Source of the DNA: Bacteroidaceae bacterium
Lineage (GTDB): Bacteria > Bacteroidota > Bacteroidia > Bacteroidales > Bacteroidaceae
DNA: 64,000 nucleotides
Direction: 5' to 3'
Assembly (NCBI GenBank): GCA_017429525.1
Contig: JAFROT010000028.1
Span: forward strand, 53,751-117,750
Made by a program: the position numbers and the translations under genes. Under the pieces are notes generated by a model, which worked only from the letters and a program-made list of their open reading frames with translations, did not search any database and was not told the origin of the DNA. How positions within the stretch are numbered: position 1 is the first letter of the stretch; every line of letters begins with the position of its first letter. Positions 1 through 64,000 of the stretch are shown here, piece after piece.

Positions 1-657
1 CTGACACGGATGGAGGGTAGGGGGCTTTGCCGTAATCGCAACCATGCGATGGAGGTTGCCATGAGCCAGCTTGACGATGAGTTGGAAGAGGCTGTCTTTA
101 TCCTTGCCGATGACGACGAGCGGATAGCGGATGGAGCATTCGACCGCGTTCGTGAGTGCTATGGGCGTTATCCGAAGTTGGATGTCGCTCTGTGGCAGAT
201 GACTGATTGTGAGGCACGAACGCAGAAACGTTATCCGAGCGTTATGACCGATTATCGTCTCAGCCCAAGATACTATTATCCCAGTTCGGTAGAGATGACG
301 TTTCGCAGTCGGGTGTTCGTGATGGGCTTACTCTTTGACGAACGGTTTGGCTTGGGTTCGCCATCCTTGTCATCGGGCGAGGAAGAAGTCTTCCTGACAG
401 ATGCCTTGCGCCGAGGTCTGCGCGTCTATTTTGTGCCTGGCGTGCTCTGTTCCACTCCGATGTCCACTACGGGGTCGCACGTGTTGGACGAGAAAGTCCT
501 ACGTTCCAAGGGCGCCGTCTTTGGCTATCAGCACACGCTTTTTCGTGCCTTCTTCCGTACGCTGCGTGAGGCCCTGAGTCTTGGCTTCAGGCGACGCGTC
601 AATCCATTCAGAATCTTCAGCCAGATATGGTCTGGTGTCAACTATATCCGCTCATGA
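1..657 (+). CDS. Glycosyltransferase family 2-like protein, 5'-truncated by window edge
   Basis: The reading frame is open from base 1, so the N-terminal part lies outside the window; an internal ATG at 10 is not the start. Counting from that ATG, an acidic LADDDER motif at residues 32-38 fits the metal and nucleotide-sugar binding DxD of GT-A fold enzymes, and GEEEVFL at about 123-129 fits the late acidic motif of GT2 proteins. The RGLCRNRN segment resembles the GxxxxRN motif that precedes the DxD in this family. It would transfer a sugar from an NDP-sugar to a surface glycan on the cytoplasmic side. Its stop overlaps the next glycosyltransferase's start by four bases (ATGA), so the two are translationally coupled. 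The acceptor and sugar cannot be told. Confidence 0.8.
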   Translation: MTRMEGRGLCRNRNHAMEVAMSQLDDELEEAVFILADDDERIADGAFDRVRECYGRYPKLDVALWQMTDCEARTQKRYPSVMTDYRLSPRYYYPSSVEMTFRSRVFVMGLLFDERFGLGSPSLSSGEEEVFLTDALRRGLRVYFVPGVLCSTPMSTTGSHVLDEKVLRSKGAVFGYQHTLFRAFFRTLREALSLGFRRRVNPFRIFSQIWSGVNYIRS

Positions 658-1622
658 AACCGCTCGTGACCATCATCATTCCCGTGCGCAATCGGGCCTC
701 GCTCATCACGCGGACGCTCGATTCCGTTGTCGCTTCTACGTATCGTCCGCTGTGGCTTCTTATTGTAGACAATGGGAGTACGGACGAGACGAAGGCCGTC
801 TGTGACGACTGGGCTAACCGGCACCGCTCGTCGACCCTTCGCGTTGATGTCATCGAAGAGCCTACGGCCGGAGCTCCGGCTGCTCGCAATGCAGGTTTGC
901 GGCGAGTGGAGACGCGCTACGTCTATTTCTTTGATAGCGACGACTGCTTCTCGGCTGACTTCCTGGAGGATGTTGAGCGGATTCTGCGTGAGAATCGTGA
1001 GAATCCTGCTGAATGTGAATGTGATCTTCTGTTCACGCCTGTGCGTCAAGGGCGTAATGGCTCGATGCGCGTTCGTGACCACGAGAAGTCTGATTGGGCA
1101 GCTGTCCAGATGATTTCGTCGATGCTCTCGACCCATTCCATGGTCCTGCGAACCGAATGGCTGCGCCAGATAGGAGCTTGGGACGAACGCCTGAGCATCT
1201 GGCAAGACTGGGAGTTAGGGGTGCGCGTGTTGCTGAATCGTCCTCATATCCTTTGGGCTACCGGGAAGAGCTATCACGAAATCCTCCTGCATGAGAACAG
1301 CATCACGGGGGCATCGCTTGTTGACCGCTGGGAGGGAACGCTGGAAGCCATGCGTGTCGCCCTCGAGGATGTTCGGGCAGCCAAGGACATGACGAAGCGT
1401 GAGTTGAGGAGTTGCCTTCGTGCCTTATATCTGCGTGCGATGATTCAGGCAGGGCGCCTGCTGCGCGAGCATTGTCCTGAGGGAGCACAGGCATACGTTG
1501 ACTATGCCAAGGAGGTTATCGCTCATCCCACCAAGCCCCTGCGGATGTGGGGAATGGTATTGAGGAATTATGTGGCACGTGGAGGGCGTGGCGCATGGCG
1601 GGTGGCACGTCAACTGGTATAG
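654..1622 (+). CDS. Glycosyltransferase family 2 protein
   Basis: This 322-residue protein starts at the ATG at 654, where the N-terminus becomes the typical GT2 beta strand (MKPLVTIIIPVRNR); an upstream ATG at 627 would only add nine unrelated residues. VDNGSTDET (about 38-46), a PAARNAGL segment (75-82) and DSDD (94-97) are the classic GT-A signatures for NDP-sugar and metal binding. No membrane segments follow, so it is a soluble or peripheral cytoplasmic transferase. It overlaps the preceding glycosyltransferase by four bases and converges by 13 bases on the minus-strand glycosyltransferase downstream. The context suggests capsule, O-antigen or exopolysaccharide assembly; the donor is unknown. 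Confidence 0.88.
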   Translation: MKPLVTIIIPVRNRASLITRTLDSVVASTYRPLWLLIVDNGSTDETKAVCDDWANRHRSSTLRVDVIEEPTAGAPAARNAGLRRVETRYVYFFDSDDCFSADFLEDVERILRENRENPAECECDLLFTPVRQGRNGSMRVRDHEKSDWAAVQMISSMLSTHSMVLRTEWLRQIGAWDERLSIWQDWELGVRVLLNRPHILWATGKSYHEILLHENSITGASLVDRWEGTLEAMRVALEDVRAAKDMTKRELRSCLRALYLRAMIQAGRLLREHCPEGAQAYVDYAKEVIAHPTKPLRMWGMVLRNYVARGGRGAWRVARQLV

Positions 1623-2737
1623 AAATCAACGTATTGACGGGCCACTTTCACATGGTCGTGATGACGACGGATGTATTCGATGCTGTCGAGTTGTAGCTGA
1701 CGAATGTCCTCGTTGCCTTCGAGCAGGCGACGGGCCATTTGGTCATACACGTCCTGTTCGTCGGGTTGTACGTTGACGATAGGCCGCAGCTCTTGTTCGC
1801 CGAGTATTGCATATTGTTCCTCTTCGCCACCTCCTACGACAATCATTCCTTTGGCCATCGCCATGAGGGCATTCATGGCGGGCGTATAGCTGTAGAGCTG
1901 GTCGAGCAGGACGTGGCTGTCGCTAATCATCTGCTGGTACTCGGCGAACGGAACGCTCTCGGCCTTGTTGATGACCACGCGCGCTGAGCCATAATTCGCT
2001 TGCAGACGTTGCAACGCGCGCAGCATGACGTCCGTACCTTTGTAGGCCGAGCGCCCGCGTTGGATGCCGACGAAGAAGCGCAAAGGCGGAGCTCCCTCCT
2101 GGCCCGGGCGCTGGTCGGCAGGATAGAGCTTTGCGGGCGAGACGGACGAGAGGTCGATGGGGAAGGGGATGAAGCGCGTCTTAGCAGGGAAGAAGGGTCT
2201 GTAGCAGCAATCGTATTCGTAGAGGCCCGTGATGATGCCGTCGCAGTCGGCCGCGATGCGTTGGTTCAACTCGCCCTTCTTGCCGTGGAGCCAGTCGATG
2301 GTCCATCGTTCGTTGTCGGGATTGCGACGCAACTCACTACCTATATTGAAGTCGGAGTAGCGGAAGGTATGGCAGTCTGAGCAGACCTTGACCCAATAAT
2401 AATCCATCCCGAAAGCACCCATGAACACGCGCCCGTTGTGCCGGCGCAGGTATTGGTAAAGCGGCCAGCAACGATCGTCCTTGAGGTCGAGGAAAACGGG
2501 ATTGATGATCTGCACCACGTCATAGCCTCTGAGCCGAGGCCAGGTGCGGGCGATGTCGAACAGGTAGCGAATCGTCCCGCCCGTATTCAGGCTGCGGCGT
2601 TGTAGGTTGATGTCGCGCGGATAGTTCTTCCATCGGTCGCCATCAGAGACCACGGTGACGCTATGACCGAGAGCTCTGAGGCCCTCGGCTAATGTCCAAT
2701 GGACGTTGCTGAATTCGCCGACGAGAAGAATCTTCAT
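1610..2737 (-). CDS. Glycosyltransferase, GT-B fold (GT4-like)
   Basis: The 375-residue product opens with MKILLVGEFSNVHWTLAEGLRALGH, the N-terminal strand-helix of GT-B glycosyltransferases, here pieced together with the conserved glycine pattern. The second half contains FFVGIQRGRSAYKGTDVMLRAL, which fits the start of the C-terminal Rossmann domain of GT1/GT4 enzymes with the K-G-T/D donor-binding loop. An SHVLLDQLYSYTPAMNALMAMAKGMIVV stretch lies where GT4 members have the E-x7-E donor motif, but only a variant is visible, so family assignment is tentative. It lies tail to tail with the plus-strand glycosyltransferase with a 13-base overlap, closing the polysaccharide cluster. Confidence 0.75.
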   Translation of the reverse strand: MKILLVGEFSNVHWTLAEGLRALGHSVTVVSDGDRWKNYPRDINLQRRSLNTGGTIRYLFDIARTWPRLRGYDVVQIINPVFLDLKDDRCWPLYQYLRRHNGRVFMGAFGMDYYWVKVCSDCHTFRYSDFNIGSELRRNPDNERWTIDWLHGKKGELNQRIAADCDGIITGLYEYDCCYRPFFPAKTRFIPFPIDLSSVSPAKLYPADQRPGQEGAPPLRFFVGIQRGRSAYKGTDVMLRALQRLQANYGSARVVINKAESVPFAEYQQMISDSHVLLDQLYSYTPAMNALMAMAKGMIVVGGGEEEQYAILGEQELRPIVNVQPDEQDVYDQMARRLLEGNEDIRQLQLDSIEYIRRHHDHVKVARQYVDFYTS

Positions 2738-2745
2738 GTGTTTTT

Positions 2746-2881
2746 AACGAAAACGATAACGAAAACGATAACGAAAACGATAACGGGAACGAAAACGGGA
2801 ACGAAAACGAAAACGGGAACGAAAACGAAAACGGGAACGTTAACTAAAGTAATCGCATCAGTTTTCGTTCCCGTTCCCGTT
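2746..2881. repeat. Hexanucleotide AACGNN tandem tract with inverted return arm
   Basis: Sixteen consecutive 6-base units run from 2746 to 2841. All begin AACG and end in AA, AT, GG or TT, alternating in short patterns. After a unique segment (about 2842-2860) the complementary hexamers return on the same strand at 2861-2881 (TTCGTT and CCCGTT units). At least 15 bases of perfect complementarity are available in several registers. It fills the space between the start of the minus-strand glycosyltransferase and the end of the GH128-like gene, so minus-strand transcripts could fold it into a slippery hairpin that might act as a terminator. The role is inferred; the repeat itself is directly visible. 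Confidence 0.85.
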
Positions 2882-2889
2882 GTCGCTGC

Positions 2890-5800
2890 TTATTTCACGA
2901 GAACCTTCTTTCCGTCAACGATGTACACGCCACGGCGGAGTGCCTTTGTGTCGACGGGAATGCCCATGAGCGTGTAGGTCGTCGTCGGGCGTTGCGTGTC
3001 GGACAGCTCGCTGATGGCCGTTACCGGGTCTTGCTGCCAGGTGAGGGTGAAGTGATCGGCGCTCCACCACGAGGTGCCAGAGCCCTTGAGGGTGATGGTG
3101 AGCGGTTGGCCTTGTGCCACGCTGATGCGGCTGAGGCTGACGCGCTGCCAGCCCTTCGGGTATTCTCCATCGTCGGCTCCATTGCCTGTGAACGACTTCT
3201 CGACAGCGTTGTCTGAGGTGCTGGCCGAGAGTGTCATCGTGAAGGTGGCTGCCGAGCGGAGCATGGCGCTGACCGTGTACAGGCCTTCGGGCAAGCCCTC
3301 GATGGTCTGCGAGAGGCTGAATGAATGGTTGTCGGCACTCCATTTGTCGAAATAGACATTCTTGGGGTCGGAGTTGACTCCATCGTAGGCCTCACCGCTG
3401 TTGAACCCTACGTTGTCAACCGTCCATCCGTCTGTGCGCGAGCTGGTGGCTTCGGGATTATGGATGAAGTAGCTGAGGTCGCGTTCGGCAGAACCCACCA
3501 GCGGCATCTGTGCGAGGAAGGCCTTCTGTGCTTTCTTCTGAACGTGCTCGGGTGTGCGGTCGAGCACGTCCTCGACGGTTCCCAGGTATTCGAGTTTGAA
3601 GTTGTCGGCACCAGCCCAGCGAGCGGTCATGGGGCTGAGGTTGCGTACGCCTACGCGCATCGTTCCGTTATCGACGACGATGTTGTCGATGGTGAGCAGG
3701 TCGGCGCCGTCCATCTCGCTATCCTTCGTCACGGGCGTGAACCAGTTGACACCTTGGCTCTGAGCATACAGACCTACGGCGTTGTTGACCGTAGCGCCTG
3801 CGACGCCGTTTGACGAGTTGAACACGTTGGCCGTCAGGCGATAGAGACCGTTGGCCAGGCCCGTGAGATCCTGATAGTAGTCGAAGTTCTCGCCTGCGGG
3901 CGCCGGATGCCACACCTCGAAGTACGTGTCGCCGCTGCTGGCTTTGGTGAAGCCGTTCTGCGCACCGCGGAAGCAGGTCCAGCCCGTGATGTCGGAGTGG
4001 CTGTTGGCGTTGATGGTGCCGTTGATCAGCGTTCCGAGCTGGAAGGCTTCGCTCGTGGCCGTCTTGCCTGTGATGGTCGTCACGACGACGCGGAACTCCT
4101 CGCCAGGCTGCACGCTACCGACGTTGATGTCTTTGAGTTGGATATTGGCGTCTTCGAAGAGCGGAGCATCCGTGATGGTCGTCACGTGCTGCCACGAACC
4201 ATTCCCGCTTCGGCGCTCGATGGCAATGGACGCGGTCATGTCGGTGTTCGGGTTGTTCACGGCAAAAGTCATGGTCTCCGCCTCGCTGTCGTAGGTGCCG
4301 TTGGCCGTAGGTGTCTTCACGCTGGGCTCCCACCAGATAGGCACCTTCGTGTAGTTGACGTCGTAGGCGAAGGTTGCGCGATGGTCGCGATAGACTTGGC
4401 CAGCAGGCGTGAGTCCTTGGCTGACGTCGGCTTTGTAGTACATATAGGTCTCCCACATATCGAAGCCGTAGATGGCATAACGCTCGATCCAAGGACACTC
4501 GTCGATTTTTTGCAGCAGCACCTGCAGGTACTGTCGGTTCTTCTCGTAGCTGTCTATCTTGTTGTCGTTCCATGAGGCGCTGATTTCCATCTCGGTGAGC
4601 CATACGGGACGTTTGTTCGTGTTCCAGATACCCTTGCATTGTGTGTTGCAGAACCAATCAGCGTAGGTCGCGGCATCGCGGCTGCCGAGGTCCCAGTAGG
4701 CGTGGGTCACGGCGAAATCGCAACGGTAAGCCATATCGTCGACATGGCCGAAGAACGTGGACAGCCAACTGAAGTCGGTGGGTTGGCAGGAGCCGATACG
4801 AGCGCCCGAAGGCAGATAATCGGGCATCAGCGTGCAGTTGGTCCAGTTGTCGCTGCAGGCGCAGTCGCTCTTCGTGTGCTGTTCGCTGTGCTCAGGCTCG
4901 TTGATGGAGAGCGTGGCCGAACTGGCATGCTCGTTCACCTGGCTCACGCTGGGCCACCACCAATGCTGGCGGCAGGGCACGTACTCCATGTTCGAGGTCG
5001 ACCAGTAGTCGGCATTCCATGCCCAGTACCACGTCGCACGCAGGCCGTCGCCGCCTGTGCTGCCAGCCGTGTTCCCCCATCCCTTCTTCGAGACGTATTG
5101 CCACGACTTGATGTTGACTGAGGTGACGCGATGAGCCAGCGCCTGAGGGAGGGTGACGGTGAGGTCGGCATGGTCGGCCACGTAGACGCGACTGTAGCCG
5201 CTGCCATTGCGGCCGCTAGCCAGCGTAGCCATGTAACCACGTCGTAAAGTAAAGGATGTCATCGAGTTGCTGTTCTCGCCTAAGTCCTTGTGGCTGCCAC
5301 GGGCAAGCGTGAAGGAGCTATTGCCGCTGGCCTCGAAGATGACGGACGGCGTGGGGATGACGGCAGCTCCGTTGAGGTAAATGGCCACGCGGCAGTTCGT
5401 GTCGACATTGGCGGCAACGCCGTTGATGCGGACATATTTCAAGAAGTCGCTCTTGACCTTCGACGGCGTGATATTGTCGAAAATTAGCCAAGTGCGGTCA
5501 GAGCCTAAGTCGACCGATGATGAACCCGTGATGGGATCATTGTTGGCCGTGAGGTGAATGTCCACGGCATCGCTGCGGCTGATATTCTCGTTGGCCAGCT
5601 GCACATAGTCAATCTCCTGCACGCCCTGCGCATTCTTGTAGACGGCGCTCACGTAGGCCTGGCGCGAGGCGTCGTAGTCGCCCGTGGCCGGGATGATGGT
5701 GAACTGCGAATGGCTGCCTTTGGGCTTGTCGTAGAATACGCTGACGTAGTCGTTGCCCTTCTGTGCGCCGTCGATGCCCACGTACTTCGAGTTCTTCTTG

Positions 5801-6168
5801 CTGATGAGGTAGACGTAGGTACCCTCTTCGGTCTTCCAGCAGAAGCGGTCGTCGGTGGAGCGCGTTTCGAGCGTCATGCTCCAGGCGTTGCTGCCGCTGG
5901 CTGCTAAGTATTTGCCGCTGCTCTTCTGGCGCAGCAGCACATAGCCGCTCTTGCCGCTATCTTCGGCCACGAAGACGTAACTGTCCGCGTTGGCATTCGT
6001 GCCGTAAGCCGACAGGGCAGGGCCGTCGCCCGCCGCGTTGGAGCCAAGCAGTTTCTCGTAGATGTTGAGCCAGATGAGGTATTCCTTGCCTGCCGTGATG
6101 GCAGCAGCATGAAGGCTTTGACAGATGCCGAGCACAAGGAGCAGGGCGAGGAGGGAGAATCGTTTCAT
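2890..6168 (-). CDS. Secreted GH128-like (Asl1-type) glycoside hydrolase with C-terminal sorting-like tail
   Basis: The start at 6168 gives a clean signal peptide (MKRFSLLALLLVLGICQSLHAA); the frame extends upstream but without signal-like sequence. The 1092-residue product has an N-terminal beta-trefoil-like segment (about 20-160), a middle region, and a catalytic core with an NEPE motif (E424) and TEME (E526). The about 100-residue spacing between the two glutamates suits the acid/base and nucleophile of GH128 / Glyco_hydro_cc beta-1,3-glucanases. Two galactose-binding-like modules follow. The last about 30 residues (GVYIVDGKKVLVK ending) resemble the type IX secretion C-terminal signals of Bacteroidota. 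It is probably an outer-surface or secreted beta-glucanase; the substrate is inferred from family only. Confidence 0.78.
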   Translation of the reverse strand: MKRFSLLALLLVLGICQSLHAAAITAGKEYLIWLNIYEKLLGSNAAGDGPALSAYGTNANADSYVFVAEDSGKSGYVLLRQKSSGKYLAASGSNAWSMTLETRSTDDRFCWKTEEGTYVYLISKKNSKYVGIDGAQKGNDYVSVFYDKPKGSHSQFTIIPATGDYDASRQAYVSAVYKNAQGVQEIDYVQLANENISRSDAVDIHLTANNDPITGSSSVDLGSDRTWLIFDNITPSKVKSDFLKYVRINGVAANVDTNCRVAIYLNGAAVIPTPSVIFEASGNSSFTLARGSHKDLGENSNSMTSFTLRRGYMATLASGRNGSGYSRVYVADHADLTVTLPQALAHRVTSVNIKSWQYVSKKGWGNTAGSTGGDGLRATWYWAWNADYWSTSNMEYVPCRQHWWWPSVSQVNEHASSATLSINEPEHSEQHTKSDCACSDNWTNCTLMPDYLPSGARIGSCQPTDFSWLSTFFGHVDDMAYRCDFAVTHAYWDLGSRDAATYADWFCNTQCKGIWNTNKRPVWLTEMEISASWNDNKIDSYEKNRQYLQVLLQKIDECPWIERYAIYGFDMWETYMYYKADVSQGLTPAGQVYRDHRATFAYDVNYTKVPIWWEPSVKTPTANGTYDSEAETMTFAVNNPNTDMTASIAIERRSGNGSWQHVTTITDAPLFEDANIQLKDINVGSVQPGEEFRVVVTTITGKTATSEAFQLGTLINGTINANSHSDITGWTCFRGAQNGFTKASSGDTYFEVWHPAPAGENFDYYQDLTGLANGLYRLTANVFNSSNGVAGATVNNAVGLYAQSQGVNWFTPVTKDSEMDGADLLTIDNIVVDNGTMRVGVRNLSPMTARWAGADNFKLEYLGTVEDVLDRTPEHVQKKAQKAFLAQMPLVGSAERDLSYFIHNPEATSSRTDGWTVDNVGFNSGEAYDGVNSDPKNVYFDKWSADNHSFSLSQTIEGLPEGLYTVSAMLRSAATFTMTLSASTSDNAVEKSFTGNGADDGEYPKGWQRVSLSRISVAQGQPLTITLKGSGTSWWSADHFTLTWQQDPVTAISELSDTQRPTTTYTLMGIPVDTKALRRGVYIVDGKKVLVK

Positions 6169-6218
6169 ACGTGTGCGTTTACGTTTAGTTTCGTTAGTAG
6201 TTTCGTTCTTTTGCGCCG

Positions 6219-6226
6219 CAAAGTTA
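6219..6226 (-). promoter_or_regulatory. Bacteroidota-type -7 box for the GH128-like gene
   Basis: On the minus strand this reads TAACTTTG, matching TAnnTTTG. It lies about 50 bases upstream of the start codon at 6168, which supports that start over longer upstream in-frame options. Confidence 0.55.
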
Positions 6227-6461
6227 ATGCTTTTTTTCGAAACCGAACCATCACTACGCCATAAAAACGCAGAAACAGCCATCTTCGCTTCCATATCCCG
6301 CCTCCTTTTCACCTTATTTTATTTGCGCACGCCTGCGCTCGCGTGAGCGCTCACGAATGTTCGCGTCCCTCTTCACGTTCGGTTGCGCAAGCCCCGTCGC
6401 CAAGAGACGACATCTTCAACGACTATTCGCAACAGGTGGACCACCATGGTGATCCACTTCA

Positions 6462-6661
6462 CACATATATTCGCGCAGCCCTCCACGTCTATATGTGCAA
6501 GGCTGCGCGTCTATATGTGCAAGGCTGCGCGTCTATATGTGCAAGGCTGCGCGTCTATATGTGTGAGGCTGCGCGTCTATATGTGTGAGGCTTCACGTTT
6601 ATATGTGTGTGGCTGAACGTCTATATGTATCGCTGGCTTCGTTTGTACGTCCTGGTTCGGG
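6462..6661 (-). repeat. 22-bp-period tandem array, family A site 1
   Basis: Eight 22-base units run from 6486 to 6661. The first three are identical on the plus strand (CGTCTATATGTGCAAGGCTG plus CG) and the last three are increasingly degenerate. A weak extra unit begins near 6462. Read on the minus strand each unit is CAGCC, three variable bases, then CACATATAGACGCG, the same layout as the arrays at 46459 and 62229. There are no unique spacers, so it is not CRISPR. It occupies the upstream intergenic region of the GH128-like gene. Short frames over it (for example 6343-6616) are repeat translations, not genes. Confidence 0.9.
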
Positions 6662-6762
6662 CTGTCCGTTAGGGCTACTTTTCAGGGCCGATTGTGCTGT
6701 CCTGGACTACAGATGATCCGATTTTGTGGAAATTTATGTCCTTCTTGCAAATTCATCTCCTT

Positions 6763-6930
6763 TTAAAGAATGGGTGTACGCATGTGCTCTGTTTTCCATT
6801 CTTCAACTACGTCCTCGTTGAGTATGCCTTTGGCTTACAATTGGGCAATGGCATCCTCTGCATGCTCGGCAAATACTGACCAAGAATATGGCGAATGTTC
6901 TGCATATACTTTTCAGATGTGAGTATAGTG
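6763..6930 (-). pseudogene. Possible decayed gene fragment
   Basis: Minus-strand translation of this stretch shows coding-like text broken between frames: a piece reading SEKYMQNIRHILGQ continues, after a frame change, as VFAEHAEDAIAQL, an in-frame TAA, then AKGILNEDVVEEWKTEHM and a stop at 6763-6765. The amphipathic, charged composition differs from random translation of the flanks. I do not recognise the family. It would be a remnant with one frameshift and one nonsense change. Bases 6662-6760 show nothing I can assign. Confidence 0.25.
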
Positions 6931-6959
6931 CAGTTAAATGATATTCGCTGATTGCCTGA

Positions 6960-7940
6960 TTAGCCGCGTAGTTTTTGCTGCTCACTTTCCCGCAGGTCGC
7001 GGAAGCGGGTGAGCTGGCGGATGACCTCTTCGGGGTCGTCGGTGAGGGAGAGGAGCAGGTTCTTGTACATGCCCGCGTGGGTGAGGTCCTGCAGGAGGGG
7101 ATAGATGGGCATCTGCTCTGTCCAGAAGGTTTTGCCGAAGAAGATCATGGGGCTGGAGAAGCCGAAGGAGAGGTAGTGGTTCTGCACGGCGTCCTGGAAG
7201 ATCTCCTGCATGGTGCCTGCGCTTCCGGGCGTGTAGATGATGCCTCCGTAGGCGATGGTGAGGATGGTGTCCTCACGAATGCTATTCTCGAAGAACTTGG
7301 CGATATGCGTGGCAAAGGGCGTCGAAGGCTCGTGGCCGTAGAGCCAGGTGGGGATGCCGAGGCTGATGTAGCGGCGTTGTGGGTAGCGCCTGATGACATG
7401 GAAGGCCGACGCGAGCCATCCTGCATCGCCGAACGCAGGTGCACAACTGAGCATGGAAAGGGCCTCGTCGAGGTCTGCATCTGTACGGCCGGCCATCCAT
7501 GCGCCAAGGTGCGTGGCTTCCATGGCGCCCGGGCCGCCGCCGCTGATCATATAGAAACCGAGCTCGGTGAGGCGCTTGCTCATCTGCGCAATCTGACGGT
7601 ACATCCCATCCGTGCGACGGAGGGCGTGGCCGCCCATGATGCCGATGTAGCGGCTTGACTCATAACGGCGAAGGAAGGTGCAGAGGCCGGTGTGGATGCC
7701 GTGATCGTGCAACGAACGGGCCAGCGATTCCTCGACGGAGTCGGTGGTCTTACCCGTGGCGATGTAGTGGGCATAGACGCGGCTGTCGTAACTGCGCTCG
7801 AAGCTCTCTTCGTCGTCGGGGTCGTAGCCCTCATAGAGCTCGGCAGCAGAATAGAGTTGATGGCGAGTGACATCGTAGGGAACCGATCGTAGGTGCTCGA
7901 CGATTCCTGCTAACTTGACGTGGTCGGGTTGTGAGAGCAT
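6960..7940 (-). CDS. LOG-family (lysine-decarboxylase-like) Rossmann protein
   Basis: The 326-residue product carries GGGPGAME at residues 134-141 and PGSAGTMQE at 238-246, the two hallmark motifs of the LOG/TIGR00730 family (GGGxxGxM and PGGxGTxxE). The second is a variant with S-A in place of G-x. Members include cytokinin-riboside 5'-monophosphate phosphoribohydrolases and other nucleotide hydrolases; several are mis-named lysine decarboxylases. An extra about 95-residue N-terminal region precedes the core, making it longer than the roughly 180-200-residue LOG proteins. It follows ftsK on the same strand with 47 bases between. The substrate cannot be told from sequence. Confidence 0.85.
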   Translation of the reverse strand: MLSQPDHVKLAGIVEHLRSVPYDVTRHQLYSAAELYEGYDPDDEESFERSYDSRVYAHYIATGKTTDSVEESLARSLHDHGIHTGLCTFLRRYESSRYIGIMGGHALRRTDGMYRQIAQMSKRLTELGFYMISGGGPGAMEATHLGAWMAGRTDADLDEALSMLSCAPAFGDAGWLASAFHVIRRYPQRRYISLGIPTWLYGHEPSTPFATHIAKFFENSIREDTILTIAYGGIIYTPGSAGTMQEIFQDAVQNHYLSFGFSSPMIFFGKTFWTEQMPIYPLLQDLTHAGMYKNLLLSLTDDPEEVIRQLTRFRDLRESEQQKLRG

Positions 7941-7987
7941 GTGCTATGGCGTTGAAGGATGGATAATGGCTGTTGAGGGGCGAAGCA

Positions 7988-10606
7988 TCAGAGGCTGGTG
8001 AGGAGCATCTCGAGCGAAGCCTCGTCCTGAATGAGCACTTCGCGCGGCTTGGAACCCTGCGCAGCACCCACGACACCCGCTTTCTCGAGCTGGTCCATGA
8101 GGCGACCGGCGCGGTTGTAGCCGATGGAGAACTTGCGCTGGATCATGCTTGTGGAGCCTTGCTGAGTGGAGATGATGAGGCGTGCGGCGTCGGCAAACAT
8201 GGGGTCGAGGTGTTCCATGTCGACATCGTTGCCTGGAGCGCCTCCGTCCTCCATGGGTGGGCGCGGCAGTGCGAAAGGATGGTTATAGCTCTGCTGGCAG
8301 GCGATGAAGGAAGCAATTCGTTCCACCTCGGGCGTGTCGACGAATGCACATTGGAGGCGGACGGGCTCGCTACCAGCCAGGAAGAGCATATCGCCCTTGC
8401 CGATTAGCTGGTTGGCGCCAGGACGGTCGAGGATGGTGCGAGAGTCGATCATCGCGCTGACCTTGAAGGCCATACGTGCGGGGAAGTTGGCCTTGATGGT
8501 GCCTGTGATGATGTTGGTGGTCGGGCGCTGGGTGGCAATAATCATGTGCATGCCGACGGCTCGAGCCAACTGGGCGATGCGGGCGATGGGGAGCTCTATC
8601 TCCTTGCCCGCCGTCATGATGAGGTCGCCGAACTCATCGATAATCACTACGATGTAGGGCAGGAACTTGTGCCCGTTCTCGGGGTTCAGCTGACGGTTGC
8701 GGAACTTCTCGTTGTATTCCTTAATATTACGCACGCGCGCTTTCTTGAGCAGCTCGTAACGGGTGTCCATCTCTACGCAAAGGCTCTTGAGCGTGTTGAT
8801 GACCTTCTGCACGTCGGTGATGATGGGTTCGTCCTCGTAGTCGTCCTCAATCTGGGCGAGGAAATGGTTGACGATGGGCGTGTAGATGGGGAATTCAACC
8901 TTCTTGGGGTCTACCATGACAAACTTGAGCTCGGCCGGATGTTTCTTGTAGAGGAGCGAGGTGATGATGGCGTTGAGGCCGACGGACTTACCCTGACCCG
9001 TAGCACCTGCGACGAGGAGGTGAGGCATCTTGGTGAGGTCGGCCATGAAGACCTCGTTGGTGATGGTCTTTCCGAGGGCCATGGGCAGTTCCATGGTCGT
9101 CTCCTGGAACTTGCGGCTGTTGAGGATGCTCTCCATCGAGACAATCTGCGGCTTAGCGTTGGGCACCTCGATACCGATGGTACCCTTGCCGGGGATAGGC
9201 GCGATGATGCGGATGCCCAGAGCGGAGAGCGAGAGGGCGATGTCGTCCTCGAGGTTGCGAATCTTGGAGATGCGAACGCCGGGAGCCGGGGTGATCTCGT
9301 AGAGCGTGATGGTGGGGCCGACGGTAGCCTTGATGCTCGAAATCTCAACGCCGAAAGTGCGCAGGACGTAGATAATCTGGTCCTTGTTCTTCGTCTGCTC
9401 CTCCATGTCGATGTTGGCGCGCGGATCTACTTCGTAGTGCTTGAGGAGGTCGAGGGTGGGGTAGTGGTAGTTTTCGAGGTCGAGCTTCGGGTCGTAGGGC
9501 TCGAGTGCGGCCTCACGTTCGGCATCGGCCAACTCTTCCTCGACGGGAGCGGTAATGGTGAGTGGCGTGTCGGAGGCCGGAATGACGGGAGCATCAGCCT
9601 CGGGGGCGGTAATCCATGATTCGGCTGTGGCTGCGACCTGGGCTACGGGGATGTCGTCGATGGCTGAGGCAGAAGCAGGGACCGTTGCAGTCGCAACGGA
9701 TGCGGTGGCCGCAGAGGTGGCGTCGGCCGGGGTGATGGCATCGGGGATGTGGGGCTCGAAATGCACGATGTTCGATTCGTCGGGCGCATTGTCATCAGCA
9801 GGAGGCGTTGCCGTTTCGGTACGCTCGTCGGCAGGGGCTTCGGTAGAGTCTACGAGCCGCTTGTTGAATCGCTGGAAGAAGGCTACAATACGGCTGAGCA
9901 CGGGATAACGCTCGCGCAACTCGCGTGCAAACTGCTGAGGATGCAGCAGGCGCTTGATGATGCGGATGGTCTCAGCACTCAAGTAGCAGAGATAAGCCAG
10001 AAGGGCGAGAGCGATGATGAGGAACGCCCCCACCGATCCACCAAAATGCTGAAGCAGCTCAACAACACGCTGCCCATGATAGCCACCAGGCTTGATGTAG
10101 CTGACGTCGGGATTGCTGGCGAAAGACGACGTGAAGAAGAACGCCGCAGCCACGCTGACCCAACACAAGAGGATGGTGCAGTTAATGAACCATTTCCAGA
10201 GGCGAACGTGGTAGGCGCCAGTCAGCTTGAGCGATGCAGCAAAGAGAAAGACAGGAATGAAGAAGGCTCCGAGGCCGAAATTCTTGGTCATCCAATACTC
10301 GCTCCACCACGCGCCGATATATCCCGCCCAGTTCTGTGCGTCGCCTACGCTTCCGGGTTGCAGCACTTTCTGATCTTCGCCCCCCGTGAACAAATGGGAG
10401 GCAAAACTGAGAAGGGTGAAGGCAGCGAGCGCCAGCATGACGACACCTGCAGCCATGCGAATGGCTTCGCCGCGTGACATCGGCTCGTCGCTGTCGCCAT
10501 GGAGCGCATTGGCGATTTGCAGACCTTGTGGTTCGGGGGCTTGTGCCTTTGAAGAACGTTTGCGCGAGCGCTTCTCAGGCGCTTTCTTAGGGCTATGCTT
10601 ATCCAT
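7988..10606 (-). CDS. ftsK: DNA translocase FtsK/SpoIIIE
   Basis: This 872-residue protein has a basic N-terminus, about four hydrophobic segments (roughly residues 50-215), a variable Ala/Thr/Pro-rich linker (about 250-360), then the alpha, beta and gamma motor modules. Walker A GATGQGKS lies at 534-541 and the Walker B-like VVIIDEFGDLI about 115 residues later. The C-terminal winged helix (SMIQRKFSIGYNRAGRLMDQLEKAGVVG) is the gamma domain that reads polar DNA sequences. FtsK pumps DNA at the septum and activates XerCD recombination at dif. The short linker is usual for this phylum. A -7 box lies at 10636-10643 in the divergent spacer. Confidence 0.95.
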   Translation of the reverse strand: MDKHSPKKAPEKRSRKRSSKAQAPEPQGLQIANALHGDSDEPMSRGEAIRMAAGVVMLALAAFTLLSFASHLFTGGEDQKVLQPGSVGDAQNWAGYIGAWWSEYWMTKNFGLGAFFIPVFLFAASLKLTGAYHVRLWKWFINCTILLCWVSVAAAFFFTSSFASNPDVSYIKPGGYHGQRVVELLQHFGGSVGAFLIIALALLAYLCYLSAETIRIIKRLLHPQQFARELRERYPVLSRIVAFFQRFNKRLVDSTEAPADERTETATPPADDNAPDESNIVHFEPHIPDAITPADATSAATASVATATVPASASAIDDIPVAQVAATAESWITAPEADAPVIPASDTPLTITAPVEEELADAEREAALEPYDPKLDLENYHYPTLDLLKHYEVDPRANIDMEEQTKNKDQIIYVLRTFGVEISSIKATVGPTITLYEITPAPGVRISKIRNLEDDIALSLSALGIRIIAPIPGKGTIGIEVPNAKPQIVSMESILNSRKFQETTMELPMALGKTITNEVFMADLTKMPHLLVAGATGQGKSVGLNAIITSLLYKKHPAELKFVMVDPKKVEFPIYTPIVNHFLAQIEDDYEDEPIITDVQKVINTLKSLCVEMDTRYELLKKARVRNIKEYNEKFRNRQLNPENGHKFLPYIVVIIDEFGDLIMTAGKEIELPIARIAQLARAVGMHMIIATQRPTTNIITGTIKANFPARMAFKVSAMIDSRTILDRPGANQLIGKGDMLFLAGSEPVRLQCAFVDTPEVERIASFIACQQSYNHPFALPRPPMEDGGAPGNDVDMEHLDPMFADAARLIISTQQGSTSMIQRKFSIGYNRAGRLMDQLEKAGVVGAAQGSKPREVLIQDEASLEMLLTSL

Positions 10607-10635
10607 AAAATTCTTTTCTATTCCTTATTCCGCTG

Positions 10636-10643
10636 CAAAAGTA
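10636..10643 (-). promoter_or_regulatory. -7 box TACTTTTG for ftsK
   Basis: Minus-strand TACTTTTG (TAnnTTTG) lies 30 bases upstream of the ftsK start in the divergent spacer shared with the DUF5063 gene. Confidence 0.5.
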
Positions 10644-10697
10644 ATGAAATATTGTTAAGTTTTCGCACAATCCTTCGTTTTTTTTTATAAAAAACAC

Positions 10698-10705
10698 TAC
10701 TTTTG
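10698..10705 (+). promoter_or_regulatory. -7 box TACTTTTG for the DUF5063 operon
   Basis: Plus-strand TACTTTTG lies 24 bases upstream of the ATG at 10729. With the minus-strand box at 10636 it makes a compact divergent promoter pair. Confidence 0.55.
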
Positions 10706-10728
10706 CACGCCTTAATGCCAAAAAGAAT

Positions 10729-11232
10729 ATGAATATCGTCTATTCACAGCCCGTTGTTGAGTTCGTAACTGTTGCTACAGAGTTCTGTGCGTTTCTCGAA
10801 CAGAGCGAAGGACGTGACCGTAACGAACTGGTAGATCGTTTGTTGAAATTGCTGCCTCTGCTGTATCTGAAGGCTCAGCTATTGCCGCAGGTAGAAGGTA
10901 ATGATGAGTTCGAGCCCGAGACGTATGTCACCGAGCAGGACTACAACTGGTTGCGCGCCATCCTGGCTGACGTGATGGCCGAGGAAGATGAATATGAGGA
11001 CTTTGTCTACGACGAGGGCGTTCGCATGGAAGAGACCCGATGGAAGCGCGTGAGCGAAGGCCTGGCTGACATCTACCAACCTGTGCGCGATTTCGTGGAG
11101 ACCTTCCGTAATGGCGTTGAGGAGAATATAGAAGAGGCGCTGTGGGCGCTGAATGATCATTTTGAACTTTACTGGGGCAGCGACCTCGTGGACACGTTGC
11201 GTCAACTGCACCGCACCCGTTACGTTTCGTGA
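10729..11232 (+). CDS. DUF5063 family protein
   Basis: The 167-residue, strongly acidic, helical protein matches the DUF5063 pattern I know from Bacteroidota (N-terminal VEFVTVATEFCAFLE and central EQDYNWLRAILAD). It has no signal peptide, membrane segment or catalytic motif that I can see, and the function is unknown. Its TGA overlaps the GTG start of the downstream exonuclease by four bases, and the rRNA methyltransferase follows with another overlap, so the three genes are probably one operon. The constant pairing suggests a role alongside RNA processing or modification; that is inference. Confidence 0.75.
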   Translation: MNIVYSQPVVEFVTVATEFCAFLEQSEGRDRNELVDRLLKLLPLLYLKAQLLPQVEGNDEFEPETYVTEQDYNWLRAILADVMAEEDEYEDFVYDEGVRMEETRWKRVSEGLADIYQPVRDFVETFRNGVEENIEEALWALNDHFELYWGSDLVDTLRQLHRTRYVS

Positions 11233-11861
11233 AAAGAATCTACGATAAATACGACAAGAAAGCTATTCCCAACCTGCCTGTCACGCATTTCGAGGGACGA
11301 ATCATCGTCATCCAGAGCGAAGGCGAGGCACGTCGGGCGGTTGACTATCTGATGACATTCCCTCGCGTGGGCATCGACACGGAGACACGTCCGAACTTCA
11401 AGCCAGGAGGCATGCATCCCGTGGCGCTTCTGCAAGTGTCGACGGAAACGACCTGTTTCCTCTTTCGTCTGAATCGGATTGGGTTGCCGTCCTGCGTCGT
11501 CAGGTTGCTCGAAGCGGAGTCGACGGTCAAGGTGGGGCTATCGCTTCATGATGATTGGTCTCAGCTCTGTAAGCGTGCTGAATTCAAGCCTACTAACTAT
11601 GTTGAGTTGCAGGACTACGTGAAGCCGTTGGGCATTATCGATATGAGTTTGCAGAAACTCTATGCCAACCTCTTCGGACAGAAGATATCCAAGAACCAAC
11701 GCCTCACGAATTGGGAAGCCGATGTGCTGACAGAAGCCCAGAAGCTATATGCGGCTACCGATGCCTGGGCGTGCCTGAAATTACACGATGAAATCGGGCA
11801 TTTGCTGGCAACTCATGATTATGAACTCATAAAGACTCAAAATGACGAACCTCACTCTTGA
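11229..11861 (+). CDS. 3'-5' exonuclease domain protein (RNase D / DEDD superfamily)
   Basis: Translation starts at the GTG at 11229 (GTGA overlap with the upstream stop). The 210-residue protein has the DEDD exonuclease I motif at VGIDTETRPNF (Asp and Glu metal ligands), the II motif near VGLSLHDDWSQL, and motif III in LYAATDAWACLKLHDEI (Y-x3-D). This fits the single-domain PF01612 proteins of Bacteroidota. It should remove 3' nucleotides from RNA or DNA in the cytoplasm. It lies between a DUF5063 gene and an rRNA methyltransferase gene, overlapping the latter by 20 bases, which hints at RNA as substrate. Confidence 0.85.
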   Translation: MKRIYDKYDKKAIPNLPVTHFEGRIIVIQSEGEARRAVDYLMTFPRVGIDTETRPNFKPGGMHPVALLQVSTETTCFLFRLNRIGLPSCVVRLLEAESTVKVGLSLHDDWSQLCKRAEFKPTNYVELQDYVKPLGIIDMSLQKLYANLFGQKISKNQRLTNWEADVLTEAQKLYAATDAWACLKLHDEIGHLLATHDYELIKTQNDEPHS

Positions 11862-13023
11862 ACGCGGCAAAGACGAGTCGCTGCGACGCTTTCATCCTTG
11901 GGTTTTCTCGGGTGCCATCCACCATTTCGACCATCAGCCCGAAGAAGGCGACCTTGTGCGTGTGCTCACCGCCGAGGGCGACTTCATCGCAATCGGGCAT
12001 TGGCAGATAGGGTCTATAGCCGTACGTGTTCTCTCCTTCCAGGATGAGCCCATCGACGACGACTTCTGGCAACGTCGGCTGGCGACGGCCCTTGATGTCC
12101 GCAAGGGCATAGGTGTGGCCGGTAATCCTTCGAATGACACTTATCGCCTCTGCCACGGCGAAGGCGACAACTTGCCTGGTCTGGTCGTCGATATCTACGG
12201 GCAGACGGCTGTCATGCAGGCTCATAGCGTGGGCATGCACGTGGCGCGCTTTGATATTGCCAAGGCGTTGAAGCGCGTGATGGGCGACGGACTGGCCAAC
12301 ATCTACTATAAGAGCGAGACCACGTTGCCGTTCAAGGCTGATTTGGGGCAGGAGAACGGCTTCCTGCTCGGAGGCGATGCCGATAACGTAGCTATTGAGA
12401 ACGGTTTACGTTTCCATATTGACTGGATTCGAGGTCAGAAGACGGGCTTCTTCGTCGACCAGCGAGATAACCGCTCGCTGCTCGAACGCTATTCGAAAGG
12501 GCGCTCAGTACTCAACATGTTCTGCTATACCGGTGGCTTCTCCGTCTATGCCTTACGTGGCGGGGCTCGGCTGGTTCATTCCGTAGACAGTTCGGCTAAG
12601 GCGGTTGAGCTCGTAAATGCTAATGTAGCGCTCAATTTTGCTGGCGACCCTCGTCATGAAGCCTTTGCTGAGGATGCGTTCAAATATCTGCAGCAGATGG
12701 ATGCTGACAAGTACGACCTGATTATTCTTGATCCTCCGGCTTTTGCGAAGCATAAGGACGCCCTGCGTAATGCCCTGAAGGGTTACACCAGGTTGAATGT
12801 TCGTGCTTTCGAGAAAATCCGCAAGGGCGGCATCCTGTTCACCTTCTCGTGCTCGCAGGCCGTTTCGAAAGATCAGTTCCGCATGGCTGTGTTCACGGCA
12901 GCTGCGCAGAGTGGCCGTAGCGTCAGAATCCTGCATCAGTTGCATCAGCCGGCAGACCATCCTGTGAATATTTATCATCCAGAAGGCGAATATCTGAAAG
13001 GATTGGTACTTTATGTCGAATAA
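11842..13023 (+). CDS. rlmI: 23S rRNA (cytosine-C5)-methyltransferase, RlmI-like
   Basis: The 393-residue protein has an N-terminal PUA-type domain (LERGKDESLRRFHPWVFSGAI), a central domain, and a class I SAM methyltransferase domain. VLNMFCYTGGFSVYALRGGA is the SAM-binding motif I, DLIILDPPAFAKHK is the DPPxF motif IV, and FTFSCSQAVS supplies the motif VI cysteine (SCS) expected of RNA m5C methyltransferases. Length and domain order match RlmI/RlmK-type enzymes that modify a cytosine in 23S rRNA; the exact base (C1962 in E. coli) is assumed from family. It is the last gene of a three-gene overlapping operon. Confidence 0.9.
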   Translation: MTNLTLERGKDESLRRFHPWVFSGAIHHFDHQPEEGDLVRVLTAEGDFIAIGHWQIGSIAVRVLSFQDEPIDDDFWQRRLATALDVRKGIGVAGNPSNDTYRLCHGEGDNLPGLVVDIYGQTAVMQAHSVGMHVARFDIAKALKRVMGDGLANIYYKSETTLPFKADLGQENGFLLGGDADNVAIENGLRFHIDWIRGQKTGFFVDQRDNRSLLERYSKGRSVLNMFCYTGGFSVYALRGGARLVHSVDSSAKAVELVNANVALNFAGDPRHEAFAEDAFKYLQQMDADKYDLIILDPPAFAKHKDALRNALKGYTRLNVRAFEKIRKGGILFTFSCSQAVSKDQFRMAVFTAAAQSGRSVRILHQLHQPADHPVNIYHPEGEYLKGLVLYVE

Positions 13024-13130
13024 TCGTATAAAAATACAACTATAGCGTTAATTGATTTAACAAATGCACCCCGTTAATTCGCTGAATTGTTAAATAGAAT
13101 TAATTGCTATAGAAAAATATGATAAAACAC

Positions 13131-13160
13131 TTGCGGGTTCTTAAAAGTTGAGTACCTTTG
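13131..13160 (+). promoter_or_regulatory. Consensus Bacteroidota promoter (TTG, N19, TACCTTTG)
   Basis: TTG at 13131-13133, a 19-base spacer and TACCTTTG at 13153-13160 form one of the best promoter matches in the window. No plus-strand protein gene follows; a terminator sits about 65 bases downstream of the expected start of transcription. Confidence 0.7.
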
Positions 13161-13166
13161 CAACGT

Positions 13167-13234
13167 GTTTTTCATGGTATTAGATTTAAGGTTAATGAAA
13201 GGTAAGGTTGTCGTGAGACAACCTGCCTTTTTTT
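13167..13234 (+). ncRNA. Candidate independent small RNA, about 68 nt
   Basis: A consensus promoter (13131-13160) predicts a transcript starting near 13167. It ends in an intrinsic terminator: AGGTTGTC (13205-13212), loop GTGA, GACAACCT (13217-13224), then GCC and seven T (13228-13234). Between lies an A/T-rich leader containing ATTAGATTTAAGG. There is no open reading frame of note and the flanking genes are convergent, so this is not a leader of a protein gene. I cannot assign it to an Rfam family by reading. Confidence 0.55.
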
Positions 13235-13357
13235 ATGCCCTATAGTTTTTTAACGTAGTAAGGTCCCCTAAGGTAAGCACTTACGGGTAAAGCCTTTGTC
13301 TGTAAAGAGCGGATAAAAAGGCCGTTTTTATTGTGTGAAGCATTTATATAAATAGGA
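13235..13357. other. Intergenic remainder with no gene seen
   Basis: Nothing coding is visible. It contains GTAAGCACTTAC at 13273-13284, a 12-base string that recurs at 42628-42639, and an A/T-rich stretch before the terminator hairpin of the DUF4923 gene. Confidence 0.4.
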
Positions 13358-13395
13358 AGAGACGCAGCTTTGATGGTGAATCAGGCTGCGTCTCT
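13358..13395 (-). terminator. Hairpin terminator downstream of the DUF4923 gene
   Basis: A perfect 11-base stem AGAGACGCAGC (13358-13368) / GCTGCGTCTCT (13385-13395) with a 16-base loop lies 35 bases after the stop of the minus-strand lipoprotein gene. The T-run is weak on the minus side. Confidence 0.6.
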
Positions 13396-13429
13396 GCTTG
13401 TATGCAAGTCTAAATGGGTGTCAAGCAAA

Positions 13430-14104
13430 TTATTTTCTGCTCATGGCCAGACCAAGCTTCATGCCTTTGTAGTTGTTGCCGAAGATGCTGGCAACGGAAC
13501 CTACGGTAGAGTTGACTTGTCCGAGAATGGAACCGACGGAGTTTGCCATCGTGAGGAGCTTGTCAGCATCATAGAGGATGCACAGGTTGGTGCCGTCCAT
13601 ACCTACGGTACAGTTCTGGTTCATCAGTCCAAGCGTGCCCTGCAACTTGAGGGTCTTGTTCTTGCTATCGAACGTGTAGTTGCCGGCAGAGATGGTCTTG
13701 CCGCCCGTCGTGATGGCATAGGTCTTGTCCTTGTTGAAGGTGTAGGTGGTCACGCCCTGCTTGATGCCGACCTTCGTGAGATAGCTGTCGAGCTTGCGCT
13801 CAACGTTTTGTGCAACTACTTCGCCACCAGCTTTGGCGAGGAGATTCTCGCTCTCGAAGCGTACTTCGGGCGACTGATAGACCCAAGTGCCATAAAGGCT
13901 TTCTTCTGTAAGCGTCTTGGTGAGCAATCCGCCGAGTAGGCTGTTGAGGATGTCGCCGCCGGCCTGGCTGCCAAGTACGCTGCCGAGGATGCTGCCGGCA
14001 TCTGTGCCAGTTGTTGATGTGCCTGCGCCCGTTCCCGTTGTGAAACAACTGCTCAGCGTGAGGCATGCTGCGATGAGACCAGCGAAAAGTGAAGTCTTTT
14101 TCAT
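13430..14104 (-). CDS. DUF4923 family lipoprotein
   Basis: The 224-residue protein has a lipoprotein signal with lipobox LSSC (Cys at about residue 20), followed by a Gly/Thr/Ser-rich linker and a beta-rich domain (LYGTWVYQSPEVRFES and the repeating TYTFNKDKTYAI). This matches the DUF4923 lipocalin-like proteins of Bacteroidales. It would be lipid-anchored in the periplasm or outer membrane. The function is not known. It is monocistronic, with a terminator hairpin at 13358-13395. Confidence 0.78.
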   Translation of the reverse strand: MKKTSLFAGLIAACLTLSSCFTTGTGAGTSTTGTDAGSILGSVLGSQAGGDILNSLLGGLLTKTLTEESLYGTWVYQSPEVRFESENLLAKAGGEVVAQNVERKLDSYLTKVGIKQGVTTYTFNKDKTYAITTGGKTISAGNYTFDSKNKTLKLQGTLGLMNQNCTVGMDGTNLCILYDADKLLTMANSVGSILGQVNSTVGSVASIFGNNYKGMKLGLAMSRK

Positions 14105-14236
14105 TATAGTTTTATTTTAGGGGGTTAGAATATCTTCGTTCGATTTAGACCGTATCGGGATCAGAAGGTTTAAGGTATGCTCTAAAAATTAGTATTCATG
14201 TTATTGGCAGGCGCCTTAGCTGCCAATCATCTGAAG

Positions 14237-15202
14237 CTAATTATTAGAACCCACCTCAGTCGTCTCGTCCTCGGAGGCTTGTTCCGTTGACGGAGCGGGA
14301 GCGTTGAATAGCCGCATGAACTCGCGTGGGAAGGGCGTTTCGAAGTTCATGGGTTCGCCCGTACGAGGATGGTAGAAGTCGAGGCGATAGGCGTGAAGGG
14401 CCAGCCTGCCAATAGGATCGCTGCCATTGCCATACTTGCGGTCGCCCACGACAGGATGGCCGATGTCCTGCATGTGAACGCGTATCTGGTTCTTGCGTCC
14501 AGTCTCCAGCTTGAGTTCAACCAGCGAGTAGCGAGGCGTAGTCTTGAGCGTGTGATAGTGGGTGATGGCAAACTTGCCCCCGCCTGGATCGGTAGGCGAG
14601 GAGTAAGTGATGTAGGCTTTATTGTCCTTGAGCCAACTCTCGATGGTTCCGCCTTCGCGCTCGAGAGAGCCGCTGACGACTGCGACATAACGACGGTCGT
14701 AGACAATCTCGTGCCAATTATCCTCGAGGATTTGTGCGGTCTCCAAATTCTTGGCATACATCATAAGGCCGCTTGTCTCGCGATCGAGGCGGTGTACCGT
14801 GTGGGCCGTACATTTGAAATGGCGCTTGGCAAAGTACTCGTCGAGCACCTGCTTGGCCGAATATTGCTTTGCCGTAGCAGGCATGGAGAGGATGCCTTCG
14901 CGCTTCTCGATGACCACGAGGTCTTTATCCTCGTAGACAATACGGACGTACTGGTTGAGGAGTTGGTTGGAACGCTTGTGCTTGCTGATGCAGACGACTT
15001 GGCCCGGGCGCAATGGTTCATCGTAACGTGTTGTGTTGCGGCGGTCTACGGTCACGCCATGTCCGGCCAGGATGTCCTTAGCGCGGTTGCGTGAGATGCC
15101 GTCCATCGCCTTGATGATGAACTCAAGGAGCGTAGTCTCTTCGCGGACCACGTATTCATTATATTTCGAGCGGGCGTATTCGATGCCTGTTCTATTCTTC
15201 AT
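14237..15202 (-). CDS. RluA-family pseudouridine synthase
   Basis: The 321-residue protein has an N-terminal S4 RNA-binding segment (residues about 20-75) and the catalytic HRLDRETSGLM motif with the nucleophilic Asp, followed by the RxNQIRxH-type motif (GRKNQIRVHMQDIGHPVVGD). This is the RluA/RluD class that isomerises uridines in 23S rRNA or tRNA. Two alternatives, RluD-like (helix 69) and RluC-like, cannot be separated here. It ends in a Glu/Thr-rich tail (EQASEDETTEV). The gene is followed on the same strand by no close partner; DUF4491 lies 117 bases upstream. Confidence 0.9.
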   Translation of the reverse strand: MKNRTGIEYARSKYNEYVVREETTLLEFIIKAMDGISRNRAKDILAGHGVTVDRRNTTRYDEPLRPGQVVCISKHKRSNQLLNQYVRIVYEDKDLVVIEKREGILSMPATAKQYSAKQVLDEYFAKRHFKCTAHTVHRLDRETSGLMMYAKNLETAQILEDNWHEIVYDRRYVAVVSGSLEREGGTIESWLKDNKAYITYSSPTDPGGGKFAITHYHTLKTTPRYSLVELKLETGRKNQIRVHMQDIGHPVVGDRKYGNGSDPIGRLALHAYRLDFYHPRTGEPMNFETPFPREFMRLFNAPAPSTEQASEDETTEVGSNN

Positions 15203-15319
15203 TTGGATGATAGGGATAAATTGGTGTACGGAATGGATGGGATGATGCGAGTTGGCTATCGATTGGCGGCTAACAACGGCTAACTACAGGTTGAAGCATA
15301 AAAAAGCTAAGGGTAGCCT

Positions 15320-15619
15320 TTAGTCCTTGTAGTCGTCTTTGCGCTTAGGATTCATGGGGAACCATCCACGCTTGACGCGGTTGTGCTGCTGGAAGACCTC
15401 GTGAATTCCCCAGAGAGCGGAGAACGAGACTACGCCAAAGAAGATGCTCACGACTTGGTGACTTGTGAGTAATGAGGCGATGAAGAACGCGATTCCAACC
15501 ATGAGGAAGGCCCACCACGAGCGTCGCCCGAAATAGTATTCGGCCTTGATGACCAGCGGATGGAAAATGCCTATGGTGAGGAAGGTGGCTAAACCGATGA
15601 GGATACCTGTGAAATGCAT
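15320..15619 (-). CDS. DUF4491 family small membrane protein
   Basis: The 99-residue protein shows three hydrophobic segments (about 4-22, 35-53 and 56-74) and a basic C-terminus (KRKDDYKD), matching DUF4491 of Bacteroidota. It is probably an inner membrane protein of unknown function. It lies 24 bases downstream of rlmH on the same strand, so it is likely co-transcribed with it. Confidence 0.75.
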   Translation of the reverse strand: MHFTGILIGLATFLTIGIFHPLVIKAEYYFGRRSWWAFLMVGIAFFIASLLTSHQVVSIFFGVVSFSALWGIHEVFQQHNRVKRGWFPMNPKRKDDYKD

Positions 15620-15643
15620 GAATGAAGTGGGATATGTGGAAAT

Positions 15644-16117
15644 TTATTCGTGGTGATAGGGCTCTCCGCGCAGGATCGTATGGGCCCGATAAAGTTGTTC
15701 GACGAAGAAAGCGCGCACCATCTGATGGGAGAAGGTCATCAGCGAGAGCGAGATCTCCTCATCGGCCATCTGATGAATCTCCGGCGCAAAGCCATAGGGA
15801 CCGCCGACAACGAAGACGAGGCGTCGTGCTCCTGCAGCCATTCGCTTTTGCAGCCAAACGGCAAAGGCCTTGGATGTGCGCTCGGCTCCATGCTCGTCGA
15901 GCAGTACCAGATGGTCGCCCGTTTGGAGTTGCTTGCGAATAAGGTCTGCTTCCTGCGCCTTCTGTTGATCCTCAGAGAGCGATTTGGTGTTGCGTAACTC
16001 GGGGATAACCACCATCTCGAAGGGCGTATAGTGGCGGAGTCGCGCAGCATAATCGTCGATGAGAGCTCCGATGCGTGCGTCTGTATTCTTACCTATGACG
16101 AGTAGCGTAATCTTCAT
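15644..16117 (-). CDS. rlmH: 23S rRNA (pseudouridine1915-N3)-methyltransferase RlmH
   Basis: The start at 16117 (MKITLLVIGKN) is chosen over a longer frame to 16168, because residue 1 then matches the family and the gene does not run into the upstream one. The 157-residue SPOUT protein has LVFVVGGPYGF as the SAM-binding knot loop and LSLMTFSHQMVRAFFVEQLYRA as the C-terminal trefoil-knot motif. It methylates pseudouridine 1915 in helix 69 of 23S rRNA. The upstream TPR gene ends 4 bases before it, giving a tight pair. Confidence 0.95.
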   Translation of the reverse strand: MKITLLVIGKNTDARIGALIDDYAARLRHYTPFEMVVIPELRNTKSLSEDQQKAQEADLIRKQLQTGDHLVLLDEHGAERTSKAFAVWLQKRMAAGARRLVFVVGGPYGFAPEIHQMADEEISLSLMTFSHQMVRAFFVEQLYRAHTILRGEPYHHE

Positions 16118-16121
16118 GAGC

Positions 16122-17825
16122 TTACTGCTTGTCGAGGAGTTCTTTAGCCATCGTGTCGCCGAGGTCAACAGCCTTCTGTAGCGCTGCGCGCGATTCTGCG
16201 GTCTTGCCTTGTGCCTTCAGGCATACGCCGAGGATACGATGAGCGTCGGCAAACGAGTCGTCGAGGGCGATGGCGGCTCGTGCGGCTAAGATGGCCTCGT
16301 CCAACTGATTGAAACGATAGTTGACCGCAGCCAGTTCGGCCTGGAAGAGCGGTTCGCGCGGTTCCATGCGTGCAGCCTGCTCGATGTCGGAGAGCGCCTG
16401 TTGGTACATGCGGCAACGTAGTTCGGCTTGTTCGCGTTGATAGTAGAAGTTGGCATTGAGCTCGTTGCGCTTCAGGTGCTCATAGTCGTTGAGGTCGATG
16501 ACCGCGAGTCTGTGATGCCCCATGGCGAGATGAGTCTGGGCGCGCATAAGGAGTGACGGAGCTGCCTCGACAGGGTACGGTTTCGTGTAGCATGCGACGG
16601 CACTATCCTGTAGTGCCAGCATGGCCGTACTGTCGCCCTGCATCTGCTTGCATTGGGCTGCATAAAGGAAGTAGCTGGCATCGCGCATCTTGGTCTTTGT
16701 GACACCGAGGAAGGTGTTGCAGGCTTCTTCGTAATTCTTCTGCGCATAGAGGATATGTCCTTTCAAAGCTAGGTAGATGGGCGATTCGTCCATGGCGATG
16801 GCGGCATCGATGTCGGTTGTGGCGCGTTCGAGCGTCCATGTTTCAGGAAGCGATCGAGCGGCCTGCACCTCGCCAAAGGTGCTGCGTGCACGCGAGTAGA
16901 GAATCTCCGCTTCCTTGGCTTTCGCTTTGAGGCCCGTCTCCCACGTCTGGTCAGCTTGGGCATAAAGGCCTTGAGCTGTCAGCATCTCAGCTTTCATCGT
17001 GTAGCCACTCGTCTCCTGCGGGAAGGCTGCGATGAAGTCGTCCACGTAGGCAAGATATTGGGCTGTATCGCGCGTGCCGAGCAGGTAGATGAAAGTGTTG
17101 GCTGCAGCAGCGTCGCTGGGGAGGGCCTTTTGCATGGGGATGTCGCGATAGTCGGCAGAGGTAGCGGCGAGGGCGTTGATGGTGAGGCTCTGCACGAATG
17201 GGGCCGAGACGACATAGCATTTCTGCTCGTTGTCATTAGCCGACATCTGTACGAGTCCGATTACTTCGCCATCGGCGTTGAGAACCGGGCATGAGGCGTT
17301 CTTCTCGGGGACGGTTGTCGGGAGGGTGTAGTAGGCGTAGAGTTCGTTGAACGTCTGTTTGTTCTCCACGGGCGTGAAGGTGGCAACGCCTGATTTGTTG
17401 GAGAGATACGGCATCACGTAGACGGTCTCGCCCTTCTGGCTCTCTGTGGTGGCTATCGCGAGCGGATTGGCTTTGTTGGTGGCTACGCGCACCTTGACTA
17501 CGTTATAGAGCGAGTTGGCACCCATGATGTGAGTGATGGGCCACTCTTTGCCGCCTTCATCGATGGCGACGGCACGAACGGCGCCTCGGAACGAATCGTA
17601 ATCGGAGAAGGCCGTCCCGTCGTTATCGACAAAGAAGCCGTTGGTGCTATGGAGCATCTGCCCTTTGGCATCGTAGGTGATGATGTTGAGCTGCGACTTG
17701 CGCGCTTTCTTGAACCATTTAGGTGTCTGAGCCGAGAGGGTTCCCATGCCTGACATCAGGGCGCAGAGCATGAATGAAAAGAACAAGCGATGAAAACGTA
17801 GAATCTTTAGCGTGTTGATATTCAT
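16122..17825 (-). CDS. Secreted TPR protein with degenerate trypsin-like domain
   Basis: The 567-residue protein has a signal peptide (cleavage near SAQ-TP, residue about 34), an N-terminal trypsin/DegP-like domain (about 40-215) and several TPR repeats (about 240-565). The protease landmarks are recognisable but altered. The loop matching TNYHV reads SDYDS, putting Asp77 in the histidine place. The aspartate site reads YNVV (Asn108). The GNSGGP site reads KNASCP, with Ala177 in the serine place. It is therefore probably a non-catalytic protease-fold module used for binding. It is likely periplasmic. Role unknown; rlmH follows 4 bases downstream. Confidence 0.75.
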   Translation of the reverse strand: MNINTLKILRFHRLFFSFMLCALMSGMGTLSAQTPKWFKKARKSQLNIITYDAKGQMLHSTNGFFVDNDGTAFSDYDSFRGAVRAVAIDEGGKEWPITHIMGANSLYNVVKVRVATNKANPLAIATTESQKGETVYVMPYLSNKSGVATFTPVENKQTFNELYAYYTLPTTVPEKNASCPVLNADGEVIGLVQMSANDNEQKCYVVSAPFVQSLTINALAATSADYRDIPMQKALPSDAAAANTFIYLLGTRDTAQYLAYVDDFIAAFPQETSGYTMKAEMLTAQGLYAQADQTWETGLKAKAKEAEILYSRARSTFGEVQAARSLPETWTLERATTDIDAAIAMDESPIYLALKGHILYAQKNYEEACNTFLGVTKTKMRDASYFLYAAQCKQMQGDSTAMLALQDSAVACYTKPYPVEAAPSLLMRAQTHLAMGHHRLAVIDLNDYEHLKRNELNANFYYQREQAELRCRMYQQALSDIEQAARMEPREPLFQAELAAVNYRFNQLDEAILAARAAIALDDSFADAHRILGVCLKAQGKTAESRAALQKAVDLGDTMAKELLDKQ

Positions 17826-17856
17826 TTTATATAATTATTGCATTTTAATCGTTGCT

Positions 17857-19551
17857 TTAAACTTTAGACGAATCCTGATGGGCTGTGCGAAGGAGCACGC
17901 GAGCATTCTCAATCGCCTCGTTGCTCAGGCGTGAGCCGCTCAGCATGTGTGCGATTTCGGTCACGCGTTCGTCGTCTGTGAGCGGTTGGATATGCGTGTG
18001 GGTGCCGCGTTCGTCGTCCTGCTTGTAGACGCGGAAATGATGGTCGGCCATGGCTGCAATCTGGGGCAGGTGGCTGATGGAGATGACTTGGCGCCCGTTC
18101 CTGCCCATCTCGGCCATGATTTGAGCCATGCTCTCGGCGATATGTCCGCTTACGCCTGTGTCTATCTCGTCGAAGATGATGGTCGGCAGGTGTACGGCTC
18201 CGCTGATCATGGCTTTGAGGGAGAGCATCACGCGAGCAATCTCACCGCCAGAAGCCACTTTCGATATGGGTTGTAGTTGTCCGTTCTTGTTGGCGCAGAA
18301 GAGGAAGTCGACCTGATCGCAGCCTGAGGCCACAGGCTGTGGGCGTGGTTGTAGGTTGACGTGGAATTGCACGTTGGGGATGCCGAGCGGAACCAGGCGC
18401 TCGTGCATCTGCCGTTCCACCTGTCTTGCCGCCTTCGTGCGTCGGGCGGTCAGTTCTTTACCAGCCTCCAGAAGGGCCTCGAGCGCCTGTTGCTGTTGCT
18501 GGCGAAGGCGCGAGATGTGTTCGTCGCTATTGTCGATGGCATCGAGACGACTGCGGAATTCGTTGGCAAGCGCGATGAGCTCGTCGTCGGTATTGACATG
18601 ATGTTTGTGCTGGATAGCGTATAGGCTGCTGAGCCATTCGTTGTCGACTGCCAGTCGAGCGGGGTCAACGTCTGTCCGTTCGGCATAGTTCTGCAGTTCG
18701 CGGCTGATGTCGTCGAGCTCAATCTTACAGCTGTCTATACGCTCGGCTAGGGCAGCAGACTCGGGCAGAAGCTCGCGTAAGTTGCCGACACGATGCACGG
18801 CTTCACGCAACATGGCGAGGATGCCTTCGCTGGATGAGCCATCGCCGTCGAGTAGGCTGCTGCTGGTCCATAGTGCCTCGCGGATCTCCTCGGCATGCTC
18901 GAGCATGCGTGCCTCCTGTTCCATAGCCGCCTGTTTGCCGCTTTCCAGCTGGAGTCCGTCAATCTGAGTGAGCTGAAAGCGCAGATAGTCTTCGTCCTCG
19001 CGTCCGTTGGTCAGGGACTGTTCGGCTTCACGCAAGGCTTGGGTGGCCTTCTGGTAATGCGTGAATAGCTCGTCGTAGCGGCTTCGTTCTCTGCTGTCGT
19101 TGCCGATGATGTCGAGTATGCTCATCTGGAAATCTTCCTGAGCGAGCAGTAGGTTCTGATGTTGGGAATGGATGTCAATCAAGCGTTCGCCCAGCTCTCG
19201 GAGGTCGGCCACGGCAGCAGGCGTGTCGTTGATGAAGGCGCGGCTCTTGCCTGTAGCGGTCAGTTCGCGTCGAATGATACAGCTGCGCCCGTCGAAGTCG
19301 AGGTCGTGCTGCTCGAAGAATGTCTGCAGGTCATAGCCCTCGAGGTTAAACTCTGCCTCGATGATGCAGCGGTTGGCTCCGTCCTTGATCATGCGCGTCT
19401 CTGCTCGTTGGCCCAGCAGCAAGGCGATGGCGCCGAGGAGGATACTCTTGCCCGCACCCGTCTCGCCCGTGATGACCGTAAAGCCGCGGTCCAGACTTAT
19501 GTCGAGCGACGAGATGAGGGCGTAGTTCTGTATGGAAAGTGATTGTAACAC
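17857..19551 (-). CDS. recN: DNA repair protein RecN
   Basis: The 564-residue SMC-like ATPase starts at a GTG (19551). Walker A GETGAGKS is at residues 29-36, two coiled-coil stretches occupy about 150-230 and 300-375, and the ABC signature and Walker B occur late (KVASGGEIARVMLSLK and TIIFDEIDTGVSG). RecN helps in recombinational repair of double-strand breaks. It lies 11 bases downstream of the PorD-like gene, in the order dnaN, exonuclease, coaBC, porD, recN that is common in Bacteroidota. Confidence 0.95.
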   Translation of the reverse strand: MLQSLSIQNYALISSLDISLDRGFTVITGETGAGKSILLGAIALLLGQRAETRMIKDGANRCIIEAEFNLEGYDLQTFFEQHDLDFDGRSCIIRRELTATGKSRAFINDTPAAVADLRELGERLIDIHSQHQNLLLAQEDFQMSILDIIGNDSRERSRYDELFTHYQKATQALREAEQSLTNGREDEDYLRFQLTQIDGLQLESGKQAAMEQEARMLEHAEEIREALWTSSSLLDGDGSSSEGILAMLREAVHRVGNLRELLPESAALAERIDSCKIELDDISRELQNYAERTDVDPARLAVDNEWLSSLYAIQHKHHVNTDDELIALANEFRSRLDAIDNSDEHISRLRQQQQQALEALLEAGKELTARRTKAARQVERQMHERLVPLGIPNVQFHVNLQPRPQPVASGCDQVDFLFCANKNGQLQPISKVASGGEIARVMLSLKAMISGAVHLPTIIFDEIDTGVSGHIAESMAQIMAEMGRNGRQVISISHLPQIAAMADHHFRVYKQDDERGTHTHIQPLTDDERVTEIAHMLSGSRLSNEAIENARVLLRTAHQDSSKV

Positions 19552-19562
19552 AGTAGGTTCGT

Positions 19563-20468
19563 CTATTGTTTCAATTTCTCCCAGTAGTTGTCTTGTGAGG
19601 GATTGATGCGGAAGAGGATGTTGTAGACGTCCTCGCGCTCCTTGCTTGTTCCCTGTCCGCTGAAGATGCTTACGATCTCGTCGCGCTTATAGTCGGTAAA
19701 GATCTGGGGCAACAGGCTGAGCGATTTGTCCTCATGGGACTGCTTGAGCAGGTTGAGGGCCTCGGCGATGGCTGCGCGGGCCTGATCGGTATTCTCGCAC
19801 ATGTGGTCGAGTCCCGAACGGTAGTAGGCGTACTGGAGTTGCCGGAACTTCTCCATCGAGCCGTCGAGGTAGTCGTTGATGATGGCGTAGCGGTTCTTGG
19901 AGTCGTCGAAAGCCTTCCAACCTTTGAATCCAAGAGGCTCTGCGTTCGTACAGATGTCCTGAGCGATCTGCAGGATTTCGGTTCCTGCCATTGGCGCCAT
20001 CGTGTCGAGATCGAGTCCGATGATGAGGTATGCCCAGTAGGCCAGCATCGCGCAGAGGTTATTGTCGATCTGTTCGGGGCGCCATTCTAGCTGGTCGAAC
20101 TCCTGAAAGGTGAAGTCGAAATTCATGTCGTTTATGTTCCAAACGGTCGTCGTGTAGGTGGAGCCGTAGACAGGGCGGCTGCTGGCCACGAGCAGGCTGG
20201 CCTGGAACGAGTTGTCGGTCTCGCTGTAGGTGTCGATGGTGATGTTGAAGGTACATTGTATGCGCTCAGCCTCGCGGAACTGGAGCGAGGTCCATGTCCG
20301 TTCGTTGAGGAATTGGTTGATGGCTTTCTCCAACGCCTCAAAGACGCCCGACTTGGTGTTGGACACCTTTTGGCGGTTGATGAGTACCTTGGCGTTCAGT
20401 TCCTGAGCATAGAGCTGACCTGCGCCCATGAGCGCCAGGATGAGTGCCAGCAGAATCTTCTTTCTCAT
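19563..20468 (-). CDS. porD: DUF4835 / PorD-like type IX secretion-associated protein
   Basis: The 301-residue protein begins with a signal peptide (MRKKILLALILALMGAGQLYAQ) and then matches the DUF4835 pattern (ELNAKVLINRQKVSNT and LLVASSRPVYGSTYTTTVWN). NCBI-style naming calls this family PorD, a protein linked with the type IX secretion system; its mechanism is not established. The domain is predicted periplasmic. It lies between coaBC (13 bases) and recN (11 bases), a linkage conserved in the phylum. The gene symbol rests on family naming rather than on function. Confidence 0.8.
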   Translation of the reverse strand: MRKKILLALILALMGAGQLYAQELNAKVLINRQKVSNTKSGVFEALEKAINQFLNERTWTSLQFREAERIQCTFNITIDTYSETDNSFQASLLVASSRPVYGSTYTTTVWNINDMNFDFTFQEFDQLEWRPEQIDNNLCAMLAYWAYLIIGLDLDTMAPMAGTEILQIAQDICTNAEPLGFKGWKAFDDSKNRYAIINDYLDGSMEKFRQLQYAYYRSGLDHMCENTDQARAAIAEALNLLKQSHEDKSLSLLPQIFTDYKRDEIVSIFSGQGTSKEREDVYNILFRINPSQDNYWEKLKQ

Positions 20469-20481
20469 GAGGCGATCGGTT

Positions 20482-21669
20482 TTAGGAGTTGAAGAGCGTC
20501 GCGAGATGGTCGACGATGTCGTGTGCCACCTCAGTCTTAGGCTTGAGGGGGTAGGGGATGACCTCGGCCGGCGTGATGATGGTCACCTTGTTGGTATCGT
20601 GCTGGAAGCCGGCACCTTCGTCCTGCAGGGAGTTCAGAACGATGAAGTCAAGGTTCTTCTTCTGCAGCTTGGCCTGGGCGTGTTCCACCTCGTCGTGAGT
20701 CTCGAGAGCGAAGCCGACGAGTCGCTGATGTGGCTGTTTCATCGTGCCCAGTCCGCGGGCTATGTCCTGTGTAGGCTTCAGGCGCAGGACGAGTCCGTCG
20801 CCTTCGCGCTTGATTTTCTGGTCGGCTACGCTATCGGGGGTGAAGTCGGCCACGGCTGCGCAGAGGATGGCTGCATCGGCCTGCGTGAACCTCTGGCTGG
20901 CGGCCTGCCACATCTGCTCGGCGCTCTCGACGTGCGTCGTCTCGATGCCGGCAACTGTCGTCTGGCGTTGCATCGGACCGCAAACGAGGTCGACTTTTGC
21001 GCCTCGGCGGGCACATTCCTCGGCCAGGGCGATACCCATCTTGCCGCTTGAGTAGTTGCCGATGAAGCGGACGGGGTCGATGCGTTCGTAGGTGGGACCG
21101 GCTGTGATGAGGATGCGCCGGCCCTCCAGATCGCGTGGCTTGGCGAGGGCGGTGAGCACGACTTCGGCTATGCGCTCGGGTTCCTCCATACGCCCCTTGC
21201 CCACGAGGTGGCTGGCCAGTTCGCCGCTGGCCGGTTCGATGACCGTAACGCCGCGCTGGCGTAGCAGCTGCAGGTTGTCCTGCGTGGCGGGATGCGCCCA
21301 CATGTCGAGGTCCATGGCCGGCGCGATGAACACGGGAGCCTTCATGGACAGATAGGTGGTGATGAGCATGTTGTCCGCGATGCCGTGTGCCATCTTGCCT
21401 ATCGTCGAAGCGGTGGCGGGAGCGATGACCATCGCATCAGCCCAGAGGCCCAGGCTGACGTGGCTGTGCCAAGTGCCGTCGCGTTGCGCAAAGAAGTCGC
21501 TGATGACGGGTTTCGACGTGAGGGCCGAGAGGGTGACGGGAGTGATGAACTCCTTGCCGGCCGGCGTGATGACGACCTGCACTTCATGTCCTTGCTTGAC
21601 GAATTGCCGGATGAGGGTGCAGGCTTTGTAAGCTGCTATGCTGCCTGTTATGCCAAGAACTATATTCAT
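20482..21669 (-). CDS. coaBC: Bifunctional phosphopantothenoylcysteine decarboxylase / phosphopantothenate-cysteine ligase
   Basis: The 395-residue fusion converts 4'-phosphopantothenate to 4'-phosphopantetheine in coenzyme A synthesis. The N-terminal flavoprotein half has GITGSIAAYK (7-16), the active His70 in HVSLGLWAD-type context and PAMDLDMW (117-124), a variant of the PxMNxxMW motif. At LASHLVGKGRM (151-161) the cysteine of the E. coli ACGDxGxGRM segment is Ser153. The C-terminal CoaB half starts at about 185 (ILITAGPTYERIDPVRFIGNYSSGKMG). It sits 95 bases after the exonuclease gene and 13 bases before porD. Confidence 0.93.
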   Translation of the reverse strand: MNIVLGITGSIAAYKACTLIRQFVKQGHEVQVVITPAGKEFITPVTLSALTSKPVISDFFAQRDGTWHSHVSLGLWADAMVIAPATASTIGKMAHGIADNMLITTYLSMKAPVFIAPAMDLDMWAHPATQDNLQLLRQRGVTVIEPASGELASHLVGKGRMEEPERIAEVVLTALAKPRDLEGRRILITAGPTYERIDPVRFIGNYSSGKMGIALAEECARRGAKVDLVCGPMQRQTTVAGIETTHVESAEQMWQAASQRFTQADAAILCAAVADFTPDSVADQKIKREGDGLVLRLKPTQDIARGLGTMKQPHQRLVGFALETHDEVEHAQAKLQKKNLDFIVLNSLQDEGAGFQHDTNKVTIITPAEVIPYPLKPKTEVAHDIVDHLATLFNS

Positions 21670-21763
21670 TTCGTTTTGTGGGCGTGAGGGTTAGACGATG
21701 CTTGAATGTGTCTGTTCCAGCGGAGTCGCCTCGGTTGGTTGGAGCCGTAAGTGGGGCGATGAT

Positions 21764-22537
21764 TTACCTTGTGCTCTTGCTGCGGAGGGCTATCTCGGTG
21801 AGGACCTGTTTGGTGTTGAGCGCGAAGTCGCCCTGCATGACCCAGCCGTAGTAGCCCGGGTCTTGCCTGAGAACATCGACGACATGCTTGCCCTTGTACT
21901 TGCCGAAGTTGAAGGTCTCGACGTCGTCGGCACCCATGATGATGCGCCCGGCATAGTCGACGTTCCGGTTCATGCGCGAGTAGCTGGTCAGGAAGTCCAC
22001 GTCGTTCTGCAGCACATCGGGGTAGTGGCCGAGCTGTGCGCAGAGGACCTCGTAGGTGGCACGCGTGTCGGCCATCGCCGAGTGGGCGTTCTCGAGATCC
22101 TTGTTGCAGTAGAAGCGATAGGCTGCGGAGAGGGTGCGGCGCTCGAGCTTCTTGTAGATATTCTGGACGTCAACGCTTCGGCAACTCTGCAGGTTGGCCT
22201 TGACGCCAGCACGCAGGAACTCTTCGGCCAGCATGGGGATATCGAAGTGGTTGGAGTTGTAGCCTCCCAGGTCGCAACCGTCGATGAACGCCCAGATGTC
22301 AGCTGCCACATCGGCAAAGGTAGGGCAGTCAGCTACGTCGTTATCATAGATGCCGTGCACGTTGGAGGCTTCCTCGGGGATGTGGATCGTAGGATTGATG
22401 CGCATGACCTTCGATTCCTCGTTGCCGTCGGGGTAGACCTTGAGCAGGCAGATTTCCACGATGCGGTCCTTGGCCACGTCAATGCCTGTAGTCTCGAGGT
22501 CGAAGAAGACAATAGGGCGCTCTAATTGAAGTTTCAT
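21764..22537 (-). CDS. DnaQ-like 3'-5' exonuclease (DEDDh)
   Basis: The 257-residue protein carries FFDLETTGID (Asp13, Glu15), SNHFDIPMLAEEF (motif II Asp) and AHSAMADTRAT (His and Asp of motif III, H-x4-D), all four acidic ligands plus the general-base histidine of DEDDh exonucleases. A C-terminal extension (about 180-257, FNFGKYKGKHVVDVL) resembles the small domain found on Bacteroidota DnaQ-family proteins. It may act as a proofreading or repair exonuclease. Its place immediately after dnaN supports a replication link. No epsilon-type clamp motif is clear. Confidence 0.88.
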   Translation of the reverse strand: MKLQLERPIVFFDLETTGIDVAKDRIVEICLLKVYPDGNEESKVMRINPTIHIPEEASNVHGIYDNDVADCPTFADVAADIWAFIDGCDLGGYNSNHFDIPMLAEEFLRAGVKANLQSCRSVDVQNIYKKLERRTLSAAYRFYCNKDLENAHSAMADTRATYEVLCAQLGHYPDVLQNDVDFLTSYSRMNRNVDYAGRIIMGADDVETFNFGKYKGKHVVDVLRQDPGYYGWVMQGDFALNTKQVLTEIALRSKSTR

Positions 22538-22561
22538 GTTCAGATGCTTTGCTTTAGCTCA

Positions 22562-22633
22562 GACGATTCACAACTCACTCCGAGGCCGCGAGCCGGCGCA
22601 TGCCGTGATGCCTGGGGTGAATTGTGAATCGTC
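22562..22633. repeat. Long imperfect inverted repeat between dnaN and the exonuclease gene
   Basis: Arms at 22562-22581 and 22614-22633 pair over 20 bases with two mismatches; the outer 12 (GACGATTCACAA / TTGTGAATCGTC) are perfect. The 32-base loop is G/C-rich. It could be a terminator or processing hairpin in the minus-strand transcript. There is no clear T-run. Confidence 0.7.
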
Positions 22634-22659
22634 CAGATGGGGGAATGTTCGTTGGTGGC

Positions 22660-23787
22660 TTAGTCGTTGAGCATCATGGGCATGAGCAGCATCAGGATCT
22701 CTTCGCCTTCCTTCTGCTCGGCGGGCTTGATGATGCCTGCACGCCCCGGGTCGGCCAGTTCGAAGACGACCTCGGAGCTCTCCAGGTTGCCCAGGATGTC
22801 CAGCAGCAGCGTGCCCTTGAAGCCGATGGCCAGCGCGGGCGCGTCGTACTCGCACATGAGGCGCTCCTCGGCCGACGTGCTGAAGTCGATATCTTGACCG
22901 CTCACGGTGAGTTTGTCCTTGCTGAAGGCCAGCTTCACCTGTGCGCTGCTCTGGCTGCTGAACACGAGCACGCGCTTCAGCGTCGAGACGAGGGCAGCTC
23001 GGTCGATGGTGGCCTTGTAGGGGTTGTTCTGCGGGATGACGCTATTGTAGTTGGGGTAGCGGCCGTCGATGAGTCGGCAGGTCAGCGTGTAGTCGGGCGT
23101 GACGACCTCGGCCATCTTGTCGTTGAAGGTGAGCGTGGCCATGGCCTCGTCGTTCTTCTGGAGCAGCGTCTTCAGAATGTTGGCGGGCTTCTTGGGCAGT
23201 ATGAAGCCTACCTGCTCGTCGCTCTGTAGGCCGAGCACCTTGTCGCGGACGAGCTTGCGGCCGTCGGTACCTACGAAGACGAGGCACTCGGGCGTGAAGT
23301 CGAAGTAGACGCCTGTCATGACGGGGCGGATCTCGTCGTCGGCCGTGGCGAAGATGGTGTGGTTAATGCCCTGAAGTAGCATGCTCTGGCGCAGTTCGAA
23401 GCGACGGACGTCCTCGGCCATCTGGTGGGGCTTGGGGTACTCGTCGGCGCGCTCACCCACGATGTTGAACTTACCGTTCTGGTAGGTGCCGCGAATCTCC
23501 ATCGTGTCCAGGTTGATGTCGAGCGTGATGGGCTGGTCGGAGATCTCCTTCAGCGAGTCCTGGATGGTCTTGGCCTTGATGCAGAAGCGGGCGTCCATGT
23601 CGCTCTCGGCCAGCTCCATCTTGGTGACGAGGGTCGTCTCGCTGTCAGAGGCCGTGATGGTGAGGCGTGTGCCCTCGGTCTCGAACAAGAAGCAGTCGAG
23701 GATAGGGAAGGAGTTTTTGCTGTTGAGCACTCGGTTGATGGAGGTGAGACGGCTGAAGAGGGCCGCGCTGGATACTTTCAGTTTCAT
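22660..23787 (-). CDS. dnaN: DNA polymerase III beta subunit (sliding clamp)
   Basis: The 375-residue protein matches the beta clamp across three repeated domains: the N-terminal MKLKVSSAALFSRLTSINRVL, the middle RRFELRQSMLLQGINHTIFA, and the C-terminal GFKGTLLLDILGNLESSEVVFELADPGRAGIIKP followed by the typical LMPMMLND end. It encircles DNA and tethers DNA polymerase III and other partners. A promoter (-7 TATCTTTG at 23855-23862 with a TTTG 21 bases upstream) precedes it on the minus strand. It heads the dnaN, exonuclease, coaBC, porD, recN order. Confidence 0.97.
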   Translation of the reverse strand: MKLKVSSAALFSRLTSINRVLNSKNSFPILDCFLFETEGTRLTITASDSETTLVTKMELAESDMDARFCIKAKTIQDSLKEISDQPITLDINLDTMEIRGTYQNGKFNIVGERADEYPKPHQMAEDVRRFELRQSMLLQGINHTIFATADDEIRPVMTGVYFDFTPECLVFVGTDGRKLVRDKVLGLQSDEQVGFILPKKPANILKTLLQKNDEAMATLTFNDKMAEVVTPDYTLTCRLIDGRYPNYNSVIPQNNPYKATIDRAALVSTLKRVLVFSSQSSAQVKLAFSKDKLTVSGQDIDFSTSAEERLMCEYDAPALAIGFKGTLLLDILGNLESSEVVFELADPGRAGIIKPAEQKEGEEILMLLMPMMLND

Positions 23788-23854
23788 TAGAACTTATGAT
23801 TTAATTTGTTTGTTGCGGAATGGCACTTGTGTGATGGTCTTGCCAAAAACCGAG

Positions 23855-23887
23855 CAAAGATACATTTTTTTTATGAAGTTACGCAAA
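23855..23887 (-). promoter_or_regulatory. Promoter of dnaN (TTTG, N21, TATCTTTG)
   Basis: The -7 box TATCTTTG is at 23855-23862 on the minus strand and the upstream TTTG at 23884-23887, with 21 bases between. It lies about 70 bases from the dnaN start. Confidence 0.6.
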
Positions 23888-23926
23888 AAATTCATCTTAA
23901 AATTAGCAAAAGTGCCGAGAAAGGCT

Positions 23927-23934
23927 TACTTTTG
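23927..23934 (+). promoter_or_regulatory. -7 box TACTTTTG for the DUF3127 gene
   Basis: Plus-strand TACTTTTG lies 82 bases upstream of the ATG at 24017, diverging from the dnaN promoter in the same spacer. Confidence 0.5.
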
Positions 23935-24016
23935 CATCGCAAATGGGGCGAAACGGCCTCGGAATGGCACTCATTAACGCGTATATTCACCTTATTAATA
24001 TAATTAAGCAAGAGTA

Positions 24017-24460
24017 ATGGAAATTCAAGGAAAGATTATTCAAGTATTGCCCGAGCGTGGTGGCGTCTCACAGCGAACGGGCTCAGAGTGGAAGGTTGCC
24101 TCCTACATCATCGAGACGATGGAGCAGTATCCGAAGAAGTGTGTGTTTGAGGTCTTTGGCAGCGACCGCATCGCTCAGATGAACATTCAAGTGGGTCAGA
24201 CGCTGACCGTCAGCCTCGATATTGATGCGCATGAGTATAATGGCCGTTGGTTCAACACGATTCGCGCCTGGCGTGCCGTGCCCTACGATCCCAACGCACC
24301 CGTGGCTGCTCCTGCAGCCGATCCCGCAGTTGCTGCCTTCCCGCCCGTGCAGCCTGCAGCAGACACTCCCTTCCCGCCGGCCCAGCCGAGTGACAGCGCT
24401 CCAGCCGCTCCTGCTACGCCTCCCTTCGGCGGCGAGAGCACGGACGACCTCCCCTTCTAA
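24017..24460 (+). CDS. DUF3127 protein with SSB-like acidic tail
   Basis: The 147-residue protein has an OB-fold-like N-terminal domain (about 1-90, MEIQGKIIQVLPERGGVSQRTG and VQVFGSDRI-type strands) matching DUF3127, a Pro/Ala-rich linker (about 93-138), and ends DDLPF. That end is very like the DDxPF tip of bacterial single-stranded DNA-binding proteins, which recruits partner proteins. It probably binds single-stranded nucleic acid, but this is inferred from architecture. Its divergent placement next to dnaN supports a replication or repair role. A terminator hairpin lies at 24492-24534. Confidence 0.82.
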   Translation: MEIQGKIIQVLPERGGVSQRTGSEWKVASYIIETMEQYPKKCVFEVFGSDRIAQMNIQVGQTLTVSLDIDAHEYNGRWFNTIRAWRAVPYDPNAPVAAPAADPAVAAFPPVQPAADTPFPPAQPSDSAPAAPATPPFGGESTDDLPF

Positions 24461-24491
24461 GCGCATCACCCGCGCCATTTTATCAGCCAAC

Positions 24492-24534
24492 AAAAAGGGA
24501 CGCCCCATCCAGATGGAGCGCCCCTTTTCTTTAT
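24492..24534 (+). terminator. Rho-independent terminator of the DUF3127 gene
   Basis: AAAAAGGG (24492-24499) pairs with CCCTTTT around 24522-24528 over an inner CGC/GCG and CCAT/ATGG stem. The run TTTTCTTT follows on the plus strand. Confidence 0.7.
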
Positions 24535-24644
24535 CTTATGCCCAGCTCTCTAAGGCTTCAACAGGCCGCTTTTGGGCTCTTGGGCTTGATGGGGCCGTTC
24601 AGCGATCTCTACGTGGCGGCGAGGCGAAAGGAGGCGGGGTAGCG

Positions 24645-24707
24645 CACATATAATCGCGCGGGTCTGCACATATATACGCGCAAGGCTGCGCGTATATATG
24701 TGCAGAC
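24645..24707 (-). repeat. 22-bp family A site 2: perfect hairpin
   Basis: Arms at 24662-24682 and 24687-24707 are perfectly complementary over 21 bases around a 4-base loop AGGC. The arms contain TGCACATATATACGCGCA, the core of the 22-bp family seen at 6486, 46459 and 62229, so this looks like one unit facing an inverted copy. A degenerate half unit (CGCACATATAATCGCG) lies just upstream at about 24645. The site is in the convergent spacer between the DUF3127 and DEAD-box genes; the rest of 24535-24806 shows no gene. Confidence 0.9.
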
Positions 24708-24806
24708 AGGCGAGGGGAAGGAAGGCAGGGCGAGGGGAGGGGGCCCTGTGGCTGACGCCACAGGCACGGTGGCCCTCAAAACGAAGGGCGCCGCTGGTGG
24801 GAGCGC

Positions 24807-26204
<1,398 letters not shown>

Positions 26205-26254
26205 GGTGGTGAGGGGTTTGTTTGGACGTTAGGGGATGATGGGGTGTTGGGTGT

Positions 26255-26273
26255 GTTGCTGTAGAACAGCAAC
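26255..26273. repeat. Small hairpin between the LptF/G-type permease and helicase genes
   Basis: GTTGCTGT (26255-26262), loop AGA, ACAGCAAC (26266-26273): an 8-base perfect stem, without a T-run on either side. Its role is unknown. Confidence 0.5.
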
Positions 26274-26342
26274 CTACGCAAAACTCGGGAATGGGAAGCT
26301 GGGCGAGGGGATTCCATGGGAGCTGGGTGCCGCTCTCAGGGG

Positions 26343-27454
26343 CTAGCGCTGCGCCCTGCGGACGAGGAGGACGGCGATGAGCGTGAAGATGATGTTGGGC
26401 AGCCATGCGGCCAGGATGGGGGGCCAGTCGCTGTTGATGGCGAGGGTGGAGCTGATGGTCTGCAGGAGGATGTAGGTGGCCGATAGGGCGAGGCCCAGTC
26501 CGAGGGCTCCGCCCATGCCGCCTTTGCGCTTGCGGAAGGAGAGGCAGAGTCCTATGGTCGAGAGGATGAAAGCGGCGAAGGGGTCGGCAAAGCGCTTCTG
26601 TAGCTCCATCTCGAAGACCTTGACGTTGCCGGCTCCGCGGAGGCGCTGGCGGTCGATGTAGTCGCGCAGCTCGTCGTTGGTGAGTGTCTGCTGCTGGTTC
26701 TTGATGACGAAGAAGTCCTTGGGCTCCATGATGATGACACTGTCCATGATGCGCCGTCGCGTAATCTTCTCGCGCAGGCCGCTGAGGGTGCGTATCTTGA
26801 CGACATAGAGTTTCCAGTGGAAGCGCTCATCGGCGAGCGAGTCGTACTGAATCTGCTGGGCGGTGAGGTGGCTGACGAGGCTCTTGTTCTGGTACTTGTC
26901 GAGCGAGAAGCGGTAGCCTGTCTTGGTGCGCAGGTCGAAGTTGTCGATGTAGGCGATCACGCCCGTATCGACTTGGAGCTGAATGTGCTGGGCCACCTCG
27001 ACCTGCTTCTTGTTCTTGTAGCGCATCTCAAACTCTACGCGCTTGACCGAGCTGCGCGGGATGACCTCGGCCCCGAGCACGAAGCTGAGGGCCGCGATGA
27101 TGATGGACGAGATGAGGTAGGGGCGCATCAGCCGTTTGAAGCTCATGCCCGTGGACATCATGGCGATGATCTCAGAGTTCTCGGCCAGCTTCGACGTGAA
27201 GAAGATGACGGCTATGAACACGAAGAGCGCCGAGAAGAGGTTGGAGTAGAAAGGCACGAAGTAGAGGTAGTACTTGGCCAGTCCCATGGCCGGGGCGTGG
27301 TTCATAGTGAAGCGGTCGGAATGTTCCGAGAAGTCGAACACGACGGCGATGGAGATGATGAGGATGATGGAAAAGAAATAGGTTCCCAGGAACTTGGCGA
27401 TGATGTATCGGTCGAGTCTTGAGAAGAGATTCCTTCGTATGGTTCGTAGCAACT

Positions 27455-27458
<4 letters not shown>
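26343..27458 (-). CDS. LptF/LptG-family permease (YjgP/YjgQ)
   Basis: Start 27458 (MKLLRTIRRNLF) gives 371 residues and a 4-base ATGA overlap with the tgt stop; the longer frame to 27497 adds only a Pro-rich string. Four to six hydrophobic segments are visible: near residues 20-45 and 65-120 at the N-terminal side and about 290-365 at the C-terminal side. A periplasmic soluble domain lies between, with the expected beta-jellyroll shape. It would be an inner membrane component of the LPS export machine with LptB and the partner permease. Which of LptF or LptG it is cannot be told. Confidence 0.88.
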
Positions 27459-28591
<1,133 letters not shown>

Positions 28592-28667
28592 GGGGGTGAG
28601 AGGTGAGTAGGCTGATGGGTGATGCGGCGAAGTGCCTTGACGGCGAATGGTTGTGGCGCGGAGGGGT

Positions 28668-31118
28668 TTAATGCTTGTCGACGTCGTCGTTGAGTACGAA
28701 CTGGATGGGGTGGGCCACCTGCTCGTCGAGGAGGGCGTAGTGGAGCACCTCGAGGACGTTGTCGACATAGTGGAAGGTGAGTCCGCGCACGTAGAGTTCC
28801 TCGATGTCCTCGATGTCCTTGCGGTTGTCGGCGCACAGGATGACGTCGCTGATGCCGGCTCGCTTGGCGGCAAGGATCTTCTCCTTGATGCCGCCTACGG
28901 GGAGCACTTTGCCGCGCAGGGTGATCTCGCCGGTCATGGCGATGCCTCGGCGCACCTTGCGCTGCGTGAGGGCCGAGACGAGCGACGTCGCCATGGTGAT
29001 GCCTGCGCTGGGCCCGTCCTTGGGCACGGCTCCCTCGGGCACGTGGATGTGGATGTTGTAGTGGTCGAAGATGCGGATGTCCACGCCGATGTCGTCGGCA
29101 TGGGCCTTGATGAACTCGAGAGCCAGGATGGCGCTCTCCTTCATCACGTCGCCGAGGTTGCCTGTGAGCGTCAGCTTCTGCCCCTTGCCGCGGCTGAGGC
29201 TGGTCTCGATGAAGAGGATCTCGCCGCCCACGCTGGTCCAGGCCAGTCCCGTAACGACGCCTGCGAAGCCGTTGCCTTGGTAGGTGTCGCGCTGGTACTT
29301 GGGCTTGCCTAGGATCTGCTGGATGTCGGCGGGCGTGACCTTCAGCACGGGGAACTCCTGGTGGCGCTCGTGGTAGAGGACCATGCGGCGGAACAGGCGG
29401 TCGAGCTCCTTCTCAAGTCCGCGCACGCCGCTCTCGCGGGTGTAGTTCTCGATGAGGAACTCAAGTGCTGCCTTGTTGAGCTTGATGTCCTTCTCGTGGC
29501 TCAGGCCGCAGCCTTCCTTGACGCGCGGCACCAGATGGCGCTTGGCGATCTGCACTTTCTCCTCGGTGATGTAGCCGTTGACCTCGATGAGTTCCATGCG
29601 GTCGAGCAGGGGGCGGGGGATGGTGGAGATGGTGTTGGCCGTGGCGATGAACATAACGTCGGAGAGGTCCACGTCCACCTCGAGGAAGTTGTCGTGGAAA
29701 GCCTTGTTCTGTTCGGGGTCGAGCACCTCGAGCAGGGCGCTGGCCGGGTCGCCGTTGATCGTGTTCTCGGTAATCTTGTCGATCTCGTCGAGCACGAAGA
29801 CGGGGTTGCACGACTCGGCCTTGATCAGGCTCTTGATAATGCGCCCGGGCATGGCGCCGATGTAGGTGCGCCGGTGGCCTCGGATCTCGGCCTCGTCATG
29901 CAGTCCGCCGAGCGATGCGCGCACATATTTTCGCCCCATGGCATCGGCTATGCTGCGGCAGAGCGACGTCTTGCCGACGCCCGGAGGGCCGTAGAGGCAG
30001 AGGATGGTGGGGCGGGCAGCGTCGTAGCTGTAGTAGCGCACGGCGATATGTTCGAGTATGCGTTCCTTGACCTCCTTCATGCCGTAGTGGTTCTTCTCGA
30101 GGACGCGCTCGGCACGCCGCAGGTCGTAGTTGCTGATAGTGCGCAGGTTCCATGGCAGCTTCACGAGCGTCTCAAGGTAGGTGACCTGCACTTGGTAGTC
30201 GGGGCTCTGCGGGTTCATGCGCTCCAGCTTGGCGAGCTCCTCGTAGAACGTCTCTTCGACGTCCTTATTCCAAAGGACGTCCTCGGCCCGCTGGCGCAGC
30301 TTCATGGCGTCGTCAGAGGGGCCGTTGCCCAACTCTTCCTGGATGTTCTGCAGCTGGCGCTGGAGGAAGTAGTTGCGTTGCTGCTGGTCGATGTCGACCT
30401 GCGTCTTCTGCCGGATGTCGCTGCGGATGCGTGAGTACTGGATCTCGCGCGAGACCTCGCGCAATAGTTCCATTGCCCGCAGGACGGGGTTGAGCTCGCG
30501 CAGCAAGCGGATTTTGGTAGCCACGTCGATGGGCATGTTGGCGCAGACGAAGTTGACGAAGAAGCGCATCGACGAGACGTTGTTGATAGCCGACTGTGCC
30601 TCGGGGCCGAACTGCTCGTTGAGCGAGATGAATTCGCGGAGCTGGGTGCGCAACGTCTCGCGCAGGAGCTTGTAGGTCTGGCTGTTCATCTCCTCGTACT
30701 GCTCGTGCAGGGGGGCGACGTGCCCGACGAGCGTGCCGTCGGAGGCAAAGACTTCGCTGAGCGTCACGGGCACGAAGCCTTGGACGAGGGCCGTGGTCGT
30801 GTCGTCGGGCATCTCGAAGATTCGAACGACGCGCGAGACGACGGCTATATCGTAGAGGTCGGACGGTTGCGGCGATTCCACCTCGGGCGATTTCTGAGTG
30901 GCACAGACGATGAACGAGCCCTCATCGAAGGCACGTCGGCAGACGCGGATGGACCCCGTCCGGCCCACGGTGATAGGCAGGATCACGCCGGGGAACAGAG
31001 TGATGTCGCGTAGCGGCATGACGGGCAGTGTCTCGTCGAAAGATATGTCGTATATGGACTTCTCATCGCCATCGAATTCGGCGATGAAAGAAAAGGGGTT
31101 CTGGTTGTCTTGGTTCAT
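28668..31118 (-). CDS. lon: Lon ATP-dependent serine protease
   Basis: The 816-residue protein has the N-terminal LAN substrate-binding domain (about 30-240), an AAA+ module with Walker A GPPGVGKT (377-384), and a C-terminal protease domain with the catalytic Ser704 in KDGPSAG and the downstream Lys. Lon degrades misfolded and regulatory proteins. A promoter (-7 TACCTTTG at 31140-31147 minus, with TTG 19 bases upstream) precedes it. Length and domain order are standard. Confidence 0.97.
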
Positions 31119-31139
31119 ACTAAGCCATTAAAAAGCGCG

Positions 31140-31169
31140 CAAAGGTAGTGATTTTTTCTGAAAGGACAA
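31140..31169 (-). promoter_or_regulatory. Promoter of lon (TTG, N19, TACCTTTG)
   Basis: The -7 box is TACCTTTG on the minus strand at 31140-31147, with TTG at 31167-31169, 19 bases apart, 22 bases upstream of the lon start. Confidence 0.65.
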
Positions 31170-31251
31170 GCATAATTTGTATTAGAAAGTGTGAAAGAGT
31201 CGTAAACTATGCCGTCGCGCTTGTTTTTAGCCGTATGAATGGCCCTCAGAC

Positions 31252-31962
31252 CTATCCATAGAGGTAGAAATCTGCTGTTAGACGGGCGTATTGACGACTG
31301 CGACGGCCCGCCTCGCTGAGCGTCAGCAGCTGCTCGTCGACGCCCTGGACTTCGCCTTTGCTGAAGCATGCCAGCACGCGCTTGGCTGGCCGTCGGGGGG
31401 AGGTTTGCACGTCGCATCGGTGAGAGAGCGAGAGCCCGTTCACGAAGCACAGCTGGCGAAAGGCGTCAAAGCTGTTTGCCGGCAGGATGACGCAGAATTG
31501 GCCACGTGGTCGCAGCAGCTTGGCTGAGCATCCGACAAGCGTCGCAAAGGGGAGCGACGTCGTGTGGCGTGCGTTGCTCCGGTCCTCGTCGGGCGGCAGC
31601 AGTCGTTCCTCAAAGAAGGGCGGGTTGCACACGATGGCGTCAAAGCTCGCCTCCGCAAAAGGTGCGTCCTGCAAAGCGCTCACCATCAAGTGGACACGCT
31701 CGCTGAAAGGCGAGGCGTCGACATTCTCCTGTGCCTGGGCAACGGCTACCTCGTCGATGTCGATACCTGCGACTTCGGCTTCGGGAAACCGCTGCGCCAC
31801 CATGAGGGCTATCAGTCCGCTGCCCGTCCCGATGTCGAGGATGTGCTTCGGCGCCTCCAACGGCGACCAAGCGCCTACGAGCACGCCGTCAGTACCTACT
31901 TTCATCGCGCAACGATCGTGATGAATGCAGAACTGCTTGAACTGGAAATAGGCGTTGCTCAT
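31252..31962 (-). CDS. tRNA1(Val) (adenine37-N6)-methyltransferase TrmN6-like
   Basis: The 236-residue protein has a class I SAM fold with ILDIGTGSGLIALMVAQ (motif I), GIDIDEVAV (Asp binding the ribose), and NPPFF (amino-methyltransferase motif IV, residues about 117-121). FxFKQF at the N-terminus is typical of the YfiC/TrmN6 family, which methylates A37 of tRNA1(Val). The final segment RQYARLTADFYLY is also typical. It lies 9 bases downstream of the large amidase-like gene on the same strand. Confidence 0.88.
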   Translation of the reverse strand: MSNAYFQFKQFCIHHDRCAMKVGTDGVLVGAWSPLEAPKHILDIGTGSGLIALMVAQRFPEAEVAGIDIDEVAVAQAQENVDASPFSERVHLMVSALQDAPFAEASFDAIVCNPPFFEERLLPPDEDRSNARHTTSLPFATLVGCSAKLLRPRGQFCVILPANSFDAFRQLCFVNGLSLSHRCDVQTSPRRPAKRVLACFSKGEVQGVDEQLLTLSEAGRRSRQYARLTADFYLYG

Positions 31963-31971
31963 GACGGCCGT

Positions 31972-34887
31972 TTAAGGACAGAGGAATTGCAAGATGCCTT
32001 GTAGCAGGCTGACGCGCGTCTGTCGGTCGCGGACGGATTCGAGGGGGAAACCCATGACGAACGTGCGATAATCGTTGCCTTGATAGGCTACGGCTGCTGA
32101 TTCGCCGCGAGGGCCGTAGACCATCGGGCAGAAAGCCTCCGACGTGGGCGCCAGGCAGTCGACCTGCGAGACGCAATAGCTGCGCTCGTTCATCGTGTCG
32201 TAGATGTCGAAGGACATGTTCAGCCCCGTGATGCCTTGCAGGGAGTCAGCAGGTAGCGCTCCGGCGTACTCATACTTGAGAATCTGCCGCGTGAACAGGC
32301 GCTCAGATTCGCGAATCATATCCGTGCCGACGTAGGCTCCGCTGACGAACAGATTGCCGCCCGCGCGAACGAATTCAGCCAGCGCCTGCACCACAGGTGG
32401 CGTGAAGGCACGTGTCTGCCTCAGGCTGTAGCCATCCTCCTTGTTGAGTCCGCAGATGAGGTCGATGACATTCGCGCTTCGGCTATCGAAAACGGCACGA
32501 TTGACGGCTGATGCGGCACAACTGCTGACCGTCGCTCCTCCTCCTGTAGCAGCTACGATATCACGCAGATGGCGCGTGCTCCAGTCCATGGTGTTGCCGG
32601 CCACGATAGTGCCTTCGAGCTCGGCCGTGCTATGGCCGAGACCTCCGTAGCCCTCGCGACCGAAGCCTGACTTGTTGAAGCAGAGCTGACGACCGCAATA
32701 GCCTGGCATGCGAGCCATGGGGACGCCAGGATCTGCGTCCATGTCGAAGCCCAGACAGCTGTCGTTCTCGAAAGGCTGAGGACCGGCCAGGCGGTCGAAA
32801 GCATCGATGATGAGAATGCGCTGGCGCCCTGTTGGCGCGATGTAGGCGCAGACTTCCTGGGAAGGCATGCTCTGGCCGCCCGCGTTGCAGGCGGTAATAC
32901 AGAAGCGATGGACTACGCCCTGGGCTGCATGTTCGAAGAGGTAGTGGGCTTCGTCGACGAGCGTTCCGTTGTCGAAATCGCCATCGCCCTCAGCATGATA
33001 GACCACGAACCCCGTGGGCATGGCTGAAGCCTCGAGAGTGTCCTCAACAGCCAGCCACGTCAGGTCGATCCCACGTCCGTCATCCGTTACCGTGGCCATG
33101 GGAGCGGTAATGGGCAGGGGTTGGACGACGAAGTCCTTCTCGGCGTGGAGCGCGTAGATGCTGCGCAGGATGCCTTTGTATGCTGCACGAGCGAGGGCGA
33201 ATTTGAAATTCGGGTCGTGGGCATAACGCATGTCGGTAAAGTTCTGGTGCGAGAGCATCTCGAGAATCATCGAAGGTACGGCAGGCTCGCGTGTTTCGCT
33301 ATAGTTGCGATCGTACATCTGACGCCGCGACCATTGGCCTATCAAGGCCCGCATGTCGGAGTCGACCTGAGTGAGCATCTGGTCGCATAGGTCGCGCGAG
33401 GCGAGTCGTGAGAGACCTGTGGGCAGGTGGCCGTCGCTGAAGTCGGTCGTATAGATGCCTAATGTGCCGATGAAGCTGCTGTCGCGCGTGTAGCCGGCAT
33501 CCGTGTGGAAGGCCACGCTCATCTCGATGGGCACGTTCAGTCCGGAGTCGCCAGGAACGTAGGCTGACCCTCGTGCGAGGTAGTTGGTCATGTGCGACCG
33601 CACGTTGATGTCCTCGGAGTAGTCGTTGGTGGATTGCTTGCTGGCGTAGACCTCATAGGGCATCCCCGACCATTGAGCCGAGTAGCGCGCACACTCCAGG
33701 AAACGGGGCAATCGGCTGACGCTGATGTTCGTGGAATCGCCGCGCGCGATATTTCCCATACCTCCGCCGAAGCGTACAGCATCCGCTGTGACGTGACCCC
33801 GATAGTTGCTCTGATTGGTTAGCGTGACGCTGTTCTCGCGGCTGTTGCCGGCGGCAAAATCGAACGTCCCCAGATAGACCCACGTTCCGCCGCCCATCTG
33901 CTGGTTCACGCGGAAGTGCGTCTGTTGTCCGCGATGGCGAACGGTATAAGTGGCATCGCTGACGCTCGTCGGCAGGGTCGTGTAGGAAACGTAGACGGCA
34001 TAGCGACCATCTTCAGGTATCTCGGGTGTCCACGTGACCGAGGCCGTCCCCGAGCGCCGCGTCTGAGTGGGCGCCATGCGCGTCGTGCCATGCTCGAACG
34101 GATTCTCGGCATCGAGGTAAGTCTCTTTGGTCTGAGCAAACCCAACGCCCGCCTCGCTCCATTCGTGCTGCCCATTCTGTTCGACGTAGGTGCCATGCTG
34201 GGCAGGCGTGTCGTTGTCTACGATCACTTCGTGCTTCTGCCAGTCGCGCTCGCGAGGCGTGAAGAGGATGGCGCCTGCGTTCTCGAGCATCGGCATCAGA
34301 TAAGGGATGACAAACGTCTGCGAGAGCAGGTCCTCTGTCGTGCAGAAGAGGCGAGGCCGCTGCCAACGCCAGATGCCTTCGCTCTGAGAGTAGAAATTGC
34401 CATGGCTGGCCCATAGGCTGAGATGCCTGTCCTCGAGGCCCTTGTCGACCTTGTAAGGCCTGTCGAGCGGTGTCACCCAGGCGTTGCCACGATGGCGGGT
34501 GTCGCCCCACGTGCGGATGGGTGACGTGTCGCTTCCCCAACCTCCGGGCACCAACTCGTCGATGAGGACGCCTTTGGAGTAGACGTGCAACTCGTAGGTG
34601 TTGTAGGGAAGCGGTAGCTGGCGACGGATGTCGTCGTATATGCGTCTCACTTTGTCCGTGTTGAAGGCTTGCATGCCAAATAATTCTGAGGCGTAAATGT
34701 CGAGGCGCTTGGCTTGGCTGTCGATGGCTACGCGCTCGAGGCGGCACGTCTCGCCCTTGAGAACGAATCCGAAGTCGTACTGGCTGAAATAATTAGCCAG
34801 ACGGTTCTGTAGATTCGCATTTTGCGCAAAACAAATGGCTTCTGCGAAGAACAGAAGCCCTATCGTAATTTTATGTCTGAGGTCCAA
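31972..34887 (-). CDS. Secreted amidase_3-like protein with inserted golvesin domain
   Basis: The 971-residue protein has a signal peptide (cleavage near CFAQ, residue about 21). The zinc-amidase ligands are spread out: H162 (ASHGNF), E185 (TTEDL), H461 (AFHTDAG) and the late catalytic Glu E543 (ILEMLSHQNF). This is the layout of N-acetylmuramoyl-L-alanine amidases (Amidase_3). A golvesin C-terminal-like beta domain (about 220-375, ending HVTADAVRFGG) is inserted between RERD (212-215) and the second half. A fibronectin-like part and a Rossmann-like C-terminal domain follow. In databases such proteins are sometimes named xanthan lyase. It is likely exported to act on cell wall or glycan. Confidence 0.75.
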   Translation of the reverse strand: MDLRHKITIGLLFFAEAICFAQNANLQNRLANYFSQYDFGFVLKGETCRLERVAIDSQAKRLDIYASELFGMQAFNTDKVRRIYDDIRRQLPLPYNTYELHVYSKGVLIDELVPGGWGSDTSPIRTWGDTRHRGNAWVTPLDRPYKVDKGLEDRHLSLWASHGNFYSQSEGIWRWQRPRLFCTTEDLLSQTFVIPYLMPMLENAGAILFTPRERDWQKHEVIVDNDTPAQHGTYVEQNGQHEWSEAGVGFAQTKETYLDAENPFEHGTTRMAPTQTRRSGTASVTWTPEIPEDGRYAVYVSYTTLPTSVSDATYTVRHRGQQTHFRVNQQMGGGTWVYLGTFDFAAGNSRENSVTLTNQSNYRGHVTADAVRFGGGMGNIARGDSTNISVSRLPRFLECARYSAQWSGMPYEVYASKQSTNDYSEDINVRSHMTNYLARGSAYVPGDSGLNVPIEMSVAFHTDAGYTRDSSFIGTLGIYTTDFSDGHLPTGLSRLASRDLCDQMLTQVDSDMRALIGQWSRRQMYDRNYSETREPAVPSMILEMLSHQNFTDMRYAHDPNFKFALARAAYKGILRSIYALHAEKDFVVQPLPITAPMATVTDDGRGIDLTWLAVEDTLEASAMPTGFVVYHAEGDGDFDNGTLVDEAHYLFEHAAQGVVHRFCITACNAGGQSMPSQEVCAYIAPTGRQRILIIDAFDRLAGPQPFENDSCLGFDMDADPGVPMARMPGYCGRQLCFNKSGFGREGYGGLGHSTAELEGTIVAGNTMDWSTRHLRDIVAATGGGATVSSCAASAVNRAVFDSRSANVIDLICGLNKEDGYSLRQTRAFTPPVVQALAEFVRAGGNLFVSGAYVGTDMIRESERLFTRQILKYEYAGALPADSLQGITGLNMSFDIYDTMNERSYCVSQVDCLAPTSEAFCPMVYGPRGESAAVAYQGNDYRTFVMGFPLESVRDRQTRVSLLQGILQFLCP

Positions 34888-34991
34888 TTCCTATCTCTTT
34901 TCTATAAATTCTTAACTTAAGTATCGAACTCTATTGGTCGTTTGTATCAGCTTCATGAATCTTTTAATTCTCCCGCTTTGTAAGGAACTCG

Positions 34992-35050
34992 TCAGTTTGT
35001 CAACTCGTCAACTAACAACTTGTCAACTAACAACTTGTCAACTCGTCCAC
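34992..35050. repeat. Short tandem direct repeat (15-bp unit)
   Basis: GTCAACTAACAACTT occurs twice in perfect tandem at 35007-35021 and 35022-35036, flanked by partial copies (GTCAACTCGT). It lies just after the acyltransferase stop on the minus strand, upstream of the amidase gene. Confidence 0.75.
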
Positions 35051-35053
35051 TCC

Positions 35054-35596
35054 TCACGGAATATAATTCTCCGGATGTCTGCCCTTGAAGTCCTTGAAGT
35101 AGTCGCGAATCTCCTTCATCTGAGTCTCTATGTCGCCATTCGGAATGATGCTTCGTGTGCAGACAATTCGACGCTGGCCGTAGTCGAGGCCATAGAGCAG
35201 GATAGGGATTCCTGCTTTCTGGGCGATGTAATAGAAGCCTTTCTTCCACTCTTCGACAGGCTTGCGTGTGCCCTCAGGCGTGACGCAGAGGCCGAACGTC
35301 TCACGCTCGCGTGCCAATTCAGCCAATTGGTCAGTCAGACTCGTGTGCTTCTTGCGTTCAACAGGTATGCCACCCATACGGCGGAACAGGGGACCGAGCG
35401 GCCAGAAGAACCATTCTTTCTTCATCATGAATTCGCATCGAAAACCTTCGGCACGACTATAGAGCTGTCCCATCACGAAATCCCAGTTGCTCGTGTGGGG
35501 GGCCAGGGCGATGACATACTTCTTGGGCAGCGTTACCGTCATTTCGGTACGCCAACCCATCCAGCGATAAAGAATCAGCTGAAATAACTTTCTCAT
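35054..35596 (-). CDS. Lysophospholipid acyltransferase family protein
   Basis: The 180-residue protein has the PlsC catalytic motif HTSNWD (H-x4-D, about residues 34-39) and the glycerophosphate-binding PEGTR (about 105-112), plus GGIPVER. It is short compared with PlsC (about 240) and lacks a strong N-terminal membrane anchor. It would acylate lysophosphatidic acid or another lyso-lipid at the membrane face. It is 14 bases downstream of a small unknown gene on the same strand and may be co-transcribed with it. Confidence 0.82.
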   Translation of the reverse strand: MRKLFQLILYRWMGWRTEMTVTLPKKYVIALAPHTSNWDFVMGQLYSRAEGFRCEFMMKKEWFFWPLGPLFRRMGGIPVERKKHTSLTDQLAELARERETFGLCVTPEGTRKPVEEWKKGFYYIAQKAGIPILLYGLDYGQRRIVCTRSIIPNGDIETQMKEIRDYFKDFKGRHPENYIP

Positions 35597-35610
35597 TAGC
35601 GATTTTGGCT

Positions 35611-35880
35611 TCAGAATAATTGACAGATATGATCTACAATCTCGTTGGTGCAGACGGTCAGATCCTCTTCTATCTGCTCGAAGAAGCGATCGACCTGCTG
35701 CTTGTCAACGTGGTTCAGGCGGTTCGTGAAATCGCCTTGCATCAGCAGGATGCTCTCAGCGATGTTGGCAATATCCTCTTGAGGGATGTTCGGGTTGCTC
35801 TGTTGAGCTGCCATCAGCTCAATCATCAGGTCGGCGCACATCTTCGTGATAGCCTTCTTTAGTTCTCTTCTCTTAGCCAT
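35611..35880 (-). CDS. Conserved hypothetical protein, 89 aa
   Basis: The small protein is acidic and helical (MAKRRELKKAITKMCADLMIEL, then an IPQEDIANIAESILLMQ helix). I do not recognise a named domain. It has no signal or membrane segment. It lies 14 bases upstream of the acyltransferase on the same strand, with a compact gap that suggests translational coupling. Codon use looks like that of its neighbours, so I take it as real. Confidence 0.65.
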   Translation of the reverse strand: MAKRRELKKAITKMCADLMIELMAAQQSNPNIPQEDIANIAESILLMQGDFTNRLNHVDKQQVDRFFEQIEEDLTVCTNEIVDHICQLF

Positions 35881-35991
35881 AATCGTTGTCTTTTAATGAA
35901 ATACGCCGCTAATGTACAACTTTTCTTGAACCGCTACAAACATTTTATGAACTTTTAACTATTTATAGGTTATTTCGACTTTTAGCTAAGC

Positions 35992-37404
35992 TTACCGGAG
36001 CCATAAATCGACCAGAAAATAGACGCCGAGGCCTGCCAGCCAACCCACGAGCACCTTCGGCAGGATGTGACGGGCATACCACGAGATGCTGACGTCCTCA
36101 GCCTTCATGAGCGCGTAGCCGCACACGTTGCCGATAGGCAGCAGGCAACCTCCGATACAGCCGCTGTAGATGACCAGATGCCAGTATTGTCCGTTCTCGA
36201 GGAAGGCTGCAGCATACTCGGGGTCGAGGGTGGGAGAGAGCGCAGCCACGCTGTCGGCTACAGGGTAGATATTGATGGAGGTCAGCACAAGGGCGATGTT
36301 GTCCAGCACGGCGCTAATGACGCCCATCACGATACTCATGATGTAAATGTTGTGAATCCACTCGTCACACCATGTCGAGATCGAGTGCATGACGCCCGTC
36401 TCGATGAGAAGCGCTACGCACAAGAATACGCCGACGAAATACATAATCGTCTGAAGGCTGGCGAATTGGAAGCGCTGGCTCTCCGTCGTGTCCACGGGTT
36501 GGTCACTATGAATGCGATGGTGGTTCATCAACTCATGGATCACCCACAGGACGCCGAGCACGCATAAGGCGCCAAGGAACGGAGGCAGCAACGTGATGCG
36601 ATGGAAGGTAGGCACAAACCATAGACCTCCAAGGCCTACGATAAGCAGCACGACACGTTGCCATACAGGCAGCACGCTGTCATCGCCACGATAGCGGGTT
36701 GTTGGCCGGACGAGGTCGATATGTTCGGGTATAGACATCGTAATCAGCGCCGTAGGGATGGCGGTTGCTACAAGCGATGGCAAGATGAGCGCAGCCGAGA
36801 AGTTAGTGGGCGTGACGGCTCCCTTACCCCATACGACCAGCGAGGTAACGTCGCCGATAACCGAGAATGCTCCGCCACAATTTGCTGCTATCACGATGGC
36901 CGCGCCTATCCACATGCGCCAACGCGTCTGGGCGACGACCTGACGCATCATCACGAGCATCAGTACCGTTGTCGTCAGGTTGTCTAAGTTGGCTGATATC
37001 AACAGGGTAAAACCTACCAATACCCAAGTGACGCGACGGCTGCTGCGCCAACGTGCAAGACCCTGGATGAAGTCAAAACAGCCATTGGTCTGCAGGATTG
37101 AAGCGATATTCATCGTTGCCAGCAGATACAGTACGATGGAACAGAATGACAACGCATACCGGCTGAAGACGTGGCTCGCGATGAACTGCTTCGTCAGCAG
37201 CGACGAGGTAGGACTGCCGCCGGCATATTCCGCAAAATCCGTTCCGTGCATACGCAGAACGAAATCCGTTCCCGTACACATAAACAAGATCCAACCCACG
37301 ACTGCCGCAAACAAGGCGATGGTGGCCTTGTTGATGTGCGTGATGTGTTCGTTAGCAATCAGTACGTAGCTAAACAAAATCAGGCAGAGGATGGCAATAG
37401 TCAT
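35992..37404 (-). CDS. nhaD: Na+/H+ antiporter, NhaD family
   Basis: The 470-residue protein has about 11-12 hydrophobic segments. SANLDNLTTTVLMLVMMRQ (about 135-153) and AANCGGAFSVIGDVTSLVVW (about 174-193) are the conserved membrane motifs of NhaD/ArsB-type antiporters, and AVLDNIALVL is the matching second-half motif. It exchanges sodium (or lithium) for protons at the inner membrane. A promoter with -7 TATCTTTG on the minus strand at 37479-37486 lies 75 bases upstream. It is monocistronic as far as visible. Confidence 0.88.
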   Translation of the reverse strand: MTIAILCLILFSYVLIANEHITHINKATIALFAAVVGWILFMCTGTDFVLRMHGTDFAEYAGGSPTSSLLTKQFIASHVFSRYALSFCSIVLYLLATMNIASILQTNGCFDFIQGLARWRSSRRVTWVLVGFTLLISANLDNLTTTVLMLVMMRQVVAQTRWRMWIGAAIVIAANCGGAFSVIGDVTSLVVWGKGAVTPTNFSAALILPSLVATAIPTALITMSIPEHIDLVRPTTRYRGDDSVLPVWQRVVLLIVGLGGLWFVPTFHRITLLPPFLGALCVLGVLWVIHELMNHHRIHSDQPVDTTESQRFQFASLQTIMYFVGVFLCVALLIETGVMHSISTWCDEWIHNIYIMSIVMGVISAVLDNIALVLTSINIYPVADSVAALSPTLDPEYAAAFLENGQYWHLVIYSGCIGGCLLPIGNVCGYALMKAEDVSISWYARHILPKVLVGWLAGLGVYFLVDLWLR

Positions 37405-37478
37405 TTTTTGTTATTGATTAGCGGTTGTCTATGAACTCTTGGCGCCACGAAGGCCTAATATAGGCGTCTTCGCGTCGG

Positions 37479-37486
37479 CAAAGATA
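37479..37486 (-). promoter_or_regulatory. -7 box TATCTTTG for nhaD
   Basis: Minus-strand TATCTTTG lies 75 bases upstream of the nhaD start, in the spacer shared with the divergently transcribed tRNA gene. Confidence 0.55.
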
Positions 37487-37547
37487 CGTTTTTTCGTTCA
37501 AAACAGCGTACTTTTCAATCCGAAAAATCACTTTTTCCCCGATAAAT

Positions 37548-37578
37548 TTGCATATTTCCACTTCTTGACCTATCTTTG
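37548..37578 (+). promoter_or_regulatory. Promoter of the tRNA-Gly gene (TTTG, N19, TATCTTTG)
   Basis: TTTG at 37548-37551, a 19-base spacer and TATCTTTG at 37571-37578 lie about 66 bases upstream of the mature tRNA 5' end. Confidence 0.65.
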
Positions 37579-37643
37579 CACCACTTTTAGGAGGGCGTTG
37601 AGCCTTTGCCGATGTCGGATAGGCTTGTGTCCTTCGTTTTCAT

Positions 37644-37716
37644 GCGATAGTAGCTCAGTTGGTAGAGCATTGGCTTCCCAAGCCGAGGGTCGCGGGTTCG
37701 AGTCCCGTCTATCGCT
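37644..37716 (+). tRNA. tRNA-Gly, anticodon CCC
   Basis: The 73-base cloverleaf folds with acceptor stem GCGATAG / CTATCGC (37644-37650 with 37709-37715), discriminator T, a D-arm with GCTCAGTTGGTAGAGC, an anticodon stem TTGGC/GCCGA with loop TTCCCAA, and a T-arm GCGGG TTCGAGT CCCGT. The 3' CCA is not encoded. A plus-strand reading frame runs through it and is not coding at this point; the protein start is downstream at 37901. Confidence 0.95.
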
Positions 37717-37900
37717 CACGTTGACATCAGGAGCCACCATGAGAGCGAATGTAATCGCCTTGTGTGTGGTTTTTTCTTTCTTAAGGCTATATTCATTTAC
37801 CTGGTTCGCATCTTTCGCTTCCTCATTTACTGTTCTCGCATGCATCTCCTGTTCCGTCAGTAACCATCCACCATATTCTAATAAATACATTCTTACATTT

Positions 37901-40900
37901 ATGATATTATCAGCAAGGCGGTTGCTCACCGCTTTCTTTCTGTTCTTCCTGTTGTTTCCCTTGGCGAAGGCGCAAACGGATTGCACCTCGCTTATTGCCA
38001 ATACAGGTTATGACGGCCTCAGCTTTGCCGGCTGGCAGCAGTCGGGAATGAAACTGCAGACCAATTCAGCCTTTACCCTGAAGGAAGGCTATGCGTACGT
38101 CGAACAATGGGTGGGGAGTCCGAACACGTTGCCCGATCTCTATATCCGTCAACGCCTTACAGGACTGTCCAACGGGCGGTACAGACTTACGGTCGCCGCT
38201 CAACATACCCAGGATAGTCAGGCTGCCGACGGAGGTGTTATCTTTGCCGATTGGGCTGAGACGAAGGTGACGACGGCTGCCGACTACGAACTGACCTTTG
38301 ATGTCCTGACGGGAGAGGTCTTGATTGGTTTTCGGCTGACCGATTCCAAGGCCAATTGGGCGGCATGTGACAACTGGCGCCTGACGCGGATAGGCACGGA
38401 TGTTTCCTATCTTCGCGAAGGCCTCTCTTCACTTGTCGCCAAGGCGCAGACGCTTAGCTCTGCTTCGATGGATGCTGCTGTAAAGGCAAACCTTCAGAAA
38501 GCTATCACCTCGGCTAAAGCCTTGACAACGAGTGGAACGTCTACGACCATCTCTACGGCCGCCACGACGCTCAAAGCGGCTATGCAAGCAGCCGAGCGCA
38601 GCACTTTTGCCATTCGTACATCTTCCTCGGGCGCGGTCCCGACCGTCACGACCGACTCCCGTTATGCTCGTGGTGCCACAACCATCTTCGGGCGTTCGTC
38701 CGTCAGCAGTTCGGCATCCATCCTCGAGCAAGGCTTCTGCTTCAGTCCTACGAATGAGGAACCGACCATAGCCGACCCGCGGACGACGCGTTATGTGGAG
38801 AACGGAGGGCGCATCTATTGCCTCGACAATCTGGAGCCCGCTACCTTATATTATATACGCGCGTACGCGATAACGACCGACCTCAAGGTCGGCTACGGCA
38901 AAGTCATCCGGGCCTACACGCTGCCAAAGGGAAATGTCACCTGGAGTTATGGCAACGAAGGTGGTGGACTCATCGATTCGCGCATCAGCCAGTCGGCAAG
39001 TAGTGTATCAGCCCTTTGGTCGTCGCTCACCAGCATCACGGGTGCCCATCTCAACGTCCATTACGCCTCGGGGACGCCAACAGCCGACTGCTCTTATGGC
39101 GGTTATATTCGTGTCGGGCCTACCGAGAGCTATCAGGCAACAGGCACTTTGCTCCATGAGATGGGGCATGGCATAGGCGTCGGTACGCATAGCACGTATA
39201 CGGGCGACATCCGATCCGAGAGTTCCAGGGGACTTTGGTACGGCAAGCGGGCCACCCGTTTCCTGCAATTCTGGGATAACAGCAACGATGTCCGTCTGAC
39301 GGGCGACGGCACGCATCTCTGGGCAACGAACGCGGCGAACGCTCTCTCTTATACCATCAACGGCGCCTATGAGGACAACCATTCCGATGCCTCGTACTAC
39401 GGTAACTCGCTCCTCATGCAGGCCATCGTCGAGGACGGGCTTGCTCCTGTCGGCGGCAATCTGCAAGGCCTTGCTTATACGCTCGATGTCGACGCCACGA
39501 AGTCGTTTGTCATCACCAGTTCAGACCTCTCGCTCGGTTGCATGAGTTCATTCCTCGTGGACAAAGATGGCAAGCTTCAGACCGTTGCGCTCTCAGCCGA
39601 AGAGGCGCTTCTGCCTGCGAATGGGGCCTTGTGGACGATTGCCTTTGATGTCGCCACCCATACGTATCGCGTTCGCAATCAAGCGTCAGGACGCTTCATT
39701 ACTTACAGCTCATCCAACGCTAACAACAGCTTCATCGCTGCGTCGTCGGCATCAACGGCTTCCAACTTGAGGATTCAACTCTCCTTCGTCGACGTCACGT
39801 TGGGCTCTGGAGATCGTTATGCGACCTACGATTGCTACCATCTGATGCGTCCTACCGTAGAGAGCAATCCTCAGGCTCTCACGTTGTCGACGGCCAACAT
39901 AACGACCTCAACGGCTTTCAGCAATACAAATGCTGCCTCCAGTCAACGTTGGCTCATCCTCGATACTGATGAACTCGCCGAGGCGGCATCAATCTTTGAG
40001 CCTCTGCCCGACTATGGCTACGACCTCACCACGGCCTATGCACCTTATCTCTGTACAGGCAGCCTGAAGGATTGGACCAACAATGGAATGGTCACCAATT
40101 ATGGGAACGGAAGTGCGCCCTATGTCAACAGCCGCGATGGCGCGCGCATTGATTACCCCTTTATCGAACGCTGGGTAGCATCGACAGGTTCGCTTCCCGA
40201 CTCCGACCTCGAGCAGACGATAACCGACCTGCCCGATGGCTACTATTACCTCACGGCCTCGATTATCTCTACGAATCAGAGTAATGCCGACGTCGCCATT
40301 ACAGGCGTCAAGTTCTATGCTCAGGACCAAGGCATGGAAGTGGCTACGGGTAATGGCGAACCTAAGCGATGTGCTCTGCGTGTCAAGGTGACGGGCGGTA
40401 AGCTCACCTACGGTCTCAGCATTCGTTCCACGCCAGCCAACTGGGTGGCTATCGACAACATCCGCCTCTATTTCGATGGTTCTGCCGCCGACTACCTGGC
40501 TCTGGCCACGCCTTGTCAGCCCGTACGCATTCCGCTCGTGAATCCTACGTTTGACGACAACAGTACGTTGGGGTGGGACATGACCAATACTTGGATCCTC
40601 AATTACAATAATGGCCCCGAACACGAGCATTTCAATTGGCCTTATGCCGAATCTTGGGCAAATGCGACGCCACTCGAGAACCGCACCCTCACGCAGACGC
40701 TTGATCTGCCTGCGGGCGTCTATTCGCTTCAGGCTGCTGTTGAGGCTGTTCGTCAGGATCAGCCCGAACTTAGCGTCGGCGGCGTTAGTCTGCGACTCGG
40801 CGACCAACAGGTCGACTGCCACACGGGCGATCGTGCGCCCGAGGTGTATACGGTTGATGCTACGCTCTCGGGCGGCGCTACGACTCTCGGTTTTTATGTC

Positions 40901-41173
40901 AACGCGACCGAAGCCAACTGGGTTGCCATCGACAATCTCGTCCTGCGCTACTACGGGCCGCAACCCTACCTCCGTGGCGATGTCAACCACGACGGCGTTG
41001 TCACGATAGCCGATGTCACGGCCCTCGTCAACATCATCCTCGCGGGCGACGGCCTCACGAACCCATCCGTCGTTTGCTATTCCGACATTAATGCCGACAG
41101 TTCCGTCACGATAGCTGACGTTACGACCCTCGTCAACATCATCCTCGGAACGGAAAAAGGGAACGGAGAATGA
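37901..41173 (+). CDS. Secreted putative zinc metalloprotease with carbohydrate-binding-like repeats and dockerin tail
   Basis: The start at 37901 gives a signal peptide (MILSARRLLTAFFLFFLLFPLAKAQ); the frame extends upstream through the tRNA and is rejected there. The 1090-residue protein has an N-terminal jellyroll module (about 26-165), a helical FIVAR-like stretch (about 168-230), a beta-sandwich, then HEMGHGIGVGTH (H419, E420, H423, H430), a metzincin-like zinc site but with one extra residue before the third His. Two further jellyroll modules follow, each with the AxWVAIDN motif. It ends in two dockerin-like calcium repeats (GDVNHDGVVTIADVTALVNIIL and DINADSSVTIADVTTLV). The substrate is unknown. 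Confidence 0.78.
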   Translation: MILSARRLLTAFFLFFLLFPLAKAQTDCTSLIANTGYDGLSFAGWQQSGMKLQTNSAFTLKEGYAYVEQWVGSPNTLPDLYIRQRLTGLSNGRYRLTVAAQHTQDSQAADGGVIFADWAETKVTTAADYELTFDVLTGEVLIGFRLTDSKANWAACDNWRLTRIGTDVSYLREGLSSLVAKAQTLSSASMDAAVKANLQKAITSAKALTTSGTSTTISTAATTLKAAMQAAERSTFAIRTSSSGAVPTVTTDSRYARGATTIFGRSSVSSSASILEQGFCFSPTNEEPTIADPRTTRYVENGGRIYCLDNLEPATLYYIRAYAITTDLKVGYGKVIRAYTLPKGNVTWSYGNEGGGLIDSRISQSASSVSALWSSLTSITGAHLNVHYASGTPTADCSYGGYIRVGPTESYQATGTLLHEMGHGIGVGTHSTYTGDIRSESSRGLWYGKRATRFLQFWDNSNDVRLTGDGTHLWATNAANALSYTINGAYEDNHSDASYYGNSLLMQAIVEDGLAPVGGNLQGLAYTLDVDATKSFVITSSDLSLGCMSSFLVDKDGKLQTVALSAEEALLPANGALWTIAFDVATHTYRVRNQASGRFITYSSSNANNSFIAASSASTASNLRIQLSFVDVTLGSGDRYATYDCYHLMRPTVESNPQALTLSTANITTSTAFSNTNAASSQRWLILDTDELAEAASIFEPLPDYGYDLTTAYAPYLCTGSLKDWTNNGMVTNYGNGSAPYVNSRDGARIDYPFIERWVASTGSLPDSDLEQTITDLPDGYYYLTASIISTNQSNADVAITGVKFYAQDQGMEVATGNGEPKRCALRVKVTGGKLTYGLSIRSTPANWVAIDNIRLYFDGSAADYLALATPCQPVRIPLVNPTFDDNSTLGWDMTNTWILNYNNGPEHEHFNWPYAESWANATPLENRTLTQTLDLPAGVYSLQAAVEAVRQDQPELSVGGVSLRLGDQQVDCHTGDRAPEVYTVDATLSGGATTLGFYVNATEANWVAIDNLVLRYYGPQPYLRGDVNHDGVVTIADVTALVNIILAGDGLTNPSVVCYSDINADSSVTIADVTTLVNIILGTEKGNGE

Positions 41174-41259
41174 CGAGGACAGGAATAGACAGATGGTTCA
41201 ATCGCGGCGCATAAATGATTAATTACTAATTCGTAAACGAGTAAATAGTAAATGAAGAG

Positions 41260-42063
41260 ATGAACAGTACGATCGTTAGAAAGAGTTGGACAGCAGCCTT
41301 CTTGTTGCTGCTGGCTATCCCGTCATTCTCGAAGTTGTCTGCTCAAGAGCGACGCACGCACGAAGTGGGCATTATCGCGCATCGTGGTTATTGGCGTACT
41401 GCGGGCTCCAGCCAGAATTCGCGCGTCTCGTTGCAGAAAGCTCAGGATCTCGACCTCTTCGGCTCTGAGATTGATGTCTGGTTGACGACGGACGGCGTAG
41501 TCATGGTGAATCACGACAACAAGTACGACGGCGTAGTCCTCGAGAAGAGCACGTCCGACGTCTGCCGCCAGCTGGTCCTCAGTAACGGCGAGTTCATGCC
41601 TACGCTTCCTGAGCTGCTTGAGCTCATAGCCACGCGTCCGAGCGGCACTAAGCTGATCATCGAAGTCAAGCCTCATAGCACCCCCGAGCGTGATCGTGCG
41701 GCAGCTGACTCTGCGATGGCACTCGTTCGTCGCTATGGCCTTGAGCGTGAGGTCGAATATATCTCGTTTAGCCTACATGCATGCAATCGTCTCGTACAGA
41801 ACGATGCGAAGGCCAAGGTCGCCTATCTCAACGGGGACAAAGCGCCCGCAGAATTGCATGCGCTCGGCCATGCGGGCATCGACTATCATGTGAACGCCTT
41901 CCGTAAGCATCCCGAATGGGTGGCCGAGGCACATGCGCTGGGCATGTACGTCAACGTCTGGACAGTCGATGACGAGGCCTCCATCCAGGAGATGATTCGT
42001 TTAGGCGTGGACTACATCACGACGAACGAACCCGTCAGGACGCGTCGGCTGATAGCTCGATGA
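41260..42063 (+). CDS. Glycerophosphodiester phosphodiesterase family protein
   Basis: The 267-residue protein has a signal peptide and the GDPD TIM-barrel signatures: AHRGYW (catalytic His), GSEIDVWLT (metal Glu and Asp), VNHDN (second His) and LIIEVKP. The usual PEN motif is SQN here, a variant I have also seen in Bacteroidales GDPDs. It ends with VNVWTVDDE and DYITTNEP, typical of the family. It cleaves glycerophosphodiesters to glycerol-3-phosphate and alcohol in the periplasm. It lies 86 bases after the metalloprotease, so co-transcription is possible. Confidence 0.85.
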   Translation: MNSTIVRKSWTAAFLLLLAIPSFSKLSAQERRTHEVGIIAHRGYWRTAGSSQNSRVSLQKAQDLDLFGSEIDVWLTTDGVVMVNHDNKYDGVVLEKSTSDVCRQLVLSNGEFMPTLPELLELIATRPSGTKLIIEVKPHSTPERDRAAADSAMALVRRYGLEREVEYISFSLHACNRLVQNDAKAKVAYLNGDKAPAELHALGHAGIDYHVNAFRKHPEWVAEAHALGMYVNVWTVDDEASIQEMIRLGVDYITTNEPVRTRRLIAR

Positions 42064-42138
42064 GTCAGCACCCGATGGGCGGAGTACCTATTTATCTGCG
42101 AAAAAGTTCCTCCCGTACGTGAAAAAAGATGAAATCTT

Positions 42139-42168
42139 TTGCACCTTCCGCGAAAAAGCGTACCTTTG
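42139..42168 (+). promoter_or_regulatory. Promoter of the epimerase gene (TTG, N19, TACCTTTG)
   Basis: TTG at 42139-42141, a 19-base spacer and TACCTTTG at 42161-42168 lie 45 bases upstream of the ATG at 42214, fixing the start downstream of the longer open frame. Confidence 0.65.
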
Positions 42169-42213
42169 CGGTCGCAAACAGGTTTTATTAACTTTATAAA
42201 CAAATTTCTTACA

Positions 42214-42627
42214 ATGAAAATCTCTAAGATTGAACATCTTGGCATCGCCGTGCAGAGCATCGACGAGGTATTGCCTTATTTCGAGAATGTACTGGGCCTG
42301 AAGTGCTACAAGACTGAAGTGGTCGAGGACCAGAAGGTGAAGACTGCTTTCCTGAAGGTGGGCGAAGTGAAGCTGGAACTTCTGGAGCCGACTTGCCCCG
42401 AGAGCACCATCCAGAAGTGGCTTGACAAGGGCAACAAGGGCATCCATCACATGGCTTTCTGCATCGAGGACGGCGTAGCCAACGCTCTGGCTGAGGTCAG
42501 CGAGAAGGGCATCCGTCTCATCGACGAGGCTCCCCGCAAGGGCGCTGATGGTCTGCAGATTGCGTTCCTCCACCCGAAATCAACGGTCGGCATCCTTACG
42601 GAGCTCTGCGAAGACCCCAACAAGTAA
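42214..42627 (+). CDS. mce: Methylmalonyl-CoA epimerase
   Basis: The start at 42214 (MKISKIEHLGIAV) follows the promoter and matches the family N-terminus. The 137-residue vicinal-oxygen-chelate protein has metal-binding IEHLGIAV (His), the central ELLEP (Glu) and GIHHMAFCIED (His), with the C-terminal STVGILTELCE (Glu). It interconverts the epimers of methylmalonyl-CoA in propionate/succinate metabolism. The carboxyl-transferase genes that often follow it in Bacteroidota are absent here; a rhamnogalacturonan lyase gene comes next. Confidence 0.93.
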   Translation: MKISKIEHLGIAVQSIDEVLPYFENVLGLKCYKTEVVEDQKVKTAFLKVGEVKLELLEPTCPESTIQKWLDKGNKGIHHMAFCIEDGVANALAEVSEKGIRLIDEAPRKGADGLQIAFLHPKSTVGILTELCEDPNK

Positions 42628-42682
42628 GTAAGCACTTACCCTTTAGCCCATAACTGGGCAGGACGATACGTCCAAAGACATT

Positions 42683-42727
42683 GAAAGACACTTCCCACTT
42701 GCATATGCGATGCGAGGAGTGTCTTTC
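42683..42727 (+). terminator. Probable terminator downstream of mce
   Basis: A 10-base perfect stem GAAAGACACT (42683-42692) / AGTGTCTTTC (42718-42727), followed by TTCTTGTCTTG, lies 55 bases after the epimerase stop and before the lyase start at 42801. The T-run is broken, so it may be leaky. Confidence 0.5.
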
Positions 42728-42800
42728 TTCTTGTCTTGTTGATCTCACTCATCTCACTTCATCTCATTTCACATCCTTTCACCTGCTTCTTTCTTCTCGT

Positions 42801-45800
42801 ATGCGTAAGTCGTTTCTCTTCAGCCTTCTCGCTTTTTTATTCACTCTTTCCGTCCAGGCCCAGCGTCCGACCGATTCGCTCGACCGTGGCCTTGTAGCCG
42901 TAGAACTGAAGAGCGGCGTCTTCGTCAGCTGGCGCGTTCAGTCCGACGAGTACTATGGCGTTACTTATAACCTCTATAGGGATGGCGTCAAGCTGAATGA
43001 GCAACCGCTCTCGGTCTCCAACTATACCGATGCGAGCGGTAGAGCCGGCAATAGCTATTCCGTTCGTGCTGTAGTGAATGGCGTAGAGCAAGCGGCTTGC
43101 ACCCCCGTTCAGCCCTGGACGACGGGACGCATCGACACGAGCAATAAAGTCCCTTTCCCTTGCCCCGCCTACAAATACATTAGGATGAAGGATGTAGTGG
43201 ATCGCACGGGCACTACTGTCTGGTCGGCTTCGACGGGTACACCTGTCTTCACGCAGAACTATACGCTCAACGATGTCTCCTTAGGCGACCTCAACGGCGA
43301 CGGCCGTATCGACTTGCTCGTGAAACGCATCAATCAGACCGATGCCGATAACGGTTACCTCGAGGCCAATACTACGGCCTACACCATCCTCGAGGCCTAC
43401 GAACTTGATGGCAACCGTCTCTGGTGGATAGACTGCGGCCCCAATATGGTCAGCATGAATTGTACGGAGTTGAACGCCGTCTGCTACGACTGGGACGAGG
43501 ACGGGAAGGCTGAGGTCCTGCTGCGGGGAGCCGACAACATGATCATTCATATGGCCGACGGCGCCACTTATCCTGTCGGCAACGCGGCGGTCAATACGCG
43601 TGGAGCCCTCAGCACGCACACTAATGCGCAGTATGAATGGACGCACACGGGGGCTGAGTACCTCATCTATCTGAACGGGCAGACGGGCCGCCCGTATTGG
43701 GTCAAGGACTATCCGCTTCCCCGACTGGAGAGCGGCGAGAGTTCGGAGAAATCGGCTTGGGGCGACGACTATGGCCATCGCTCGAGCAAATACTTCATGG
43801 GCGCTCCGTTCCTCGACGGTCGCCACGCCAGCATCTTCCTGGCTCGAGGCATCTATACGCGGCATAAGATGATTGCCTATGATGTCAATCCGTCGACGCA
43901 CGAGTTGACCGAGCGTTGGCGATGGACCTGCAACACATCCGGCAGCCCTTGGTACGGACAGGGCAATCATAACTATAGCGTGGCGGATGTCGACGGCGAC
44001 GGCTGCGACGAGATAATCTACGGCTCCATGGTGATTGACAACAACGGCCGTGGCCTCTCGACGACGGGCCTCGGGCATGGCGATGCGCTCCACGTCGGCG
44101 ACCTCGACCCCTTCCGCAAGGGCATGGAGGTCTTCGCTTGTAATGAGGATAAACCGAACAACAACTACCGCAACGCTACGACCTCCGAGCTTTACTATCG
44201 CGATATCGGAACGGGCGACGACGGCCGTGCGATGGCTGGCAATTTCACGAACAACTATCCGGGCAGCATCGGCATGTCCACACAGCCCAGCGTAATCTCC
44301 CTGGCGGCCGACCAGACGATTGAGGGATGGGTGAACAATTGGAATGACAGAACGCCCGACCCTGCCGCGTTGAATTTCCGAATATATTGGGACGGCGACC
44401 TGCTCGACGAGAGCGTGAACAGCCCTGGTACGGAGCGCGAGTGCATCGTTCTGAAAGCTGGCTACGGCCGATTGATTCAGACGGGAGGCGTGGCTATGAC
44501 CAACGACTCCAAGAACAATCCTTGTGCGCAGGGCGACATCCTCGGCGACTGGCGCGAGGAACTCATCCTTCGCTCGACGGACAATGCCGAGTTGCGCATC
44601 TACACGACTACCGACGCGACCGTCTATCGGATGCCTTCGCTATGGTATGATCATGCCTATCGCCAGGCGATGGTCTGGCAACCCCTTGGCTACAATCAGC
44701 CGCCGCACGTCAGTTATTTCGTTGGCGAGATGGAGGATCTGACCGTAGCACCACCCCCGTTGACCAACTCCGGACGTAAAGAACTGGCAGCTAACGGCGT
44801 CATCACTTCTGCTTCCGACGGTCAGCACGTGATGGTGTGCGACGGCGGCAATATAGGAATCGACGAGGGTGGGGTTAGCCCTGCCGTCCTGACGATGAAC
44901 GTCCGCTCTACCGTCTCGGGCAATGACAACAACGCCAACATCAGCTACAGTTACTCAACGTGTCAGCTGGGCGCCACCATCAACGGCACCACCTACAAGG
45001 GCGACCTTACAGGCGCGATGCGCCTGATCAAGCAGGGCGACGGCTTGCTCAAGCTGACGGCTCGCACCTTCACGTATACGGGACCGACCGACATCTGGGC
45101 AGGCTCCGTCTACTTCCGCGGTACGCTCGAGTCCAGCCCCGTATGGATGAATCGCCATACCTCCCTCTACACGGCCGCCATCTACCATCGCGCCTTGACG
45201 ATGGAGTATGGCGCTGCGCTCTATCCCAGCTATAATGCTACGACGGCAACGGCCCTCGACTATGCCACCGCCACTATCGACACGCTCAACCTGCACGAGG
45301 GGGCCCGCGTCGTGCTTCAGCTCTCAGCTGGCGAGAGCGATGCCATCGTCGTCCGGCAGCTGAACCTGCGCAAGCGTTCGTGGTCGTATGGTCCCAAGTA
45401 CTTGGCCCCTGTCTTTGAGATTCGCAGCACCACTCCCTTAGCCGACGGAATGTACCGGCTCGGCACGCTCCAGGCAGTAGGGCAGGGGAGCCTTGAGGAC
45501 ATCGTCATCGAGTGTCCGAACCTGCTCAACAGCGCGAGCGATCTGCGAATCGTCTGCGAGAACAGCAAACTCTATCTCGTCGTAGGCGAATACGTTGAGC
45601 CCGATGAACGCGACACCTCATTCTATGAGATGGTCTATGAACTCGACTTCGAACAAGAGAGCGCGGACAATTATGGCTTCCGCATAGCTGCTGGTGGCGT
45701 CGGAGTGATGAGACGAGAGACGTTAAGCGACGAGAGTCACTACTTCCATATTTATTTGGACAATAACAACGACCGCATCGTCAATCTCTCCCTGGCCGAC

Positions 45801-46415
45801 AATCCGCTCTTCGCGACCGCTAACGACTATCAGTTTGAGTTTGACCTTGCGTGGGTCGGAAGCAATCAGAACGCCAGCACAACGACCGTCATAGGGAGCA
45901 ACGGCACGCTCTTTACCATCACGCTTGGCGCTTGGGCTTCGGAGGCTACCGTTACCGATATGAACGGTCAGGCGATTGGCACGTTTGCTGTCAGTCCCTA
46001 CGTGAAGAATGTCACGCTATCTGCTGATTACCAACCTGCTCAATGGAATCACTTCGTCGTCACGGCTAATGCTGACGAAGGTGTCCTGCTGAGCGTTTAT
46101 CACGAGGGCGTTCCCGTCATGGATAAAGTTCAGATTAGCCCGACGTTCGACACCGTGGCCTCTATCAGCAACAAACTCGGCCGCTACTACTCGCATGTCG
46201 GCTTCGACAACCTGCGCCTCTCCTACAAATGTGCAGGCCTTGGCGACGTCAACCTCGACGGCGTCATCACGATAGCCGACGTGACGGCGCTCGTGAACAT
46301 CATCCTGGGTAATTCGTCCGCCATCTGCTCCCAAAAAGCCGCTGATGTCAACGAGGACGGCACGACGACGATTGCCGACGTGACCGCCTTGGTCAACAAA
46401 ATCCTGGCACGGTAG
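42801..46415 (+). CDS. Rhamnogalacturonan lyase (PL11) with dockerin tail
   Basis: The start at 42801 gives a signal peptide (MRKSFLFSLLAFLFTLSVQAQ); the open frame upstream is not signal-like. The 1204-residue protein matches the PL11 beta-propeller lyase over about residues 25-660 (YNLYRDGVKLNEQPL; NDVSLGDLNGDGRIDLLVKR; QGNHNYSVADVDGDGCDEIIYG; QGDILGDWREELILRS), with repeated DxDGD calcium loops. A beta-helical or lectin-like middle and a LamG-like module (about 960-1130) follow. It ends with two dockerin-like repeats (GDVNLDGVITIADVTALVNIIL and DVNEDGTTTIADVTALVNKIL). It would cleave the rhamnogalacturonan I backbone of pectin outside the cell. Confidence 0.9.
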   Translation: MRKSFLFSLLAFLFTLSVQAQRPTDSLDRGLVAVELKSGVFVSWRVQSDEYYGVTYNLYRDGVKLNEQPLSVSNYTDASGRAGNSYSVRAVVNGVEQAACTPVQPWTTGRIDTSNKVPFPCPAYKYIRMKDVVDRTGTTVWSASTGTPVFTQNYTLNDVSLGDLNGDGRIDLLVKRINQTDADNGYLEANTTAYTILEAYELDGNRLWWIDCGPNMVSMNCTELNAVCYDWDEDGKAEVLLRGADNMIIHMADGATYPVGNAAVNTRGALSTHTNAQYEWTHTGAEYLIYLNGQTGRPYWVKDYPLPRLESGESSEKSAWGDDYGHRSSKYFMGAPFLDGRHASIFLARGIYTRHKMIAYDVNPSTHELTERWRWTCNTSGSPWYGQGNHNYSVADVDGDGCDEIIYGSMVIDNNGRGLSTTGLGHGDALHVGDLDPFRKGMEVFACNEDKPNNNYRNATTSELYYRDIGTGDDGRAMAGNFTNNYPGSIGMSTQPSVISLAADQTIEGWVNNWNDRTPDPAALNFRIYWDGDLLDESVNSPGTERECIVLKAGYGRLIQTGGVAMTNDSKNNPCAQGDILGDWREELILRSTDNAELRIYTTTDATVYRMPSLWYDHAYRQAMVWQPLGYNQPPHVSYFVGEMEDLTVAPPPLTNSGRKELAANGVITSASDGQHVMVCDGGNIGIDEGGVSPAVLTMNVRSTVSGNDNNANISYSYSTCQLGATINGTTYKGDLTGAMRLIKQGDGLLKLTARTFTYTGPTDIWAGSVYFRGTLESSPVWMNRHTSLYTAAIYHRALTMEYGAALYPSYNATTATALDYATATIDTLNLHEGARVVLQLSAGESDAIVVRQLNLRKRSWSYGPKYLAPVFEIRSTTPLADGMYRLGTLQAVGQGSLEDIVIECPNLLNSASDLRIVCENSKLYLVVGEYVEPDERDTSFYEMVYELDFEQESADNYGFRIAAGGVGVMRRETLSDESHYFHIYLDNNNDRIVNLSLADNPLFATANDYQFEFDLAWVGSNQNASTTTVIGSNGTLFTITLGAWASEATVTDMNGQAIGTFAVSPYVKNVTLSADYQPAQWNHFVVTANADEGVLLSVYHEGVPVMDKVQISPTFDTVASISNKLGRYYSHVGFDNLRLSYKCAGLGDVNLDGVITIADVTALVNIILGNSSAICSQKAADVNEDGTTTIADVTALVNKILAR

Positions 46416-46440
46416 TTCCGCGATAATCAGCGTCCAGCCT

Positions 46441-46590
46441 GCGTCCATTCGTTCGGCCCTACACGTATATTCGTTCGGCCCTACACGTATAGTCGCTCAG
46501 CCTCACACATATAGTCGCTCAGCCTTACGCATATATACGCTCAGCCTCACACGTATATATGTGCAGCCCTACACATATATATGTGTTCAT
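46441..46590 (+). repeat. 22-bp-period tandem array, family A site 3
   Basis: Six 22-base units run from 46459 to 46590 with a partial one before them. The units near the lyase gene are degenerate (CTACACGTATATTCG) and those toward panD are closest to the core (CACACGTATATATGTG). The connector between cores is CAGCC or CGGCC plus a few bases, as in the arrays at 6486 and 62229. It lies in the convergent spacer between the PL11 gene and panD. Confidence 0.9.
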
Positions 46591-46669
46591 CGTTCGGTCG
46601 CGACCGAATAACCCTTTCATCTATATGTTTCCGTTGATTTGGCGGATTGTTGCTCAAGTTTGATACAAA

Positions 46670-46711
46670 TAAAAAAGCCCAAGCCATTGTTGGCTTGAGC
46701 TTGATGGGCTT
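46670..46711 (-). terminator. Rho-independent terminator of panD
   Basis: On the minus strand an outer stem AAGCCC/GGGCTT (46675-46680 with 46706-46711) encloses AAGCCA/TGGCTT, then a T-rich run (TTTTTTATTTG). It lies 63 bases after the panD stop. Bases 46591-46669 show no gene. Confidence 0.75.
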
Positions 46712-46773
46712 AATGGGATGGGCGGACTCAATGGTAGGGCAGATGCCTGCTATCGTAGAGGCCACCGATGCAC

Positions 46774-47124
46774 TCAGTCGACCAAATGGTTATCGGCCGT
46801 TGGGAAGATCACTTTCGGCTTGAACGTGCGGGCCTCTTCGAGGTCCATCATCGCATAGGACATGATGATGACGACGTCGCCCACCTGGACCTTGCGGGCA
46901 GCAGCTCCGTTCAGGCAGATGCATCCGCTTGCGCGGGGACCTGTAATGATGTAGGTGTCGAAGCGTTCGCCATTGTTGTTGTTGACGATATGAACGCGCT
47001 CACCTGCGATGAGGCCTGCGGCATCCATCAGGTCTTCGTCGATGGTGATGCTACCCATGTAATGCAGGTTGGCCTCCGTGACGGTGGCGCAATGTATCTT
47101 GGATTTAAGAACTTCTATGAGCAT
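46774..47124 (-). CDS. panD: Aspartate 1-decarboxylase
   Basis: The 116-residue proenzyme has the self-cleavage Gly24-Ser25 site (YMGSITID), which leaves a pyruvoyl group, and the conserved [20 protein letters not shown]. It makes beta-alanine from aspartate for pantothenate synthesis. It follows panC by 20 bases on the same strand, so the two form an operon. panB is not in this window. Confidence 0.96.
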
Positions 47125-47144
47125 TGCTTAACGTTTATTTCACT

Positions 47145-47993
47145 CTATTTGTAGCGAATGTGGTCGATGAGACGGATAGGCTTCTCACCGCAGTAGACGG
47201 TGATGCACCCGACGACGGACGCTGCTTCGTCCCAAGAACGGATGTCGAGGAGCGAGTCGGCGTCGACGATGCTGTAGTACTCCACGCAGAGCCCCTCGAC
47301 AGCGTTGATGCGGCTGACGACATATTGGATGGTCTGCGCTACAGAGTGCGATTGAGCGAAATAGCGGCTGGCCACGAGTGCTTCGTAGATGCGGGGCGCA
47401 AGTGCGCGTTCGGATGGAGACAAGAGCGTATTGCGACTGGACATGGCCAGTCCGTCGGCCTCACGAACGACGGGGCAGGGCACAATCTTCAGCTTGAAGC
47501 CAAGGTCGGCTGCCATGCGACGGATGACAGCTATCTGCTGGAAGTCCTTCTCGCCGAAGTAAGCTTGATCGGGCTCGACCCAGGCGAAGAGCTTGGAGAC
47601 AATCTGGCAGACGCCATTGAAATGGCCGGGCCGACGAGCGCCTTCCATCACCTCGTCTGTCGGCGGGTAGGAGAAGTGGCGTGTGTCGGGCTCGGGATAG
47701 ATCTCTTCGACCGACGGAGCGAAGGCTATTTGTGCTCCGCAGTCCTCTAAGATGGCGCAGTCGGCGTCGAGAGTACGGGGGTAGCGCTCGAGGTCGCGTG
47801 CATCGTTGAACTGCGTAGGATTAAGGAAAATGCTGACTACGGTAACGTCGTTCTCGTCTACTGACCGACGAACGAGCGAAGCGTGACCGGCGTGGAGTGC
47901 ACCCATTGTGGGCACGAGGCCAACTGTCTTGCCTGCAGCACGGGCTTCGGCGAGGCAGGCCTGTAGTTCTTTAATAGTTTTTGTGACTTTCAT
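47145..47993 (-). CDS. panC: Pantoate-beta-alanine ligase
   Basis: The start at 47993 ([11 protein letters not shown]) gives 282 residues; a longer frame to 48224 reads into the promoter region of the divergent gene. [14 protein letters not shown] carries the HxGH ATP-binding motif, FLNPTQF and PGHFNGV bind pantoate, and MSSRN is the KMSKS-like loop. It joins pantoate and beta-alanine. With panD it supplies pantothenate, which coaBC at 20.5 kb later uses. Confidence 0.96.
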
Positions 47994-48159
47994 AATTTTG
48001 TTTGACCAGAGCCCTCCTCGTGTCGGAAGGCGTCTAAAGCGGTGCAAAATAACATATAAATTAGCAAACAAGGAAGGAAAAAAGCAAAATAAATGAAAAA
48101 AAAGGGCATTTAAGTGACTTTCGGGGGCTGAACTTTGCAAATATCCCGATTTTTTTCTA

Positions 48160-48167
48160 TATCTTTG
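48160..48167 (+). promoter_or_regulatory. -7 box TATCTTTG for the glycogen-synthase-like gene
   Basis: Plus-strand TATCTTTG lies 28 bases upstream of the ATG at 48196, with TTTG at 48134-48137 about 22 bases further up. Confidence 0.6.
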
Positions 48168-48195
48168 CACTGCGAAACCAAGCATCATCAGGATT

Positions 48196-49023
48196 ATGAG
48201 TTCGAAAAGAGTCTTATTTATCACTCAGGAGATCATGCCCTACGTGGACGAATCTCCCCTCGCGGTCCTCGGACGCAAGCAGCCTCAGTACGTGCAAGAA
48301 CACGGACGTGAGATTCGTGTCTTCATGCCTAAATGGGGAACCATCAACGAGCGGCGCAGTCAGCTGCACGAGGTACAACGGCTCTCGGGTATGAACCTGA
48401 TTATTGATGATACCGACCATCTGCTCATCATCAAGGTTGCTTCCATCCCCTCGGCGCGTATGCCGGTCTACTTCATCGACAACGACGACTTCTTCATGCG
48501 CCGTCTGGAGGTGTGCGACGAGCATGGCAACGAGTATCCGGACAATGCCGAGCGTGCCATCTTCTACTCGCGTGGCGTGCTCGAGACGGTCAAGAAAATG
48601 CGCTGGGCTCCCGACGTCATCCATTGTCAAGGCTGGATGTCGGTGGCTTCGCCACTCTACATCAAGCGTAGCTATTTCGAGGAGCCGTCCTACCGCGACA
48701 GCCGCGTTGTCTTCACGCCATCGGCCCTCGATGTTCTCAAGATGAACACGACAGATCAGTTCCGCGCGGACATCATCTTCCGCAACGTTACCGAGGAGCA
48801 CCTCAGCGCTTACCCGCAGCACCTCTCGCTGCGCGACCTCAACCACCTGGCCATCGACTACAGCGACGGCTTGATGCTGACCGAGGAGTCCAACGACCCA
48901 GAGCTCGTGGAGTATGCTCAGAAGCAAGGCATCCCCGTACTGGAGCCTGTGGACATGACTGCTGATGGTCCCGAGCGCATACTTGAATTCTACGATCAAG
49001 TAGAGCGTAGGCCGTTTGAGTAA
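48196..49023 (+). CDS. Glycogen/starch synthase N-domain-only protein
   Basis: The 275-residue protein matches only the N-terminal Rossmann domain of GT5 synthases ([11 protein letters not shown]..., PDVIHCQGW, and a long acidic tail). The C-terminal catalytic domain with the E-x7-E motif is absent, and the KxGGL donor-binding motif near the N-terminus is [11 protein letters not shown]. It is therefore probably not an active synthase; it may be a regulator or scaffold. Short proteins of this type next to a DUF4270 gene are common in Bacteroidales. It is followed 68 bases later by DUF4270. Confidence 0.8.
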
Positions 49024-49091
49024 GCTCTAATAAACAATGTATAAACGATAAAGTATAATTCCAGCCTAGCTGAATTATTAATACAGAAAAA

Positions 49092-50516
49092 ATGAAACAT
49101 AGATTCGCCTTCGTGGCAATCATGGCGGCAGCGACCTTCTTCGCTGCATGCGACGAGGATACAGGTACGATGGGCATCGTCACTACGCAAGACGCGGTCT
49201 CGTCTTTCTCCAGCAATTTCCAGATTACATCGAATTCGCTGCTCCTGGACTCTGTCGTCGGCAGCACGTCGAAGTGCTACTTCGGCTTAGTACGCGACTC
49301 CGAGACGGGTACAGACATTCGTGCCGAGTTCCTGGCTCAATTCCACACCTTTGAGAACTATGCGTTGCCTGACTACGAGTCCATCGTGAAGAACGAATCG
49401 GGCGAACTCGAGGCCGACTCCGTAGAACTGCGACTTTACTACAACAGCTATTTCGGTGAGGCTACGAACCCGATGAAGATGTCGGTCTATGAGCTCGATC
49501 GCGAGAATGTCATCTGTGAGGACCAGACCTACTACGCAACCGATGACCTCTCGCAGTTCCTTCCGGCAGACGCATCGCCTCTGGCAAGCCATGTCTTCAC
49601 GCCTTCTGATTACACGCTCTCTGAGAGCGAACGCACGTCAACAACTCATTATAATAATGTACGCGTGCGATTGCCGAAGAGCTTCGGTACACGCATCCTG
49701 CGTGCGGCTCACGAGCATCCTGAGTACTTCCGTGACTCCTGGCACTTCATCCATAATGTATTCCCCGGCTTCTACTTCAAACTGCAGAGCGGAATCGGGA
49801 CGATGCTGACGTTGGACGTGAGCGCCCTGAATGTTTATTTCCGTTACGTCGTTGACGACAGCACATACGTGGGTATTTCACGTTTCTCGGCTACGCCCGA
49901 AGTCATTCAGAGCACGATGTTCAAGAACGGCGACCTGCAGCAGTTGATCAGTAATGATAAGCCCTATACCTATCTGAAATCTCCGGCTGGCCTTGCTACC
50001 GAACTCGTCTTGCCCGTCAATGATGTATTCACGGGGCATGAGAACGATAGCATCTCGCGTGCACGCGTCATCCTCACCCGTTACAACGACTTCGACCAGT
50101 CGACGAATGCGTTGGGCATTCCGTCTAACCTGCTGATGGTCCCCAAGGCACAGATTCATTCCTTCTTCGCCAATCATCAGGTCGCTGACGGCATGACGAC
50201 CTATACGACATCCTTCGCAAGTGCTTACAACACTTATACTTTCGACAATATCTCACATTTGCTTTCCAATCTCTACCACGCTAAGCAACGTCGCATGGCT
50301 GCCGAAGGTTTAACCTCTGCCCAGCACGATGCAAAATATCCCGAATGGAATCATGTCGTATTGGTGCCTGTGAGTATTGCCACGATTACCGATTCAAGTA
50401 CTGGGGCAGCCCGTCAGACGTCTGTTACTCACGACTTTAGCCTTAGCAGTATTCGCCTCGTAGGTGGAACGAAACCTATTGACCTGCAGGTAATCTACAG
50501 CTCTTACAATATGTAA
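49092..50516 (+). CDS. DUF4270 family lipoprotein
   Basis: The 474-residue protein has a lipoprotein signal (lipobox FAAC, Cys at about residue 18) and long beta-rich DUF4270 sequence (VELRLYYNSYFGEATNPMKMSVYEL and GTRILRAAHEHPEYF). The location is the periplasm or outer membrane; the function is unknown. It follows the glycogen-synthase-like gene on the same strand, an arrangement I know from other Bacteroidales. A palindrome (ATAATTC ... GAATTAT) sits in the spacer at 49055-49078. Confidence 0.8.
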   Translation: MKHRFAFVAIMAAATFFAACDEDTGTMGIVTTQDAVSSFSSNFQITSNSLLLDSVVGSTSKCYFGLVRDSETGTDIRAEFLAQFHTFENYALPDYESIVKNESGELEADSVELRLYYNSYFGEATNPMKMSVYELDRENVICEDQTYYATDDLSQFLPADASPLASHVFTPSDYTLSESERTSTTHYNNVRVRLPKSFGTRILRAAHEHPEYFRDSWHFIHNVFPGFYFKLQSGIGTMLTLDVSALNVYFRYVVDDSTYVGISRFSATPEVIQSTMFKNGDLQQLISNDKPYTYLKSPAGLATELVLPVNDVFTGHENDSISRARVILTRYNDFDQSTNALGIPSNLLMVPKAQIHSFFANHQVADGMTTYTTSFASAYNTYTFDNISHLLSNLYHAKQRRMAAEGLTSAQHDAKYPEWNHVVLVPVSIATITDSSTGAARQTSVTHDFSLSSIRLVGGTKPIDLQVIYSSYNM

Positions 50517-50624
50517 AGCGTAAAGAACTCGTTAAACATTCACCTCTGCCCGTTACAATTCAATCATAAAGAAAGCCCGACTCGTTGGAGCCGGGCTTTA
50601 CTTGTTTCCGTTGATACGGTATGA

Positions 50625-52109
50625 CTACTTCTTGGCCGCCTTCTTGGCAGGAGCCTTCTTAGCTGGTTCAGCCTTCTTAGCCGATTCAGCCTTCTTGGCA
50701 GGAGCCTCTTTTTTTGCAGCCGGTTCAGCTTTCTTGGCAGGAGCCGCTTTCTTGGCGGGAGCCACCTTTTTGGCTGCTCCTTCTTTCTTTGGCTCTTCTT
50801 TAGCCTCTGCGGGCTGCAACTTCTGAAGACGTGCCTGCAGACGAGCGATCTCTGCATCCTTAACTGTAATCTCGTCGGCCTGATTGCGAATGGTTGTGAG
50901 CAACGCATTCAACTCGTCGTTCTCGATGTCGAGTGGATAGAGCGCATTCACGCGGTTGATGAAGTCGCCAAGAATGTTCATGTAGTTGGTGAAGGCATCG
51001 TAAGGCGAGTCGTAGATGCCGCGATAGAACCCTACTCCCATATTCTTGGTCGTCATGAAACGGAAGTTGTTCGAAGCCTGGATGCGGTCCCAGTCCTGGG
51101 TGATACGACGATCTTTGCAGATGAGCACGCGATCAGCAACGCTATAGAGCTTGTTGAATGCCTCGCGCTGCATCACATTACCGAGCCAGCAACTGGTGTC
51201 GCGCTCCTCATCGTTCCACGACATGGGATAGGGGACTTCGAGCGGAGCAACGCTCTTTGACTTGGAGATGATCTCAGACGGCGTAGCGAACGTGATGCCG
51301 CGATCCTTGGCCACAGCAGGCAGAGCCTTGATGAACTCGAGAATGTTGCTGCTTAGCGGCTGGTAGATGCCAAGTGCACAGAGTTCCATGAAGATGTTGA
51401 TGACCTTCTCCTCTTCGGGCAACTGGGCAATCCAATCCATGTAGGTATCAGCGAAGAGCGGGTACTCGTTCCAGGAGGAATCGTTGAAACGCAGGCTGAT
51501 GTCATCGCTGAGCTTGTAGTCGCGCAGTAACAGCTTGAGGTTCGGATTCAGGGCGCAGTTGTAAACGAAGTGCGGACTCTTCCAACCGAGAATGTGCTTG
51601 GCACCTTCTGCAATCATGCCCTTGTAACCCATTGAAGCTACGAGGTTACCGATATCGTCGCTGTAGATGAGTGAACTGTTGCGCAGCACGGTCGGCTTCT
51701 TGCCGAAGAGTTCCTTCATCTTCTTGGCCTGACGAGCTACTTCATCGCGGAAGACGTCTTCGTTGGCCAGCGAACTGAGGCCATGGCTATAGGGCTCTGC
51801 CAGGAATTCAACGCAGCCCGTTTCGTTAAGCTCTTGCAGGAGCTCGATCACCTCGGGAGCATACTGTTCCAGGAGCTCGATGGCGCATCCCGAGATAGAG
51901 AAGGCTACTTTGAAAGCTTTGCCATAGGTCTTTGCCATCTCCAGGAACGCACGGAGGGCGGGAATGTAAGAACGCTCGGCTGTCTCGGTGATACCACGTT
52001 CGTTCTCATAGTCGTCGAAATAATAATGATCCTTACCGATCTCGAAGAAGCGATAGCGCTTGAGATGGACGTTCTGATGGATCTCGAAGTATAAACAAAT
52101 TGTTTTCAT
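50625..52109 (-). CDS. GH57-like protein with coiled coil and Lys/Ala-rich tail, probably non-catalytic
   Basis: The 494-residue protein matches the GH57 (alpha-amylase-like) fold from residue 1 to about 400, with HQN (11-13) and GCVEFLAEPYSHGL. The nucleophile site that reads N-T-E-L in active relatives is N-S-S-L (Ser146), and the acid/base stretch reads FMELCALG (Glu242) where F-M-D-Y-E-T is usual. GH57 proteins with incomplete catalytic machinery are known. The tail (about 435-494) is a run of PAKKA/EPAKK-type repeats, histone-H1-like, after a coiled coil. It lies after GT4 and debranching genes. Confidence 0.85.
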   Translation of the reverse strand: MKTICLYFEIHQNVHLKRYRFFEIGKDHYYFDDYENERGITETAERSYIPALRAFLEMAKTYGKAFKVAFSISGCAIELLEQYAPEVIELLQELNETGCVEFLAEPYSHGLSSLANEDVFRDEVARQAKKMKELFGKKPTVLRNSSLIYSDDIGNLVASMGYKGMIAEGAKHILGWKSPHFVYNCALNPNLKLLLRDYKLSDDISLRFNDSSWNEYPLFADTYMDWIAQLPEEEKVINIFMELCALGIYQPLSSNILEFIKALPAVAKDRGITFATPSEIISKSKSVAPLEVPYPMSWNDEERDTSCWLGNVMQREAFNKLYSVADRVLICKDRRITQDWDRIQASNNFRFMTTKNMGVGFYRGIYDSPYDAFTNYMNILGDFINRVNALYPLDIENDELNALLTTIRNQADEITVKDAEIARLQARLQKLQPAEAKEEPKKEGAAKKVAPAKKAAPAKKAEPAAKKEAPAKKAESAKKAEPAKKAPAKKAAKK

Positions 52110-52136
52110 AATTATAAAAGACTGGCCCCCTCCCTG

Positions 52137-52155
52137 CTCCCCTTTGTGGGGGGAG
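52137..52155. repeat. Small hairpin between the GT4 and GH57-like genes
   Basis: CTCCCC (52137-52142) pairs with GGGGAG (52150-52155) over a 7-base loop, in a C/T- and G-rich spacer (52110-52274). Possibly a processing or attenuation hairpin in the operon transcript; no gene is seen. Confidence 0.4.
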
Positions 52156-52274
52156 TGTAAGATGCTTGAGAGGGTGTCAATTGGCCATTGTTTGATTGTT
52201 TGTCTCTGTGTTAGAATTCTTTTCTTGTAGGGTAACCACTCCCTCCCTTTGAAGGAAGGTGAGGGGTGGGGCTC

Positions 52275-53552
52275 TTAATACTTAGCCAAGCATTGGTCAT
52301 AAAGCTTGCGAATGCGCTCGCCGACCTTTTCCCAGGTGATACCGTCAACCTCTTTCTTTCCTTCGACCTGCAGGTATTCGTGCAAGGCATCGTTGGTGCA
52401 GAGGCTGTACATAGCATCGGCCATGGCATCGATGTCCCAGTAGTCGATCTTGATGCACTTGTCAAGAATCTCTGCGCAACCGCTCTGCTTTGAGATGATG
52501 CTGGGCACTCCGCTCTGCATAGCCTCCAACGGGCTGATACCGAATGGCTCAGAGACAGAGGGCATAACGTAGACATCGGAGTCGCGGAAGATCTCGAACA
52601 CCTGCTTACCCTTCATGAAGCCGGGGAAATGGCAACGATCGGCAATACCATAGGCAGCAGCCATATCGATCATGGCATTCATCATGTCGCCAGAACCAGC
52701 GAAGCAGAAACGAACGTTCTGCGTACGCTCGAGTACGCGTTTGGCGGCTTCGATGAAGTATTCTGGGCCTTTCTGCATGGTGATGCGGCCAAGGAAAGTG
52801 ATGACCTTCTCCTTGCGATCCTTGTAGGGCAGACGTTGGTCGACAATCTCCTGAAGCTCAGGAGCCAAAGGATAAACGGCGTTGTGCATGGCAAAACACT
52901 TGGCGGGGTCTTGTCCGTAGTGGTTGATGACCGTCTGGCGTGTCAGCTCGGAAACGCACATGATGCAGTCGGCATTGTCCATACCGTTGCGCTCGATGCC
53001 ATAGACCGTCGGATTGACGTTGCCGCGTGAGCGGTCGAAGTCGGTAGCATGAACATGGATAACCAACGGACGGCCGCTGACCTGTTTCGCGTGAATGCCG
53101 GCGGGGTACGTCAGCCAGTCGTGAGCATGGATGATGTCGAACTGTTCGGTACGAGCAACGACACCGGCGATGATGGAGTAGTTGTTGATCTCTTCAGTCA
53201 GGTTCTTGGGATAACCACCAGCAAACTCCATGCAGCCAAGGTCGTTGACATGCATATAGTTGAAGTCGGCATAAATGTGATCGCGATAGCGATAGTAGTC
53301 TTCAGGTGACATGATGTTGCCGATGCGCTGCTGGACGTAGTCAAAGTTGACGTCGCGCCAAGCGATAGGTACGCAGTTCATGCCGATAATCTTAGCGGCA
53401 GAACGATCTTCGTCACCAAAGGGACGAGGCAGACAGAGCAACGTTTCAATATCACCCTGAGCCTTCAGGCCCTGTGAAATTCCGTAGTTAGCAGTGGCAA
53501 GTCCACCAAACACATGAGGAGGATACTCCCATCCGAACATTAATACTTTCAT
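52275..53552 (-). CDS. Glycosyltransferase family 4 protein (alpha-glucan type)
   Basis: The 425-residue GT-B protein has the N-terminal MFGWEYPPHVFGGLATANYGI, a GG loop typical of GT4/GT5 donors, IIHAHDWLTYPAG, and the C-terminal VITFLGRITMQKGPEYFIEA and SEPFGISPLEAMQSG with the E-x7-E motif. It is likely an alpha-glucan synthase or a nucleotide-sugar:glucan transferase. Its place between the debranching enzyme and the GH57-like protein on the same strand suggests the glycogen pathway. The GDE start is 21 bases upstream of it. Confidence 0.85.
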   Translation of the reverse strand: MKVLMFGWEYPPHVFGGLATANYGISQGLKAQGDIETLLCLPRPFGDEDRSAAKIIGMNCVPIAWRDVNFDYVQQRIGNIMSPEDYYRYRDHIYADFNYMHVNDLGCMEFAGGYPKNLTEEINNYSIIAGVVARTEQFDIIHAHDWLTYPAGIHAKQVSGRPLVIHVHATDFDRSRGNVNPTVYGIERNGMDNADCIMCVSELTRQTVINHYGQDPAKCFAMHNAVYPLAPELQEIVDQRLPYKDRKEKVITFLGRITMQKGPEYFIEAAKRVLERTQNVRFCFAGSGDMMNAMIDMAAAYGIADRCHFPGFMKGKQVFEIFRDSDVYVMPSVSEPFGISPLEAMQSGVPSIISKQSGCAEILDKCIKIDYWDIDAMADAMYSLCTNDALHEYLQVEGKKEVDGITWEKVGERIRKLYDQCLAKY

Positions 53553-53572
53553 AGTTGCTTGATTTTAGGGAG

Positions 53573-55516
53573 TTAGTCCATAATATATTTATCTAAGAGT
53601 TTAACCACGCGCATAATCTCGGCTACATTAGCAGCAAAGCTCATAGCACCACGACCGTGGAAGGGCGGATTGCCGTCGAACACCTCGGGAAGTGTACCGA
53701 TGCAGTGGTAGAAGAGTTCTTCTTCATAGCCTACGAGCTGACGCTCGACGAAGCTGACGCGTGAGTGGCCAAAGACCTTCAGACAAGCTTCGAGGTAGAA
53801 GCCGGCAAGCCAGGGCCATGCCGTACCCATGTGGTAGGCGTAGTCGCGCTGTGTCTGCGGACCAACGTACATCGGGTTGTAGCCGCCACTCTTTGGCGAG
53901 AGCGTACGCAATCCCTTGGGGGTAAGTAGTTCCTTGGTACACATGTCGAGAACGCCTTTCTTCTGCTTGGAGTCGAGTGGGGAATAATCAAAGGCGCAGG
54001 CGAAGATCATGTTGGGGCGTACGCTCCAGTCGATCATCGTACCATCCACGTAGTCGAGCAGATAACCATAGTCATTAAGGAAAGTGTCGACGAAACTCTT
54101 CTTCGTCTTTTCGGCCATTCGCTCCAGGGGTTCGGCCTCGGCTGTATCATTCATCGTTCGGCACACATTGGCGCTGAACATCAGAGCGTTGTACCAGAGG
54201 GCGTTGAACTCAACGATATATCCCGAACGAGGGACGATGGGATGGCCATTCTGGCTGGAGTTCATCCATGTGATGGCTTTGTCGCGACCATTGCAGTAGA
54301 TGAGACCGTTGTCATGGACGTATAGGTTGCCATGCTTGCCAGCCTGCAACCATTCCATGATGTCGCGCAGTAACTGTCCATATTTAGCAATACCCTTGTC
54401 CATACCGACAAATTTGCAATACTGCTGAATACACCAGATTGCCCAAAGCAGTACATCGGGATGTTCCATCTCGTAGATGCGCACGCTCATAGGCTTGCCT
54501 TCGATGAACTCGCGAATGCCTTTCTCAGCTGTGGCCATGACCTTCTCGAATTGGTCGACCTCATTGTTGGTCAGCGTCAGGCCGGGCAACGATACGAAGA
54601 GGTCGCGCGCACGGCACTTGAACCAAGGATAGCCAGCGAGTACGTAGGTCTCGCCGTCGCGGTAGTTGAGGAACTGATGTGCGCTGTTGACGAGGCAATG
54701 GTAGAAGTTGTCGCGCGGAGTGCGAATCTTCTCTTCGTAGTCGGCCAAGTCTTTCAGTTTAGCGGGATTACATTCCTTAGTACCAGCGGCAAAGACGACA
54801 CTCTCGCCTTTCTTGATGTCGAATTCGAAGTAGCCGGGCACGTAGAGATCCTCGTTAGAGGCATAACCGCGCTCAGTCTCTTTTGGATAATCGACGCCTC
54901 GATACCAATCGGGACGGAACACCCATTCTGTCTTCTTGTTCAGTTGCATGAATAACTCGGGATAGCCGGGATACATGCAGGTCTTGATGCCGTTTTTAAC
55001 CTCTTGATAGTCGCGATTGGCACGAGGGTTCTCATGGGTGAACTCACGCACGCTGCGGAAGGCCAACCAGGGCTGCAGGCGAAGGGTCGTCTTGGAATGA
55101 GCGTCGAGTAGCGTGTAGCGGATAAGTACGCGATCCTCGAAGTGTTGGAACATCAATTCTTTCTTCAAGATAACGCCACCGACGCGATAGATGGTGGTCG
55201 GCACCTGCTGGCAGTCGTACTCGCGGATATACTTGTGTCCGCGAGGGCTGTAGTTGTCGCCTTGATACTTGTGCAGACCGAGGTTGAATTCAGCGCCATG
55301 CTGGATGACTGTGCAGTCGAGCGACGAGAGCAGGACGTGGTTCTCATCGTCCAACTCGGGCACGGGCACAACGAGCAAACCATGGTACTTGCGCGTGTTG
55401 CAATCCAAAATGGTCGAACACGAGTAAGCGCCCGAACGGTTTGAGCGTAGCACTTCTTTCTTCAGAGCCTCCTCCAGGTTTGTCATCAAGGTCTTGTCAA
55501 ACTGTAAATAGCTCAT
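53573..55516 (-). CDS. Glycogen debranching enzyme (amylo-alpha-1,6-glucosidase)
   Basis: The 647-residue protein has the GDE N-terminal domain (about 10-250; NTRKYHGLLVVP) and the alpha/alpha-barrel GDE C-terminal domain (GH133), with DWSVRPNMIFACAFDYSPL and GPQTQRDYAYHMGTAWPWLAGFYLEA. It removes alpha-1,6 branches after phosphorylase. The gene heads a minus-strand operon of GDE, GT4 and GH57-like genes. A -7 box TAATTTTG is at 55591-55598. Confidence 0.9.
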   Translation of the reverse strand: MSYLQFDKTLMTNLEEALKKEVLRSNRSGAYSCSTILDCNTRKYHGLLVVPVPELDDENHVLLSSLDCTVIQHGAEFNLGLHKYQGDNYSPRGHKYIREYDCQQVPTTIYRVGGVILKKELMFQHFEDRVLIRYTLLDAHSKTTLRLQPWLAFRSVREFTHENPRANRDYQEVKNGIKTCMYPGYPELFMQLNKKTEWVFRPDWYRGVDYPKETERGYASNEDLYVPGYFEFDIKKGESVVFAAGTKECNPAKLKDLADYEEKIRTPRDNFYHCLVNSAHQFLNYRDGETYVLAGYPWFKCRARDLFVSLPGLTLTNNEVDQFEKVMATAEKGIREFIEGKPMSVRIYEMEHPDVLLWAIWCIQQYCKFVGMDKGIAKYGQLLRDIMEWLQAGKHGNLYVHDNGLIYCNGRDKAITWMNSSQNGHPIVPRSGYIVEFNALWYNALMFSANVCRTMNDTAEAEPLERMAEKTKKSFVDTFLNDYGYLLDYVDGTMIDWSVRPNMIFACAFDYSPLDSKQKKGVLDMCTKELLTPKGLRTLSPKSGGYNPMYVGPQTQRDYAYHMGTAWPWLAGFYLEACLKVFGHSRVSFVERQLVGYEEELFYHCIGTLPEVFDGNPPFHGRGAMSFAANVAEIMRVVKLLDKYIMD

Positions 55517-55590
55517 AGTTTTTTAGTGATAATGATTTTATAAGGCTTTATATACATCTTTCAGAGAGCCTTTTTGGCTTAATTTGTCTC

Positions 55591-55619
55591 CAAAATTAGC
55601 AATAAATTTGCATTCGCAA
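55591..55619 (-). promoter_or_regulatory. Promoter of the glycogen operon (TTG, N18, TAATTTTG)
   Basis: Minus-strand TAATTTTG at 55591-55598 with TTG at 55617-55619, 18 bases apart, about 75 bases upstream of the debranching gene. Confidence 0.5.
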
Positions 55620-55649
55620 AAATATTTGTCATAAAACTTTGAAGATTGC

Positions 55650-55680
55650 TTGCCGAAATCACAAAAAATGTCTATTTTTG
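55650..55680 (+). promoter_or_regulatory. Promoter of the Crp/Fnr gene (TTG, N20, TATTTTTG)
   Basis: TTG at 55650-55652, a 20-base spacer and TATTTTTG at 55673-55680 predict transcription from about 55687, so the protein starts at the ATG at 55712, not in the longer frame that begins at 55646. Confidence 0.6.
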
Positions 55681-55711
55681 TGCCGTAGAACATAAAACAC
55701 AAGTGTCTGAT

Positions 55712-56413
55712 ATGACCAGAAGATTACCTACTGTAAAGGATTTGCTGCCCAAGTTGTCTGATCTACTCGGCTTGCTCACGATGGACGAGCACGAACAGTT
55801 GTTGAAAGATGCATCCGTCCATGTTTTTCGCAAGAATGAACTCATCTATAATCCTGGTGATAAGCCAACGCATCTTCATTGTCTCTTAAGTGGTAAGGTG
55901 AAAATATGTAAGGATGGCGTCGGAGGGCGCACGCAGATAGTACGTGTGATTCGTCCCGTTGAGTACTTTGGCTACCGTCCTGCATTTGCAGGCGAGAACT
56001 ACGTCTCTTATGCGCTTGCTTTTGAGAACTCCACGATTGTTCGTATCCCCATGGACGAGGTGATCAAAGTCGTAAAAGGAAATGCACGCTTGTCGTGGTT
56101 CTTTATCAATCGTTTGGCTACTGATCTCGGTCGTGCTGACGAGCGTACGGTCAGCTTGACACAGAAGCATATCCGCGGTCGGTTGGCAGATGCTCTGCTT
56201 TTCCTTAAAGAGAGCTATGGCGTTGAAGAAGATGGCTTTACACTAAGCATCTATTTGAGTCGTGAGGATCTGGCGAACCTTTCGAACATGACGACCAGCA
56301 ATGCCATCCGCACGCTCTCAGCCTTTGCAGCTGAGCGACTCGTTGCTGTGGACGGGCGCAAAGTAAAGCTTTTGGATATTGCCAAGCTGGAGAAAATTAG
56401 CCGGATAGGGTAA
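55712..56413 (+). CDS. Crp/Fnr family transcriptional regulator
   Basis: The 233-residue protein has a cyclic-nucleotide-binding beta-roll (about 20-140; NELIYNPGDKPTHLHCLLSGKVKI) and a C-terminal HTH (about 170-225; YLSREDLANLSNMTTSNAIRTLSAFAAERLV). The REDL-A-x6-R pattern is the Crp-type helix. No cysteine cluster for an Fe-S centre is present, so oxygen sensing through Fnr-like chemistry is unlikely. It is divergent from the glycogen operon, with a 195-base spacer, so it could regulate that operon; this is inference. Confidence 0.9.
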   Translation: MTRRLPTVKDLLPKLSDLLGLLTMDEHEQLLKDASVHVFRKNELIYNPGDKPTHLHCLLSGKVKICKDGVGGRTQIVRVIRPVEYFGYRPAFAGENYVSYALAFENSTIVRIPMDEVIKVVKGNARLSWFFINRLATDLGRADERTVSLTQKHIRGRLADALLFLKESYGVEEDGFTLSIYLSREDLANLSNMTTSNAIRTLSAFAAERLVAVDGRKVKLLDIAKLEKISRIG

Positions 56414-56567
56414 ACGGCTTGACGGGATGTCCTTTAGATCCTATAGATTCTATATATTCTTTAGAAACTATAGGGCCTTTAGCCATTCTTTGCCATTCTT
56501 TGATTCTTTAGACTTCCTGGATTCTCAGGCCTTCCTTTTTGGTAGCGAAACGATAGCGGTCTTCTCT

Positions 56568-57521
56568 TTAAGACGGAATGATAAAGTTGATATATTCGGC
56601 ATTCAGAGTGATGTCGAATGGTGCTCGGAAGCCTTCGAGGACGATTCCATCTGTGCTGAGGGATGCTTTGCTGATCTCGTCGAAGTGTATAGCACGTGGT
56701 GTCCGATAGGCACAGACATTCTTGTGACTGAGGAACTTACCCGTGAATAGCATGCCGAGGCCTTCAATAAGTTGTCGCATTTCGGGATAAGAAATGACGC
56801 TCACGTCGAGCATTCCGTTGTAGGGTACGGCGTTGGGCGTCATGCCGTAGGCACGACTATTACCGATGCAGACGCTCATGACTTTGCGTTCCACCGTCTC
56901 TTCGTTCACCTTGAAGCGCATCTTCATTTCCATTCGTTGGAACAAGAGCAGAATCATACTCGAGAAGTAAGTGAGCGTCGTCAGCCCGAAGATGCGGCGC
57001 GTCTTATACTTCAATTTCATGATGTTAGCCACTAAGCCCACATTCGCACAATTAAGGAAATAGCGTTTGTCGGCAGAACGTGTCTCACCGTCCGTCTCGC
57101 CCTCTTGCTGCAGGCAAGTGATACATCCCACATCTACCTTTCTCATGCGCCTCTCCATCAACCATCTGACGGTGCGGGCATCGTCTTCTTCGCTGAAACC
57201 CCAGAATGATGCAAAATCATTGCCGCGTCCATTGGGAATAATGCCTAAGGCCACGCGTTGGCGGACCTCTTCGTCGAAGGTCAGTAAGGCATTCAGCGCA
57301 CGGTTGAGTGCTGAGTCACCCCCTACAATGATAAGTGTCTCATAGCCATTGTTCACCAACATACAAGTCAACCGACCCACACTTTCTGCGCCTTCGCTCT
57401 GCACGAAGTCATAAGCAACTCCGTTCGTATCAAGCAATTCCTTGATACGCTCCCAGCGTTTGTGCGTGCGTCTTACGCCTTGCTTCGGGCAGTAGATAAT
57501 GCCCCAACGGGTCTTTTCCAT
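56568..57521 (-). CDS. Diacylglycerol/lipid kinase family protein (YegS-like)
   Basis: The 317-residue protein has the DAGK catalytic fold. The glycine-rich nucleotide loop reads GGDSALNR at about 82-89, where GGDGTxNE is usual; G-to-S, T-to-A and E-to-R changes are notable. IIPNGRGNDFA (nucleotide and metal site) is kept. The C-terminal beta-sandwich (about 170-310) is present. It would phosphorylate a lipid using ATP, but the altered GGD motif leaves activity in doubt. MiaA lies 51 bases upstream. Confidence 0.78.
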   Translation of the reverse strand: MEKTRWGIIYCPKQGVRRTHKRWERIKELLDTNGVAYDFVQSEGAESVGRLTCMLVNNGYETLIIVGGDSALNRALNALLTFDEEVRQRVALGIIPNGRGNDFASFWGFSEEDDARTVRWLMERRMRKVDVGCITCLQQEGETDGETRSADKRYFLNCANVGLVANIMKLKYKTRRIFGLTTLTYFSSMILLLFQRMEMKMRFKVNEETVERKVMSVCIGNSRAYGMTPNAVPYNGMLDVSVISYPEMRQLIEGLGMLFTGKFLSHKNVCAYRTPRAIHFDEISKASLSTDGIVLEGFRAPFDITLNAEYINFIIPS

Positions 57522-57572
57522 TTCGCAGTTTATTAAGTAGTTATGCCTTTGTTGCGTTTTACTATTCTTATG

Positions 57573-58640
57573 TCACGAAGTCGTGAGGCCTTTCTTGAAT
57601 AGGTCTATGATTTCATCGACAATCCCATTTGTTGTACGTGTGGCGTCAATCCAGTGAATTGAAACGCCTCGTCGTTCCATTCCACGGAAATAGGTCATCT
57701 GCCGTTTAGCAAACTGGTGAATGGCGATTTCCAATTGTCTGGCCATCTCATCGTAACCGATTTGGCCGAGAATGTATTGTGTCAGGTAGCGGTACTCAAG
57801 TCCGTAGCTGATGAGGGCTTCTGAGGTCACGCCGCTATCAAGCAATCGTTTGACCTCGTCGACCATCCCTTCGTCATTGAGTCGCCTGTGTAATCGTTCG
57901 GTGATACGCTGTCGGCGCAGTTCTCTTGGAATGTCCAGCCCAATCGTGAGCGAGGTTGGGGTAGGGTAGTCCTGCTGCCGGTCGAGGTCGTGTGAGCGGT
58001 AGTATTCTTCGATCTCGATGGCACGAATAGCACGTCGGGCGGTGTCTACGTCGGTGGTATTGTGAAGGCGTTTGTATGTAGCAAGTATTGCGGTCAGCTC
58101 TGCTAATGATTGTCCCTCAAGGCGTTGTCGCAACTCTTCATTGATGGGCACTTCCACCAGATTGTAGCCTCTGAGCACGCTCTCGATATACAGTCCAGTG
58201 CCACCGCAGAGTATGGGCTGATGTCCGCGCTTGAGGATGGCATCGAAGGCTCGAAAGAAGTCGCGTTGGAAATGAAATACGGAGTACTTTGTTCCCGCCT
58301 CGGCTATATCGATGAGGTGGTAAGGAATGTGCAGCAGCTTCTTGCGATTGTGCCCGCAGTTCTCATCCTTGCCTTCCTTGGGGTCTTCTTCTCGATTCAT
58401 CAGCACTACATCGTAGTCGGCCAGGTCTTTACCTGTACCGATGTCCATACCACGGAACACCTGTCGGGAATCCGCACTGATGATTTCGGCCGTGCTCTCC
58501 CACTCATTATCAGCCTGGTAAACGCGTTTCGATGACTGCTTATCATCGTAATGTTCCGCCGTCAGTCGCGCAGCCAACTGCGTGGCTACGGCCGTCTTTC
58601 CGCAGGCTGTAGGGCCCAATATGGTGATTAACGTGCTCAT
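57573..58640 (-). CDS. miaA: tRNA dimethylallyltransferase MiaA
   Basis: The 355-residue protein has Walker A GPTACGKT (about 9-16), SADSRQVFRGMDIGTGK and the GGTGLYIESVL motif, with TARRAIRAIEI and HQFAKRQMTYFRG later. It adds a dimethylallyl group to A37 of tRNAs reading UNN codons. It is about 50 residues longer than most MiaA; two insertions (about residues 30-50 and 84-102) rich in charged residues lie between conserved motifs. A -7 box TATCTTTG at 58649-58656 precedes it. Confidence 0.94.
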   Translation of the reverse strand: MSTLITILGPTACGKTAVATQLAARLTAEHYDDKQSSKRVYQADNEWESTAEIISADSRQVFRGMDIGTGKDLADYDVVLMNREEDPKEGKDENCGHNRKKLLHIPYHLIDIAEAGTKYSVFHFQRDFFRAFDAILKRGHQPILCGGTGLYIESVLRGYNLVEVPINEELRQRLEGQSLAELTAILATYKRLHNTTDVDTARRAIRAIEIEEYYRSHDLDRQQDYPTPTSLTIGLDIPRELRRQRITERLHRRLNDEGMVDEVKRLLDSGVTSEALISYGLEYRYLTQYILGQIGYDEMARQLEIAIHQFAKRQMTYFRGMERRGVSIHWIDATRTTNGIVDEIIDLFKKGLTTS

Positions 58641-58654
58641 TGCGGCAGCAAAGA

Positions 58655-58690
58655 TAATAAAAAAGACCGTCCGATGAGCACCGGACGGTC
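58655..58690 (-). terminator. Rho-independent terminator of gap
   Basis: GACCGTCCG (58665-58673) and CGGACGGTC (58682-58690) form a perfect 9-base stem around an 8-base loop. Read on the minus strand it is followed by TTTTTTATT. It lies 22 bases after the gap stop and touches the miaA -7 box at 58649-58656. Confidence 0.85.
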
Positions 58691-58711
58691 AAAAATCGCA
58701 TAATTTTAAGC

Positions 58712-59737
58712 TTATTTCAACTCAGCGAGATACTTGATGGTGCGAACCATCTGGCTGGTGTAGCTGTTCTCGTTGTCGTACCAAGCAACAACCTGAACGA
58801 GCGAGTTGCCATCACCAATCTTGCTGACCATGGTCTGGTTGGCATCGAAGAGCGAACCAAACTTCATGCCGATGATGTCGCTGCTGACGAGCTTCTCCTC
58901 GGTGTAACCGAAGCTCTCGTTGGTAGCGGCCTTCATGGCAGCGTTGATGTCCTCAACAGTAACCTCACCCTTCACAACAGCGTGCAGGATGGTGGTGGAA
59001 CCAGTGGGAGTCGGAACGCGCTGAGCAGCACCGATCAGCTTGCCGTTGAGCTCGGGGATAACGAGACCGATAGCCTTGGCAGCACCCGTTGAGTTAGGAA
59101 CGATGTTCTGGGCACCGGCACGAGCGCGCTGTACATCACCCTTGCGCTGAGGACCGTCGAGAATCATCTGGTCGCCAGTGTAAGCGTGAACAGTCGTCAT
59201 GATACCGCTCTGGATGGGAGCGAAATCGTTCAGAGCCTTCGTCATGGGAGCCAAGCAGTTGGTGGTGCAGCTGGCAGCGCTGATGACGGTGTCGGCGGGA
59301 GTCAGAGTCGTGTGGTTCACGTTGTAGACGATGGTGGGGAGGTCGTTGCCGGCAGGAGCAGAGATGACAACCTTCTTGGCACCAGCCTTGATGTGTGCGG
59401 AAGCCTTCTCCTTAGAAGTGTAGAAACCTGTGCACTCGAGAACGACGTCAACGTTCAGTTCGCCCCAAGGCAGCTCAGCAGCATTGGGCACTGCATAGAT
59501 GGTGATCTCCTTACCATCAACGATGATGGAGTTGTCTGTGCAGTCCACAGTGTGCTTGTTCTCGCCGAACTTGCCGCAGAAACCGCCCTGAGCGGTGTCA
59601 TACTTCAGCAGGTGAGCCAGCATCTTGGGGCTGGTGAGGTCGTTGATAGCGACTACTTCGTAGCCTTCTGCCTCGAACATCTGACGGAATGCGAGGCGAC
59701 CGATACGGCCGAAGCCGTTAATAGCAACTTTTGTCAT
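58712..59737 (-). CDS. gap: Type I glyceraldehyde-3-phosphate dehydrogenase
   Basis: The 341-residue protein has the NAD-binding N-terminus ([16 protein letters not shown]) and the catalytic cysteine in SCTTNCLAP, with the phosphate-site YTGDQ and [14 protein letters not shown]. Asp in AINDL (about residue 33) points to NAD preference. It oxidises glyceraldehyde-3-phosphate in glycolysis. It is monocistronic, with a strong terminator at 58655-58690. Confidence 0.97.
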
Positions 59738-59969
59738 TTCTTTTTCTTTTTGGGTTAAAAAGTTGATTAAATGAATTAGTATTGAAACTTAACGTTTACT
59801 CGTGTCTGTTTGCCGTGCACAAAAGTGCTCGCCCTTGTTAACCACAATTGCAGTATTCTGCACTCTTACAAGCCACAAAAAGTAGGCTCGAGAGCACCAA
59901 AATGAGGAAATTTAGGGGTCTGAACGACATTTTTTCTTGTTTTACGCGGCAAAAGTACAAAATTTGTTT

Positions 59970-59977
59970 TATATTTG
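59970..59977 (+). promoter_or_regulatory. -7 box TATATTTG for mscL
   Basis: Plus-strand TATATTTG lies 32 bases upstream of the mscL ATG. A minus-strand TACTTTTG at 59950-59957 could serve gap, though it is 213 bases from that start. Confidence 0.5.
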
Positions 59978-60008
59978 CATCATCAAACCCCTAAAATAAT
60001 ATTAAATC

Positions 60009-60404
60009 ATGGCAAATTTTATTCAAGAGTTTAAAGACTTCGCTATGCGAGGCAATGTAATGGACATGGCAGTCGGTGTCATCATCGGCGGTGCCTTTGG
60101 TAAAATTATCTCCTCGTTGGTTGACGACGTGCTCATGCCCGCTATCGGTATGCTCACGGGCAACGTTGACTTCACCAACCTGGTTTGCAAGATCGGTGAG
60201 GGCGAAGGTGCAGCCGTATTGAAGTACGGCCAGTTCATCCAGAACATCGTCGACTTCCTCATCGTAGCACTCTGCATCTTCTGCATCGTCAAGGCTATCA
60301 ACGCTGCTAGCAAGAAGAAGGAAGAACCCGCTCCCGAGGCTCCCGCTGGTCCTACTCAGGAAGAGCTCCTCACAGAGATCCGCGACCTTCTCGCAAAGAA
60401 GTAA
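60009..60404 (+). CDS. mscL: Large-conductance mechanosensitive channel MscL
   Basis: The 131-residue protein has the N-terminal [30 protein letters not shown], with the first membrane helix, a second helix (about 70-95, [17 protein letters not shown]) and a C-terminal bundle ([14 protein letters not shown]). It opens under membrane tension to release solutes. A -7 box TATATTTG at 59970-59977 lies 32 bases before the ATG, and a terminator follows at 60456-60486. Confidence 0.96.
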
Positions 60405-60455
60405 TTTCATTCGCTCTCGCGCGCGTACATTATAATTAATGTTCATGCGTCTCAC

Positions 60456-60486
60456 AGCCGTGCGGTCATTCTGCACGGCTTTTTCT
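60456..60486 (+). terminator. Rho-independent terminator of mscL
   Basis: AGCCGTGC (60456-60463), a 9-base loop, GCACGGCT (60473-60480), then TTTTTCTG. It lies 52 bases after the mscL stop. Confidence 0.85.
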
Positions 60487-60490
60487 GTCC

Positions 60491-61711
60491 TTAGTCGGAA
60501 AAAGAAACTGTCATTACGTTGGCAGGTGGACGTTGGTTGCGTAACTCCTCTGCCATGAAATCCATGTAGGGTGCTACGTGAGCAAAGAATCGTCGATAGT
60601 CGTGGCACAGGTAGTTCAGTCCTCGTGTGCCGTCGTCGGCCTTGGCAAAGCGGTCCTTGGGGCAGCCGCCATTGCAGGCGAACAACCACTTACATTCCTT
60701 GCATTGGCTGGGCAGCGCATCACGTTTGGCGTTTCCGAAAGCACGTTGGCGGTCGCTATACATCATCGCAGCGATGGAATCGTGGTGGATATTGCCTAAG
60801 CGATATTCGGGAAACACGAAGTGGTCGCAAGCGTATACGTCTCCGTTGTGCTCAATAACCCCTGCGTGACCGCAGGTGGCAGCCATCGAGCAGACGCCAG
60901 GTGCTTCGCCTACCCAACAAGCCAATGTGCTGTCGAAGAGTTGCACATACACTTGTCCTACGTCGTGCTTCACCCATTCGTCGAAGATGGTTGTTGCGAA
61001 GTGCGCGAACTGTCCTTGTCGAACGCTGAAGTCTGCCAGTTCGCCTTCTGCTTCATCTGCCATCGATGCCAGATGACGTCCATCGGTGTGGCGGACGATG
61101 CGTTCCACGATAGGGGTAAACTGAATGTAGTGACATCCTATCTCCTTGTAGAAATGGTAGACGTCAAGTGGGTAGTCGGCATTGAAGTCGTTGACCACGC
61201 CCATTGCATTCCATTCCACGCCATGCTTCTCGAGCAGTTCAATGCCATGCATGACCTTTCTGAATGATGGCTGTCCACCACGGGCACGGCGGTATTCGTC
61301 ATGCAAATCCTGAGGTCCGTCGATGCTAACCCCCACCAGCCAGTTGTTCTCCTTGAAGAATTGGCACCACTCGTCGGTCAGTAGCGTCCCATTCGTCTGT
61401 ATGCAGTTGTCAATCAGTCGTCCGCCACCGTATTCTCGTTGAAGGGCCAGCGCTCGCTTGTAGAAACTGACAGGTCGCATCAGCGGTTCGCCGCCATGCC
61501 AGGTGAAGAGAACTTGCGCCTGTGTCTGCGACAGGATGTACTGCCTGATGAATTCCTCCAGCGTCTCATCCGTCATCAGCGAGCGTCGCTTCTGTTCGTC
61601 GGCATAGAGGTGACTTTTTTCCAGATAATAGCAGTATTTGCAAGCGAGATTGCAAACGCTCCCAATGGGCTTGGTCATCACATACAACGGTCGTGAGAAT
61701 GGGGCTAACAT
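60491..61711 (-). CDS. Anaerobic sulfatase-maturase-type radical SAM/SPASM protein
   Basis: The 406-residue protein has the radical SAM cluster CNLACKYC (C-x3-C-x2-C, about 19-26), GGEP (about 74-77), and a C-terminal SPASM domain with several cysteines (CSMAATCGHAGV, CKECKWLFACNGGCP). This matches enzymes that turn a Cys or Ser of sulfatases into formylglycine. No sulfatase gene is in this window, so the target is unknown. It lies 21 bases downstream of the TfoX-domain gene on the same strand, so the two may be co-transcribed. Confidence 0.9.
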   Translation of the reverse strand: MLAPFSRPLYVMTKPIGSVCNLACKYCYYLEKSHLYADEQKRRSLMTDETLEEFIRQYILSQTQAQVLFTWHGGEPLMRPVSFYKRALALQREYGGGRLIDNCIQTNGTLLTDEWCQFFKENNWLVGVSIDGPQDLHDEYRRARGGQPSFRKVMHGIELLEKHGVEWNAMGVVNDFNADYPLDVYHFYKEIGCHYIQFTPIVERIVRHTDGRHLASMADEAEGELADFSVRQGQFAHFATTIFDEWVKHDVGQVYVQLFDSTLACWVGEAPGVCSMAATCGHAGVIEHNGDVYACDHFVFPEYRLGNIHHDSIAAMMYSDRQRAFGNAKRDALPSQCKECKWLFACNGGCPKDRFAKADDGTRGLNYLCHDYRRFFAHVAPYMDFMAEELRNQRPPANVMTVSFSD

Positions 61712-61732
61712 GTTGGTCTCTTGTTGGTTCTT

Positions 61733-62050
61733 TTAACGTTTTGTCTTTTTCGCCACTTGTAGTGCTTTGCATGTCTCACGGACAAGCATTGAGAGGTAGT
61801 CACGGTCGTCGACTTCGTCAATATAAAAATAAGGTTTTGCACCTTCATAGGGCGGTCTCATTTCTTCTTGTCTGAGCAAGCCACGAGCGGCTTCAGTAGG
61901 CTTCAGGTAGAGGTGGTCGTCGCAGATGAGTCCGAAAATCATTCCGTTGCAGTAGACACCATAGTCGCCAAACATTTTCTTGGTCATGATCTCGCCAGCA
62001 CCGCTGCATTGGTCGGCGATGTATTGAACGAAGTCTGCATTACTAGCCAT
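61733..62050 (-). CDS. TfoX N-terminal domain protein
   Basis: The 105-residue protein matches the TfoX/Sxy N-terminal domain (MTKKMFGDYGVYCNGMIFGLICDDHLYLKP) with YFYIDEVDDRDYLSMLVRET. It has no C-terminal TfoX domain, as is usual for stand-alone copies. A competence role known from Gammaproteobacteria should not be assumed. A -7 box TACCTTTG on the minus strand at 62149-62156 lies about 100 bases upstream. Confidence 0.85.
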   Translation of the reverse strand: MASNADFVQYIADQCSGAGEIMTKKMFGDYGVYCNGMIFGLICDDHLYLKPTEAARGLLRQEEMRPPYEGAKPYFYIDEVDDRDYLSMLVRETCKALQVAKKTKR

Positions 62051-62148
62051 AGTCTGGATGTGCTTTATGTTTAGTTGCGGAAGTTATTATTGTCCGTCGA
62101 TGGAGTGATGTGCATCGTGATAGAGAAGAGCCCTCTTCATAGACGGGG

Positions 62149-62156
62149 CAAAGGTA
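62149..62156 (-). promoter_or_regulatory. -7 box TACCTTTG for the TfoX-domain gene
   Basis: Minus-strand TACCTTTG lies about 100 bases upstream of the TfoX gene start, just before the 22-bp repeat array. Confidence 0.5.
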
Positions 62157-62228
62157 AGTAAAATCAGCGACAGTTGATGCAAAATGGCTTATTTTTCGCA
62201 CGATAAGGAAAAATAGTTTGTTTAGACG

Positions 62229-62360
62229 CCACACATATATACGTGCAGCCCGATACATATATACGTGTAGCCCGATACATATATACGTGCAACCCGATAC
62301 ATATATACGTGCAGCCTCACACATATATACGTGTAGCCTCACGCGTATATACGTGCAGGG
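62229..62360 (+). repeat. 22-bp-period tandem array, family A site 4 (cleanest copy)
   Basis: Six 22-base units run from 62229 to 62360. Each has a core ACATATATACGTG (sixth unit GCGTATATACGTG) followed by CAGCC, TAGCC, CAACC or CAGGG and three variable bases (CGA, TCA). The core is close to the palindrome CACGTATATACGTG. There are no spacers. The array lies between the TfoX gene and the Y-family polymerase, which are divergent; bases 62361-62548 hold no gene apart from the uncertain 5' end of that polymerase. Confidence 0.92.
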
Positions 62361-62548
62361 CGATACGAACATATAGGTATAAGAAGGGCTCGAGATGGCG
62401 TGTAAGTGCTATTTAATGATGTGAAATGCTTTCGTAAGGGGCGTGAAAAGCGACGAGAGAGAGTCGTGTGATGGTTTCAAGGATGGATAGTTGCGTTTTT
62501 TTGGCTGAAAAGAGAGGGGAATTGCTGAAAAAGACGTACCTTTGCGAA

Positions 62549-64000
62549 GTGAACAGGACGTATCTGGCTATTGATCTGAAGTCATTCTACGCTTCGGTAG
62601 AATGTGTAGACAGAGGGCTCGACCCACTGACTACTAACCTTGTCGTGGCTGATGTCAGCAGGACGGAGAAGACCATCTGTCTGGCGGTTTCCCCTTCTCT
62701 GAAAGCCTATGGAATTCCTGGTCGGGCGAGGTTGTTTGAGGTATTACAGCGGGTGAGGCAGATTAACCATGAACGGCGGCAACGGGTGGGGTGGCGGACA
62801 ACGGGTAAGTCCTTTAACGACATGGAACTGAAGGCTCACCCAGAGCTTGAGCTCGACTACATCGCAGCTCCTCCTCGCATGTCGCATTACATTGAGGTGA
62901 GTGCCAGCGTCTATCGGACTTACCTAAAATATATCGCGCCCGAAGACATCCACGTCTACAGCATAGATGAGGTGTTCATGGACGTGACCGACTACTTGCC
63001 GCTCTATCACAAGACGGCTCATGAGCTGGCTATCACGATGATACGTGACGTGTTGCGCAACACGGGCATCACGGCTACGGCGGGTATTGGCACAAATATG
63101 TATCTGGCCAAGGTGGCAATGGACATTGAGGCCAAACACATGCCAGCCGATGCCGATGGGGTGCGTATTGCTGAGTTGGACGAGATGAGTTATCGGCAGA
63201 AGTTGTGGGATGTGCGTCCGCTGACCAAGTTCTGGCGTGTGGGCAAGGGAATAGCAGCCAAGCTGGAGCGCTATGGCATGGATACCATGGGAAAGGTGGC
63301 GCGTATGTCTGAGCTGAATGAGGAGCTGCTGTACCACCTCTTCGGGGTGAATGCCGAGCTGCTGATAGACCATGCCTGGGGCTGGGAACCTTGTACGATG
63401 GAGATGGTGAAGCGCTACCGTCCGGAATCGAGCTCGATGAGCAACGGACAAGTTTTGCAGAGCCCTTACACGTGGGCCAAGGCACGGATTGTGGTGCAGG
63501 AGATGGCCGAGGCAATGGCCTTGGATTTGGTGGCACGCAGGTTGGTGAGCGACCAGGTAGTGGTAAGCGTAGGCTATGACGTTGAGAGCCTCACGAACCC
63601 TCAGATACGCGATAAGTATCAGGGAGAGGTACGGGCTGACTGGTATGGTCGTCAAGTGCCTAAGCACGCTCATGGGACAGCTAACCTCGACCTTCCGACG
63701 TCCTCTACGCGTCTGATCACTGAGGCTGTGCTGAAGGCCTATGACCGTGTAGTCAACCGTGAGTTGTTGGTGCGTCGGCTGAATGTGACGATGGCTCATG
63801 TGGTACACGAGAATGATGTACAAACCACGAATCAGACGCAGCAGCTGGACCTCTTCACGGACTACGAGGCTCTGGCTCGTCAGCGCGAAGAGCAGGAGGC
63901 TCTGCTCAACAAGGAACGACGATTGCAGCAAGCTCAACTGAGCATCAAACAGCGCTTTGGCAAGAACGCAATCCTGCGTGGCATTAACTTCAAAGAGGGG
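62549..64000 (+). CDS. Y-family DNA polymerase (DinB/UmuC-like), 3'-truncated by window edge
   Basis: The frame is open to the window end (484 codons). The product has YLAIDLKSFYASVECV (catalytic Asp), YSIDEVFMDVT (SIDE catalytic motif), GIGTNMYLAKVAMD and the little-finger part, then QLDLF at residues 432-436, an exact consensus for binding the beta clamp. It is a translesion polymerase. The start is uncertain: GTG at 62549 gives the family N-terminus, but an upstream in-frame ATG at 62471 is possible, and a TACCTTTG box (62537-62544) overlaps that upstream region. The final residues (GINFKEG) suggest only a short piece is missing. Confidence 0.9.
   Translation, partial: MNRTYLAIDLKSFYASVECVDRGLDPLTTNLVVADVSRTEKTICLAVSPSLKAYGIPGRARLFEVLQRVRQINHERRQRVGWRTTGKSFNDMELKAHPELELDYIAAPPRMSHYIEVSASVYRTYLKYIAPEDIHVYSIDEVFMDVTDYLPLYHKTAHELAITMIRDVLRNTGITATAGIGTNMYLAKVAMDIEAKHMPADADGVRIAELDEMSYRQKLWDVRPLTKFWRVGKGIAAKLERYGMDTMGKVARMSELNEELLYHLFGVNAELLIDHAWGWEPCTMEMVKRYRPESSSMSNGQVLQSPYTWAKARIVVQEMAEAMALDLVARRLVSDQVVVSVGYDVESLTNPQIRDKYQGEVRADWYGRQVPKHAHGTANLDLPTSSTRLITEAVLKAYDRVVNRELLVRRLNVTMAHVVHENDVQTTNQTQQLDLFTDYEALARQREEQEALLNKERRLQQAQLSIKQRFGKNAILRGINFKEG

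Follow-up and report, generated by a model that had tools for sequence, protein, structure and literature searches.

Dispersed intergenic arrays of unrelated palindromes in a common 22-bp register in a Bacteroidaceae bacterium and its relatives

Fis sites, iterons and parC/parS-type arrays consist of degenerate dyads that recur about every two turns on the same helix face, with one word, one protein and one or few loci in each case. Dispersed palindromic repeats occur commonly in bacterial genomes and are usually described by their sequence tags and a transposase. In REP-rich genomes, REPs are located mainly between unidirectional and convergent ORFs (PMC3733652). The BrickBuilt elements of Porphyromonas gingivalis consist of imperfect tandem units of 22-23 nt at dispersed intergenic loci and vary by locus (PMC4596501). 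Related non-coding tandem arrays scattered in the genome have also been reported, as a rare feature, in Leptospira interrogans and Methanocella conradii; their repeats are longer than those found here, and a dyad register is not among the features described in that account (PMC6749651).

We analyzed a 64-kb stretch of DNA from a Bacteroidaceae bacterium (referred to as the window). TRF found period-22 arrays at 6486-6628, 24644-24698, 46447-46580 and 62233-62366. All four sites are arrays of a near-palindromic core, about CACGTATATACGTG, with exact 22-bp spacing, and one 22-bp register holds the core dyads at each site. The pattern CRYRTATAYRYG has 18 matches in the window, while 0.19 are expected from shuffles. 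TRF and the dyad register thus confirm the original prediction of core-bearing 22-bp arrays at four intergenic sites, in a family larger than it noted. The exact 22-base period, given there for three sites, holds for these three and also for the fourth, where the supposed hairpin at 24662-24707 is the TRF array of three cores at 24644-24698. Its site spacing of 16-22 kb is no rule, the genome-wide coordinates being irregular by eye, and variation between units is found in the core too, besides the connector.

Some arrays include a second, unrelated palindrome, either type A TTCGGTCGCGACCGAA or type B TGGATCACCATGGTGGTCCA. These second palindromes, which lie in the array register, had been overlooked in the original prediction. 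The features of the four sites, none assigned to a strand, are:

6413..6655, no strand: Site 1, 22-bp dyad lattice in a tandem gap flanked by two minus-strand genes
Site 1 core axes: after 6424 (with 1 mismatch), 6468, 6490, 6512, 6534, 6556, 6578, 6600 and 6622; 6644 weak
6436..6457, no strand: Site 1 type B palindrome GTGGACCACCATGGTGATCCAC, axis after 6446, in the array register
24645..24702, no strand: Site 2, three cores, axes after 24651, 24673 and 24695
46440..46585, no strand: Site 3, seven cores, axes after 46446 (2 mismatches) to 46578
46589..46612, no strand: Site 3 type A palindrome (TTCGGTCGCGACCGAA core), axis after 46600, in the array register
62232..62366, no strand: Site 4, six cores, axes after 62238 to 62348; 62370 weak

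According to gene prediction, Site 2 occupies a convergent gap, about 100 bp downstream of a minus-strand DEAD helicase gene. Site 3 is also in a convergent gap, and its neighbours are a dockerin-bearing rhamnogalacturonan lyase gene and a small minus-strand gene. Its orthologue in the sister species, L121, has both the array and the type A palindrome.

The window genome contains at least 50 array sites, and none of 53 family arrays (12 or 13 of 22 positions matching a reference unit) is genic by gene prediction, as is characteristic of REPs as intergenic dispersed palindromic repeats. The genome-wide dispersal that had been proposed is supported by 38 and 41 matches, with 0 for a reversed-pattern control, and by arrays in other species; searches of the genome and of relatives therefore do not leave a family of only four sites or of a single strain. 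In the sister species RUG14845, 16 of the 18 loci that can be compared have an array in the same position, with units replaced and whole units gained or lost between the two species. The loci persist in both sister species; inside each array, modules come and go and become homogenised. Arrays of TATATACG are abundant in only 2 of 49 genomes of the same genus; the type A anchor occurs in 14 and the type B word in 9 of 121 genomes. Because of this patchiness (2/49 for TATATACG, 14/121 for type A), the arrays are unlikely to be essential. Synteny around the loci was broken in 48 relatives when flanking proteins were compared. Matches in Porphyromonas gingivicanis, Flavobacterium, Treponema and a gammaproteobacterium may be due to chance, since any period-22 array can contain a degenerate core by luck. 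Phage-borne mobility was considered and rejected, with one 3-unit match in IMG/VR. So was a regulator network of solitary cores, of which 6 were intergenic against 0.9 core matches in shuffles, several of them next to arrays.

Among the columns of 49 and 78 array consensuses, only C3 and G12 are (nearly) invariant. We measured core spacing in 38 regions of G000 picked on one unit only, because the pattern used to fetch G041 arrays demanded three cores at 22 bp; core matches less than 16 bp apart were merged. Of 152 core gaps of at most 50 bp, 134 were of 22 bp, 13 of 44 bp and 5 of other lengths, and none was of 23 bp, the BrickBuilt unit. Under a narrower merging rule, extra gaps of 8 bp and 14 bp appear (12 in G000), and these sum to 22. 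Neighbouring units differ by about 16% substitution, yet their 22-bp spacing is nearly fixed. As 121 indels accompany 1077 substitutions in intergenic DNA away from the arrays, the spacing is stricter than flanking DNA would predict, in line with the helical phasing suggested earlier. By TRF, indels are only weakly rarer in arrays than in the genome's other intergenic repeats (14/53 vs 30/70, p=0.09). Across 13 orthologous pairs, the core is less diverged than the connector (18/130 vs 36/104, p=3e-4). This sample comprised core-selected G041 arrays and their G000 partners: 17 pairs were reduced to 15, two being without an array consensus on one side, and then to 13 by dropping L126/L226 (different place) and L161/L053 (mis-rotated), and the contrast is stronger without both. 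The halves of the TATATACG core do not covary (598 pairs vs 613 permuted), and TATATACG cores are often imperfect palindromes.

The register extends to the anchor palindromes. For A or B palindromes within 150 bp of a core, the dyad axis falls at multiples of 22 bp in 33 of 33, at least 3 pairs of these being orthologous; five more distant matches to a loose pattern are without the full A or B word. In the flanks of arrays, 4.0% of register axes bear a strong palindrome; at each of the 21 remaining offsets the figure is 0-0.3%. Elsewhere in the genus, types A and B lie within 22-bp lattices of different palindromes. At 23 type A loci from other species that have no TATATACG-like module inside 120 bp, pairing averages 2.83 of 7 on the register and 1.70 elsewhere (p=1e-18), and a weaker second axis stands 11 bp from the register axis (2.44 at +11). 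At 7 type B loci, likewise from other species and with no such module, the on-register mean is 3.82 (p=2e-20). The TATATACG-word search covered genomes other than G337, a source of other lattice words. In other species, unselected lattice words surrounding type A covary, with 392 pairs against 299 expected and none of 2000 permutations as high. Perfect or near-perfect palindromes stand near A/B in L334, L356 and L366 of other species, and many register positions close to type A have no good palindrome. A lattice around any strong palindrome was rejected, as no clear register was seen (2.11 vs 1.78 in G042, 1.86 vs 1.96 in G160). What the lattices have in common is their geometry, palindrome axes every 22 bp, and two anchor words. 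The modules are several unrelated words: TATATACG, expanded in the window species and its sister, others elsewhere, and the anchors A and B.

In the window species and its sister, arrays prefer convergent gene gaps: 28 of 48 array gaps are convergent, compared with 33 of 245 (p=2e-10) and with 11 of 59 gaps holding repeats of other periods (p=4e-5). Five loci, the Porphyromonas gingivicanis, Flavobacterium, Treponema and gammaproteobacterium matches, were left out when gene context was counted. Just 3 of the 48 gaps are divergent, Site 4 being one, against 36 of 245, a difference not significant alone (p=0.16). An unbiased sample gave 5 convergent and 2 divergent among 9 gaps. No convergent bias was found for type A elements elsewhere (6 of 23 placed) or in G160/G142 (2 of 12).

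The arrays resemble BIMEs and REPs as dispersed intergenic palindromic mosaics, many per genome and often at gene 3' ends. They differ in that modules are head to tail in an exact 22-bp dyad register and include several unrelated words, in having no constant GTAG or CGTC tag (no tetranucleotide is constant in the 49 and 78 consensuses), and in the absence of a convincing RAYT from the window genome. The stable stem-loop with compensatory changes of REPs is likewise not seen in TATATACG units, which do not covary, and REP membership fails on tag and covariation. The RAYT profile (Y1 transposase, PF01797) matches in 6 of 12 genomes. The match is partial and near the cut-off in the window genome (22.7 bits, 47/121 positions) and in G041, G042 and G009, and full-length in G160, which carries the core, and G031; G142, G182, G015, G039, G032 and G045 have none. 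A RAYT-driven REP was considered and set aside, the matches of the window genome and G041 being only partial. Compared with Fis, iteron and par-type arrays, many words share one register at dozens of loci here. CRISPR repeats are separated by unique spacers, whereas these units are contiguous and their 8-bp connectors repeated too. The stated unlikeness to CRISPR is thereby upheld, as is that to intrinsic terminators, with no excess of hairpin+T-run sites at arrays. The evidence does not support identifying the arrays as MITEs, CRISPR or terminators. Nor does it support a partition or general nucleoid role in the form suggested originally: patchiness among species speaks against an essential role of this kind, the sites prefer convergent gaps in two species, and the family comprises several unrelated palindromes.

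We tentatively favour a helically phased, BIME-like nucleoprotein array with a putative binding protein, without regarding it as probable. In its favour stand the common register of A/B and flank palindromes, the lattices lacking TATATACG, the rarity of spacing errors, the less diverged core, the preference for convergent gaps and RNA folding that does not favour the transcribed strand. The core palindrome fits a putative site for a dimeric protein, as first proposed. The palindromes would be double-stranded DNA sites for one or more such proteins, and the register would be kept for that reason, with dimers side by side on one helix face, two turns apart. Anchors A and B may be strong nucleation sites, and the weaker flanking modules might be filled cooperatively. 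The resulting block at gene 3' ends, often between convergent genes, could act as a topological or transcriptional boundary like E. coli BIMEs. Counting against the nucleoprotein reading are the imperfect, non-covarying TATATACG palindromes, the register positions near type A without a good palindrome, the patchy distribution, the convergent bias that is absent elsewhere and reaches 5/9 in the unbiased sample, and TRF indels only weakly rarer than in other repeats; unrelated words in one register are also hard to reconcile with one sequence-specific protein. The main rival, a selfish or neutral minisatellite, is possible but doubtful. Hairpins at replication forks would cause slippage or template switching in whole 22-nt modules, quasi-palindrome correction would keep the palindromes, and arrays would survive where harmless, mainly at gene 3' ends. 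Homogenised arrays, whole-unit copy changes between sister species, patchiness and the few divergent sites agree with it, and descent of all the unrelated words from a single old array could explain their common register. It accounts poorly for spacing nearly fixed despite the substitution between adjacent units (the TRF measure being weaker) and for a connector more diverged than the core, and the recurrence of one TATATACG word at 50 or more loci, and of the A and B words in 14 and 9 genomes, calls for spread or selection at the level of the word.

Palindromes of unrelated sequence in one register would also suit an unlikely alternative, in which cruciforms or hairpins are read instead of sequence, for example by a protein that recognises structure or, where genes converge, as sinks for supercoiling. 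The palindromes of L334, L356 and L366 and the covarying halves there agree with this, but the TATATACG modules, here the most frequent word, are poorly palindromic and do not covary, and cruciforms do not require helical spacing. It is quite improbable that the arrays act in RNA as bidirectional terminators or 3'-UTR stabilisers. They do lie at gene 3' ends, beginning within 60 bp of the stop codon at 17 of 56 convergent ends (1 of the 17 has a hairpin+T-run before the array), and the median folding z is -2.9. Nevertheless, the sense strand folds more stably at just 12 of the 33 tandem sites (p=0.56), hairpin+T-run sites are present at 16 of the 56 convergent ends that face an array and at 23 of 56 controls (p=0.23), Rfam gave just two sub-threshold matches in 7 loci, both far from the array, and RNA hairpins do not need an exact 22-bp phase. 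An RNA hairpin or intrinsic terminator identity was rejected, there being no strand preference and no significant difference in canonical terminators. A MITE or other transposon with a minisatellite inside, like BrickBuilt, is very improbable. BrickBuilt shares with the arrays a Bacteroidales host, dispersed intergenic loci of tandem units and a near-identical period class, but is described with 23-nt units, a leader, a tail and IS5-like terminal repeats (PMC4596501). A handful of 10-mers that are not part of the palindromes are found next to as many as 5 of the 53 arrays. No leader, tail or terminal repeats were found here: 9 of 53 arrays is the most that any flanking 10-mer accompanies, the most frequent ones are part of type A/B palindromes (the one at 9/53 of type A), and flanks align between two species right up to the array edge (L183/L072, L110/L069, L144/L074). 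The MITE identity was rejected for want of common flanks.

Beyond the nucleoprotein reading itself, there is a real possibility, short of a probable one, that the arrays represent a new class of element defined by geometry: unrelated palindromes in a 22-bp (two-turn) register around two conserved anchors, read by a putative polymerising dimer or structure-specific protein, where species-specific words turn over and positions persist. Here independent sequences, in place of a sequence tag, keep one helical register. This is hard to reach by drift alone, and shifting the phase becomes a way to ask whether such repeats bind protein or are simply tolerated. Should a binding protein exist, rumen Bacteroidales would have a new type of chromosome-organising or boundary system; otherwise the elements would be a clean record of hairpin-driven module duplication.

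The original prediction placed arrays of a 22-bp unit at four intergenic sites of the window, and all four are real. The period of 22 bp, claimed for three of them, holds at these three and also at the fourth, where the supposed hairpin at 24662-24707 proved to be three cores in 22-bp steps. The pattern CRYRTATAYRYG has 18 matches in the window versus 0.19 in shuffles. The core search proposed for the full genome (G000; 3.30 Mb in 56 contigs, 86.5% complete; window at C23:53751-117750) gave at least 50 sites, not four. A 19-bp unit pattern, allowing at most three mismatches, matched 79 times (none in the reversed control), in 38 places of which at least one (L056) resembles a chance match. A two-core search gave 325 matches (45 in the reversed control), and among the matches listed 12 further places were added; both sets of places, with extra sample arrays, make up the count of at least 50. 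An unbiased sample of 464 kb, namely the window and 20 stretches picked irrespective of repeats, holds 9 family arrays, each in its own gap, which scales to about 60–70 per genome. Among intergenic tandem repeats with periods above 7 in this sample, 22 was the commonest period (11 arrays), and period 44 occurred twice and period 66 once.

Each module consists of a 14-bp core close to YRCRTATANWCGYG, with the near-palindromic word TATATACG, and an 8-bp connector close to YAGSCYTW. The array consensuses analysed came from arrays chosen for their resemblance to a reference unit. In them, C3 and G12, which mirror each other across the dyad, are invariant in all 49 from G000, and are kept in 75 and 74 of 78 from a collection of named genomes, respectively. 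The letter sets of the core halves mirror each other, which fits two independently read half-sites; an arbitrary strand choice per array would yield the identical mirror image. The halves do not covary (598 complementary pairs vs 613 in permutations), which argues against strong selection of the TATATACG word as a hairpin. Rare 23-bp units with one extra base at the core centre (CGTACTATACG and similar) recur at several loci of both sister species (L078, L062 and L199 in G000; L131 in RUG14845, here G041).

From k-mers enriched beside the arrays we traced two other palindromes, type A (TTCGGTCGCGACCGAA, mostly inside GTTRTTCGGTCGCGACCGAAYAAC) and type B (close to TGGATCACCATGGTGGTCCA). In the loci compared from G000 and the named genomes, type A has 21 copies within 150 bp of a core and type B has 12, and the distance from axis to nearest core is a multiple of 22 bp in 33 of 33 (22 bp in 21 cases, 44 bp in nine, then 66, 88 and 132 bp), the chance being 1 in 22 each and at least three orthologous pairs being included. 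Five more distant matches to the loose A/B search patterns contain no full A or B word. Strong palindromes (at least 7 of 8 pairs, words not preselected) in array flanks of 5–90 nt occupy 4.0% of 1009 axis positions in register versus 0–0.3% per other offset, and include 14 other 12-mers, some of them alike, beyond the A, B and TATATACG words. At the first window site, a type B palindrome is flanked by cores on both sides in a common register. Non-palindromic 10-mers such as GCAAAATGAA, AGTGGAAGCA and AACAAAGAAT recur next to as many as 5 of 53 G000 arrays and are perhaps parts of another intergenic repeat.

Lattices of other words were found in other species. A search of 121 same-genus genomes for exact type A was positive in 14 (none with the reversed control), with 27 copies in G000, 12 in G015, 9 in G041, 5 in G039, 4 in G337 and 1–2 in nine others; type B is present in 9 of 121, and both together in 7 (hypergeometric p=2e-6). 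In G015, the connector-bearing two-unit TATATACG pattern has no match and the core-only pattern one (3 in the control); its type A locus L348 does carry TATATACG-like modules. Many register 22-mers near type A are palindromes of other sequences and many others are non-palindromic; the order at L334 is AATGAAGACCGCGGTCTTCGAG, CTGTAAGAGCGTGCTCTTCGAA, GCGTAAGACCGCGGTCTTATTG, type A, CGAGTTCCATGCATGGAACACG. The type A lattice set comprises 28 of 32 copies from twelve genomes besides G000 and G041. Its mean pairing (of 7) is 2.77 in register, 2.40 at +11 and 1.72 at all off-register positions (p=5e-20); the 23 loci that lack any TATATACG-like module within 120 bp give 2.83, 2.44 and 1.70 (p=1e-18). 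For type B, with 8 of 10 loci readable on the searched strand, register pairing is 3.81 (p=2e-24), and 3.82 in the seven loci without TATATACG-like modules (p=2e-20). Words taken without selection at the first or second step from type A show covariation (392 pairs vs 299 expected, 0 of 2000 permutations). Unselected strong palindromes in samples of G042 and G160 gave no clear register.

Several further repeats were seen. Other words, such as AGACTGCGCACTCGCGGGGCTG, GCCTGTACAGGC and GTGTACAC, form period-22 arrays or palindromes that adjoin TATATACG modules at L217-L220 (G182), L163, L171 and L123; at the last two, such palindromes are in common register. Palindromes repeated with 22- or 44-bp spacing and without the TATATACG word (TTTCCAANNNNTTGGAAA; GTCGACTATTCGAC) lie at L239:3888 and 3932, and at L199:3216-3301 and L172:2073-2171. 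Repeats of 21 bp such as AAAAAGACTTTGAGGTTTTTT repeatedly adjoin 22-bp arrays, within a few hundred bp, at L206-L216 (G160 and G142, of another genus). In 200 kb of G042 (same genus, no two-unit match), 22 is the commonest intergenic repeat period (6 of 28 arrays), in unrelated sequences (stretches L244, L246, L247, L249, L250).

The spacing was measured in 38 regions picked on one unit alone. Of the core gaps no longer than 50 bp, 134 measure 22 bp, 13 measure 44 bp and 5 have other values (21, 24, 28, 45, 48). Neighbouring units differ at 16% of their positions. Between the sister species, intergenic DNA beyond the arrays shows 121 indels to 1077 substitutions, a ratio from which, by arithmetic, about 50 spacing errors would be expected. 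The TRF indel measure counts against a spacing constraint, being only weakly lower in arrays (14 of 53 vs 30 of 70 other intergenic repeats, p=0.09).

Of 33 array loci that the named collection gave for RUG14845, 18 map to the G000 stretches compared. An array sits at the corresponding position for 16 of these, with L114 and L131 flanking one single site; L116 and L126 are the two exceptions. Most flanking proteins share over 83% identity. Orthologous arrays differ by whole units (L144 vs L074) and by a unit replaced array-wide (L128 vs L198). A/B palindromes are common to both species at L183/L072, L133/L068 and L121/window, and not at L135/L225 and L179/L196. Across 13 orthologous pairs, 18 of 130 core sites (positions 3–12) have diverged, compared with 36 of 104 connector sites (15–22) (p=3e-4); the full set of 15 pairs gives 27 of 150 for the core, 44 of 120 for the connector (p=8e-4).

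The connector-bearing two-unit pattern occurs in 7 of 81 genomes, all of the same genus as G000, and is abundant in G000 and G041 only. The core-only pattern was matched in 11 of the 201 family genomes; G142, G160 and G182 are clear carriers (8, 11 and 18 matches; controls 0), and the remaining genomes have 1–4 matches with some controls equally high (up to 22 in G082). The named collection gave 83 stretches, mostly from uncultured Bacteroidales, Bacteroidaceae and Prevotellaceae, many from rumen; viral contigs gave one match. Tandem arrays of TATATACG-like cores at 22 or 11 bp in Porphyromonas gingivicanis (L170) and Flavobacterium suncheonense (L117, L125) may be chance, given the degenerate pattern.

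Genes were called by a hexamer-based prediction made for the present analysis. Of the 53 G000 arrays, 48 lie each in a different gap, 4 fall in gaps already counted and one lies at an edge.

Gene gaps by orientation (convergent/tandem/divergent)
G000 array gaps (48): 28/17/3
All sample gaps of at least 30 nt: 33/176/36 (vs array gaps, p=2e-10)
Sample gaps of at least 250 nt: 14/30/19 (p=1.5e-4)
Unbiased sample arrays: 5/2/2
Other-period repeats, same stretches: 11/43/5 (p=4e-5)
G041 arrays: 15/12/0
Other named-collection genomes: 16/14/4
G160/G142 arrays: 2/6/4
Type A elements, other species: 6/14/3 (plus 1 genic, 4 at edges)

These counts show that the convergent bias belongs to the TATATACG arrays of G000 and G041 and not to lattices generally; it is also seen, less clearly, in other named-collection genomes. 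A separate 6/12/18-bp tandem repeat (AACGAAAACG, window 2745-2848) adjoins a gene of 1140 aa that weakly matches a ricin-type lectin.

The arrays have stable predicted RNA folds (median z -2.9). At tandem sites the transcribed strand generally has no advantage over its complement (12 of 33, p=0.56), nor does the nearer gene's strand at convergent ones (15 of 46; p=0.09 for the reverse preference). Cruciform-capable repeats beside stop codons and gene ends in E. coli are mostly terminator parts, according to PMC6060812. Canonical terminators at array-facing ends are neither significantly rarer nor commoner. Rfam gave only two sub-threshold matches in seven lattice loci, both far from the array. 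REP/BIME elements are likewise dispersed and placed at gene 3' ends, as PMC3733652 describes. However, they have constant GTAG/CGTC tags, which the arrays lack, and RAYT evidence is marginal in G000, with a full-length match in G160. Of the BIMEs, BIME-2 is bound by gyrase. BrickBuilt (PMC4596501) has terminal repeats, a leader and a tail, none of which was found at the arrays. Dispersed non-coding satellite families of long repeats were reported in only two surveyed prokaryotes (PMC6749651). Searches of an open-access library gave no description of a 22-bp palindrome-lattice element.

The anatomy is well supported, in that palindromes of several words are phased, loci persist, units turn over and the spacing is protected; the function we infer. 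The phasing and the protected core favour protein binding to duplex DNA, for which Fis sites offer an analogy as phased arrays of dimeric-protein sites. A selfish component is favoured by the patchy distribution and the homogenisation. Both may be true here, as with BIMEs.
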